Assembly: GCA_023078555.1 (NCBI GenBank)
Contig: CM041199.1
Span: forward strand, 8,871,315-8,935,314
From: Ulva prolifera
Taxonomy: Eukaryota; Chlorophyta; Ulvophyceae; Ulvales; Ulvaceae
DNA length: 64,000 nt
Direction: 5' to 3'
Part shown: positions 1 to 64,000 of the stretch, piece by piece
Position numbering within the stretch: the stretch's first letter is position 1
Layout of the letters: the number at the start of each line of letters is the position of its first letter
Notes under the pieces: model-generated
What the model saw: only the letters and a program-made list of their open reading frames with translations
The model's database searches: none
Told to the model about the DNA's origin: nothing
Made by a program: the position numbers and the translations under genes

Positions 1-172
1 GTCTAGGCAACTCCCAAGCATAATTGCATAGATACCAGGTGGCTTAAGCGACGCCCAAGCCTGTCTAGTCAACTCCCAAGCATGTTAGCGTAGAAACCAG
101 GTGGCTTAAGCAACTCCCAAGCCGGTCTAGTCAACTCCCAAGCACGTTTGCGTAGAAACCAGGTGGCTTAAG

Positions 173-193
173 CAACTCCCAAGCCTGTCTAGG
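173..193 (+). repeat. Exemplar short unit (S, 21 bp)
   Basis: This is a clean example of the 21-bp building block: the core caactcccaagc plus the tail ctgtctagg. The core is nearly invariant. The tail defines subtypes seen across the window: ctgtctagt, ctgtctacg, ctgtctcgg, ctgtatagg, ctgtccagg, ccgtctagg, cggtctagt, ccgactagt, atgtctagt, atgtctact and atggctagt. One subtype has core and tail altered to give gtctgtcaagg. A fixed order of subtypes is what defines each HOR. The length of 21 is divisible by three, which is why short frames appear open through runs of S units. Confidence 0.95.
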
Positions 194-234
194 CAACTCC
201 CAAGCATAATTGCATAGATACCAGGTGGCTTAAG
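194..234 (+). repeat. Exemplar long unit (L, 41 bp), AT-rich subtype
   Basis: The core caactcccaagc is followed by a 29-bp tail that begins ataattgcatag and ends ccaggtggcttaag. Main L subtypes are: this AT-rich one; atgtttgcgtag with ends ccaggtggcttaag or cctggtcgcttaag; the same start with end caaagtcgttttag; atgttagcgtag; acgtttgcgtag; atgtttgcatag with ccaagtggcttaag; atatttgcgtag with ggctttag; and atgttttcgtag with ccaagtcgttcaag. Bases 1-21 of the L unit match an S unit of the atgtctagt type at about 17 of 21 positions. The last 20 bases match S only weakly. The palindrome cttaag closes most L units. Confidence 0.95.
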
Positions 235-783
235 CAACTCCCAAGCCTGTCTACGCAACTCCCAAGCATGTCTAGTCAACTCCCAAGCATGTTTGCGTAG
301 AAAGCTGGTCGCTTAAGCAACTCCCAAGCCCGTCTAGGCAACTCCCAAGCATAATTGCATAGACACCATGTGGCTTAAGCAACTCCCAAGCCTGTCTACG
401 CAACTCCCAAGCATGTCTAGTCTACTCCCAAGCATGTTTGCGCAGAAACCAGGTGGGTTAAGCAACTCCCAAGTCTGTCAAGGCAACTCCCAAGCCCGAC
501 TAGTCAACTCCCAAGCATGTTTTCGTAGAAACCAAGTCGTTCAAGCAACTCCCAAGCCTGTATAGGCAACTCCCAAGCATGTTTGCATAGATACCAAGTG
601 GCTTAAGCAACTCCCAAGCCTGTCTCGGCAACTCCCAATCATGTTTGCATAGATACCAAGTGGCTTAAGCAACTCCCAAGCCTGTCTCGGCTACTCCCAA
701 GCATGTTTGCATAGATACCATGTGGCTTAAGCAACTCCCAAGCCTGTCTACGCAACTCCCAAGCATGTCTAGTCAACTCCTCA

Positions 784-1516
784 GCATGTTTGCGTAGAAA
801 CAAAGTCGTTTTAGCAACTCCCAAGCCTGTCTAGGCAACTCCCAAGCATAATTGCATAGATACCAGGTGGCTTAAGCAACTCCCAAGCCTGTCTACGCAA
901 CTCCCAAGCATGTCTAGTCAACTCCCAAGCATGTTTGCGTAGAAAGCTGGTCGCTTAAGCAACTCCCAAGCCCGTCTAGGCAACTCCCAAGCATAATTGC
1001 ATAGATACCATGTGGCTTAAGCAACTCCCAAGCCTGTCTACGCAACTCCCAAGCATGTCTAGTCTACTCCCAAGCATGTTTGCGCAGAAACCAGGTGGGT
1101 TAAGCAACTCCCAAGCCTGTCTAGGCAACTCCCAAGCATAATTGCATAGATACCATGTGGCTTAAGCAACTCCCAAGCATGTCTAGTCAAGTCCCAAGCA
1201 TGTTTGCGTAGAAACCAGGTGGCTTAAGCAACTCCCAAGCCCGTCTAGGCAACTCCCAAGCATGTTTGCGTAGAAACCTGGTCGCTTAAGCAACTCCCAA
1301 GCCTGTCTAGGCAACTCCCAAGCATAATTGCATAGATACCAGGTGGCTTAAGCAACTCCCAAGCCTGTCTAGGCAACTCCCAAGCATAATTGCATAGATA
1401 CCAGGTGGCTTAAGCAACTCCCAAGCCTGTCTACGCAACTCCCAAGCATGTCTAGTCAACTCCTCAGCATGTTTGCGTAGAAACAAAGTCGTTTTAGCAA
1501 CTCCCAAGCATGTCTA
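784..1516. repeat. Segment shared with 35,673-36,405
   Basis: About 733 bp match the right half of the window at a constant offset of 34,889, including the ordered markers aaagctggtcgc, gcgcagaaacc with gtgggttaag, and catgtctagtcaagtccc. Closely related copies recur at about 41,140-41,870, 45,510-46,240, 50,210-50,940 and 55,490-56,210. Immediate neighbours on the left (1-750) belong to a different HOR type, so this is a mosaic junction. It shows that sequence types of the left and right parts of the window have mixed. I saw no mismatch in the parts compared. Confidence 0.8.
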
Positions 1517-4384
1517 GTCAACTCCCAAGCATAATTGCATAGATACCATGTGGCTTAAGCAACTCCCAAGCATGTCTAGTCAAGTCCCAAGCATGTTTGC
1601 GTAGAAACCAGGTGGCTTCAGCAACTCCCAAGCCTGTCTAGGCAACTCCCAAGCATAATTGCATAGATACCAGGTGGCTTAAGCAACGCCCAAGCCTGTC
1701 TAGTCAACTCCCAAGCATGTTTGCGTAGAAACCAGGTGGCTTAAGCAACTCCCAAGCCCGTCTAGGCAACTCCCAAGCATGTTTGCGTAGAAACCTGGTC
1801 GCTTAAGCAACTTTCAAGCCTGTCTAGGCAACTCCCAAGCATGTCTACTCAACTCCCAAGCATAATTGCATAGATACCAGGTGGCTTAAGCAACTCCCAA
1901 GCCTGTCTAGTCAAGTCCCAAGCATGTTTGCGTAGAAACCAGGTGGCTTAAGCAACTCCCAAGCCTGTCTAGGCAACTCCCAAGCATAATTGCATAGATA
2001 CCAGGTGGCTTAAGCAACTCCCAAGCCTGTCTAGTCAACTCCCAAGCATGTTTGCGTAGAAACCAGGTGGCTTAAGCAACTCCCAAGCCCGTCTAGGCAA
2101 CTCCCAAGCATGTTTGCGTAGAAACCTGGTCGCTTAAGCAACTCCCAAGCCTGTCTAGGCAACTCCCAAGCCTGTCTAGTCAACTCCCAAGCATGTTTGC
2201 GTAGAAACCAGGTGGCTTAAGCAACTCCCAAGCCCGTCTAGGCAACTCCCAAGCATGTTTGCGTAGAAACCTGGTCGCTTAAGCAACTCCCAAGCCTGTC
2301 TAGGCAACTCCCAAGCATGTCTACTCAACTCCCAAGCATGTTTGCGTAGAATCAAAGTCGTTTTAGCAACTCCCAAGCATGTCTAGTCAACTCCCAAGCA
2401 TAATTGCATAGATACCAGGTGGCTGAAGCAACTCCCAAGCCTGTCTAGGCAACTCCCAAGCATAATTGCATAGATACCAGGTGGCTTAAGCAACTCCCAA
2501 GCCTGTCTACGCAACTCCCCAGCATGTCTAGTCAACTCCTCAGCATGTTTGCGTAGAAACAAAGTCGTTTTAGCAACTCCCAAGCATGTCTAGTCAACTC
2601 CCAAGCATAATTGCATAGATACCAGGTGGCTGAAGCAACTCCCAAGCCTGTCTAGGCAACTCCCAAGCATGTCTAGTCAACTCCCAAGCATGTTAGCGTA
2701 GAAACCAGGTGGCTTAAGCAACTCCCAAGCCGGTCTAGTGAACTCCCAAGCACGTTTGCGTAGAAACCAGGTGGCTTAAGCAACTCCCAAGCCCGTCTAG
2801 GCAACTCCCAAGCATAATTGCATAGATACCATGTGGCTTAAGCAACTCCCAAGCCTGTCCAGACAACTCCCAAGCATGTCTACTCAACTCCATAGCATGT
2901 TTGCGTAGAAACAAAGTCGTTTTAGCAACTCCCAAGCATGTCTAGTCAACTCCCAAGCATAATTGCATAGATACCATGTGGCTTAAGCAACTCCCAAGCC
3001 TGTCTAGGCAACTCCCAAGCATGTTTGCGTAGAAACCTGGTCGCTTAAGCAACTCCCAAGGCTGTCTAGGCAACTCCCAAGCATGTCTAGTCTACTCGCA
3101 AGCATGTTTGCGTAGAAACCTGGTCGCTTAAGCAACTCCCAAGCCGGTCTAGGCAACTCCCAAACCTGTCTAGTCAACTCCCAAGCATGTTTGCGTAGAA
3201 ACCTGGTGGCTTAAGCAACTCCCAAGCCTGTCTAGTCAACTCCCAAGCATGTTTGCGTAGAAACCAGGTGGCTTAAGCCACTCCCAAGCCCGTCTAGGCA
3301 ACTCCCAAGCATGTTTGCGTAGAAACCTGGTCGCTTAAGCAACTCCCAAGCCTGTCTAGGCAACTCCCAAGCCTGTCTAGTCAACTCCCAAGCATGTTTG
3401 CGTAGAAACCTGGTGGCTTAAGCAACTCCCAAGCCCGTCTAGGCAACTCCCAAGCATGTTTGCGTAGAAACCTGGTCGCTTAAGCAACTCCCAAGCCTGT
3501 CTAGGCAACTCCCAAGCCTGTCTAGTCAACTCCCAAGCATGTTTGCGTAGAAACCTGGTGGCTTAAGCAACTCCCAAGCCCGTCTAGGCAACTCCCAAGC
3601 ATGTTTGCGTAGAAACCTGGTCGCTTAAGCAACTCCCAAGCCTGTCTAGGCAACTCCCAAGCATAATTGCATAGATACCAGGTGGCTTAAGCAACTCCCA
3701 AGCCTGTCTAGGCAACTCCCAAGCATAATTGCATAGATACCATGTGGCTTAAGCAACTCCCAAGCCTGTCTACGCAACTCCCAAGCATGTCTAGTCAACT
3801 CCTCAGCATGTTTGCGTAGAAACAAAGTCGTTTTAGCAACTCCCAAGCATGTATATTCAACTCCCAAGCTTAATTGCATAGATACCATGTGGCTTAAGCA
3901 ACTCCCAAGCATGTCTAGTCAAGTCCCAAGCATGTTTGCGTAGAAACCAGGTGGCTTAAGCAACTCCCAAGCCTGTCTAGGCAACTCCCAAGCATAATTG
4001 CATAGATACCAGGTGGCTTAAGCAACTCCCAAGCCTGTCTAGTCAACTCCCAAGCATGTTAGCGTAGAAACCAGGTGGCTTAAGCAACTCCCAAGCCGGT
4101 CTAGTCAACTCCCAAGCACGTTTGCGTAGAAACCAGGTGGCTTAAGCAACTCCCAAGCCTGTCTAGGCAACTCCCGAGCATAATTGCATAGATACCAGGT
4201 GGCTTAAGCAACTCCCAAGCCTGTCTACGCAACTCCCAAGCATGTCTAGTCAACTCCCAAGCATGTTTGCGTAGAAAGCTGGTCGCTTAAGCAACTCCCA
4301 AGCCCGTCTAGGCAACTCCCAAGCATAATTGCATAGACACCATGTGGCTTAAGCAACTCCCAAGCCTGTCTACGCAACTCCCAA
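1307..4384. repeat. HOR copy related to 5,013-8,090 (offset 3,706)
   Basis: Anchors at 1,307, 2,176, 2,383, 2,735 and 3,646 recur exactly 3,706 bp downstream. Differences include ctgtctacg versus ctggctacg (near 1,430 and 5,135), aatcaaag versus aaacaaag (near 2,350), ctccatagc versus ctcccaagc (near 2,890), ttaagccact versus ttaagcaact (near 3,275) and ccatgtgg versus ccaggtgg (near 3,742). These make it a diverged sister of the copy at 5.0-8.1 kb, not a recent duplicate. After 4,384 the offset changes to 3,768, so this copy lacks one 62-bp S-L pair that is present near 8,090-8,152. Confidence 0.85.
3222..3656. repeat. Three consecutive 145-bp modules
   Basis: Successive modules start near 3,222, 3,367 and 3,512. 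Each runs from a ctgtctagt short unit through a gtttgcgtag long unit, a ccgtctagg short unit, another gtttgcgtag long unit ending cctggtcgcttaag, and a ctgtctagg short unit. The first module has ccaggtggc where the next two have cctggtggc. Equivalent runs lie at about 6,928-7,362, 12,436-12,870, 16,660-16,950, 20,117-20,407, 23,575-23,865, 27,260-27,550 and 31,697-31,986. This is the clearest case of a pure mid-level module in tandem. Confidence 0.82.
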
Positions 4385-7300
4385 GTCTGTCAAGGCAACT
4401 CCCAAGCCCGACTAGTCAACTCCCAAGCATGTTTTCGTAGAAACCAAGTCGTTCAAGCAACTCCCAAGCCTGTATAGGCAACTCCCAAGCATGTTTGCAT
4501 AGATACCAAGTGGCTTAAGCAACTCCCAAGCCTGTCTCGGCAACTCCCAATCATGTTTGCATAGATACCAAGTGGCTTAAGCAACTCCCAAGCCTGTCTC
4601 GGCTACTCCCAAGCATGTTTGCATAGATACCATGTGGCTTAAGCAACTCCCAAGCCTGTCTAGGCAACACCCAAGCATGGCTAGTCTACTCCAAAGCATG
4701 TTTGCGCAGAAACCAGGTGGGTTAAGCAACTCCCAAGTCTGTCAAGGCAACTCCCAAGCCCGACTAGTCAACTCCCAAGCATGTTTTTTGTAGAAACCAA
4801 GTCGTTCAAGCAACTCCCAAGCCTGTATAGGCAACTCCCAAGCATGTTTGCATAGATACCAGGTGGCTTAAGCAACTCCCAAGCCTGTCTCGGCAACTCC
4901 TAAGCATATTTGCGTAGAAACCTGGTGGCTTTAGCAACTCCCAAGCCCGTCTAGGCAACTCCCAAGCATGTTTGCGTAGAAACCTGGTCGCTTAAGCAAC
5001 TCCCAAGCCTGTCTAGGCAACTCCCAAGCATAATTGCATAGATACCAGGTGGCTTAAGCAACTCCCAAGCCTGTCTAGGCAACTCCCAAGCATAATTGCA
5101 TAGATACCAGGTGGCTTAAGCAACTCCCAAGCCTGGCTACGCAACTCCCAAGCATGTCTAGTCAACTCCTCAGCATGTTTGCGTAGAAACAAAGTCGTTT
5201 TAGCAACTCCCAAGCATGTCTAGTCAACTCCCAAGCATAATTGCATAGATACCATGTGGCTTAAGCAACTCCCAAGCATGTCTAGTCAAGTCCCAAGCAT
5301 GTTTGCGTAGAAACCAGGTGGCTTCAGCAACTCCCAAGCCTGTCTAGGCAACTCCCAAGCATAATTGCATAGATACCAGGTGGCTTAAGCAACGCCCAAG
5401 CCTGTCTAGTCAACTCCCAAGCATGTTTGCGTAGAAACCAGGTGGCTTAAGCAACTCCCAAGCCCGTCTAGGCAACTCCCAAGCATGTTTGCGTAGAAAC
5501 CTGGTCGCTTAAGCAACTTTCAAGCCTGTCTAGGCAACTCCCAAGCATGTCTACTCAACTCCCAAGCATAATTGCATAGATACCAGGTGGCTTAAGCAAC
5601 TCCCAAGCCTGTCTAGTCAAGTCCCAAGCATGTTTGCGTAGAAACCAGGTGGCTTAAGCAACTCCCAAGCCTGTCTAGGCAACTCCCAAGCATAATTGCA
5701 TAGATACCAGGTGGCTTAAGCAACTCCCAAGCCTGTCTAGTCAACTCCCAAGCATGTTTGCGTAGAAACCAGGTGGCTTAAGCAACTCCCAAGCCCGTCT
5801 AGGCAACTCCCAAGCATGTTTGCGTAGAAACCTGGTCGCTTAAGCAACTCCCAAGCCTGTCTAGGCAACTCCCAAGCCTGTCTAGTCAACTCCCAAGCAT
5901 GTTTGCGTAGAAACCAGGTGGCTTAAGCAACTCCCAAGCCCGTCTAGGCAACTCCCAAGCATGTTTGCGTAGAAACCTGGTCGCTTAAGCAACTCCCAAG
6001 CCTGTCTAGGCAACTCCCAAGCATGTCTACTCAACTCCCAAGCATGTTTGCGTAGAAACAAAGTCGTTTTAGCAACTCCCAAGCATGTCTAGTCAACTCC
6101 CAAGCATAATTGCATAGATACCAGGTGGCTGAAGCAACTCCCAAGCCTGTCTAGGCAACTCCCAAGCATAATTGCATAGATACCAGGTGGCTTAAGCAAC
6201 TCCCAAGCCTGTCTACGCAACTCCCCAGCATGTCTAGTCAACTCCTCAGCATGTTTGCGTAGAAACAAAGTCGTTTTAGCAACTCCCAAGCATGTCTAGT
6301 CAACTCCCAAGCATAATTGCATAGATACCAGGTGGCTGAAGCAACTCCCAAGCCTGTCTAGGCAACTCCCAAGCATGTCTAGTCAACTCCCAAGCATGTT
6401 AGCGTAGAAACCAGGTGGCTTAAGCAACTCCCAAGCCGGTCTAGTGAACTCCCAAGCACGTTTGCGTAGAAACCAGGTGGCTTAAGCAACTCCCAAGCCC
6501 GTCTAGGCAACTCCCAAGCATAATTGCATAGATACCATGTGGCTTAAGCAACTCCCAAGCCTGTCCAGACAACTCCCAAGCATGTCTACTCAACTCCCAA
6601 GCATGTTTGCGTAGAAACAAAGTCGTTTTAGCAACTCCCAAGCATGTCTAGTCAACTCCCAAGCATAATTGCATAGATACCATGTGGCTTAAGCAACTCC
6701 CAAGCCTGTCTAGGCAACTCCCAAGCATGTTTGCGTAGAAACCTGGTCGCTTAAGCAACTCCCAAGGCTGTCTAGGCAACTCCCAAGCATGTCTAGTCTA
6801 CTCGCAAGCATGTTTGCGTAGAAACCTGGTCGCTTAAGCAACTCCCAAGCCGGTCTAGGCAACTCCCAAACCTGTCTAGTCAACTCCCAAGCATGTTTGC
6901 GTAGAAACCTGGTGGCTTAAGCAACTCCCAAGCCTGTCTAGTCAACTCCCAAGCATGTTTGCGTAGAAACCAGGTGGCTTAAGCAACTCCCAAGCCCGTC
7001 TAGGCAACTCCCAAGCATGTTTGCGTAGAAACCTGGTCGCTTAAGCAACTCCCAAGCCTGTCTAGGCAACTCCCAAGCCTGTCTAGTCAACTCCCAAGCA
7101 TGTTTGCGTAGAAACCTGGTGGCTTAAGCAACTCCCAAGCCCGTCTAGGCAACTCCCAAGCATGTTTGCGTAGAAACCTGGTCGCTTAAGCAACTCCCAA
7201 GCCTGTCTAGGCAACTCCCAAGCCTGTCTAGTCAACTCCCAAGCATGTTTGCGTAGAAACCTGGTGGCTTAAGCAACTCCCAAGCCCGTCTAGGCAACTC

Positions 7301-9555
7301 CCAAGCATGTTTGCGTAGAAACCTGGTCGCTTAAGCAACTCCCAAGCCTGTCTAGGCAACTCCCAAGCATAATTGCATAGATACCAGGTGGCTTAAGCAA
7401 CTCCCAAGCCTGTCTAGGCAACTCCCAAGCATAATTGCATAGATACCAGGTGGCTTAAGCAACTCCCAAGCCTGTCTACGCAACTCCCAAGCATGTCTAG
7501 TCAACTCCTCAGCATGTTTGCGTAGAAACAAAGTCGTTTTAGCAACTCCCAAGCATGTATATTCAACTCCCAAGCTTAATTGCATAGATACCATGTGGCT
7601 TAAGCAACTCCCAAGCATGTCTAGTCAAGTCCCAAGCATGTTTGCGTAGAAACCAGGTGGCTTAAGCAACTCCCAAGCCTGTCTAGGCAACTCCCAAGCA
7701 TAATTGCATAGATACCAGGTGGCTTAAGCAACGCCCAAGCCTGTCTAGTCAACTCCCAAGCATGTTAGCGTAGAAACCAGGTGGCTTAAGCAACTCCCAA
7801 GCCGGTCTAGTCAACTCCCAAGCACGTTTGCGTAGAAACCAGGTGGCTTAAGCAACTCCCAAGCCTGTCTAGGCAACTCCCAAGCATAATTGCATAGATA
7901 CCAGGTGGCTTAAGCAACTCCCAAGCCTGTCTACGCAACTCCCAAGCATGTCTAGTCAACTCCCAAGCATGTTTGCGTAGAAAGCTGGTCGCTTAAGCAA
8001 CTCCCAAGCCCGTCTAGGCAACTCCCAAGCATAATTGCATAGACACCATGTGGCTTAAGCAACTCCCAAGCCTGTCTACGCAACTCCCAAGCATGTCTAG
8101 TCTACTCCCAAGCATGTTTGCGCAGAAACCAGGTGGGTTAAGCAACTCCCAAGTCTGTCAAGGCAACTCCCAAGCCCGACTAGTCAACTCCCAAGCATGT
8201 TTTCGTAGAAACCAAGTCGTTCAAGCAACTCCCAAGCCTGTATAGGCAACTCCCAAGCATGTTTGCATAGATACCAAGTGGCTTAAGCAACTCCCAAGCC
8301 TGTCTCGGCAACTCCCAATCATGTTTGCAAAGATACCAAGTGGCTTAAGCAACTCCCAAGCCTGTCTCGGCTACTCCCAAGCATGTTTGCATAGATACCA
8401 TGTGGCTTAAGCAACTCCCAAGCCTGTCTAGGCAACACCCAAGCATGGCTAGTCTACTCCAAAGCATGTTTGCGCAGAAACCAGGTGGGTTAAGCAACTC
8501 CCAAGTCTGTCAAGGCAACTCCCAAGCCCGACTAGTCAACTCCCAAGCATGTTTTTTGTAGAAACCAAGTCGTTCAAGCAACTCCCAAGCCTGTATAGGC
8601 AACTCCCAAGCATGTTTGCATAGATACCAGGTGGCTTAAGCAACTCCCAAGCCTGTCTCGGCAACTCCTAAGCATATTTGCGTAGACACCTGGTGGCTTT
8701 AGCAACTCCCAAGCCCGTCTAGGCAACTCCCAAGCATGTTTGCGTAGAAACCTGGTCGCTTAAGCAACTCCCAAGCCTGTCTAGGCAACTCCCAAGCCTG
8801 TCTAGGCAACTCCCAAGCATGTTTGCATAGATACCAGGTGGCTTAAGCAACTCCCAAGCCTGTCTCGGCAACTCCTAAGCATATTTGCGTAGAAACCTGG
8901 TGGCTTTAGCAACTCCCAAGCCCGTCTAGGCAACTCCCAAGCATGTTTGCGTAGAAACCTGGTCGCTTAAGCAACTCCAAAGCCTGTCTAGGCAACTCCC
9001 AAGCCTGTCTAGGCAACTCCCAAGCATAATTGCATAGATACCAGGTGGCTTAAGCAACGCCCAAGCCTGTCTAGTCAACTCCCAAGCATGTTTGCGTAGA
9101 AACCAGGTGGCTTGAGCAACTCCCAAGCCCGTCTAGGCAACTCCCAAGCATGTTTGCGTAGAAACCTGGTCGCTTAAGCAACTTTCAAGCCTGTCTAGGC
9201 AACTCCCAAGCATGACTACTCAACTCCCAAGCATAATTGCATAGATACCAGGTGGCTTAAGCAACTCCCAAGCCTGTCTAGTCAAGTCCCAAGCATGTTT
9301 GCGTAGAAACCAGGTGGCTTAAGCAACTCCCAAGCCTGTCTAGGCAACTCCCAAGCATAATTGCATAGATACCAGGTGGCTTAAGCAACTCCCAAGCCTG
9401 TCTAGTCAACTCCCAAGCATGTTTGCGTAGAAACCAGGTGGCTTAAGCAACTCCCAAGCCCGTCTAGGCAACTCCCATGCATGCTTGCGTAGAAACCTGG
9501 TCGCTTAAGCAACTCCCAAGCCTGTCTAGGCAACTCCCAAGCCTTTCTAGTCAAC
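4048..9555. repeat. 5,508-bp HOR, first copy of a tandem pair
   Basis: Every anchor from about 4,048 (for example 5,013, 5,882, 6,089, 6,441, 7,352, 8,048 and 8,926) recurs 5,508 bp later. Rare variants also recur in register: ctcccgagc near 4,173, ctggctacg near 5,135, gcaaagat near 8,327, tagacacc near 8,685, catgactact near 9,210, catgcatgcttgcg near 9,478 and the junction variant cctttctag near 9,542. I saw no difference between the two copies at the sites compared. Internally the copy contains its own older subrepeats, including the 3,706-bp relatives. Confidence 0.88.
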
Positions 9556-12500
9556 TCCCAAGCATGTTAGCGTAGAAACCAGGTGGCTTAAGCAACTCCC
9601 AAGCCGGTCTAGTCAACTCCCAAGCACGTTTGCGTAGAAACCAGGTGGCTTAAGCAACTCCCAAGCCTGTCTAGGCAACTCCCGAGCATAATTGCATAGA
9701 TACCAGGTGGCTTAAGCAACTCCCAAGCCTGTCTACGCAACTCCCAAGCATGTCTAGTCAACTCCCAAGCATGTTTGCGTAGAAAGCTGGTCGCTTAAGC
9801 AACTCCCAAGCCCGTCTAGGCAACTCCCAAGCATAATTGCATAGACACCATGTGGCTTAAGCAACTCCCAAGCCTGTCTACGCAACTCCCAAGTCTGTCA
9901 AGGCAACTCCCAAGCCCGACTAGTCAACTCCCAAGCATGTTTTCGTAGAAACCAAGTCGTTCAAGCAACTCCCAAGCCTGTATAGGCAACTCCCAAGCAT
10001 GTTTGCATAGATACCAAGTGGCTTAAGCAACTCCCAAGCCTGTCTCGGCAACTCCCAATCATGTTTGCATAGATACCAAGTGGCTTAAGCAACTCCCAAG
10101 CCTGTCTCGGCTACTCCCAAGCATGTTTGCATAGATACCATGTGGCTTAAGCAACTCCCAAGCCTGTCTAGGCAACACCCAAGCATGGCTAGTCTACTCC
10201 AAAGCATGTTTGCGCAGAAACCAGGTGGGTTAAGCAACTCCCAAGTCTGTCAAGGCAACTCCCAAGCCCGACTAGTCAACTCCCAAGCATGTTTTTTGTA
10301 GAAACCAAGTCGTTCAAGCAACTCCCAAGCCTGTATAGGCAACTCCCAAGCATGTTTGCATAGATACCAGGTGGCTTAAGCAACTCCCAAGCCTGTCTCG
10401 GCAACTCCTAAGCATATTTGCGTAGAAACCTGGTGGCTTTAGCAACTCCCAAGCCCGTCTAGGCAACTCCCAAGCATGTTTGCGTAGAAACCTGGTCGCT
10501 TAAGCAACTCCCAAGCCTGTCTAGGCAACTCCCAAGCATAATTGCATAGATACCAGGTGGCTTAAGCAACTCCCAAGCCTGTCTAGGCAACTCCCAAGCA
10601 TAATTGCATAGATACCAGGTGGCTTAAGCAACTCCCAAGCCTGGCTACGCAACTCCCAAGCATGTCTAGTCAACTCCTCAGCATGTTTGCGTAGAAACAA
10701 AGTCGTTTTAGCAACTCCCAAGCATGTCTAGTCAACTCCCAAGCATAATTGCATAGATACCATGTGGCTTAAGCAACTCCCAAGCATGTCTAGTCAAGTC
10801 CCAAGCATGTTTGCGTAGAAACCAGGTGGCTTCAGCAACTCCCAAGCCTGTCTAGGCAACTCCCAAGCATAATTGCATAGATACCAGGTGGCTTAAGCAA
10901 CGCCCAAGCCTGTCTAGTCAACTCCCAAGCATGTTTGCGTAGAAACCAGGTGGCTTAAGCAACTCCCAAGCCCGTCTAGGCAACTCCCAAGCATGTTTGC
11001 GTAGAAACCTGGTCGCTTAAGCAACTTTCAAGCCTGTCTAGGCAACTCCCAAGCATGTCTACTCAACTCCCAAGCATAATTGCATAGATACCAGGTGGCT
11101 TAAGCAACTCCCAAGCCTGTCTAGTCAAGTCCCAAGCATGTTTGCGTAGAAACCAGGTGGCTTAAGCAACTCCCAAGCCTGTCTAGGCAACTCCCAAGCA
11201 TAATTGCATAGATACCAGGTGGCTTAAGCAACTCCCAAGCCTGTCTAGTCAACTCCCAAGCATGTTTGCGTAGAAACCAGGTGGCTTAAGCAACTCCCAA
11301 GCCCGTCTAGGCAACTCCCAAGCATGTTTGCGTAGAAACCTGGTCGCTTAAGCAACTCCCAAGCCTGTCTAGGCAACTCCCAAGCCTGTCTAGTCAACTC
11401 CCAAGCATGTTTGCGTAGAAACCAGGTGGCTTAAGCAACTCCCAAGCCCGTCTAGGCAACTCCCAAGCATGTTTGCGTAGAAACCTGGTCGCTTAAGCAA
11501 CTCCCAAGCCTGTCTAGGCAACTCCCAAGCATGTCTACTCAACTCCCAAGCATGTTTGCGTAGAAACAAAGTCGTTTTAGCAACTCCCAAGCATGTCTAG
11601 TCAACTCCCAAGCATAATTGCATAGATACCAGGTGGCTGAAGCAACTCCCAAGCCTGTCTAGGCAACTCCCAAGCATAATTGCATAGATACCAGGTGGCT
11701 TAAGCAACTCCCAAGCCTGTCTACGCAACTCCCCAGCATGTCTAGTCAACTCCTCAGCATGTTTGCGTAGAAACAAAGTCGTTTTAGCAACTCCCAAGCA
11801 TGTCTAGTCAACTCCCAAGCATAATTGCATAGATACCAGGTGGCTGAAGCAACTCCCAAGCCTGTCTAGGCAACTCCCAAGCATGTCTAGTCAACTCCCA
11901 AGCATGTTAGCGTAGAAACCAGGTGGCTTAAGCAACTCCCAAGCCGGTCTAGTGAACTCCCAAGCACGTTTGCGTAGAAACCAGGTGGCTTAAGCAACTC
12001 CCAAGCCCGTCTAGGCAACTCCCAAGCATAATTGCATAGATACCATGTGGCTTAAGCAACTCCCAAGCCTGTCCAGACAACTCCCAAGCATGTCTACTCA
12101 ACTCCCAAGCATGTTTGCGTAGAAACAAAGTCGTTTTAGCAACTCCCAAGCATGTCTAGTCAACTCCCAAGCATAATTGCATAGATACCATGTGGCTTAA
12201 GCAACTCCCAAGCCTGTCTAGGCAACTCCCAAGCATGTTTGCGTAGAAACCTGGTCGCTTAAGCAACTCCCAAGGCTGTCTAGGCAACTCCCAAGCATGT
12301 CTAGTCTACTCGCAAGCATGTTTGCGTAGAAACCTGGTCGCTTAAGCAACTCCCAAGCCGGTCTAGGCAACTCCCAAACCTGTCTAGTCAACTCCCAAGC
12401 ATGTTTGCGTAGAAACCTGGTGGCTTAAGCAACTCCCAAGCCTGTCTAGTCAACTCCCAAGCATGTTTGCGTAGAAACCAGGTGGCTTAAGCAACTCCCA

Positions 12501-15063
12501 AGCCCGTCTAGGCAACTCCCAAGCATGTTTGCGTAGAAACCTGGTCGCTTAAGCAACTCCCAAGCCTGTCTAGGCAACTCCCAAGCCTGTCTAGTCAACT
12601 CCCAAGCATGTTTGCGTAGAAACCTGGTGGCTTAAGCAACTCCCAAGCCCGTCTAGGCAACTCCCAAGCATGTTTGCGTAGAAACCTGGTCGCTTAAGCA
12701 ACTCCCAAGCCTGTCTAGGCAACTCCCAAGCCTGTCTAGTCAACTCCCAAGCATGTTTGCGTAGAAACCTGGTGGCTTAAGCAACTCCCAAGCCCGTCTA
12801 GGCAACTCCCAAGCATGTTTGCGTAGAAACCTGGTCGCTTAAGCAACTCCCAAGCCTGTCTAGGCAACTCCCAAGCATAATTGCATAGATACCAGGTGGC
12901 TTAAGCAACTCCCAAGCCTGTCTAGGCAACTCCCAAGCATAATTGCATAGATACCAGGTGGCTTAAGCAACTCCCAAGCCTGTCTACGCAACTCCCAAGC
13001 ATGTCTAGTCAACTCCTCAGCATGTTTGCGTAGAAACAAAGTCGTTTTAGCAACTCCCAAGCATGTATATTCAACTCCCAAGCTTAATTGCATAGATACC
13101 ATGTGGCTTAAGCAACTCCCAAGCATGTCTAGTCAAGTCCCAAGCATGTTTGCGTAGAAACCAGGTGGCTTAAGCAACTCCCAAGCCTGTCTAGGCAACT
13201 CCCAAGCATAATTGCATAGATACCAGGTGGCTTAAGCAACGCCCAAGCCTGTCTAGTCAACTCCCAAGCATGTTAGCGTAGAAACCAGGTGGCTTAAGCA
13301 ACTCCCAAGCCGGTCTAGTCAACTCCCAAGCACGTTTGCGTAGAAACCAGGTGGCTTAAGCAACTCCCAAGCCTGTCTAGGCAACTCCCAAGCATAATTG
13401 CATAGATACCAGGTGGCTTAAGCAACTCCCAAGCCTGTCTACGCAACTCCCAAGCATGTCTAGTCAACTCCCAAGCATGTTTGCGTAGAAAGCTGGTCGC
13501 TTAAGCAACTCCCAAGCCCGTCTAGGCAACTCCCAAGCATAATTGCATAGACACCATGTGGCTTAAGCAACTCCCAAGCCTGTCTACGCAACTCCCAAGC
13601 ATGTCTAGTCTACTCCCAAGCATGTTTGCGCAGAAACCAGGTGGGTTAAGCAACTCCCAAGTCTGTCAAGGCAACTCCCAAGCCCGACTAGTCAACTCCC
13701 AAGCATGTTTTCGTAGAAACCAAGTCGTTCAAGCAACTCCCAAGCCTGTATAGGCAACTCCCAAGCATGTTTGCATAGATACCAAGTGGCTTAAGCAACT
13801 CCCAAGCCTGTCTCGGCAACTCCCAATCATGTTTGCAAAGATACCAAGTGGCTTAAGCAACTCCCAAGCCTGTCTCGGCTACTCCCAAGCATGTTTGCAT
13901 AGATACCATGTGGCTTAAGCAACTCCCAAGCCTGTCTAGGCAACACCCAAGCATGGCTAGTCTACTCCAAAGCATGTTTGCGCAGAAACCAGGTGGGTTA
14001 AGCAACTCCCAAGTCTGTCAAGGCAACTCCCAAGCCCGACTAGTCAACTCCCAAGCATGTTTTTTGTAGAAACCAAGTCGTTCAAGCAACTCCCAAGCCT
14101 GTATAGGCAACTCCCAAGCATGTTTGCATAGATACCAGGTGGCTTAAGCAACTCCCAAGCCTGTCTCGGCAACTCCTAAGCATATTTGCGTAGACACCTG
14201 GTGGCTTTAGCAACTCCCAAGCCCGTCTAGGCAACTCCCAAGCATGTTTGCGTAGAAACCTGGTCGCTTAAGCAACTCCCAAGCCTGTCTAGGCAACTCC
14301 CAAGCCTGTCTAGGCAACTCCCAAGCATGTTTGCATAGATACCAGGTGGCTTAAGCAACTCCCAAGCCTGTCTCGGCAACTCCTAAGCATATTTGCGTAG
14401 AAACCTGGTGGCTTTAGCAACTCCCAAGCCCGTCTAGGCAACTCCCAAGCATGTTTGCGTAGAAACCTGGTCGCTTAAGCAACTCCAAAGCCTGTCTAGG
14501 CAACTCCCAAGCCTGTCTAGGCAACTCCCAAGCATAATTGCATAGATACCAGGTGGCTTAAGCAACGCCCAAGCCTGTCTAGTCAACTCCCAAGCATGTT
14601 TGCGTAGAAACCAGGTGGCTTGAGCAACTCCCAAGCCCGTCTAGGCAACTCCCAAGCATGTTTGCGTAGAAACCTGGTCGCTTAAGCAACTTTCAAGCCT
14701 GTCTAGGCAACTCCCAAGCATGACTACTCAACTCCCAAGCATAATTGCATAGATACCAGGTGGCTTAAGCAACTCCCAAGCCTGTCTAGTCAAGTCCCAA
14801 GCATGTTTGCGTAGAAACCAGGTGGCTTAAGCAACTCCCAAGCCTGTCTAGGCAACTCCCAAGCATAATTGCATAGATACCAGGTGGCTTAAGCAACTCC
14901 CAAGCCTGTCTAGTCAACTCCCAAGCATGTTTGCGTAGAAACCAGGTGGCTTAAGCAACTCCCAAGCCCGTCTAGGCAACTCCCATGCATGCTTGCGTAG
15001 AAACCTGGTCGCTTAAGCAACTCCCAAGCCTGTCTAGGCAACTCCCAAGCCTTTCTAGTCAAC
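9556..15063. repeat. 5,508-bp HOR, second copy of a tandem pair
   Basis: This is the downstream member of the pair, with the same rare variants at 9,681, 10,643, 13,835, 14,193, 14,718, 14,986 and 15,050. The pair's borders are visible. The first copy is entered from a cctgtctag short unit and the second from the variant cctttctag, and that variant also ends the second copy. Identity stops near 15,077, where gttagcg in one frame of reference becomes gtttgcg. The two copies together span about 11 kb, the most homogeneous long duplication in the window. Confidence 0.88.
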
Positions 15064-16569
15064 TCCCAAGCATGTTTGCGTAGAAACCAGGTGGCTTAAG
15101 CAACTCCCAAGCCCGTCTAGGCAACTCCCAAGCATGTTTGCGTAGAAACCTGGTCGCTTAAGCAACTCCCAAGCCTGTCTAGGCAACTCCCAAGCCTGTC
15201 TAGTCAACTCCCAAGCATGTTTGCGTAGAAACCTGGTGGCTTAAGCAACTCCCAAGCCCGTCTAGGCAACTCCCAAGCATGTTTGCGTAGAAACCTGGTC
15301 GCTTAAGCAACTCCCAAGCCTGTCTCGGCAACTCCCAATCATGTTTGCATAGATACCAAGTGGCTTAAGCAACTCCCAAGCCTGTCTCGGCTACTCCCAA
15401 GCATGTTTGCATAGATACCATGTGGCTTAAGCAACTCCCAAGCCTGTCTAGGCAACACCCAAGCATGGCTAGTCTACTCCAAAGCATGTTTGCGCAGAAA
15501 CCAGGTGGGTTAAGCAACTCCCAAGCCTGTCTCGGCAACTCCTAAGCATATTTGCGTAGAAACCTGGTGGCTTTAGCAACTCCCAAGCCCGTCTAGGCAA
15601 CTCCCAAGCATGTTTGCGTAGAAACCTGGTCGCTTAAGCAACTCCCAAGCCTGTCTAGGCAACTCCCAAGCCTGTCTAGGCAACTCCCAAGCATAATTGC
15701 ATAGATACCAGGTGGCTTAAGCAACTCCCAAGCCTGTCTAGGCAACTCCCAAGCATAATTGCATAGATACCAGGTGGCTTAAGCAACTCCCAAGCCTGTC
15801 TACGCAACTCCCAAGCATGTCTAGTCAACTCCTCAGCATGTTTGCGTAGAAACCAGGTGGGTTAAGCAACTCCCAAGTCTGTCAAGGCAACTCCCAAGCC
15901 CGACTAGTCAACTCCCAAGCATGTTTTTTGTAGAAACCAAGTCGTTCAAGCAACTCCCAAGCCTGTATAGGCAACTCCCAAGCATGTTTGCATAGATACC
16001 AGGTGGCTTAAGCAACTCCCAAGCCTGTCTCGGCAACTCCTAAGCATATTTGCGTAGAAACCTGGTGGCTTTAGCAACTCCCAAGCCCGTCTAGGCAACT
16101 CCCAAGCATGTTTGCGTAGAAACCTGGTCGCTTAAGCAACTCCCAAGCCTGTCTAGGCAACTCCCAAGCCTGTCTAGGCAACTCCCAAGCATAATTGCAT
16201 AGATACCAGGTGGCTTAAGCAACTCCCAAGCCTGTCTAGGCAACTCCCAAGCATAATTGCATAGATACCAGGTGGCTTAAGCAACTCCCAAGCCTGTCTA
16301 CGCAACTCCCAAGCATGTCTAGTCAACTCCTCAGCATGTTTGCGTAGAAACCAGGTGGGTTAAGCAACTCCCAAGTCTGTCAAGGCAACTCCCAAGCCCG
16401 ACTAGTCAACTCCCAAGCATGTTTTTGTAGAAACCAAGTCGTTCAAGCAACTCCCAAGCCTGTATAGGCAACTCCCAAGCATGTTTGCATAGATACCAGG
16501 TGGCTTAAGCAACTCCCAAGCCTGTCTCGGCAACTCCTAAGCATATTTGCGTAGAAACCTGGTGGCTTT
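15064..16569. repeat. Mosaic block with three 497/498-bp-spaced modules
   Basis: The marker ctcggcaactcctaagc occurs at 15,531, 16,029 and 16,526, spacings of 498 and 497. The one-base difference comes from a T run: gttttttg near 15,923 and gtttttg near 16,421. Each module runs through ctcgg, a long unit of the atatttgcgtag type ending ggctttag, ccgtctagg, two AT-rich long units, the cctcagc variant and a gtgggttaag unit. The left part of the block (15,064-15,530) joins 145-bp modules to a truncated ctcgg-type stretch. Confidence 0.78.
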
Positions 16570-19500
16570 AGCAACTCCCAAGCCCGTCTAGGCAACTCCC
16601 AAGCATGTTTGCGTAGAAACCTGGTCGCTTAAGCAACTCCCAAGCCTGTCTAGGCAACTCCCAAGCCTGTCTAGTCAACTCCCAAGCATGTTTGCGTAGA
16701 AACCTGGTGGCTTAAGCAACTCCCAAGCCCGTCTAGGCAACTCCCAAGCATGTTTGCGTAGAAACCTGGTCGCTTAAGCAACTCCCAAGCCTGTCTAGGC
16801 AACTCCCAAGCCTGTCTAGTCAACTCCCAAGCATGTTTGCGTAGAAACCTGGTGGCTTAAGCAACTCCCAAGCCCGTCTAGGCAACTCCCAAGCATGTTT
16901 GCGTAGAAACCTGGTCGCTTAAGCAACTCCCAAGCCTGTCTAGGCAACTCCCAAGCATAATTGCATAGATACCAGGTGGCTTAAGCAACTCCCAAGCCTG
17001 TCTAGGCAACTCCCAAGCATAATTGCATAGATACCAGGTGGCTTAAGCAACTCCCAAGCCTGTCTACGCAACTCCCAAGCATGTCTAGTCAACTCCTCAG
17101 CATGTTTGCGTAGAAACAAAGTCGTTTTAGCAACTCCCAAGCATGTCTATTCAACTCCCAAGCATAATTGCATAGATACCATGTGGCTTAAGCAACTCCC
17201 AAGCATGTCTAGTCAAGTCCCAAGCATGTTTGCGTAGAAACCAGGTGGCTTAAGCAACTCCCAAGCCTGTCTAGGCAACTCCCAAGCATAATTGCATAGA
17301 TACCAGGTGGCTTAAGCAACGCCCAAGCCTGTCTAGTCAACTCCCAAGCATGTTAGCGTAGAAACCAGGTGGCTTAAGCAACTCCCAAGCCGGTCTAGTC
17401 AACTCCCAAGCACGTTTGCGTAGAAACCAGGTGGCTTAAGCAACTCCCAAGCCTGTCTAGGCAACTCCCAAGCATAATTGCATAGATACCAGGTGGCTTA
17501 AGCAACTCCCAAGCCTGTCTACGCAACTCCAAAGCATGTCTAGTCAACTCCCAAGCATGTTTGCGTAGAAAGCTGGTCGCTTAAGCAACTCCCAAGCCCG
17601 TCTAGGCAACTCCCAAGCATAATTGCATAGACACCATGTGGCTTAAGCAACTCCCAAGCCTGTCTACGCAACTCCCAAGCATGTCTAGTCTACTCCCAAG
17701 CATGTTTGCGCAGAAACCAGGTGGGTTAAGCAACTCCCAAGTCTGTCAAGGCAACTCCCAAGCCCGACTAGTCAACTCCCAAGCATGTTTTCGTAGAAAC
17801 CAAGTCGTTCAAGCAACTCCCAAGCCTGTATAGGCAACTCCCAAGCATGTTTGCATAGATACCAAGTGGCTTAAGCAACTCCCAAGCCTGTCTCGGCAAC
17901 TCCCAATCATGTTTGCATAGATACCAAGTGGCTTAAGCAACTCCCAAGCCTGTCTCGGCTACTCCCAAGCATGTTTGCATAGATACCATGTGGCTTAAGC
18001 AACTCCCAAGCCTGTCTAGGCAACACCCAAGCATGGCTAGTCTACTCCAAAGCATGTTTGCGCAGAAACCAGGTGGGTTAAGCAACTCCCAAGTCTGTCA
18101 AGGCAACTCCCAAGCCCGACTAGTCAACTCCCAAGCATGTTTTTTGTAGAAACCAAGTCGTTCAAGCAACTCCCAAGCCTGTATAGGCAACTCCCAAGCA
18201 TGTTTGCATAGATACCAGGTGGCTTAAGCAACTCCCAAGCCTGTCTCGGCAACTCCTAAGCATATTTGCGTAGAAACCTGGTGGCTTTAGCAACTCCCAA
18301 GCCCGTCTAGGCAACTCCCAAGCATGTTTGCGTAGAAACCTGGTCGCTTAAGCAACTCCCAAGCCTGTCTAGGCAACTCCCAAGCCTGTCTAGGCAACTC
18401 CCAAGCATGACTACTCAACTCCCAAGCATAATTGCATAGATACCAGGTGGCTTAAGCAACTCCCAAGCCTGTCTAGTCAAGTCCCAAGCATGTTTGCGTA
18501 GAAACCAGGTGGCTAAGCAACTCCCAAGCCTGTCTAGGCAACTCCCAAGCATAATTGCATAGATACCAGGTGGCTTAAGCAACTCCCAAGCCTGTCTAGT
18601 CAACTCCCAAGCATGTTTGCGTAGAAACCAGGTGGCTTAAGCAACTCCCAAGCCCGTCTAGGCAACTCCCATGCATGCTTGCGTAGAAACCTGGTCGCTT
18701 AAGCAACTCCCAAGCCTGTCTAGGCAACTCCCAAGCCTGTCTAGGCAACTCCCAAGCATGTTTGCGTAGAAACCAGGTGGCTTAAGCAACTCCCAAGCCC
18801 GTCTAGGCAACTCCCAAGCATGTTTGCGTAGAAACCTGGTCGCTTAAGCAACTCCCAAGCCTGTCTAGGCAACTCCCAAGCATGTCTACTCAACTCCCAA
18901 GCATGTTTGCGTAGAAACAAAGTCGTTTTAGCAACTCCCAAGCATGTCTAGTCAACTCCCAAGCATAATTGCATAGATACCAGGTGGCTGAAGCAACTCC
19001 CAAGCCTGTCTAGGCAACTCCCAAGCATAATTGCATAGATACCAGGTGGCTTAAGCAACTCCCAAGCCTGTCTACGCAACTCCCCAGCATGTCTAGTCAA
19101 CTCCTCAGCATGTTTGCGTAGAAACAAAGTCGTTTTAGCAACTCCCAAGCATGTCTAGTCAACTCCCAAGCATAATTGCATAGATACCAGGTGTCTGAAG
19201 CAACTCCCAAGCCTGTCTAGGCAACTCCCAAGCATGTCTAGTCAACTCCCAAGCATGTTAGCATAGAAACCAGGTGGCTTAAGCAACTCCCAAGCCGGTC
19301 TAGTGAACTCCCACGCACGTTTGCGTAGAAACAAGGTGGCTTAAGCAACTCCCAAGCCCGTCTAGGCAACTCCCAAGCATAATTGCATAGATACCATGTG
19401 GCTTAAGCAACTCCCAAGCCTGTCCAGGCAACTCCCAAGCATGTCTACTCAACTCCCAAGCATGTTTGCGTAGAAACAAAGTCGTTTTAGCAACTCCCAA

Positions 19501-20026
19501 GCATGTCTATTCAACTCCCAAGCATAATTGCATAGATACCATGTGGCTTAAGCAACTCCCAAGCCTGTCTAGGCAACTCCCAAGCATGTTTGCGTAGAAA
19601 CCTGGTCGCTTAAGCAACTCCCAAGGCTGTCTAGGCAACTCCCAAGCATGTCTAGTCTACTCGCAAGCATGTTTGCGTAGAAACCTGGTCGCTTAAGCAA
19701 CTCCCAAGCCGGTCTAGGAAACTCCCAAACCTGTCTAGTCAACTCCCAAGCATGTTTGCGTAGAAACCTGGTCGCTTAAGCAACTCCCAAGCCTGTATAG
19801 GCAACTCCCAAGCATGTTTGCATAGATACCAAGTGGCTTAAGCAACTCCCAAGCCTGTCTCGGCAACTCCCAATCATGTTTGCATAGATACCAAGTGGCT
19901 TAAGCAACTCCCAAGCCTGTCTCGGCTACTCCCAAGCATGTTTGCATAGATACCATGTGGCTTAAGCAACTCCCAAGCCTGTCTAGGCAACACCCAAGCA
20001 TGTTTGCGTAGAAACCAGGTGGCTTA
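16570..20026. repeat. HOR copy A of the 3.46-kb series
   Basis: Anchors at 16,940 and 17,636 recur after 3,457 bp; anchors at 18,741, 18,948 and 19,300 recur after 3,458 bp. The one-base change of offset is explained by a missing T in ggctaagc near 18,514, where all neighbours have ggcttaagc. Private variants include ctccaaagc near 17,528. Shared with the next two copies is cccacgcacg near 19,312. The copy starts near 16,570, where ggctttag in this copy faces ggcttaag in the next. Confidence 0.83.
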
Positions 20027-23000
20027 AGCAACTCCCAAGCCCGTCTAGGCAACTCCCAAGCATGTTTGCGTAGAAACCTGGTCGCTTAAGCAACTCCCAA
20101 GCCTGTCTAGGCAACTCCCAAGCCTGTCTAGTCAACTCCCAAGCATGTTTGCGTAGAAACCTGGTGGCTTAAGCAACTCCCAAGCCCGTCTAGGCAACTC
20201 CCAAGCATGTTTGCGTAGAAACCTGGTCGCTTAAGCAACTCCCAAGCCTGTCTAGGCAACTCCCAAGCCTGTCTAGTCAACTCCCAAGCATGTTTGCGTA
20301 GAAACCTGGTGGCTTAAGCAACTCCCAAGCCCGTCTAGGCAACTCCCAAGCATGTTTGCGTAGAAACCTGGTCGCTTAAGCAACTCCCAAGCCTGTCTAG
20401 GCAACTCCCAAGCATAATTGCATAGATACCAGGTGGCTTAAGCAACTCCCAAGCCTGTCTAGGCAACTCCCAAGCATAATTGCATAGATACCAGGTGGCT
20501 TAAGCAACTCCCAAGCCTGTCTACGCAACTCCCAAGCATGTCTAGTCAACTCCTCAGCATGTTTGCGTAGAAACAAAGTCGTTTTAGCAACTCCCAAGCA
20601 TGTCTATTCAACTCCCAAGCATAATTGCATAGATACCATGTGGCTTAAGCAACTCCCAAGCATGTCTAGTCAAGTCCCAAGCATGTTTGCGTAGAAACCA
20701 GGTGGCTTAAGCAACTCCCAAGCCTGTCTAGGCAACTCCCAAGCATAATTGCATAGATACCAGGTGGCTTAAGCAACGCCCAAGCCTGTCTAGTCAACTC
20801 CCAAGCATGTTAGCGTAGAAACCAGGTGGCTTAAGCAACTCCCAAGCCGGTCTAGTCAACTCCCAAGCACGTTTGCGTAGAAACCAGGTGGCTTAAGCAA
20901 CTCCCAAGCCTGTCTAGGCAACTCCCAAGCATAATTGCATAGATACCAGGTGGCTTAAGCAACTCCCAAGCCTGTCTACGCAGCTCCCAAGCATGTCTAG
21001 TCAACTCCCAAGCATGTTTGCGTAGAAAGCTGGTCGCTTAAGCAACTCCCAAGCCCGTCTAGGCAACTCCCAAGCATAATTGCATAGACACCATGTGGCT
21101 TAAGCAACTCCCAAGCCTGTCTACGCAACTCCCAAGCATGTCTAGTCTACTCCCAAGCATGTTTGCGCAGAAACCAGGTGGGTTAAGCAACTCCCAAGTC
21201 TGTCAAGGCAACTCCCAAGCCCGACTAGTCAACTCCCAAGCATGTTTTCGTAGAAACCAAGTCGTTCAAGCAACTCCCAAGCCTGTATAGGCAACTCCCA
21301 AGCATGTTTGCATAGATACCAAGTGGCTTAAGCAACTCCCAAGCCTGTCTCGGCAACTCCCAATCATGTTTGCATAGATACCAAGTGGCTTAAGCAACTC
21401 CCAAGCCTGTCTCGGCTACTCCCAAGCATGTTTGCATAGATACCATGTGGCTTAAGCAACTCCCAAGCCTGTCTAGGCAACACCCAAGCATGGCTAGTCT
21501 ACTCCAAAGCATGTTTGCGCAGAAACCAGGTGGGTTAAGCATCTCCCAAGTCTGTCAAGGCAACTCCCAAGCCCGACTAGTCAACTCCCAAGCATGTTTT
21601 TTGTAGAAACCAAGTCGTTCAAGCAACTCCCAAGCCTGTATAGGCAACTCCCAAGCATGTTTGCATAGATACCAGGTGGCTTAAGCAACTCCCAAGCCTG
21701 TCTCGGCAACTCCTAAGCATATTTGCGTAGAAACCTGGTGGCTTTAGCAACTCCCAAGCCCGTCTAGGCAACTCCCAAGCATGTTTGCGTAGAAACCTGG
21801 TCGCTTAAGCAACTCCCAAGCCTGTCTAGGCAACTCCCAAGCCTGTCTAGGCAACTCCCAAGCATGACTACTCAACTCCCAAGCATAATTGCATAGATAC
21901 CAGGTGGCTTAAGCAACTCCCAAGCCTGTCTAGTCAAGTCCCAAGCATGTTTGCGTAGAAACCAGGTGGCTTAAGCAACTCCCAAGCCTGTCTAGGCAAC
22001 TCCCAAGCATAATTGCATAGATACCAGGTGGCTTAAGCAACTCCCAAGCCTGTCTAGTCAACTCCCAAGCATGTTTGCGTAGAAACCAGGTGGCTTAAGC
22101 AACTCCCAAGCCCGTCTAGGCAACTCCCATGCATGCTTGCGTAGAAACCTGGTCGCTTAAGCAACTCCCAAGCCTGTCTAGGCAACTCCCAAGCCTGTCT
22201 AGGCAACTCCCAAGCATGTTTGCGTAGAAACCAGGTGGCTTAAGCAACTCCCAAGCCCGTCTAGGCAACTCCCAAGCATGTTTGCGTAGAAACCTGGTCG
22301 CTTAAGCAACTCCCAAGCCTGTCTAGGCAACTCCCAAGCATGTCTACTCAACTCCCAAGCATGTTTGCGTAGAAACAAAGTCGTTTTAGCAACTCCCAAG
22401 CATGTCTAGTCAACTCCCAAGCATAATTGCATAGATACCAGGTGGCTGAAGCAACTCCCAAGCCTGTCTAGGCAACTCCCAAGCATAATTGCATAGATAC
22501 CAGGTGGCTTAAGCAACTCCCAAGCCTGTCTACGCAACTCCCCAGCATGTCTAGTCAACTCCTCAGCATGTTTGCGTAGAAACAAAGTCGTTTTAGCAAC
22601 TCCCAAGCATGTCTAGTCAACTCCCAAGCATAATTGCATAGATACCAGGTGTCTGAAGCAACTCCCAAGCCTGTCTAGGCAACTCCCAAGCATGTCTAGT
22701 CAACTCCCAAGCATGTTAGCATAGAAACCAGGTGGCTTAAGCAACTCCCAAGCCGGTCTAGTGAACTCCCACGCACGTTTGCGTAGAAACAAGGTGGCTT
22801 AAGCAACTCCCAAGCCCGTCTAGGCAACTCCCAAGCATAATTGCATAGATACCATGTGGCTTAAGCAACTCCCAAGCCTGTCCAGGCAACTCCCAAGCAT
22901 GTCTACTCAACTCCCAAGCATGTTTGCGTAGAAACAAAGTCGTTTTAGCAACTCCCAAGCATGTCTATTCAACTCCCAAGCATAATTGCATAGATACCAT

Positions 23001-23484
23001 GTGGCTTAAGCAACTCCCAAGCCTGTCTAGGCAACTCCCAAGCATGTTTGCGTAGAAACCTGGTCGCTTAAGCAACTCCCAAGGCTGTCTAGGCAACTCC
23101 CAAGCATGTCTAGTCTACTCGCAAGCATGTTTGCGTAGAAACCTGGTCGCTTAAGCAACTCCCAAGCCGGTCTAGGAAACTCCCAAACCTGTCTAGTCAA
23201 CTCCCAAGCATGTTTGCGTAGAAACCTGGTCGCTTAAGCAACTCCCAAGCCTGTATAGGCAACTCCCAAGCATGTTTGCATAGATACCAAGTGGCTTAAG
23301 CAACTCCCAAGCCTGTCTCGGCAACTCCCAATCATGTTTGCATAGATACCAAGTGGCTTAAGCAACTCCCAAGCCTGTCTCGGCTACTCCCAAGCATGTT
23401 TGCATAGATACCATGTGGCTTAAGCAACTCCCAAGCCTGTCTAGGCAACACCCAAGCATGTTTGCGTAGAAACCAGGTGGCTTA
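20027..23484. repeat. HOR copy B of the 3.46-kb series
   Basis: This copy follows A in register and is followed by C at 3,458 bp. Private variants seen are gcagctccc near 20,982 and aagcatctccc near 21,540. It shares with A the deletion-type join lacking a tcgttcaag unit near 23,235 and the cccacgcacg variant near 22,770. Apart from these few substitutions and the one-base difference noted for A, the anchors agree one for one. Confidence 0.83.
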
Positions 23485-26400
23485 AGCAACTCCCAAGCCC
23501 GTCTAGGCAACTCCCAAGCATGTTTGCGTAGAAACCTGGTCGCTTAAGCAACTCCCAAGCCTGTCTAGGCAACTCCCAAGCCTGTCTAGTCAACTCCCAA
23601 GCATGTTTGCGTAGAAACCTGGTGGCTTAAGCAACTCCCAAGCCCGTCTAGGCAACTCCCAAGCATGTTTGCGTAGAAACCTGGTCGCTTAAGCAACTCC
23701 CAAGCCTGTCTAGGCAACTCCCAAGCCTGTCTAGTCAACTCCCAAGCATGTTTGCGTAGAAACCTGGTGGCTTAAGCAACTCCCAAGCCCGTCTAGGCAA
23801 CTCCCAAGCATGTTTGCGTAGAAACCTGGTCGCTTAAGCAACTCCCAAGCCTGTCTAGGCAACTCCCAAGCATAATTGCATAGATACCAGGTGGCTTAAG
23901 CAACTCCCAAGCCTGTCTAGGCAACTCCCAAGCATAATTGCATAGATACCAGGTGGCTTAAGCAACTCCCAAGCCTGTCTACGCAACTCCCAAGCATGTC
24001 TAGTCAACTCCTCAGCATGTTTGCGTAGAAACAAAGTCGTTTTAGCAACTCCCAAGCATGTCTATTCAACTCCCAAGCATAATTGCATAGATACCATGTG
24101 GCTTAAGCAACTCCCAAGCATGTCTAGTCAAGTCCCAAGCATGTTTGCGTAGAAACCAGGTGGCTTAAGCAACTCCCAAGCCTGTCTAGGCAACTCCCAA
24201 GCATAATTGCATAGATACCAGGTGGCTTAAGCAACGCCCAAGCCTGTCTAGTCAACTCCCAAGCATGTTAGCGTAGAAACCAGGTGGCTTAAGCAACTCC
24301 CAAGCCGGTCTAGTCAACTCCCAAGCACGTTTGCGTAGAAACCAGGTGGCTTAAGCAACTCCCAAGCCTGTCTAGGCAACTCCCAAGCATAATTGCATAG
24401 ATACCAGGTGGCTTAAGCAACTCCCAAGCCTGTCTACGCAACTCCCAAGCATGTCTAGTCAACTCCCAAGCATGTTTGCGTAGAAAGCTGGTCGCTTAAG
24501 CAACTCCCAAGCCCGTCTAGGCAACTCCCAAGCATAATTGCATAGACACCATGTGGCTTAAGCAACTCCCAAGCCTGTCTACGCAACTCCCAAGCATGTC
24601 TAGTCTACTCCCAAGCATGTTTGCGCAGAAACCAGGTGGGTTAAGCAACTCCCAAGTCTGTCAAGGCAACTCCCAAGCCCGACTAGTCAACTCCCAAGCA
24701 TGTTTTCGTAGAAACCAAGTCGTTCAAGCAACTCCCAAGCCTGTATAGGCAACTCCCAAGCATGTTTGCATAGATACCAAGTGGCTTAAGCAACTCCCAA
24801 GCCTGTCTCGGCAACTCCCAATCATGTTTGCATAGATACCAAGTGGCTTAAGCAACTCCCAAGCCTGTCTCGGCTACTCCCAAGCATGTTTGCATAGATA
24901 CCATGTGGCTTAAGCAACTCCCAAGCCTGTCTAGGCAACACCCAAGCATGGCTAGTCTACTCCAAAGCATGTTTGCGCAGAAACCAGGTGGGTTAAGCAA
25001 CTCCCAAGTCTGTCAAGGCAACTCCCAAGCCCGACTAGTCAACTCCCAAGCATGTTTTTTGTAGAAACCAAGTCGTTCAAGCAACTCCCAAGCCTGTATA
25101 GGCAACTCCCAAGCATGTTTGCATAGATACCAGGTGGCTTAAGCAACTCCCAAGCCTGTCTCGGCAACTCCTAAGCATATTTGCGTAGAAACCTGGTGGC
25201 TTTAGCAACTCCCAAGCCCGTCTAGGCAACTCCCAAGCATGTTTGCGTAGAAACCTGGTCGCTTAAGCAACTCCCAAGCCTGTCTAGGCAACTCCCAAGC
25301 CTGTCTAGGCAACTCCCAAGCATAATTGCATAGATACCAGGTGGCTTAAGCAACTCCCAAGCCTGTCTAGGCAACTCCCAAGCATAATTGCATAGATACC
25401 AGGTGGCTTAAGCAACTCCCAAGCCTGTCTACGCAACTCCCAAGCATGTCTAGTCAACTCCTCAGCATGTTTGCGTAGAAACCAGGTGGGTTAAGCAACT
25501 CCCAAGTCTGTCAAGGCAACTCCCAAGCCCGACTAGTCAACTCCCAAGCATGTTTTTGTAGAAACCAAGTCGTTCAAGCAACTCCCAAGCCTGTATAGGA
25601 AACTCCCAAGCATGTTTGCATAGATACCAGGTGGCTTAAGCAACTCCCAAGCCTGTCTCGGCAACTCCTAAGCATATTTGCGTAGAAACCTGGTGGCTTA
25701 AGCAACTCCCAAGCCTGTCTAGGCAACTCCCAAGCATGTCTACTCAACTCCCAAGCATGTTTGCGTAGAAACAAAGTCGTTTTAGCAACTCCCAAGCATG
25801 TCTAGTCAACTCCCAAGCATAATTGCATAGATACCAGGTGGCTGAAGCAACTCCCAAGCCTGTCTAGGCAACTCCCAAGCATAATTGCATAGATACCAGG
25901 TGGCTTAAGCAACTCCCAAGCCTGTCTACGCAACTCCCAAGCATGTCTAGTCAACTCCTCAGCATGTTTGCGTAGAAACCAGGTGGGTTAAGCAACTCCC
26001 AAGTCTGTCAAGGCAACTCCCAAGCCCGACTAGTCAACTCCCAAGCAAGTTTTTGTAGAAACCAAGTCGTTCAAGCAACTCCCAAGCCTGTATAGGAAAC
26101 TCCCAAGCATGTTTGCATAGATACCAGGTGGCTTAAGCAACTCCCAAGCCTGTCTCGGCAACTCCTAAGCATATTTGCGTAGAAACCTGGTGGCTTAAGC
26201 AACTCCCAAGCCTGTCTAGGCAACTCCCAAGCATGTCTACTCAACTCCCAAGCATGTTTGCGTAGAAACAAAGTCGTTTTAGCAACTCCCAAGCATGTCT
26301 AGTCAACTCCCAAGCATAATTGCATAGATACCAGGTGTCTGAAGCAACTCCCAAGCCTGTCTAGGCAACTCCCAAGCATGTCTAGTCAACTCCCAAGCAT

Positions 26401-27170
26401 GTTAGCATAGAAACCAGGTGGCTTAAGCAACTCCCAAGCCGGTCTAGTGAACTCCCACGCACGTTTGCGTAGAAACAAGGTGGCTTAAGCAACTCCCAAG
26501 CCCGTCTAGGCAACTCCCAAGCATAATTGCATAGATACCATGTGGCTTAAGCAACTCCCAAGCCTGTCCAGGCAACTCCCAAGCATGTCTACTCAACTCC
26601 CAAGCATGTTTGCGTAGAAACAAAGTCGTTTTAGCAACTCCCAAGCATGTCTAGTCAACTCCCAAGCATAATTGCATAGATACCATGTGGCTTAAGCAAC
26701 TCCCAAGCCTGTCTAGGCAACTCCCAAGCATGTTTGCGTAGAAACCTGGTCGCTTAAGCAACTCCCAAGGCTGTCTAGGCAACTCCCAAGCATGTCTAGT
26801 CTACTCGCAAGCATGTTTGCGTAGAAACCTGGTCGCTTAAGCAACTCCCAAGCCGGTCTAGGCAACTCCCAAACCTGTCTAGTCAACTCCCAAGCATGTT
26901 TGCGTAGAAACCTGGTCGCTTAAGCAACTCCCAAGCCTGTATAGGCAACTCCCAAGCATGTTTGCATAGATACCAAGTGGCTTAAGCAACTCCCAAGCCT
27001 GTCTCGGCAACTCCCAATTATGTTTGCATAGATACCAAGTGGCTTAAGCAACTCCCAAGCCTGTCTCGGCTACTCCCAAGCATGTTTGCATAGATACCAT
27101 GTGGCTTAAGCAACTCCCAAGCCTGTCTAGGCAACACCCAAGCATGTTTGCGTAGAAACCAGGTGGCTTA
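23485..27170. repeat. HOR copy C, enlarged to about 3,686 bp
   Basis: Anchors at 23,855 and 24,551 recur after 3,686 bp. The match to B holds until about 25,320. There B continues into a catgactact stretch, while C instead has 497-bp modules with ctcgg markers at 25,160, 25,657 and 26,154. A private variant is caattatg near 27,017, where other copies have caatcatg. The extra length relative to A and B is whole S and L units. Confidence 0.8.
25160..26650. repeat. 497-bp modules inside HOR copy C
   Basis: ctcgg markers lie at 25,160, 25,657 and 26,154, each 497 bp apart (7 L + 10 S). The second and third modules are almost the same through about 700 bp. The third has gcaagtttttg near 26,046 where the second has gcatgtttttg, and where the second has ggtggctg near 25,840 the third has ggtgtctg near 26,336. 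The first module has the six-T form and ends in ggctttag, while the next two end ggcttaag. The third module changes type after about 26,340. This local expansion distinguishes copy C from A and B. Confidence 0.78.
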
Positions 27171-30100
27171 AGCAACTCCCAAGCCCGTCTAGGCAACTCC
27201 CAAGCATGTTTGCGTAGAAACCTGGTCGCTTAAGCAACTCCCAAGCCTGTCTAGGCAACTCCCAAGCCGGTCTAGTCAACTCCCAAGCATGTTTGCGTAG
27301 AAACCTGGTGGCTTAAGCAACTCCCAAGCCCGTCTAGGCAACTCCCAAGCATGTTTGCGTAGAAACCTGGTCGCTTAAGCAACTCCCAAGCCTGTCTAGG
27401 CAACTCCCAAGCCTGTCTAGTCAACTCCCAAGCATGTTTGCGTAGAAACCTGGTGGCTTAAGCAACTCCCAAGCCCGTCTAGGCAACTCCCAAGCATGTT
27501 TGCGTAGAAACCTGGTCGCTTAAGCAACTCCCAAGCCTGTCTAGGCAACTCCCAAGCATAATTGCATAGATACCAGGTGGCTTAAGCAACTCCCAAGCCT
27601 GTCTAGGCAACTCCCAAGCATAATTGCATAGATACCAGGTGGCTTAAGCAACTCCCAAGCCTGTCTACGCAACTCCCAAGCATGTCTAGTCAACTCCTCA
27701 GCATGTTTGCGTAGAAACAAAGTCGTTTTAGCAACTCCCAAGCATGTCTATTCAACTCCCAAGCATAATTGCATAGATACCATGTGGCTTAAGCAACTCC
27801 CAAGCATGTCTAGTCAAGTCCCAAGCATGTTTGCGTAGAAACCAGGTGGCTTAAGCAACTCCCAAGCCTGTCTAGGCAACTCCCAAGCATAATTGCATAG
27901 ATACCAGGTGGCTTAAGCAACGCCCAAGCCTGTCTAGTCAACTCCCAAGCATGTTAGCGTAGAAACCAGGTGGCTTAAGCAACTCCCAAGCCGGTCTAGT
28001 CAACTCCCAAGCACGTTTGCGTAGAAACCAGGTGGCTTAAGCAACTCCCAAGCCTGTCTAGGCAACTCCCAAGCATAATTGCATAGATACCAGGTTGCTT
28101 AAGCAACTCCCAAGCCTGTCTACGCAACTCCCAAGCATGTCTAGTCAACTCCCAAGCATGTTTGCGTAGAAAGCTGGTCGCTTAAGCAACTCCCAAGCCC
28201 GTCTAGGCAACTCCCAAGCATAATTGCATAGACACCATGTGGCTTAAGCAACTCCCAAGCCTGTCTACGCAACTCCCAAGCATGTCTAGTCTACTCCCAA
28301 GCATGTTTGCGCAGAAACCAGGTGGGTTAAGCAACTCCCAAGTCTGTCAAGGCAACTCCCAAGCCCGACTAGTCAACTCCCAAGCATGTTTTCGTAGAAA
28401 CCAAGTCGTTCAAGCAACTCCCAAGCCTGTATAGGCAACTCCCAAGCATGTTTGCATAGATACCAAGTGGCTTAAGCAACTCCCAAGCCTGTCTCGGCAA
28501 CTCCCAATCATGTTTGCATAGATACCAAGTGGCTTAAGCAACTCCCAAGCCTGTCTCGGCTACTCCCAAGCATGTTTGCATAGATACCATGTGGCTTAAG
28601 CAACTTCCAAGCCTGTCTAGGCAACACCCAAGCATGGCTAGTCTACTCCAAAGCATGTTTGCGCAGAAACCAGGTGGGTTAAGCAACTCCCAAGTCTGTC
28701 AAGGCAACTCCCAAGCCCGACTAGTCAACTCCCAAGCATGTTTTTTGTAGAAACCAAGTCGTTCAAGCAACTCCCAAGCCTGTATAGGCAACTCCCAAGC
28801 ATGTTTGCATAGATACCAGGTGGCTTAAGCAACTCCCAAGCCTGTCTCGGCAACTCCTAAGCATATTTGCGTAGAAACCTGGTGGCTTTAGCAACTCCCA
28901 AGCCCGTCTAGGCAACTCCCAAGCATGTCTAGGCAACTCCCAAGCATAATTGCATAGATACCAGGTGGCTTAAGCAACTCCCAAGCCTGTCTAGGCAACT
29001 CCCAAGCATAATTGCATAGATACCAGGTGGCTTAAGCAACTCCCAAGCCTGTCTACGCAACTCCCAAGCATGTCTAGTCAACTCCTCAGCATGTTTGCGT
29101 AGAAACCAGGTGGGTTAAGCAACTCCCAAGTCTGTCAAGGCAACTCCCAAGCCCGACTAGTCAACTCCCAAGCATGTTTTTGTAGAAACCAAGTCGTTCA
29201 AGCAACTCCCAAGCCTGTATAGGAAACTCCCAAGCATGTTTGCATAGATACCAGGTGGCTTAAGCAACTCCCAAGCCTGTCTCGGCAACTCCTAAGCATA
29301 TTTGCGTAGAAACCTGGTGGCTTTAGCAACTCCCAAGCCCGTCTAGGCAACTCCCAAGCATGTTTGCGTAGAAACCTGGTCGCTTAAGCAACTCCCAAGC
29401 CTGTCTAGGCAACTCCCAAGCCTGTCTAGGCAACTCCCAAGCAGAATTGCATAGATACCAGGTGGCTTAAGCAACGCCCAAGCCTGTCTAGTCAACTCCC
29501 AAGCATGTTTGCGTAGAAACCAGGTGGCTTGAGCAACTCCCAAGCCCGTCTAGGCAACTCCCAAGCATGTTTGCGTAGAAACCTGGTCGCTTAAGCAACT
29601 TTCAAGCCTGTCTAGGCAACTCCCAAGCATGACTACTCAACTCCCAAGCATAATTGCATAGATACCAGGTGGCTTAAGCAACTCCCAAGCCTGTCTAGTC
29701 AAGTCCCAAGCATGTTTGCGTAGAAACCAGGTGGCTTAAGCAACTCCCAAGCCTGTCTAGGCAACTCCCAAGCATAATTGCATAGATACCAGGTGGCTTA
29801 AGCAACTCCCAAGCCTGTCTAGTCAACTCCCAAGCATGTTTGCGTAGAAACCAGGTGGCTTAAGCAACTCCCAAGCCCGTCTAGGCAACTCCCATGCATG
29901 TTTGCGTAGAAACCTGGTCGCTTAAGCAACTCCCAAGCCTGTCTAGGCAACTCCCAAGCCTGTCTAGTCAACTCCCAAGCATGTTTGCGTAGAAACCAGG
30001 TGGCTTAAGCAACTCCCAAGCCCGTCTAGGCAACTCCCAAGCATGTTTGCGTAGAAACCTGGTCGCTTAAGCAACTCCCAAGCCTGTCTAGGCAACTCCC

Positions 30101-31696
30101 AAGCATGTCTACTCAACTCCCAAGCATGTTTGCGTAGAAACAAAGTCGTTTTAGCAACTCCCAAGCATGTCTAGTCAACTCCCAAGCATAATTGCATAGA
30201 TACCAGGTGGCTGAAGCAACTCCCAAGCCTGTCTAGGCAACTCCCAAGCATAATTGCATAGATACCAGGTGGCTTAAGCAACTCCCAAGCCTGTCTACGC
30301 AACTCCCCAGCATGTCTAGTCAACTCCTCAGCATGTTTGCGTAGAAACAAAGTCGTTTTAGCAACTCCCAAGCATGTCTAGTCAACTCCCAAGCATAATT
30401 GCATAGATACCAGGTGGCTGAAGCAACTCCCAAGCCTGTCTAGGCAACTCCCAAGCATGTCTAGTCAACTCCCAAGCATGTTAGCGTAGAAACCAGGTGG
30501 CTTAAGCAACTCCCAAGCCGGTCTAGTGAACTCCCAAGCACGTTTGCGTAGAAACAAGGTGGCTTAAGCAACTCCCAAGCCCGTCTAGGCAACTCCCAAG
30601 CATAATTGCATAGATACCATGTGGCTTAAGCAACTCCCAAGCCTGTCCAGGCAACTCCCAAGCATGTCTACTCAACTCCCAAGCATGTTTGCGTAGAAAC
30701 AAAGTCGTTTTAGCAACTCCCAAGCATGTCTAGTCAACTCCCAAGCATAATTGCATAGATACCATGTGGCTTAAGCAACTCCCAAGCCTGTCTAGGCAAC
30801 TCCCAAGCATGTTTGCGTAGAAACCTGGTCGCTTAAGCAACTCCCAAGGCTGTCTAGGCAACTCCCAAGCATGTCTAGTCTACTCGCAAGCATGTTTGCG
30901 TAGAAACCTGGTCGCTTAAGCAACTCCCAAGCCGGTCTAGGCAACTCCCAAACCTGTCTAGTCAACTCCCAAGCATGTTTGCGTAGAAACCTGGTCGCTT
31001 AAGCAACTCCCAAGCCTGTCTAGGCAACTCCCAAGCATAATTGCATAGATACCAGGTGGCTTAAGCAACTCCCAAGCCTGTCTAGGGAACTCCCAAGCAT
31101 AATTGCATAGATACCAGGTGGCTTAAGCAACTCCCAAGCCTGTCTACGCAACTCCCAAGCATGTCTAGTCAACTCCTCAGCATGTTTGCGTAGAAACAAA
31201 GTCGTTTTAGCAACTCCCAAGCATGTCTATTCAACTCCCAAGCATAATTGCATAGATACCATGTGGCTTAAGCAACTCCCAAGCATGTCTAGTCAACTCC
31301 CAAGCATAATTGCATAGATACCAGGTGGCTGAAGCAACTCCCAAGCCTGTCTAGGCAACTCCCAAGCATGTCTAGTCAACTCCCAAGCATGTTAGCGTAG
31401 AAACCAGGTGGCTTAAGCAACTCCCAAGCCGGTCTAGTGAACTCCCAAGCACGTTTGCGTAGAAACAAGGTGGCTTAAGCAACTCCCAAGCCCGTCTAGG
31501 CAACTCCCAAGCATAATTGCATAGATACCATGTGGCTTAAGCAACTCCCAAGCCTGTCCAGGCAACTCCCAAGCATGTCTACTCAACTCCCAAGCATGTT
31601 TGCGTAGAAACAAAGTCGTTTTAGCAACTCCCAAGCATGTCTAGTCAACTCCCAAGCATAATTGCATAGATACCATGTGGCTTAAGCAACTCCCAA
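27171..31696. repeat. HOR copy D of the series (about 4.5 kb)
   Basis: Anchors at 28,237 and 29,343 recur after 4,224 and 4,286 bp in the next copy. The 62-bp change is one missing S-L pair: the ctcgg markers at 28,846 and 29,281 are only 435 bp apart instead of 497. The copy shares ccaggttgc near 28,096 with the next copy and has private caacttcc near 28,606. It includes the stretch gcagaattgc near 29,443 that marks the D to G region, and a paired block at 30,523 and 31,434 (offset 911). Confidence 0.75.
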
Positions 31697-34600
31697 GCCT
31701 GTCTAGTCAACTCCCAAGCATGTTTGCGTAGAAACCTGGTGGCTTAAGCAACTCCCAAGCCCGTCTAGGCAACTCCCAAGCATGTTTGCGTAGAAACCTG
31801 GTCGCTTAAGCAACTCCCAAGCCTGTCTAGGCAACTCCCAAGCCTGTCTAGTCAACTCCCAAGCATGTTTGCGTAGAAACCTGGTGGCTTAAGCAACTCC
31901 CAAGCCCGTCTAGGCAACTCCCAAGCATGTTTGCGTAGAAACCTGGTCGCTTAAGCAACTCCCAAGCCTGTCTAGGCAACTCCCAAGCATAATTGCATAG
32001 ATACCAGGTGGCTTAAGCAACTCCCAAGCCTGTCTAGGCAACTCCCAAGCATAATTGCATAGATACCAGGTGGCTTAAGCAACTCCCAAGCCTGTCTAGG
32101 CAACTCCCAAGCATAATTGCATAGATACCAGGTGGCTTAAGCAACGCCCAAGCCTGTCTAGTCAACTCCCAAGCATGTTAGCGTAGAAACCAGGTGGCTT
32201 AAGCAACTCCCAAGCCGGTCTAGTCAACTCCCAAGCACGTTTGCGTAGAAACCAGGTGGCTTAAGCAACTCCCAAGCCTGTCTAGGCAACTCCCAAGCAT
32301 AATTGCATAGATACCAGGTTGCTTAAGCAACTCCCAAGCCTGTCTACGCAACTCCCAAGCATGTCTAGTCAACTCCCAAGCATGTTTGCGTAGAAAGCTG
32401 GTCGCTTAAGCAACTCCCAAGCCCGTCTAGGCAACTCCCAAGCATAATTGCATAGACACCATGTGGCTTAAGCAACTCCCAAGCCTGTCTACGCAACTCC
32501 CAAGCATGTCTAGTCTACTCCCAAGCATGTTTGCGCAGAAACCAGGTGGGTTAAGCAACTCCCAAGTCTGTCAAGGCAACTCCCAAGCCCGACTAGTCAA
32601 CTCCCAAGCATGTTTTCGTAGAAACCAAGTCGTTCAAGCAACTCCCAAGCCTGTATAGGCAACTCCCAAGCATGTTTGCATAGATACCAAGTGGCTTAAG
32701 CAACTCCCAAGCCTGTCTCGGCAACTCCCAATCATGTTTGCATAGATACCAAGTGGCTTAAGCAACTCCCAAGCCTGTCTCGGCTACTCCCAAGCATGTT
32801 TGCATAGATACCATGTGGCTTAAGCAACTCCCAAGCCTGTCTAGGCAACACCCAAGCATGGCTAGTCTACTCCAAAGCATGTTTGCGCAGAAACCAGGTG
32901 GGTTAAGCAACTCCCAAGTCTGTCAAGGCAACTCCCAAGCCCGACTAGTCAACTCCCAAGCATGTTTTTTGTAGAAACCAAGTCGTTCAAGCAACTCCCA
33001 AGCCTGTATAGGCAACTCCCAAGCATGTTTGCATAGATACCAGGTGGCTTAAGCAACTCCCAAGCCTGTCTCGGCAACTCCTAAGCATATTTGCGTAGAA
33101 ACCTGGTGGCTTTAGCAACTCCCAAGCCCGTCTAGGCAACTCCCAAGCATGTTTGCGTAGAAACCTGGTCGCTTAAGCAACTCCCAAGCCTGTCTAGGCA
33201 ACTCCCAAGCCTGTCTAGGCAACTCCCAAGCATAATTGCATAGATACCAGGTGGCTTAAGCAACTCCCTAGCCTGTCTAGGCAACTCCCAAGCATAATTG
33301 CATAGATACCAGGTGGCTTAAGCAACTCCCAAGCCTGTCTACGCAACTCCCAAGCATGTCTAGTCAACTCCTCAGCATGTTTGCGTAGAAACCAGGTGGG
33401 TTAAGCAACTCCCAAGTCTGTCAAGGCAACTCCCAAGCCCGACTAGTCAACTCCCAAGCATGTTTTTGTAGAAACCAAGTCGTTCAAGCAACTCCCAAGC
33501 CTGTATAGGAAACTCCCAAGCATGTTTGCATAGATACCAGGTGGCTTAAGCAACTCCCAAGCCTGTCTCGGCAACTCCTAAGCATATTTGCGTAGAAACC
33601 TGGTGGCTTTAGCAACTCCCAAGCCCGTCTAGGCAACTCCCAAGCATGTTTGCGTAGAAACCTGGTCGCTTAAGCAACTCCCAAGCCTGTCTAGGCAACT
33701 CCCAAGCCTGTCTAGGCAACTCCCAAGCAGAATTGCATAGATACCAGGTGGCTTAAGCAACGCCCAAGCCTGTCTAGTCAACTCCCAAGCATGTTTGCGT
33801 AGAAACCAGGTGGCTTGAGCAACTCCCAAGCCCGTCTAGGCAACTCCCAAGCATGTTTGCGTAGAAACCTGGTCGCTTAAGCAACTTTCAAGCCTGTCTA
33901 GGCAACTCCCAAGCATGACTACTCAACTCCCAAGCATAATTGCATAGATACCAGGTGGCTTAAGCAACTCCCAAGCCTGTCTAGTCAAGTCCCAAGCATG
34001 TTTGCGTAGAAACCAGGTGGCTTAAGCAACTCCCAAGCCTGTCTAGGCAACTCCCAAGCATAATTGCATAGATACCAGGTGGCTTAAGCAACTCCCAAGC
34101 CTGTCTAGTCAACTCCCAAGCATGTTTGCGTAGAAACCAGGTGGCTTAAGCAACTCCCAAGCCCGTCTAGGCAACTCCCATGCATGTTTGCGTAGAAACC
34201 TGGTCGCTTAAGCAACTCCCAAGCCTGTCTAGGCAACTCCCAAGCCTGTCTAGTCAACTCCCAAGCATGTTTGCGTAGAAACCAGGTGGCTTAAGCAACT
34301 CCCAAGCCCGTCTAGGCAACTCCCAAGCATGTTTGCGTAGAAACCTGGTCGCTTAAGCAACTCCCAAGCCTGTCTAGGCAACTCCCAAGCATGTCTACTC
34401 AACTCCCAAGCATGTTTGCGTAGAAACAAAGTCGTTTTAGCAACTCCCAAGCATGTCTAGTCAACTCCCAAGCATAATTGCATAGATACCAGGTGGCTGA
34501 AGCAACTCCCAAGCCTGTCTAGGCAACTCCCAAGCATAATTGCATAGATACCAGGTGGCTTAAGCAACTCCCAAGCCTGTCTACGCAACTCCCAAGCATG

Positions 34601-35999
34601 TTTGCGTAGAAACCAGGTGGCTTAAGCAACTCCCAAGCCCGTCTAGGCAACTCCCAAGCATGTTTGCGTAGAAACCTGGTCGCTTAAGCAACTCCCAAGC
34701 CTGTCTAGGCAACTCCCAAGCCTGTCTAGTCAACTCCCAAGCATGTTTGCGTAGAAACCAGGTGGCTTAAGCAACTCCCAAGCCCGTCTAGGCAACTCCC
34801 AAGCATGTTTGCGTAGAAACCTGGTCGCTTAAGCAACTCCCAAGCCTGTCTAGGCAACTCCCAAGCATGTCTACTCAACTCCCAAGCATGTTTGCGTAGA
34901 AACAAAGTCGTTTTAGCAACTCCCAAGCATGTCTAGTCAACTCCCAAGCATAATTGCATAGATACCAGGTGGCTGAAGCAACTCCCAAGCCTGTCTAGGC
35001 AACTCCCAAGCATAATTGCATAGATACCAGGTGGCTTAAGCAACTCCCAAGCCTGTCTACGCAGCTCCCCAGCATGTCTAGTCAACTCCTCAGCATGTTT
35101 GCGTAGAAACAAAGTCGTTTTAGCAACTCCCAAGCATGTCTAGTCAACTCCCAAGCATAATTGCATAGATACCAGGTGGCTGAAGCAACTCCCAAGCCTG
35201 TCTAGGCAACTCCCAAGCATGTCTAGTCAACTCCCAAGCATGTTAGCGTAGAAACCAGGTGGCTTAAGCAACTCCCAAGCCGGTCTAGTGAACTCCCAAG
35301 CACGTTTGCGTAGAAACCAGGTGGCTTAAGCAACTCCTAAGCCCGTCTAGGCAACTCCCAAGCATAATTGCATAGATACCATGTGGCTGAGGCAACTCCC
35401 AAGCCTGTCCAGGCAACTCCCAAGCATGTCTACTCAACTCCCAAGCATGTTTGCGTAGAAACCTGGTCGCTTAAGCAACTCCCAAGCCTGTCTAGGCAAC
35501 TCCCAAGCCTGTCTAGTCAGCTCCCAAGCATGTTTGCGTAGAAACCAGGTGTCTTAAGCAACTCCCAAGCCCGTCTAGGCAACTCCCAAGCATGTTTGCG
35601 TAGAAACCTGGTCGCTTAAGCAACTCCCAAGCCTGTCTAGGCAACTCCCAAGCATGTCTACTCAACTCCCAAGCATGTTTGCGTAGAAACAAAGTCGTTT
35701 TAGCAACTCCCAAGCCTGTCTAGGCAACTCCCAAGCATAATTGCATAGATACCAGGTGGCTTAAGCAACTCCCAAGCCTGTCTACGCAACTCCCAAGCAT
35801 GTCTAGTCAACTCCCAAGCATGTTTGCGTAGAAAGCTGGTCGCTTAAGCAACTCCCAAGCCCGTCTAGGCAACTCCCAAGCATAATTGCATAGATACCAT
35901 GTGGCTTAAGCAACTCCCAAGCCTGTCTACGCAACTCCCAAGCATGTCTAGTCTACTCCCAAGCATGTTTGCGCAGAAACCAGGTGGGTTAAGCAACTC
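31697..35999. repeat. HOR copy E and its internal duplications
   Basis: E begins with 145-bp modules (31,697-31,986) and continues with the series order at 32,461 (catagacacc marker) and 33,629. Relative to D it lacks about 207 bp near 32,090, where two AT-rich long units run directly into the caacgccc unit. At 34,250 and 34,726 a 476-bp step repeats a block that ends in the caaagtcgttttag long unit. From about 35,380 the order changes to ctgaggcaac and ctgtccagg types that dominate the right half of the window, and at 35,673 it enters the segment shared with 784-1,516. Confidence 0.72.
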
Positions 36000-36000
36000 C

Positions 36001-37572
36001 CAAGCCTGTCTAGGCAACTCCCAAGCATAATTGCATAGATACCATGTGGCTTAAGCAACTCCCAAGCATGTCTAGTCAAGTCCCAAGCATGTTTGCGTAG
36101 AAACCAGGTGGCTTAAGCAACTCCCAAGCCCGTCTAGGCAACTCCCAAGCATGTTTGCGTAGAAACCTGGTCGCTTAAGCAACTCCCAAGCCTGTCTAGG
36201 CAACTCCCAAGCATAATTGCATAGATACCAGGTGGCTTAAGCAACTCCCAAGCCTGTCTAGGCAACTCCCAAGCATAATTGCATAGATACCAGGTGGCTT
36301 AAGCAACTCCCAAGCCTGTCTACGCAACTCCCAAGCATGTCTAGTCAACTCCTCAGCATGTTTGCGTAGAAACAAAGTCGTTTTAGCAACTCCCAAGCAT
36401 GTCTATTCAACTCCCAAGCATAATTGCATAGATACCATGTGGCTTAAGCAACTCCAAAGCATGTCTAGTCAAGTCCCAAGCATGTTTGCGTAGAAACCAG
36501 GTGGCTTCAGCAACTCCCAAGCCTGTCTAGGCAACTCCCAAGCATAATTGCATAGATACCAGGTGGCTTAAGCAACGCCCAAGCCTGTCTAGTCAACTCC
36601 CAAGCATGTTAGCGTAGAAACCAGGTGGCTTAAGCAACTCCCAAGCCGGTCTAGTCAACTCCCAAGCACGTTTGCGTAGAAACCAGGTGGCTTAAGCAAC
36701 TCCCAAGCCTGTCTACGCAACTCCCAAGCATGTCTAGTCAACTCCCAAGCATGTTTGCGTAGAAAGCTGGTCGCTTAAGCAACTCCCAAGCCTGTCTAGG
36801 CAACTCCCAAGCATAATTGCATAGATACCATGTGGCTTAAGCAACTCCCAAGCATGTCTAGTCAAGTCCCAAGCATGTTTGCGTAGAAACCAGGTGGCTT
36901 AAGCAACTCCCAAGCCCGTCTAGGCAACTCCCAAGCATGTTTGCGTAGAAACCTGGTCGCTTAAGCAACTCCCAAGCCTGTCTAGGCAACTCCCAAGCAT
37001 AATTGCATAGATACCAGGTGGCTTAAGCAACTCCCAAGCCTGTCTAGGCAACTCCCAAGCATAATTGCATAGATACCAGGTGGCTTAAGCAACTCCCAAG
37101 CCTGTCTACGCAACTCCCAAGCATGTCTAGTCAACTCCTCAGCATGTTTGCGTAGAAACAAAGTCGTTTTAGCAACTCCCAAGCATGTCTATTCAACTCC
37201 CAAGCATAATTGCATAGATACCATGTGGCTTAAGCAACTCCAAAGCATGTCTAGTCAAGTCCCAAGCATGTTTGCGTAGAAACCAGGTGGCTTCAGCAAC
37301 TCCCAAGCCTGTCTAGGCAACTCCCAAGCATAATTGCATAGATACCAGGTGGCTTAAGCAACGCCCAAGCCTGTCTAGTCAACTCCCAAGCATGTTAGCG
37401 TAGAAACCAGGTGGCTTAAGCAACTCCCAAGCCGGTCTAGTCAACTCCCAAGCACGTTTGCGTAGAAACCAGGTGGCTTAAGCAACTCCCAAGCCTGTCT
37501 ACGCAACTCCCAAGCATGTCTAGTCAACTCCCAAGCATGTTTGCGTAGAAAGCTGGTCGCTTAAGCAACTCC
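36001..37572. repeat. 786-bp tandem duplication
   Basis: Copies at about 36,001-36,786 and 36,787-37,572 share the anchors at 36,196 and 36,982 and the rare variant aactccaaagc near 36,451 and 37,237. 786 bp equals 12 L + 14 S. The related right-hand HORs have only one copy of this stretch, for example near 41,465-42,250, so the duplication is private to this site. The end of the second copy joins into 37,590, which belongs to a different type (cctcagc followed by gtgggttaag). Confidence 0.8.
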
Positions 37573-37589
37573 CAAGCCTGTCTAGGCAA

Positions 37590-40500
37590 CTCCCAAGCAT
37601 AATTGCATAGATACCAGGTGGCTTAAGCAACTCCCAAGCCTGTCTACGCAACTCCCAAGCATGTCTAGTCAACTCCTCAGCATGTTTGCGTAGAAACCAG
37701 GTGGGTTAAGCAACTCCCAAGTCTGTCAAGGCAACTCCCAAGCCCGACTAGTCAACTCCCAAGCATGTTTTTGTAGAAACCAAGTCGTTCAAGCAACTCC
37801 CAAGCCTGTATAGGAAACTCCCAAGCATGTTTGCATAGATACCAGGTGGCTTAAGCAACTCCCAAGCCTGTCTCGGCAACTCCTAAGCATATTTGCGTAG
37901 AAACCTGGTGGCTTTAGCAACTCCCAAGCCCGTCTAGGCAACTCCCAAGCATGTTTGCGTAGAAACCTGGTCGCTTAAGCAACTCCCAAGCCTGTCTAGG
38001 CAACTCCCAAGCCTGTCTAGGCAACTCCCAAGCAGAATTGCATAGATACCAGGTGGCTTAAGCAACGCCCAAGCCTGTCTAGTCAACTCCCAAGCATGTT
38101 TGCGTAGAAACCAGGTGGCTTGAGCAACTCCCAAGCCCGTCTAGGCAACTCCCAAGCATGTTTGCGTAGAAACCTGGTCGCTTAAGCAACTTTCAAGCCT
38201 GTCTAGGCAACTCCCAAGCATGACTACTCAACTCCCAAGCATAATTGCATAGATACCAGGTGGCTTAAGCAACTCCCAAGCCTGTCTAGTCAAGTCCCAA
38301 GCATGTTTGCGTAGAAACCAGGTGGCTTAAGCAACTCCCAAGCCTGTCTAGGCAACTCCCAAGCATAATTGCATAGATACCAGGTGGCTTAAGCAACTCC
38401 CAAGCCTGTCTAGGCAACTCCCAAGCATAATTGCATAGATACCATGTGGCTTAAGCAACTCCCAAGCATGTCTAGTCAAGTCCCAAGCATGTTTGCGTAG
38501 AAACCAGGTGGCTTAAGCAACTCCCAAGCCCGTCTAGGCAACTCCCAAGCATGTTTGCGTAGAAACCTGGTCGCTTAAGCAACTCCCAAGCATGTCTAGG
38601 CAACTCCCAAGCATAATTGCATAGATACCAGGTGGCTTAAGCAACTCCCAAGCCTGTCTAGGCAACTCCCAAGCATAATTGCATAGATACCAGGTGGCTT
38701 AAGCAACTCCCAAGCCCGTCTAGGCAACTCCCATGCATGTTTGCGTAGAAACCTGGTCGCTTAAGCAACTCCCAAGCCTGTCTAGGCAACTCCCAAGCCT
38801 GTCTAGTCAACTCCCAAGCATGTTTGCGTAGAAACCAGGTGGCTTAAGCAACTCCCAAGCCCGTCTAGGCAACTCCCAAGCATGTTTGCGTAGAAACCTG
38901 GTCGCTTAAGCAACTCCCAAGCCTGTCTAGGCAACTCCCAAGCATGTCTACTCAACTCCCAAGCATGTTTGCGTAGAAACAAAGTCGTTTTAGCAACTCC
39001 CAAGCATGTCTAGTCAACTCCCAAGCATAATTGCATAGATACCAGGTGGCTGAAGCAACTCCCAAGCCTGTCTAGGCAACTCCCAAGCATAATTGCATAG
39101 ATACCAGGTGGCTTAAGCAACTCCCAAGCCTGTCTACGCAACTCCCCAGCATGTCTAGTCAACTCCTCAGCATGTTTGCGTAGAAACAAAGTCGTTTTAG
39201 CAACTCCCAAGCATGTCTAGTCAACTCCCAAGCATAATTGCATAGATACCAGGTGGCTTAAGCAACTCCCAAGCCTGTCTACGCAACTCCCAAGCATGTC
39301 TAGTCAACTCCTCAGCATGTTTGCGTAGAAACCAGGTGGGTTAAGCAACTCCCAAGTCTGTCAAGGCAACTCCCAAGCCCGACTAGTCAACTCCCAAGCA
39401 TGTTTTTGTAGAAACCAAGTCGTTCAAGCAACTCCCAAGCCTGTATAGGAAACTCCCAAGCATGTTTGCATAGATACCAGGTGGCTTAAGCAACTCCCAA
39501 GCCTGTCTCGGCAACTCCTAAGCATATTTGCGTAGAAACCTGGTGGCTTTAGCAACTCCCAAGCCCGTCTAGGCAACTCCCAAGCATGTTTGCGTAGAAA
39601 CCTGGTCGCTTAAGCAACTCCCAAGCCTGTCTAGGCAACTCCCAAGCCTGTCTAGGCAACTCCCAAGCAGAATTGCATAGATACCAGGTGGCTTAAGCAA
39701 CGCCCAAGCCTGTCTAGTCAACTCCCAAGCATGTTTGCGTAGAAACCAGGTGGCTTGAGCAACTCCCAAGCCCGTCTAGGCAACTCCCAAGCATGTTTGC
39801 GTAGAAACCTGGTCGCTTAAGCAACTTTCAAGCCTGTCTAGGCAACTCCCAAGCATGACTACTCAACTCCCAAGCATAATTGCATAGATACCAGGTGGCT
39901 TAAGCAACTCCCAAGCCTGTCTAGTCAAGTCCCAAGCATGTTTGCGTAGAAACCAGGTGGCTTAAGCAACTCCCAAGCCTGTCTAGGCAACTCCCAAGCA
40001 TAATTGCATAGATACCAGGTGGCTTAAGCAACTCCCAAGCCTGTCTAGTCAACTCCCAAGCATGTTTGCGTAGAAACCAGGTGGCTTAAGCAACTCCCAA
40101 GCCCGTCTAGGCAACTCCCATGCATGTTTGCGTAGAAACCTGGTCGCTTAAGCAACTCCCAAGCCTGTCTAGGCAACTCCCAAGCCTGTCTAGTCAACTC
40201 CCAAGCATGTTTGCGTAGAAACCAGGTGGCTTAAGCAACTCCCAAGCCCGTCTAGGCAACTCCCAAGCATGTTTGCGTAGAAACCTGGTCGCTTAAGCAA
40301 CTCCCAAGCCTGTCTAGGCAACTCCCAAGCATGTCTACTCAACTCCCAAGCATGTTTGCGTAGAAACAAAGTCGTTTTAGCAACTCCCAAGCATGTCTAG
40401 TCAACTCCCAAGCATAATTGCATAGATACCAGGTGGCTGAAGCAACTCCCAAGCCTGTCTAGGCAACTCCCAAGCATAATTGCATAGATACCAGGTGGCT

Positions 40501-40820
40501 TAAGCAACTCCCAAGCCTGTCTACGCAACTCCCCAGCATGTCTAGTCAACTCCTCAGCATGTTTGCGTAGAAACAAAGTCGTTTTAGCAACTCCCAAGCA
40601 TGTCTAGTCAACTCCCAAGCATAATTGCATAGATACCAGGTGGCTGAAGCAACTCCCAAGCCTGTCTAGGCAACTCCCAAGCATGTCTAGTCAACTCCCA
40701 AGCATGTTAGCGTAGAAACCAGGTGGCTTAAGCAACTCCCAAGCCGGTCTAGTGAACTCCCAAGCACGTTTGCGTAGAAACCAGGTGGCTTAAGCAACTC
40801 CCAAGCCCGTCTAGGCAACT
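37590..40820. repeat. 1,635-bp spaced pair with a 248-bp length difference
   Basis: About 37,590-38,413 matches 39,225-40,048 at an offset of 1,635, including gcagaattgc (near 38,033 and 39,668) and aactttcaag (near 38,188 and 39,829). Further on, the anchors at 38,803 and 40,190 are offset by 1,387. The first copy therefore carries 248 extra bases (four 62-bp pairs) around 38,414-38,700, which include an agtcaagtccc stretch. Both copies also relate to the 29.3-30.4 and 33.6-35.1 kb blocks. Confidence 0.75.
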
Positions 40821-40821
40821 C

Positions 40822-43170
40822 CCAAGCATAATTGCATAGATACCATGTGGCTGAGGCAACTCCCAAGCCTGTCCAGGCAACTCCCAAGCATGTCTACTCA
40901 ACTCCCAAGCATGTTTGCGTAGAAACCTGGTCGCTTAAGCAACTCCCAAGCCTGTCTAGGCAACTCCCAAGCCTGTCTAGTCAACTCCCAAGCATGTTTG
41001 CGTAGAAACCAGGTGGCTTAAGCAACTCCCAAGCCCGTCTAGGCAACTCCCAAGCATGTTTGCGTAGAAACCTGGTCGCTTAAGCAACTCCCAAGCCTGT
41101 CTAGGCAACTCCCAAGCATGTCTACTCAACTCCCAAGCATGTTTGCGTAGAAACAAAGTCGTTTTAGCAACTCCCAAGCCTGTCTAGGCAACTCCCAAGC
41201 ATAATTGCATAGATACCAGGTGGCTTAAGCAACTCCCAAGCCTGTCTACGCAACTCCCAAGCATGTCTAGTCAACTCCCAAGCATGTTTGCGTAGAAAGC
41301 TGGTCGCTTAAGCAACTCCCAAGCCCGTCTAGGCAACTCCCAAGCATAATTGCATAGATACCATGTGGCTTAAGCAACTCCCAAGCCTGTCTACGCAACT
41401 CCCAAGCATGTCTAGTCTACTCCCAAGCATGTTTGCGCAGAAACCAGGTGGGTTAAGCAACTCCCAAGCCTGTCTAGGCAACTCCCAAGCATAATTGCAT
41501 AGATACCATGTGGCTTAAGCAACTCCCAAGCATGTCTAGTCAAGTCCCAAGCATGTTTGCGTAGAAACCAGGTGGCTTAAGCAACTCCCAAGCCCGTCTA
41601 GGCAACTCCCAAGCATGTTTGCGTAGAAACCTGGTCGCTTAAGCAACTCCCAAGCATGTCTAGGCAACTCCCAAGCATAATTGCATAGATACCAGGTGGC
41701 TTAAGCAACTCCCAAGCCTGTCTAGGCAACTCCCAAGCATAATTGCATAGATACCAGGTGGCTTAAGCAACTCCCAAGCCTGTCTACGCAACTCCCAAGC
41801 ATGTCTAGTCAACTCCTCAGCATGTTTGCGTAGAAACAAAGTCGTTTTAGCAACTCCCAAGCATGTCTATTCAACTCCCAAGCATAATTGCATAGATACC
41901 ATGTGGCTTAAGCAACTCCAAAGCATGTCTAGTCAAGTCCCAAGCATGTTTGCGTAGAAACCAGGTGGCTTCAGCAACTCCCAAGCCTGTCTAGGCAACT
42001 CCCAAGCATAATTGCATAGATACCAGGTGGCTTAAGCAACGCCCAAGCCTGTCTAGTCAACTCCCAAGCATGTTAGCGTAGAAACCAGGTGGCTTAAGCA
42101 ACTCCCAAGCCGGTCTAGTCAACTCCCAAGCACGTTTGCGTAGAAACCAGGTGGCTTAAGCAACTCCCAAGCCTGTCTACGCAACTCCCAAGCATGTCTA
42201 GTCAACTCCCAAGCATGTTTGCGTAGAAAGCTGGTCGCTTAAGCAACTCCCAAGCCCGTCTAGGCAACTCCCAAGCATAATTGCATAGACACCATGTGGC
42301 TTAAGCAACTCCCAAGCCTGTCTACGCAACTCCCAAGCATGTCTAGTCTACTCCCAAGCATGTTTGCGCTGAAACCAGGTGGGTTAAGCAACTCCCAAGT
42401 CTGTCAAGGCAACTCCCAAGCCCGACTAGTCAACTCCCAAGCATGTTTTCGTAGAAACCAAGTCGTTCAAGCAACTCCCAAGCCTGTATAGGCAACTCCC
42501 AAGCATGTTTGCATAGATACCAGGTGGCTTAAGCAACTCCCAAGCCTGTCTCGGTAACTCCCAATCATGTTTGCATAGATACCAAGTGGCTTAAGCAACT
42601 CCCAAGCCTGTCTCGGCTACTCCCAAGCATGTTTGCATAGATACCATGTGGCTTAAGCAACTCCCAAGCCTGTCTAGGCAACACCCAAGCATGGCTAGTC
42701 TACTCCAAAGCATGTTTGCGCAGAAACCAGGTGGGTTAAGCAACTCCCAAGTCTGTCAAGGCAACTCCCAAGCCCGACTAGTCAACTCCCAAGCATGTTT
42801 TTGTAGAAACCAAGTCGTTCAAGCAACTCCCAAGCCTGTATAGGCAACTCCCAAGCATGTTTGCATAGATACCAGGTGGCTTAAGCAACTCCCAAGCCGG
42901 TCTAGTCAACTCCCAAGCACGTTTGCGTAGAAACCAGGTGGCTTAAGCAACTCCCAAGCCTGTCTAGGCAACTCCCAAGCATAATTGCATAGATACCAGG
43001 TGGCTTAAGCAACTCCCAAGCCTGTCTACGCAACTCCCAAGCATGTTTGCGTAGAAACCAGGTGGCTTAAGCAACTCCCAAGCCCGTCTAGGCAACTCCC
43101 AAGCATGTTTGCGTAGAAACCTGGTCGCTTAAGCAAGTCCCAAGCCTGTCTAGGCAACTCCCAAGCCTGT
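40822..43170. repeat. HOR segment recurring at 45,190-47,538 (offset 4,368)
   Basis: Anchors at 40,977, 41,660, 42,294 and 42,646 recur at +4,368. The order includes ctgaggcaac, ctgtccagg, the aaagctggtcgc unit, aactccaaagc near 41,917, gcgctgaaacc near 42,367 and ctcggtaac near 42,551. Differences include gcgcagaaacc near 41,436 versus gcgaagaaacc near 45,804, ccaggtgg versus ccatgtgg near 42,521, and caacaccc near 42,680 versus caacaacc near 47,048. The match ends near 43,170. Confidence 0.8.
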
Positions 43171-43883
43171 CTAGTCAACTCCCAAGCATGTTTGCGTAGA
43201 AACCAGGTGGCTTAAGCAACTCCCAAGCCCGTCTAGGCAACTCCCAAGCATGTTTGCGTAGAAACCTGGTCGCTTAAGCAACTCCCAAGCCTGTCTAGGC
43301 AACTCCCAAGCATGTCTACTCAACTCCCAAGCATGTTTGCGTAGAAACAAAGTCGTTTTAGCAACTCCCAAGCATGTCTAGTCAACTCCCAAGCATAATT
43401 GCATAGATACCAGGTGGCTGAAGCAACTCCCAAGCCTGTCTAGGCAACTCCCAAGCATAATTGCATAGATACCAGGTGGCTTAAGCAACTCCCAAGCCTG
43501 TCTACGCAGCTCCCCAGCATGTCTAGTCAACTCCTCAGCATGTTTGCGTAGAAACAAAGTCGTTTTAGCAACTCCCAAGCATGTCTAGTCAACTCCCAAG
43601 CATAATTGCATAGATACCAGGTGGCTGAAGCAACTCCCAAGCCTGTCTAGGCAACTCCCAAGCCTGTCTAGTCAACTCCCAAGCATGTTAGCGTAGAAAC
43701 CAGGTGGCTTAAGCAACTCCCAAGCCGGTCTAGTGAACTCCCAAGCACGTTTGCGTAGAAACCAGGTGGCTTAAGCAACTCCCAAGCCCGTCTAGGCAAC
43801 TCCCAAGCATAATTGCATAGATACCATGTGGCTGAGGCAACTCCCAAGCCTGTCCAGGCAACTCCCAAGCATGTCTACTCAAC

Positions 43884-45208
43884 TCCCAAGCATGTTTGCG
43901 TAGAAACCTGGTCGCTTAAGCAACTCCCAAGCCTGTCTAGGCAACTCCCAAGCCTGTCTAGTCAACTCCCAAGCATGTTTGCGTAGAAACCAGGTGGCTT
44001 AAGCAACTCCCAAGCCCGTCTAGGCAACTCCCAAGCATGTTTGCGTAGAAACCTGGTCGCTTAAGCAACTCCCAAGCCTGTCTAGGCAACTCCCAAGCAT
44101 GTCTACTCAACTCCCAAGCATGTTTGCGTAGAAAAAAAGTCGTTTTAGCAACTCCCAAGCATGTCTAGTCAACTCCCAAGCATAATTGCATAGATACCAG
44201 GTGGCTGAAGCAACTCCCAAGCCTGTCTAGGCAACTCCCAAGCATAATTGCATAGATACCAGGTGGCTTAAGCAACTCCCAAGCCTGTCTACGCAACTCC
44301 CAAGCATGTTTGCGTAGAAACCAGGTGGCTTAAGCAACTCCCAAGCCCGTCTAGGCAACTCCCAAGCATGTTTGCGTAGAAACCTGGTCGCTTAAGCAAC
44401 TCCCAAGCCTGTCTAGGCAACTCCCAAGCCTGTCTAGTCAACTCCCAAGCATGTTTGCGTAGAAACCAGGTGGCTTAAGCAACTCCCAAGCCCGTCTAGG
44501 CAACTCCCAAGCATGTTTGCGTAGAAACCTGGTCGCTTAAGCAACTCCCAAGCCTGTCTAGGCAACTCCCAAGCATGTCTACTCAACTCCCAAGCATGTT
44601 TGCGTAGAAACAAAGTCGTTTTAGCAACTCCCAAGCATGTCTAGTCAACTCCCAAGCATAATTGCATAGATACCAGGTGGCTGAAGCAACTCCCAAGCCT
44701 GTCTAGGCAACTCCCAAGCATAATTGCATAGATACCAGGTGGCTTAAGCAACTCCCAAGCCTGTCTACGCAACTCCCAAGCATGTTTGCGTAGAAACCAG
44801 GTGGCTTAAGCAACTCCCAAGCCCGTCTAGGCAACTCCCAAGCATGTTTGCGTAGAAACCTGGTCGCTTAAGCAACTCCCAAGCCTGTCTAGGCAACTCC
44901 CAAGCCTGTCTAGTCAACTCCCAAGCATGTTTGCGTAGAAACCAGGTGGCTTAAGCAACTCCCAAGCCCGTCTAGGCAACTCCCAAGCATGTTTGCGTAG
45001 AAACCTGGTCGCTTAAGCAACTCCCAAGCCTGTCTAGGCAACTCCCAAGCATGTCTACTCAACTCCCAAGCATGTTTGCGTAGAAACAAAGTCGTTTTAG
45101 CAACTCCCAAGCATGTCTAGTCAACTCCCAAGCATAATTGCATAGATACCAGGTGGCTGAAGCAACTCCCAAGCCTGTCTAGGCAACTCCCAAGCATAAT
45201 TGCATAGA
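43884..45208. repeat. 476-bp modules, about 2.8 tandem copies
   Basis: Anchors at 43,958, 44,434 and 44,910 are 476 bp apart (7 L + 9 S). The periodic stretch runs from about 43,884 to 45,208, where gataccatgtgg replaces gataccaggtgg. The first module has a private change, gaaaaaaagtcg near 44,132, where the other two have gaaacaaagtcg. The next anchor at 45,345 is 435 bp on, so a shortened module follows. The same step occurs once at 34,250-34,926. Confidence 0.82.
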
Positions 45209-48200
45209 TACCATGTGGCTGAGGCAACTCCCAAGCCTGTCCAGGCAACTCCCAAGCATGTCTACTCAACTCCCAAGCATGTTTGCGTAGAAACCTGGTC
45301 GCTTAAGCAACTCCCAAGCCTGTCTAGGCAACTCCCAAGCCTGTCTAGTCAACTCCCAAGCATGTTTGCGTAGAAACCAGGTGGCTTAAGCAACTCCCAA
45401 GCCCGTCTAGGCAACTCCCAAGCATGTTTGCGTAGAAACCTGGTCGCTTAAGCAACTCCCAAGCCTGTCTAGGCAACTCCCAAGCATGTCTACTCAACTC
45501 CCAAGCATGTTTGCGTAGAAACAAAGTCGTTTTAGCAACTCCCAAGCCTGTCTAGGCAACTCCCAAGCATAATTGCATAGATACCAGGTGGCTTAAGCAA
45601 CTCCCAAGCCTGTCTACGCAACTCCCAAGCATGTCTAGTCAACTCCCAAGCATGTTTGCGTAGAAAGCTGGTCGCTTAAGCAACTCCCAAGCCCGTCTAG
45701 GCAACTCCCAAGCATAATTGCATAGATACCATGTGGCTTAAGCAACTCCCAAGCCTGTCTACGCAACTCCCAAGCATGTCTAGTCTACTCCCAAGCATGT
45801 TTGCGAAGAAACCAGGTGGGTTAAGCAACTCCCAAGCCTGTCTAGGCAACTCCCAAGCATAATTGCATAGATACCATGTGGCTTAAGCAACTCCCAAGCA
45901 TGTCTAGTCAAGTCCCAAGCATGTTTGCGTAGAAACCAGGTGGCTTAAGCAACTCCCAAGCCCGTCTAGGCAACTCCCAAGCATGTTTGCGTAGAAACCT
46001 GGTCGCTTAAGCAACTCCCAAGCCTGTCTAGGCAACTCCCAAGCATAATTGCATAGATACCAGGTGGCTTAAGCAACTCCCAAGCCTGTCTAGGCAACTC
46101 CCAAGCATAATTGCATAGATACCAGGTGGCTTAAGCAACTCCCAAGCCTGTCTACGCAACTCCCAAGCATGTCTAGTCAACTCCTCAGCATGTTTGCGTA
46201 GAAACAAAGTCGTTTTAGCAACTCCCAAGCATGTCTATTCAACTCCCAAGCATAATTGCATAGATACCATGTGGCTTAAGCAACTCCAAAGCATGTCTAG
46301 TCAAGTCCCAAGCATGTTTGCGTAGAAACCAGGTGGCTTCAGCAACTCCCAAGCCTGTCTAGGCAACTCCCAAGCATAATTGCATAGATACCAGGTGGCT
46401 TAAGCAACGCCCAAGCCTGTCTAGTCAACTCCCAAGCATGTTAGCGTAGAAACCAGGTGGCTTAAGCAACTCCCAAGCCGGTCTAGTCAACTCCCAAGCA
46501 CGTTTGCGTAGAAACCAGGTGGCTTAAGCAACTCCCAAGCCTGTCTACGCAACTCCCAAGCATGTCTAGTCAACTCCCAAGCATGTTTGCGTAGAAAGCT
46601 GGTCGCTTAAGCAACTCCCAAGCCCGTCTAGGCAACTCCCAAGCATAATTGCATAGACACCATGTGGCTTAAGCAACTCCCAAGCCTGTCTACGCAACTC
46701 CCAAGCATGTCTAGTCTACTCCCAAGCATGTTTGCGCTGAAACCAGGTGGGTTAAGCAACTCCCAAGTCTGTCAAGGCAACTCCCAAGCCCGACTAGTCA
46801 ACTCCCAAGCATGTTTTCGTAGAAACCAAGTCGTTCAAGCAACTCCCAAGCCTGTATAGGCAACTCCCAAGCATGTTTGCATAGATACCATGTGGCTTAA
46901 GCAACTCCCAAGCCTGTCTCGGTAACTCCCAATCATGTTTGCATAGATACCAAGTGGCTTAAGCAACTCCCAAGCCTGTCTCGGCTACTCCCAAGCATGT
47001 TTGCATAGATACCATGTGGCTTAAGCAACTCCCAAGCCTGTCTAGGCAACAACCAAGCATGGCTAGTCTACTCCAAAGCATGTTTGCGCAGAAACCAGGT
47101 GGGTTAAGCAACTCCCAAGTCTGTCAAGGCAACTCCCAAGCCCGACTAGTCAACTCCCAAGCATGTTTTTGTAGAAACCAAGTCGTTCAAGCAACTCCCA
47201 AGCCTGTATAGGCAACTCCCAAGCATGTTTGCATAGATACCAGGTGGCTTAAGCAACTCCCAAGCCGGTCTAGTCAACTCCCAAGCACGTTTGCGTAGAA
47301 ACCAGGTGGCTTAAGCAACTCCCAAGCCTGTCTAGGCAACTCCCAAGCATAATTGCATAGATACCAGGTGGCTTAAGCAACTCCCAAGCCTGTCTACGCA
47401 ACTCCCAAGCATGTTTGCGTAGAAACCAGGTGGCTTAAGCAACTCCCAAGCCCGTCTAGGCAACTCCCAAGCATGTTTGCGTAGAAACCTGGTCGCTTAA
47501 GCAACTCCCAAGCCTGTCTAGGCAACTCCCAAGCATAATTGCATAGATACCATGTGGCTTAAGCAACTCCCAAGCATGTCTAGTCAAGTCCCAAGCATGT
47601 TTGCGTAGAAACCAGGTGGCTTCAGCAACTCCCAAGCCTGTCTAGGCAACTCCCAAGCATAATTGCATAGATACCAGGTGGCTTAAGCAACGCCCAAGCC
47701 TGTCTAGTCAACTCCCAAGCATGTTTGCGTAGAAACCAGGTGGCTTAAGCAACTCCCAAGCCCGTCTAGGAAACTCCCAAGCATGTTTGCGTAGAAACCT
47801 GGTCGCTTAAGCAACTTTCAAGCCTGTCTAGGCAACTCCCAAGCATGTCTACTCAACTCCCAAGCATAATTGCATAGATACCAGGTGGCTTAAGCAACTC
47901 CCAAGCCTGTCTAGTCAAGTCCCAAGCATGTTTGCGTAGAAACCAGGTGGCTTAAGCAACTCCCAAGCCTGTCTAGGCAACTCCCAAGCATAATTGCATA
48001 GATACCAGGTGGCTTAAGCAACTCCCAAGCCTGTCTAGTTAACTCCCAAGCATGTTTGCGTAGAAACCAGGTGGCTTAAGCAACTCCCAAGCCCGTCTAG
48101 GCAACTCCCAAGCATGTTTGCGTAGAAACCTGGTCGCTTAAGCAACTCCCAAGCCTGTCTAGGCAACTCCCAAGCCTGTATAGTCAACTCCCAAGCATGT

Positions 48201-49245
48201 TTGCGTAGAAACCAGGTGGCTTAAGCAACTCCCAAGCCCGTCTAGGCAACTCCCAAGCATGTTTGCGTAGAAACCTGGTCGCTTAAGCAACTCCCAAGCC
48301 TGTCTAGGCAACTCCCAAGCATGTCTACTCAACTCCCAAGCATGTTTGCGTAGAAACAAAGTCGTTTTAGCAACTCCCAAGCATGTCTAGTCAACTCCCA
48401 AGCATAATTGCATAGATACCAGGTGGCTGAAGCAACTCCCAAGCCTGTCTAGGCAACTCCCAAGCATAATTGCATAGATACCAGGTGGCTTAAGCAACTC
48501 CCAAGCCTGTCTACGCAGCTCCCCAGCATGTCTAGTCAACTCCTCAGCATGTTTGCGTAGAAACAAAGTCGTTTTAGCAACTCCCAAGCATGTCTAGTCA
48601 AGTCCCAAGCATGTTTGCGTAGAAACCAGGTGGCTTAAGCAACTCCCAAGCCCGTCTAGGCAACTCCCAAGCATGTTTGCGTAGAAACCTGGTCGCTTAA
48701 GCAACTCCCAAGCCTGTCTAGGCAACTCCCAAGCATAATTGCATAGATACCAGGTGGCTTAAGCAACTCCCAAGCCTGTCTAGGCAACTCCCAAGCATAA
48801 TTGCATATATACCAGGTGGCTTAAGCAACTCCCAAGCCTGTCTACGCAACTCCCAAGCATGTTTGCGTAGAAACCAGGTGGCTTAAGCAACTCCCAAGCC
48901 CGTCTAGGCAACTCCCAAGCATGTTTGCGTAGAAACCTGGTCGCTTAAGCAACTCCCAAGCCTGTCTAGGCAACTCCCAAGCCTGTCTAGTCAACTCCCA
49001 AGCATGTTTGCGTAGAAACCAGGTGGCTTAAGCAACTCCCAAGCCCGTCTAGGCAACTCCCAAGCATGTTTGCGTAGAAACCTGGTCGCTTAAGCAACTC
49101 CCAAGCCTGTCTAGGCAACTCCCAAGCATGTCTACTCAACTCCCAAGCATGTTTGCGTAGAAACAAAGTCGTTTTAGCAACTCCCAAGCATGTCTAGTCA
49201 ACTCCCAAGCATAATTGCATAGATACCAGGTGGCTGAAGCAACTC
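44548..49245. repeat. 4,698-bp HOR, first copy of a tandem pair
   Basis: Anchors at 44,910, 45,345, 46,028, 46,662, 47,014, 48,159, 48,387 and 48,987 all recur at +4,698. Rare variants in register include gcgaagaaacc near 45,804, caacaacc near 47,048, taggaaactccc near 47,768, ctagttaac near 48,037, ctgtatagtc near 48,177, gcagctcccc near 48,515 and gcatatatacc near 48,804. I saw no difference from the second copy at the sites compared. The left limit is near 44,548, where tcgcttaag in this copy faces ggctgaag in the next. Confidence 0.87.
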
Positions 49246-52200
49246 CCAAGCCTGTCTAGGCAACTCCCAAGCATGTCTACTCAACTCCCAAGCATGTTTG
49301 CGTAGAAACAAAGTCGTTTTAGCAACTCCCAAGCATGTCTAGTCAACTCCCAAGCATAATTGCATAGATACCAGGTGGCTGAAGCAACTCCCAAGCCTGT
49401 CTAGGCAACTCCCAAGCATAATTGCATAGATACCAGGTGGCTTAAGCAACTCCCAAGCCTGTCTACGCAACTCCCAAGCATGTTTGCGTAGAAACCAGGT
49501 GGCTTAAGCAACTCCCAAGCCCGTCTAGGCAACTCCCAAGCATGTTTGCGTAGAAACCTGGTCGCTTAAGCAACTCCCAAGCCTGTCTAGGCAACTCCCA
49601 AGCCTGTCTAGTCAACTCCCAAGCATGTTTGCGTAGAAACCAGGTGGCTTAAGCAACTCCCAAGCCCGTCTAGGCAACTCCCAAGCATGTTTGCGTAGAA
49701 ACCTGGTCGCTTAAGCAACTCCCAAGCCTGTCTAGGCAACTCCCAAGCATGTCTACTCAACTCCCAAGCATGTTTGCGTAGAAACAAAGTCGTTTTAGCA
49801 ACTCCCAAGCATGTCTAGTCAACTCCCAAGCATAATTGCATAGATACCAGGTGGCTGAAGCAACTCCCAAGCCTGTCTAGGCAACTCCCAAGCATAATTG
49901 CATAGATACCATGTGGCTGAGGCAACTCCCAAGCCTGTCCAGGCAACTCCCAAGCATGTCTACTCAACTCCCAAGCATGTTTGCGTAGAAACCTGGTCGC
50001 TTAAGCAACTCCCAAGCCTGTCTAGGCAACTCCCAAGCCTGTCTAGTCAACTCCCAAGCATGTTTGCGTAGAAACCAGGTGGCTTAAGCAACTCCCAAGC
50101 CCGTCTAGGCAACTCCCAAGCATGTTTGCGTAGAAACCTGGTCGCTTAAGCAACTCCCAAGCCTGTCTAGGCAACTCCCAAGCATGTCTACTCAACTCCC
50201 AAGCATGTTTGCGTAGAAACAAAGTCGTTTTAGCAACTCCCAAGCCTGTCTAGGCAACTCCCAAGCATAATTGCATAGATACCAGGTGGCTTAAGCAACT
50301 CCCAAGCCTGTCTACGCAACTCCCAAGCATGTCTAGTCAACTCCCAAGCATGTTTGCGTAGAAAGCTGGTCGCTTAAGCAACTCCCAAGCCCGTCTAGGC
50401 AACTCCCAAGCATAATTGCATAGATACCATGTGGCTTAAGCAACTCCCAAGCCTGTCTACGCAACTCCCAAGCATGTCTAGTCTACTCCCAAGCATGTTT
50501 GCGAAGAAACCAGGTGGGTTAAGCAACTCCCAAGCCTGTCTAGGCAACTCCCAAGCATAATTGCATAGATACCATGTGGCTTAAGCAACTCCCAAGCATG
50601 TCTAGTCAAGTCCCAAGCATGTTTGCGTAGAAACCAGGTGGCTTAAGCAACTCCCAAGCCCGTCTAGGCAACTCCCAAGCATGTTTGCGTAGAAACCTGG
50701 TCGCTTAAGCAACTCCCAAGCCTGTCTAGGCAACTCCCAAGCATAATTGCATAGATACCAGGTGGCTTAAGCAACTCCCAAGCCTGTCTAGGCAACTCCC
50801 AAGCATAATTGCATAGATACCAGGTGGCTTAAGCAACTCCCAAGCCTGTCTACGCAACTCCCAAGCATGTCTAGTCAACTCCTCAGCATGTTTGCGTAGA
50901 AACAAAGTCGTTTTAGCAACTCCCAAGCATGTCTATTCAACTCCCAAGCATAATTGCATAGATACCATGTGGCTTAAGCAACTCCAAAGCATGTCTAGTC
51001 AAGTCCCAAGCATGTTTGCGTAGAAACCAGGTGGCTTCAGCAACTCCCAAGCCTGTCTAGGCAACTCCCAAGCATAATTGCATAGATACCAGGTGGCTTA
51101 AGCAACGCCCAAGCCTGTCTAGTCAACTCCCAAGCATGTTAGCGTAGAAACCAGGTGGCTTAAGCAACTCCCAAGCCGGTCTAGTCAACTCCCAAGCACG
51201 TTTGCGTAGAAACCAGGTGGCTTAAGCAACTCCCAAGCCTGTCTACGCAACTCCCAAGCATGTCTAGTCAACTCCCAAGCATGTTTGCGTAGAAAGCTGG
51301 TCGCTTAAGCAACTCCCAAGCCCGTCTAGGCAACTCCCAAGCATAATTGCATAGACACCATGTGGCTTAAGCAACTCCCAAGCCTGTCTACGCAACTCCC
51401 AAGCATGTCTAGTCTACTCCCAAGCATGTTTGCGCTGAAACCAGGTGGGTTAAGCAACTCCCAAGTCTGTCAAGGCAACTCCCAAGCCCGACTAGTCAAC
51501 TCCCAAGCATGTTTTCGTAGAAACCAAGTCGTTCAAGCAACTCCCAAGCCTGTATAGGCAACTCCCAAGCATGTTTGCATAGATACCATGTGGCTTAAGC
51601 AACTCCCAAGCCTGTCTCGGTAACTCCCAATCATGTTTGCATAGATACCAAGTGGCTTAAGCAACTCCCAAGCCTGTCTCGGCTACTCCCAAGCATGTTT
51701 GCATAGATACCATGTGGCTTAAGCAACTCCCAAGCCTGTCTAGGCAACAACCAAGCATGGCTAGTCTACTCCAAAGCATGTTTGCGCAGAAACCAGGTGG
51801 GTTAAGCAACTCCCAAGTCTGTCAAGGCAACTCCCAAGCCCGACTAGTCAACTCCCAAGCATGTTTTTGTAGAAACCAAGTCGTTCAAGCAACTCCCAAG
51901 CCTGTATAGGCAACTCCCAAGCATGTTTGCATAGATACCAGGTGGCTTAAGCAACTCCCAAGCCGGTCTAGTCAACTCCCAAGCACGTTTGCGTAGAAAC
52001 CAGGTGGCTTAAGCAACTCCCAAGCCTGTCTAGGCAACTCCCAAGCATAATTGCATAGATACCAGGTGGCTTAAGCAACTCCCAAGCCTGTCTACGCAAC
52101 TCCCAAGCATGTTTGCGTAGAAACCAGGTGGCTTAAGCAACTCCCAAGCCCGTCTAGGCAACTCCCAAGCATGTTTGCGTAGAAACCTGGTCGCTTAAGC

Positions 52201-53943
52201 AACTCCCAAGCCTGTCTAGGCAACTCCCAAGCATAATTGCATAGATACCATGTGGCTTAAGCAACTCCCAAGCATGTCTAGTCAAGTCCCAAGCATGTTT
52301 GCGTAGAAACCAGGTGGCTTCAGCAACTCCCAAGCCTGTCTAGGCAACTCCCAAGCATAATTGCATAGATACCAGGTGGCTTAAGCAACGCCCAAGCCTG
52401 TCTAGTCAACTCCCAAGCATGTTTGCGTAGAAACCAGGTGGCTTAAGCAACTCCCAAGCCCGTCTAGGAAACTCCCAAGCATGTTTGCGTAGAAACCTGG
52501 TCGCTTAAGCAACTTTCAAGCCTGTCTAGGCAACTCCCAAGCATGTCTACTCAACTCCCAAGCATAATTGCATAGATACCAGGTGGCTTAAGCAACTCCC
52601 AAGCCTGTCTAGTCAAGTCCCAAGCATGTTTGCGTAGAAACCAGGTGGCTTAAGCAACTCCCAAGCCTGTCTAGGCAACTCCCAAGCATAATTGCATAGA
52701 TACCAGGTGGCTTAAGCAACTCCCAAGCCTGTCTAGTTAACTCCCAAGCATGTTTGCGTAGAAACCAGGTGGCTTAAGCAACTCCCAAGCCCGTCTAGGC
52801 AACTCCCAAGCATGTTTGCGTAGAAACCTGGTCGCTTAAGCAACTCCCAAGCCTGTCTAGGCAACTCCCAAGCCTGTATAGTCAACTCCCAAGCATGTTT
52901 GCGTAGAAACCAGGTGGCTTAAGCAACTCCCAAGCCCGTCTAGGCAACTCCCAAGCATGTTTGCGTAGAAACCTGGTCGCTTAAGCAACTCCCAAGCCTG
53001 TCTAGGCAACTCCCAAGCATGTCTACTCAACTCCCAAGCATGTTTGCGTAGAAACAAAGTCGTTTTAGCAACTCCCAAGCATGTCTAGTCAACTCCCAAG
53101 CATAATTGCATAGATACCAGGTGGCTGAAGCAACTCCCAAGCCTGTCTAGGCAACTCCCAAGCATAATTGCATAGATACCAGGTGGCTTAAGCAACTCCC
53201 AAGCCTGTCTACGCAGCTCCCCAGCATGTCTAGTCAACTCCTCAGCATGTTTGCGTAGAAACAAAGTCGTTTTAGCAACTCCCAAGCATGTCTAGTCAAG
53301 TCCCAAGCATGTTTGCGTAGAAACCAGGTGGCTTAAGCAACTCCCAAGCCCGTCTAGGCAACTCCCAAGCATGTTTGCGTAGAAACCTGGTCGCTTAAGC
53401 AACTCCCAAGCCTGTCTAGGCAACTCCCAAGCATAATTGCATAGATACCAGGTGGCTTAAGCAACTCCCAAGCCTGTCTAGGCAACTCCCAAGCATAATT
53501 GCATATATACCAGGTGGCTTAAGCAACTCCCAAGCCTGTCTACGCAACTCCCAAGCATGTTTGCGTAGAAACCAGGTGGCTTAAGCAACTCCCAAGCCCG
53601 TCTAGGCAACTCCCAAGCATGTTTGCGTAGAAACCTGGTCGCTTAAGCAACTCCCAAGCCTGTCTAGGCAACTCCCAAGCCTGTCTAGTCAACTCCCAAG
53701 CATGTTTGCGTAGAAACCAGGTGGCTTAAGCAACTCCCAAGCCCGTCTAGGCAACTCCCAAGCATGTTTGCGTAGAAACCTGGTCGCTTAAGCAACTCCC
53801 AAGCCTGTCTAGGCAACTCCCAAGCATGTCTACTCAACTCCCAAGCATGTTTGCGTAGAAACAAAGTCGTTTTAGCAACTCCCAAGCATGTCTAGTCAAC
53901 TCCCAAGCATAATTGCATAGATACCAGGTGGCTGAAGCAACTC
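49246..53943. repeat. 4,698-bp HOR, second copy of a tandem pair
   Basis: This is the downstream copy, with the same rare variants at 50,502, 51,746, 52,466, 52,735, 52,875, 53,213 and 53,502. The match continues to about 53,970, where the second copy goes into an AT-rich long unit and the first into catgtctact. The second half of this copy (from about 51,902) is also the start of the next level of repetition, recurring at 57,262. Confidence 0.87.
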
Positions 53944-54707
53944 CCAAGCCTGTCTAGGCAACTCCCAAGCATAATTGCATAGATACCAGGTGGCTTAAGC
54001 AACTCCCAAGCCTGTCTACGCAGCTCCCCAGCATGTCTAGTCAACTCCTCAGCATGTTTGCGTAGAAACAAAGTCGTTTTAGCAACTCCCAAGCATGTCT
54101 AGTCAACTCCCAAGCATAATTGCATAGATACCAGGTGGCTGAAGCAACTCCCAAGCCTGTCTAGGCAACTCCCAAGCCTGTCTAGTCAACTCCCAAGCAT
54201 GTTAGCGTAGAAACCAGGTGGCTTAAGCAACTCCCAAGCCGGTCTAGTGAACTCCCAAGCACGTTTGCGTAGAAACCAGGTGGCTTAAGCAACTCCCAAG
54301 CCCGTCTAGGCAACTCCCAAGCATAATTGCATAGATACCATGTGGCTGAGGCAACTCCCAAGCCTGTCCAGGCAACTCCCAAGCATGTCTACTCAACTCC
54401 CAAGCATGTTTGCGTAGAAACCTGGTCGCTTAAGCAACTCCCAAGCCTGTCTAGGCAACTCCCAAGCCTGTCTAGTCAACTCCCAAGCATGTTTGCGTAG
54501 AAACCAGGTGGCTTAAGCAACTCCCAAGCCCGTCTAGGCAACTCCCAAGCATGTTTGCGTAGAAACCTGGTCGCTTAAGCAACTCCCAAGCCTGTCTAGG
54601 CAACTCCCAAGCATAATTGCATAGATACCAGGTGGCTTAAGCAACTCCCAAGCCTGTCTAGGCAACTCCCAAGCATAATTGCATAGATACCAGGTGGCTG
54701 AAGCAAC

Positions 54708-55330
54708 TCCCAAGCCTGTCTAGGCAACTCCCAAGCCTGTCTAGTCAACTCCCAAGCATGTTAGCGTAGAAACCAGGTGGCTTAAGCAACTCCCAAGCCG
54801 GTCTAGTGAACTCCCAAGCACGTTTGCGTAGAAACCAGGTGGCTTAAGCAACTCCCAAGCCCGTCTAGGCAACTCCCAAGCATAATTGCATAGATACCAT
54901 GTGGCTGAGGCAACTCCCAAGCCTGTCCAGGCAACTCCCAAGCATGTCTACTCAACTCCCAAGCATGTTTGCGTAGAAACCTGGTCGCTTAAGCAACTCC
55001 CAAGCCTGTCTAGGCAACTCCCAAGCCTGTCTAGTCAACTCCCAAGCATGTTAGCGTAGAAACCAGGTGGCTTAAGCAACTCCCAAGCCCGTCTAGTGAA
55101 CTCCCAAGCACGTTTGCGTAGAAACCATGTGGCTTAAGCAACTCCCAAGCCCGTCTAGGCAACTCCCAAGCATAATTGCATAGATACCATGTGGCTGAGG
55201 CAACTCCCAAGCCTGTCCAGGCAACTCCCAAGCATGTCTACTCAACTCCCAAGCATGTTTGCGTAGAAACCTGGTCGCTTAAGCAACTCCCAAGCCTGTC
55301 TAGGCAACTCCCAAGCCTGTCTAGTCAACT
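54708..55330. repeat. 290-bp modules in tandem
   Basis: Anchors at 54,741 and 55,031 are 290 bp apart (4 L + 6 S, twice 145), and the anchor at 55,321 starts a related module with gtttgcg in place of gttagcg. The second module differs from the first by ccgtctagtg in place of cggtctagtg and ccatgtgg in place of ccaggtgg near 55,089-55,130. The whole set recurs at 60,006-60,628 and begins again at 63,484 up to the window end. Confidence 0.82.
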
Positions 55331-56003
55331 CCCAAGCATGTTTGCGTAGAAACCAGGTGGCTTAAGCAACTCCCAAGCCCGTCTAGGCAACTCCCAAGCA
55401 TGTTTGCGTAGAAACCTGGTCGCTTAAGCAACTCCCAAGCCTGTCTAGGCAACTCCCAAGCATGTCTACTCAACTCCCAAGCATGTTTGCGTAGAAACAA
55501 AGTCGTTTTAGCAACTCCCAAGCCTGTCTAGGCAACTCCCAAGCATAATTGCATAGATACCAGGTGGCTTAAGCAACTCCCAAGCCTGTCTACGCAACTC
55601 CCAAGCATGTCTAGTCAACTCCCAAGCATGTTTGCGTAGAAAGCTGGTCGCTTAAGCAACTCCCAAGCCCGTCTAGGCAACTCCCAAGCATAATTGCATA
55701 GATACCATGTGGCTTAAGCAACTCCCAAGCCTGTCTACGCAACTCCCAAGCATGTCTAGTCTACTCCCAAGCATGTTTGCGCAGAAACCAGGTGGGTTAA
55801 GCAACTCCCAAGCCTGTCTAGGCAACTCCCAAGCATAATTGCATAGATACCATGTGGCTTAAGCAACTCCCAAGCATGTCTAGTCAAGTCCCAAGCATGT
55901 TTGCGTAGAAACCAGGTGGCTTAAGCAACTCCCAAGCCCGTCTAGGCAACTCCCAAGCATGTTTGCGTAGAAACCTGGTCGCTTAAGCAACTCCCAAGCC
56001 TGT

Positions 56004-56790
56004 CTAGGCAACTCCCAAGCATAATTGCATAGATACCAGGTGGCTTAAGCAACTCCCAAGCCTGTCTAGGCAACTCCCAAGCATAATTGCATAGATACCA
56101 GGTGGCTTAAGCAACTCCCAAGCCTGTCTACGCAACTCCCAAGCATGTCTAGTCAACTCCTCAGCATGTTTGCGTAGAAACAAAGTCGTTTTAGCAACTC
56201 CCAAGCATGTCTAGTCAAGTCCCAAGCATGTTTGCGTAGAAACCAGGTGGCTTAAGCAACTCCCAAGCCCGTCTAGGCAACTCCCAAGCATGTTTGCGTA
56301 GAAACCTGGTCGCTTAAGCAACTCCCAAGCCTGTCTAGGCAACTCCCAAGCATAATTGCATAGATACCAGGTGGCTTAAGCAACTCCCAAGCCTGTCTAG
56401 GCAACTCCCAAGCATAATTGCATATATACCAGGTGGCTTAAGCAACTCCCAAGCCTGTCTAGGCAACTCCCAAGCATAATTGCATAGATACCAGGTGGCT
56501 TAAGCAACTCCCAAGCCTGTCTACGCAGCTCCCCAGCATGTCTAGTCAACTCCTCAGCATGTTTGCGTAGAAACAAAGTCGTTTTAGCAACTCCCAAGCA
56601 TGTCTAGTCAAGTCCCAAGCATGTTTGCGTAGAAACCAGGTGGCTTAAGCAACTCCCAAGCCCGTCTAGGCAACTCCCAAGCATGTTTGCGTAGAAACCT
56701 GGTCGCTTAAGCAACTCCCAAGCCTGTCTAGGCAACTCCCAAGCATAATTGCATAGATACCAGGTGGCTTAAGCAACTCCCAAGCCTGTC
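56004..56790. repeat. 393-bp partial duplication with the gcatatatacc marker
   Basis: The anchors at 56,004 and 56,397, and the agtcaagtccc markers near 56,214 and 56,607, are 393 bp apart (6 L + 7 S). The variant gcatatatacc occurs near 56,421 and again near 56,815. The second part also has gcagctcccc near 56,526 where the first has gcaactccc. The block therefore looks like a local duplication followed by recombination with the 48.7- and 53.4-kb type. It is absent from the two later copies. Confidence 0.7.
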
Positions 56791-57261
56791 TAGGCAACTC
56801 CCAAGCATAATTGCATATATACCAGGTGGCTTAAGCAACTCCCAAGCCTGTCTACGCAACTCCCAAGCATGTTTGCGTAGAAACCAGGTGGCTTAAGCAA
56901 CTCCCAAGCCCGTCTAGGCAACTCCCAAGCATGTTTGCGTAGAAACCTGGTCGCTTAAGCAACTCCCAAGCCTGTCTAGGCAACTCCCAAGCCTGTCTAG
57001 TCAACTCCCAAGCATGTTTGCGTAGAAACCAGGTGGCTTAAGCAACTCCCAAGCCCGTCTAGGCAACTCCCAAGCATGTTTGCGTAGAAACCTGGTCGCT
57101 TAAGCAACTCCCAAGCCTGTCTAGGCAACTCCCAAGCATGTCTACTCAACTCCCAAGCATGTTTGCGTAGAAACAAAGTCGTTTTAGCAACTCCCAAGCA
57201 TGTCTAGTCAACTCCCAAGCATAATTGCATAGATACCAGGTGGCTGAAGCAACTCCCAAGC

Positions 57262-60200
57262 CTGTATAGGCAACTCCCAAGCATGTTTGCATAGATACCA
57301 GGTGGCTTAAGCAACTCCCAAGCCGGTCTAGTCAACTCCCAAGCACGTTTGCGTAGAAACCAGGTGGCTTAAGCAACTCCCAAGCCTGTCTAGGCAACTC
57401 CCAAGCATAATTGCATAGATACCAGGTGGCTTAAGCAACTCCCAAGCCTGTCTACGCAACTCCCAAGCATGTTTGCGTAGAAACCAGGTGGCTTAAGCAA
57501 CTCCCAAGCCCGTCTAGGCAACTCCCAAGCATGTTTGCGTAGAAACCTGGTCGCTTAAGCAACTCCCAAGCCTGTCTAGGCAACTCCCAAGCATAATTGC
57601 ATAGATACCATGTGGCTTAAGCAACTCCCAAGCATGTCTAGTCAAGTCCCAAGCATGTTTGCGTAGAAACCAGGTGGCTTCAGCAACTCCCAAGCCTGTC
57701 TAGGCAACTCCCAAGCATAATTGCATAGATACCAGGTGGCTTAAGCAACGCCCAAGCCTGTCTAGTCAACTCCCAAGCATGTTTGCGTAGAAACCAGGTG
57801 GCTTAAGCAACTCCCAAGCCCGTCTAGGAAACTCCCAAGCATGTTTGCGTAGAAACCTGGTCGCTTAAGCAACTTTCAAGCCTGTCTAGGCAACTCCCAA
57901 GCATGTCTACTCAACTCCCAAGCATAATTGCATAGATACCAGGTGGCTTAAGCAACTCCCAAGCCTGTCTAGTCAAGTCCCAAGCATGTTTGCGTAGAAA
58001 CCAGGTGGCTTAAGCAACTCCCAAGCCTGTCTAGGCAACTCCCAAGCATAATTGCATAGATACCAGGTGGCTTAAGCAACTCCCAAGCCTGTCTAGTTAA
58101 CTCCCAAGCATGTTTGCGTAGAAACCAGGTGGCTTAAGCAACTCCCAAGCCCGTCTAGGCAACTCCCAAGCATGTTTGCGTAGAAACCTGGTCGCTTAAG
58201 CAACTCCCAAGCCTGTCTAGGCAACTCCCAAGCCTGTATAGTCAACTCCCAAGCATGTTTGCGTAGAAACCAGGTGGCTTAAGCAACTCCCAAGCCCGTC
58301 TAGGCAACTCCCAAGCATGTTTGCGTAGAAACCTGGTCGCTTAAGCAACTCCCAAGCCTGTCTAGGCAACTCCCAAGCATGTCTACTCAACTCCCAAGCA
58401 TGTTTGCGTAGAAACAAAGTCGTTTTAGCAACTCCCAAGCATGTCTAGTCAACTCCCAAGCATAATTGCATAGATACCAGGTGGCTGAAGCAACTCCCAA
58501 GCCTGTCTAGGCAACTCCCAAGCATAATTGCATAGATACCAGGTGGCTTAAGCAACTCCCAAGCCTGTCTACGCAGCTCCCCAGCATGTCTAGTCAACTC
58601 CTCAGCATGTTTGCGTAGAAACAAAGTCGTTTTAGCAACTCCCAAGCATGTCTAGTCAAGTCCCAAGCATGTTTGCGTAGAAACCAGGTGGCTTAAGCAA
58701 CTCCCAAGCCCGTCTAGGCAACTCCCAAGCATGTTTGCGTAGAAACCTGGTCGCTTAAGCAACTCCCAAGCCTGTCTAGGCAACTCCCAAGCATAATTGC
58801 ATATATACCAGGTGGCTTAAGCAACTCCCAAGCCTGTCTACGCAACTCCCAAGCATGTTTGCGTAGAAACCAGGTGGCTTAAGCAACTCCCAAGCCCGTC
58901 TAGGCAACTCCCAAGCATGTTTGCGTAGAAACCTGGTCGCTTAAGCAACTCCCAAGCCTGTCTAGGCAACTCCCAAGCCTGTCTAGTCAACTCCCAAGCA
59001 TGTTTGCGTAGAAACCAGGTGGCTTAAGCAACTCCCAAGCCCGTCTAGGCAACTCCCAAGCATGTTTGCGTAGAAACCTGGTCGCTTAAGCAACTCCCAA
59101 GCCTGTCTAGGCAACTCCCAAGCATGTCTACTCAACTCCCAAGCATGTTTGCGTAGAAACAAAGTCGTTTTAGCAACTCCCAAGCATGTCTAGTCAACTC
59201 CCAAGCATAATTGCATAGATACCAGGTGGCTGAAGCAACTCCCAAGCCTGTCTAGGCAACTCCCAAGCATAATTGCATAGATACCAGGTGGCTTAAGCAA
59301 CTCCCAAGCCTGTCTACGCAGCTCCCCAGCATGTCTAGTCAACTCCTCAGCATGTTTGCGTAGAAACAAAGTCGTTTTAGCAACTCCCAAGCATGTCTAG
59401 TCAACTCCCAAGCATAATTGCATAGATACCAGGTGGCTGAAGCAACTCCCAAGCCTGTCTAGGCAACTCCCAAGCCTGTCTAGTCAACTCCCAAGCATGT
59501 TAGCGTAGAAACCAGGTGGCTTAAGCAACTCCCAAGCCGGTCTAGTGAACTCCCAAGCACGTTTGCGTAGAAACCAGGTGGCTTAAGCAACTCCCAAGCC
59601 CGTCTAGGCAACTCCCAAGCATAATTGCATAGATACCATGTGGCTGAGGCAACTCCCAAGCCTGTCCAGGCAACTCCCAAGCATGTCTACTCAACTCCCA
59701 AGCATGTTTGCGTAGAAACCTGGTCGCTTAAGCAACTCCCAAGCCTGTCTAGGCAACTCCCAAGCCTGTCTAGTCAACTCCCAAGCATGTTTGCGTAGAA
59801 ACCAGGTGGCTTAAGCAACTCCCAAGCCCGTCTAGGCAACTCCCAAGCATGTTTGCGTAGAAACCTGGTCGCTTAAGCAACTCCCAAGCCTGTCTAGGCA
59901 ACTCCCAAGCATAATTGCATAGATACCAGGTGGCTTAAGCAACTCCCAAGCCTGTCTAGGCAACTCCCAAGCATAATTGCATAGATACCAGGTGGCTGAA
60001 GCAACTCCCAAGCCTGTCTAGGCAACTCCCAAGCCTGTCTAGTCAACTCCCAAGCATGTTAGCGTAGAAACCAGGTGGCTTAAGCAACTCCCAAGCCGGT
60101 CTAGTGAACTCCCAAGCACGTTTGCGTAGAAACCAGGTGGCTTAAGCAACTCCCAAGCCCGTCTAGGCAACTCCCAAGCATAATTGCATAGATACCATGT

Positions 60201-61034
60201 GGCTGAGGCAACTCCCAAGCCTGTCCAGGCAACTCCCAAGCATGTCTACTCAACTCCCAAGCATGTTTGCGTAGAAACCTGGTCGCTTAAGCAACTCCCA
60301 AGCCTGTCTAGGCAACTCCCAAGCCTGTCTAGTCAACTCCCAAGCATGTTAGCGTAGAAACCAGGTGGCTTAAGCAACTCCCAAGCCCGTCTAGTGAACT
60401 CCCAAGCACGTTTGCGTAGAAACCATGTGGCTTAAGCAACTCCCAAGCCCGTCTAGGCAACTCCCAAGCATAATTGCATAGATACCATGTGGCTGAGGCA
60501 ACTCCCAAGCCTGTCCAGGCAACTCCCAAGCATGTCTACTCAACTCCCAAGCATGTTTGCGTAGAAACCTGGTCGCTTAAGCAACTCCCAAGCCTGTCTA
60601 GGCAACTCCCAAGCCTGTCTAGTCAACTCCCAAGCATGTTTGCGTAGAAACCAGGTGGCTTAAGCAACTCCCAAGCCCGTCTAGGCAACTCCCAAGCATG
60701 TTTGCGTAGAAACCTGGTCGCTTAAGCAACTCCCAAGCCTGTCTAGGCAACTCCCAAGCATGTCTACTCAACTCCCAAGCATGTTTGCGTAGAAACAAAG
60801 TCGTTTTAGCAACTCCCAAGCCTGTCTAGGCAACTCCCAAGCATAATTGCATAGATACCAGGTGGCTTAAGCAACTCCCAAGCCTGTCTACGCAACTCCC
60901 AAGCATGTCTAGTCAACTCCCAAGCATGTTTGCGTAGAAAGCTGGTCGCTTAAGCAACTCCCAAGCCCGTCTAGGCAACTCCCAAGCATAATTGCATAGA
61001 TACCATGTGGCTTAAGCAACTCCCAAGCCTGTCT
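57262..61034. repeat. Right-hand HOR, second copy (truncated)
   Basis: This copy follows the first at +5,360, then +5,298. It keeps caacgccc, taggaaactccc, aactttcaag, ctagttaac, ctgtatagtc, gcagctcccc and one gcatatatacc unit. It runs to about 61,034, where a unit after ccatgtggcttaag is followed directly by ctgtctagtc of the 57,760 type instead of the ctgtctacg found in other copies near 55,735. That is a deletion-type junction that removes the remaining part of the longer HOR. Confidence 0.8.
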
Positions 61035-61441
61035 AGTCAACTCCCAAGCATGTTTGCGTAGAAACCAGGTGGCTTAAGCAACTCCCAAGCCCGTCTAGGA
61101 AACTCCCAAGCATGTTTGCGTAGAAACCTGGTCGCTTAAGCAACTTTCAAGCCTGTCTAGGCAACTCCCAAGCATGTCTACTCAACTCCCAAGCATAATT
61201 GCATAGATACCAGGTGGCTTAAGCAACGCCCAAGCCTGTCTAGTCAACTCCCAAGCATGTTTGCGTAGAAACCAGGTGGCTTAAGCAACTCCCAAGCCCG
61301 TCTAGGAAACTCCCAAGCATGTTTGCGTAGAAACCTGGTCGCTTAAGCAACTTTCAAGCCTGTCTAGGCAACTCCCAAGCATGTCTACTCAACTCCCAAG
61401 CATAATTGCATAGATACCAGGTGGCTTAAGCAACTCCCAAG
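61028..61441. repeat. 207-bp tandem duplication
   Basis: Copies at about 61,028-61,234 and 61,235-61,441 each contain taggaaactccc and the rare aactttcaag (near 61,143 and 61,350), 207 bp apart (3 L + 4 S). The corresponding places near 47,815, 52,513 and 57,871 have only one copy. The first copy ends with caacgccc after the AT-rich long unit and the second with caactccc, which shows the exchange took place between neighbouring units of different type. Confidence 0.82.
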
Positions 61442-64000
61442 CCTGTCTAGTCAAGTCCCAAGCATGTTTGCGTAGAAACCAGGTGGCTTAAGCAACTCCC
61501 AAGCCTGTCTAGGCAACTCCCAAGCATAATTGCATAGATACCAGGTGGCTTAAGCAACTCCCAAGCCTGTCTAGTTAACTCCCAAGCATGTTTGCGTAGA
61601 AACCAGGTGGCTTAAGCAACTCCCAAGCCCGTCTAGGCAACTCCCAAGCATGTTTGCGTAGAAACCTGGTCGCTTAAGCAACTCCCAAGCCTGTCTAGGC
61701 AACTCCCAAGCCTGTATAGTCAACTCCCAAGCATGTTTGCGTAGAAACCAGGTGGCTTAAGCAACTCCCAAGCCCGTCTAGGCAACTCCCAAGCATGTTT
61801 GCGTAGAAACCTGGTCGCTTAAGCAACTCCCAAGCCTGTCTAGGCAACTCCCAAGCATGTCTACTCAACTCCCAAGCATGTTTGCGTAGAAACAAAGTCG
61901 TTTTAGCAACTCCCAAGCATGTCTAGTCAACTCCCAAGCATAATTGCATAGATACCAGGTGGCTGAAGCAACTCCCAAGCCTGTCTAGGCAACTCCCAAG
62001 CATAATTGCATAGATACCAGGTGGCTTAAGCAACTCCCAAGCCTGTCTACGCAGCTCCCCAGCATGTCTAGTCAACTCCTCAGCATGTTTGCGTAGAAAC
62101 AAAGTCGTTTTAGCAACTCCCAAGCATGTCTAGTCAAGTCCCAAGCATGTTTGCGTAGAAACCAGGTGGCTTAAGCAACTCCCAAGCCCGTCTAGGCAAC
62201 TCCCAAGCATGTTTGCGTAGAAACCTGGTCGCTTAAGCAACTCCCAAGCCTGTCTAGGCAACTCCCAAGCATAATTGCATATATACCAGGTGGCTTAAGC
62301 AACTCCCAAGCCTGTCTACGCAACTCCCAAGCATGTTTGCGTAGAAACCAGGTGGCTTAAGCAACTCCCAAGCCCGTCTAGGCAACTCCCAAGCATGTTT
62401 GCGTAGAAACCTGGTCGCTTAAGCAACTCCCAAGCCTGTCTAGGCAACTCCCAAGCCTGTCTAGTCAACTCCCAAGCATGTTTGCGTAGAAACCAGGTGG
62501 CTTAAGCAACTCCCAAGCCCGTCTAGGCAACTCCCAAGCATGTTTGCGTAGAAACCTGGTCGCTTAAGCAACTCCCAAGCCTGTCTAGGCAACTCCCAAG
62601 CATGTCTACTCAACTCCCAAGCATGTTTGCGTAGAAACAAAGTCGTTTTAGCAACTCCCAAGCATGTCTAGTCAACTCCCAAGCATAATTGCATAGATAC
62701 CAGGTGGCTGAAGCAACTCCCAAGCCTGTCTAGGCAACTCCCAAGCATAATTGCATAGATACCAGGTGGCTTAAGCAACTCCCAAGCCTGTCTACGCAGC
62801 TCCCCAGCATGTCTAGTCAACTCCTCAGCATGTTTGCGTAGAAACAAAGTCGTTTTAGCAACTCCCAAGCATGTCTAGTCAACTCCCAAGCATAATTGCA
62901 TAGATACCAGGTGGCTGAAGCAACTCCCAAGCCTGTCTAGGCAACTCCCAAGCCTGTCTAGTCAACTCCCAAGCATGTTAGCGTAGAAACCAGGTGGCTT
63001 AAGCAACTCCCAAGCCGGTCTAGTGAACTCCCAAGCACGTTTGCGTAGAAACCAGGTGGCTTAAGCAACTCCCAAGCCCGTCTAGGCAACTCCCAAGCAT
63101 AATTGCATAGATACCATGTGGCTGAGGCAACTCCCAAGCCTGTCCAGGCAACTCCCAAGCATGTCTACTCAACTCCCAAGCATGTTTGCGTAGAAACCTG
63201 GTCGCTTAAGCAACTCCCAAGCCTGTCTAGGCAACTCCCAAGCCTGTCTAGTCAACTCCCAAGCATGTTTGCGTAGAAACCAGGTGGCTTAAGCAACTCC
63301 CAAGCCCGTCTAGGCAACTCCCAAGCATGTTTGCGTAGAAACCTGGTCGCTTAAGCAACTCCCAAGCCTGTCTAGGCAACTCCCAAGCATAATTGCATAG
63401 ATACCAGGTGGCTTAAGCAACTCCCAAGCCTGTCTAGGCAACTCCCAAGCATAATTGCATAGATACCAGGTGGCTGAAGCAACTCCCAAGCCTGTCTAGG
63501 CAACTCCCAAGCCTGTCTAGTCAACTCCCAAGCATGTTAGCGTAGAAACCAGGTGGCTTAAGCAACTCCCAAGCCGGTCTAGTGAACTCCCAAGCACGTT
63601 TGCGTAGAAACCAGGTGGCTTAAGCAACTCCCAAGCCCGTCTAGGCAACTCCCAAGCATAATTGCATAGATACCATGTGGCTGAGGCAACTCCCAAGCCT
63701 GTCCAGGCAACTCCCAAGCATGTCTACTCAACTCCCAAGCATGTTTGCGTAGAAACCTGGTCGCTTAAGCAACTCCCAAGCCTGTCTAGGCAACTCCCAA
63801 GCCTGTCTAGTCAACTCCCAAGCATGTTAGCGTAGAAACCAGGTGGCTTAAGCAACTCCCAAGCCCGTCTAGTGAACTCCCAAGCACGTTTGCGTAGAAA
63901 CCATGTGGCTTAAGCAACTCCCAAGCCCGTCTAGGCAACTCCCAAGCATAATTGCATAGATACCATGTGGCTGAGGCAACTCCCAAGCCTGTCCAGGCAA
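61235..64000. repeat. Right-hand HOR, third copy, cut by the window end
   Basis: Anchors at 58,217, 58,445, 58,983, 59,190, 59,480, 60,039 and 60,329 recur at +3,478 (61,695, 61,923, 62,461, 62,668, 62,958, 63,517 and 63,807). The last bases lie in a ctgtccagg short unit and the following core. Rare variants ctagttaac near 61,573, ctgtatagtc near 61,713 and gcatatatacc near 62,277 all appear in order. I saw no mismatch with the second copy at the sites compared. Confidence 0.83.

Follow-up and report, generated by a model that had tools for sequence, protein, structure and literature searches.

A satellite array with a 62-bp composite monomer and an optional additional 21-bp unit

The window, by which we mean the whole 64,000-bp stretch of DNA that was analyzed, is built on a 62-bp composite monomer made of a 21-bp unit (S) and a 41-bp unit (L), to which an additional 21-bp S is optionally added. 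We consider it probable (at roughly 0.78) that the window represents the interior of a eukaryotic satellite DNA array with this composite monomer, and that the array has been shaped by unequal exchange.

The array and its two units

The array fills the window end to end, so that both window edges cut it, and several of its parts are listed here:

Positions 1 to 64000, + strand: satellite array in a single orientation, with core anchors from 8 to 63977 and even composition and GC skew
Positions 7 to 47, + strand: first 41-bp unit (L) in the window, defined by anchor spacing
Positions 48 to 68, + strand: example of the 21-bp unit (S), defined by anchor spacing
Positions 4768 to 4809, + strand: first of ten identical 42-bp units, defined by anchor spacing
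Positions 8536, 10276, 14044, 15908, 18124, 21581, 25039, 28725 and 32949: starts of the remaining nine 42-bp units
Positions 18477 to 18516, + strand: sole 40-bp unit, defined by anchor spacing

Units were delimited by a 12-base core, CAACTCCCAAGC, with up to 3 substitutions allowed, which yields 2161 anchors in the 64-kb window, the first at position 8 and the last at 63977. The exact core is present 1796 times on the + strand and 0 times on the - strand. The 2160 spacings between anchors are 21 bp (1230 times), 41 bp (919), 42 bp (10) and 40 bp (once). The original prediction of related 21- and 41-bp units in ordered series is thus borne out by 2149 of the 2160 spacings, leaving 11 exceptions. 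Composition is likewise even: across all 32 bins of 2 kb (32/32), GC content stays between 0.489 and 0.509 and GC skew between -0.193 and -0.220. Tandem Repeats Finder returned 444 overlapping rows, with periods of 62, 83, 124, 145, 186 and 207 among the matches listed. These are the properties of satellite DNA in the general sense, a short non-coding unit repeated in tandem, head to tail, over a long array. Nucleosome phasing was considered on account of the 145- and 207-bp shifts and was set aside, as both are merely sums of S and L.

The S unit is typically GCAACTCCCAAGCCTGTCTAG and occurs as 36 distinct sequences, while L typically takes the form GCAACTCCCAAGCATGTTTGCGTAGAAACCAGGTGGCTTAA or AATTGCATAGATACC, and the 919 41-bp copies comprise 63 distinct sequences. 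The heads of S and L are common over 13 bases, and over 16 bases when the CATG form of S is compared. By anchor spacing, the 64 kb departs from 21 and 41 bp in just two sequence types, the 42-bp and the 40-bp unit. The former is identical to a 41-bp unit (a form present 9 times) with one T added; most simply, this +1 T in ten units was a single event that spread through amplification. The identical 42-bp units are confined to the first 33 kb (4768-32990), where they mark a sub-lineage of higher-order copies.

A perfect palindrome, GCTTAAGC, lies at 688 of the 930 L-S junctions and is absent elsewhere in the window, making the junction a candidate landmark that recurs each 62 or 83 bp. Within positions 1-400 the inverted repeats consist of this L-S junction palindrome and its repeats, together with one other 12-nt pair.

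No coding capacity was found in the window, where the longest stop-free run is 90 codons. Rfam gave no match at gathering scores, the predicted RNA folds are unremarkable (z from -1.59 to 0.34 for six folds, three stretches on both strands), and there is no exact copy of a doubled telomere repeat in the window. CpG is depleted (an observed/expected ratio of 0.35, with 1.26 for TG and 1.22 for CA), and two of the commoner variants (S15 and L22) are CpG transitions; a CpG context is found in just 4 of the 19 transition classes. Substitutions usually favor transitions over transversions. Of the variant classes that occur five or more times, 39 are transversions and 19 transitions, an excess that may derive from a small number of founding units, as the copies are not independent. 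Variation driven by methylation was considered and is not claimed here, with only 4/19 transition classes in CpG and transversion classes outnumbering transition classes 39 to 19.

Order of units and long copies

When the units are written as letters, L never adjoins L. Among the 930 long units (the 42s and the 40 included) there are 0 LL adjacencies, whereas 1000 letter shuffles average 400 and never drop below 360, under a null that treats units as independent although copied segments share ancestry. The S runs of the resulting 929 blocks are single in 632 cases, double in 293 and triple in 4. Encoding this order as a 62-bp block with an optional extra S costs 870 bits, compared with 2130 bits for free letters. 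Blocks with more than one S are also spaced more evenly than in shuffled orders (51 adjacent pairs against 95 expected), again among copies that are not independent.

These results bear directly on the description of the array as a two-letter alphabet with which the original prediction began, which amounts to two independent monomers in a free mixture. Free mixing would give nearly all spacings in two lengths and a variable order, and both are seen; the two lengths stand. The order, however, is not free, given the absence of LL where approximately 400 cases would be expected and a description approximately 1260 bits dearer than that of the S-run grammar, and we regard free mixing as extremely improbable. 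The prediction had also named a parse in which a single monomer explains the array better as evidence against itself, and the grammar of a 62-bp block with an optional 21-bp unit goes part of the way to such a parse, by the same difference in bits.

A further claim, that the larger periods measured without a visible indel add up to whole numbers of the two units, is informative for short periods only. Beyond 799 bp it has no content, since any integer above that value can be written as 21a+41b. The largest integer that cannot is 799 itself, and even among smaller values a fit is common, at 27% for those under 400 and 72.5% for the range 400-799. If 62 and 21 are used as the parts, the sum test cannot fail above 1219 bp.

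The array is also highly repetitive at a larger scale. Its 929 blocks reduce to 109 distinct sequences, and only 3399 distinct 31-mers are found among 63,970. Two long tandem copies stand out:

Positions 4038 to 9683, + strand: long repeated segment of 5646 bp, with a tandem copy at a shift of 5508 and 99.89% identity
Positions 44539 to 49274, + strand: long repeated segment of 4736 bp, with a tandem copy at a shift of 4698 and 0 differences

In the first of these pairs the 6 differences all fall at 9569-9647, within the last 115 bp, leaving the initial 5531 bp without a difference. Identity across the 60 longest repeated segments ranges from 97.3 to 100%, and segments of at least 1 kb copied at 97% or more make up 89.6% of the window (47.0% for segments of at least 3 kb). 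The presence of 109 distinct sequences among 929 blocks, together with identical segments of up to approximately 5.5 kb, indicates that the copies are recent. As in a higher-order repeat, identity at the long shifts (99.89-100% at 5508 and 4698) far exceeds the 76.6% found at a shift of 62. This higher-order structure is irregular, with several different periods side by side.

Long identical copies could instead reflect an assembly artefact, such as a looped or over-expanded repeat. This would account for identity over whole periods, as in the 4736 bp at shift 4698 and the 5531 bp at shift 5508, and for the further tandem copies of 1.3-2.8 kb that are also 100% identical. Other pairs, however, differ at spread sites (8 differences in 3159 bp at shift 3706, and 2 in 3352 bp at shift 3458), the fine S/L structure is independent of the large copies, and recent amplification accounts for the identity equally well. 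We therefore consider an artefact unlikely, and recent amplification is the reading that we carry forward.

Proposed origin of the 83-bp block and absence of adjacent L units

Base 14 is diagnostic for S versus L, and its distribution suggests how the longer block may have arisen. This block, S1-S2-L, is exemplified by:

Positions 234 to 316, + strand: 83-bp block, defined by unit letter order, with S1 at 234-254, S2 (A at base 14) at 255-275 and L at 276-316

Nearly all L units have A at base 14 (927 of 930), with T in 3 and C in 0, while most S units have C there (947 of 1230). Double-S blocks carry C at this position in every first S (293/293), and their second S carries A in 182/293 and C in 111/293. 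When only distinct double-S blocks are counted, A14 is found in 27/49 second S units versus 0/49 first S units (Fisher p of about 1e-10, for copies that are not fully independent). The A14 double blocks are followed by a T-starting L in 181/182 cases. A single S carries A14 in 99 of 632 cases, and a T-starting L is next in 97 of those 99. The 4 triple blocks divide evenly at base 14 of their third S, two having A and two C. The reduced, single-S form is present in the window as S1+L for 9/49 distinct double-S blocks and as S2+L for 7/49.

From this pattern we infer both the route of exchange and the direction of change. The 83-bp form could have arisen from a 21-bp slip of the array inside the core shared by S and L, in which a crossover joining an L head to the tail of the S that follows it would produce an S with A14 and lengthen the block by 21 bp. 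Blocks of 62 and 83 bp would later have been mixed by recombination, and whole multi-kilobase segments copied, with the layered, near-identical higher-order copies as the outcome. The predominance of A14 single S units before a T-starting L fits the loss of S1 from A14 doubles. The case for S2 as a hybrid depends essentially on a single diagnostic base, and a simple C-to-A substitution in a duplicated S would leave the same picture. In addition, C14 is found in 111 of the 293 second S units, and the two S units are identical in 63/293 double blocks (the CCTG-type sequence both times), so at least one further route, or gene conversion, is required.

The same route would also explain why L never adjoins L. 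The founding exchange would also have yielded a reciprocal product, a C14 L adjoining another L, which is absent from the window and would not have been retained; no LL is then expected because this product was lost and because slips from 83 to 62 bp between S1 and S2 drop the spare S alone. The lack of LL calls for no selection, as one founding event, or a few, with subsequent copying would suffice. It is very unlikely, in our estimation, that a standing constraint keeps L flanked by S, with LL exchange products being removed rather than never founded. A candidate for such a constraint, to which we give equally little weight, would be a protein or DNA-bending phase that places cores at steps of approximately 2 or 4 turns and never permits two 4-turn steps consecutively; 21 bp corresponds to 2.0 helical turns, and 41, 62 and 83 bp each fall approximately 0.1 turn below a whole number.

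A deeper origin, in which an ancestral monomer of ~20.7 bp gave rise to S and to both halves of L as three diverged copies, with 62 bp being a trimer, is possible but doubtful. The arithmetic is suggestive (62/3 = 20.67), the first part of L resembles S, and the 41- and 60-bp satellites of caiman are reported, in the accessible text, to derive from ~20-bp subunits (PMC10900743). The global tests set the final 22 bases of L against S; one L form returned p values of 0.047 and 0.024 against two S forms, but two other L forms gave 0.28-0.69 in 4/4 tests. Local tests, which compare 25-base L tails with S against a null of dinucleotide shuffles, gave p values of 0.29, 0.63 and 0.71 for 3/3 L tails. 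Overall, the tail of L is S-like at p<0.05 in 2/9 tests. The composite of one S and one L remains the monomer that we adopt.

Relation to known satellites and significance

Human alpha satellite consists of 171-bp monomers in near-identical higher-order copies. In that arrangement it is similar to the window, a likeness of organization, and it differs in its monomer, 171 bp as opposed to the 62-bp unit here. The core of the CENP-B box has 0 exact copies and 0 at one substitution in the window, which sets the array apart from CENP-B satellites. Arrays of this type are usually expected to have a structural role in heterochromatin or at the centromere, and by analogy a structural role of heterochromatin or centromere type may be supposed for this one.

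With window positions 1-3700 as the query, no similar DNA was found among plasmids and phages, and there were 0 exact matches in viral contigs (one pattern) or prokaryote contigs (two patterns), all collections that are not meant for eukaryotic satellites. Fragments of the units led to no satellite paper by title in the full-text papers searched, a set that covers eukaryotic satellites poorly. A goat paper mentioning "62-bp" was discarded, as its available portion concerns a gene deletion. Repeat libraries may already contain this family.

The closest parallels are in archosaurs and are drawn from descriptions in partial texts. The caiman group 1/2 satellites comprise 41-bp units of 21+20-bp subrepeats and 60-bp units of 20-bp subunits, with the longer forms attributed to cycles of duplication and divergence (PMC10900743, available sections). 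They resemble the window in having related units of 20/21, 41 and 60 bp, as compared by description, but the caiman 41- and 60-bp units are described there as separate satellites, whereas the window alternates 21 and 41 bp in one array under a strict rule. By this analogy the 21/41-type architecture is itself not new, since a caiman parallel is in print (PMC10900743, as far as its accessible text goes). Chicken CNM, as described in the available part of PMC9974502, is a 41-bp repeat with higher-order repeats of 26-98 units, located at acrocentric centromeres. It shares with the window, again by description, a 41-bp unit and higher-order repeats; CNM arrays consist of the 41-bp repeat, however, whereas the 41-bp unit of the window always has 21-bp neighbours.

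Could the array then belong to an archosaur 41-bp group (chicken CNM, galliform PO41 and caiman group 1), L then being its 41-bp unit? Equal unit length (a likeness by description), the 21+20-bp subrepeats of caiman, and the multi-unit higher-order repeats of CNM (26 to 98 copies) would favor this, as far as the partial texts describe them. Against it, L never forms an array by itself, and a 41-bp unit in tandem with itself, which marks that group, is found at 0 junctions. The chicken sate-21 motif, the dyad of which is compared with CNM in the accessible text of PMC9974502, has 0 exact matches in the window and 1 per strand at up to 2 substitutions. Membership is accordingly most unlikely.

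The array is most likely a satellite of ordinary type, unusual in how legible its grammar is. By itself it yields no new mechanism or function. Its clean two-length structure and readable grammar make it well suited as a natural record of unequal exchange in short repeats, in which the products of gain and loss are told apart through one diagnostic base.
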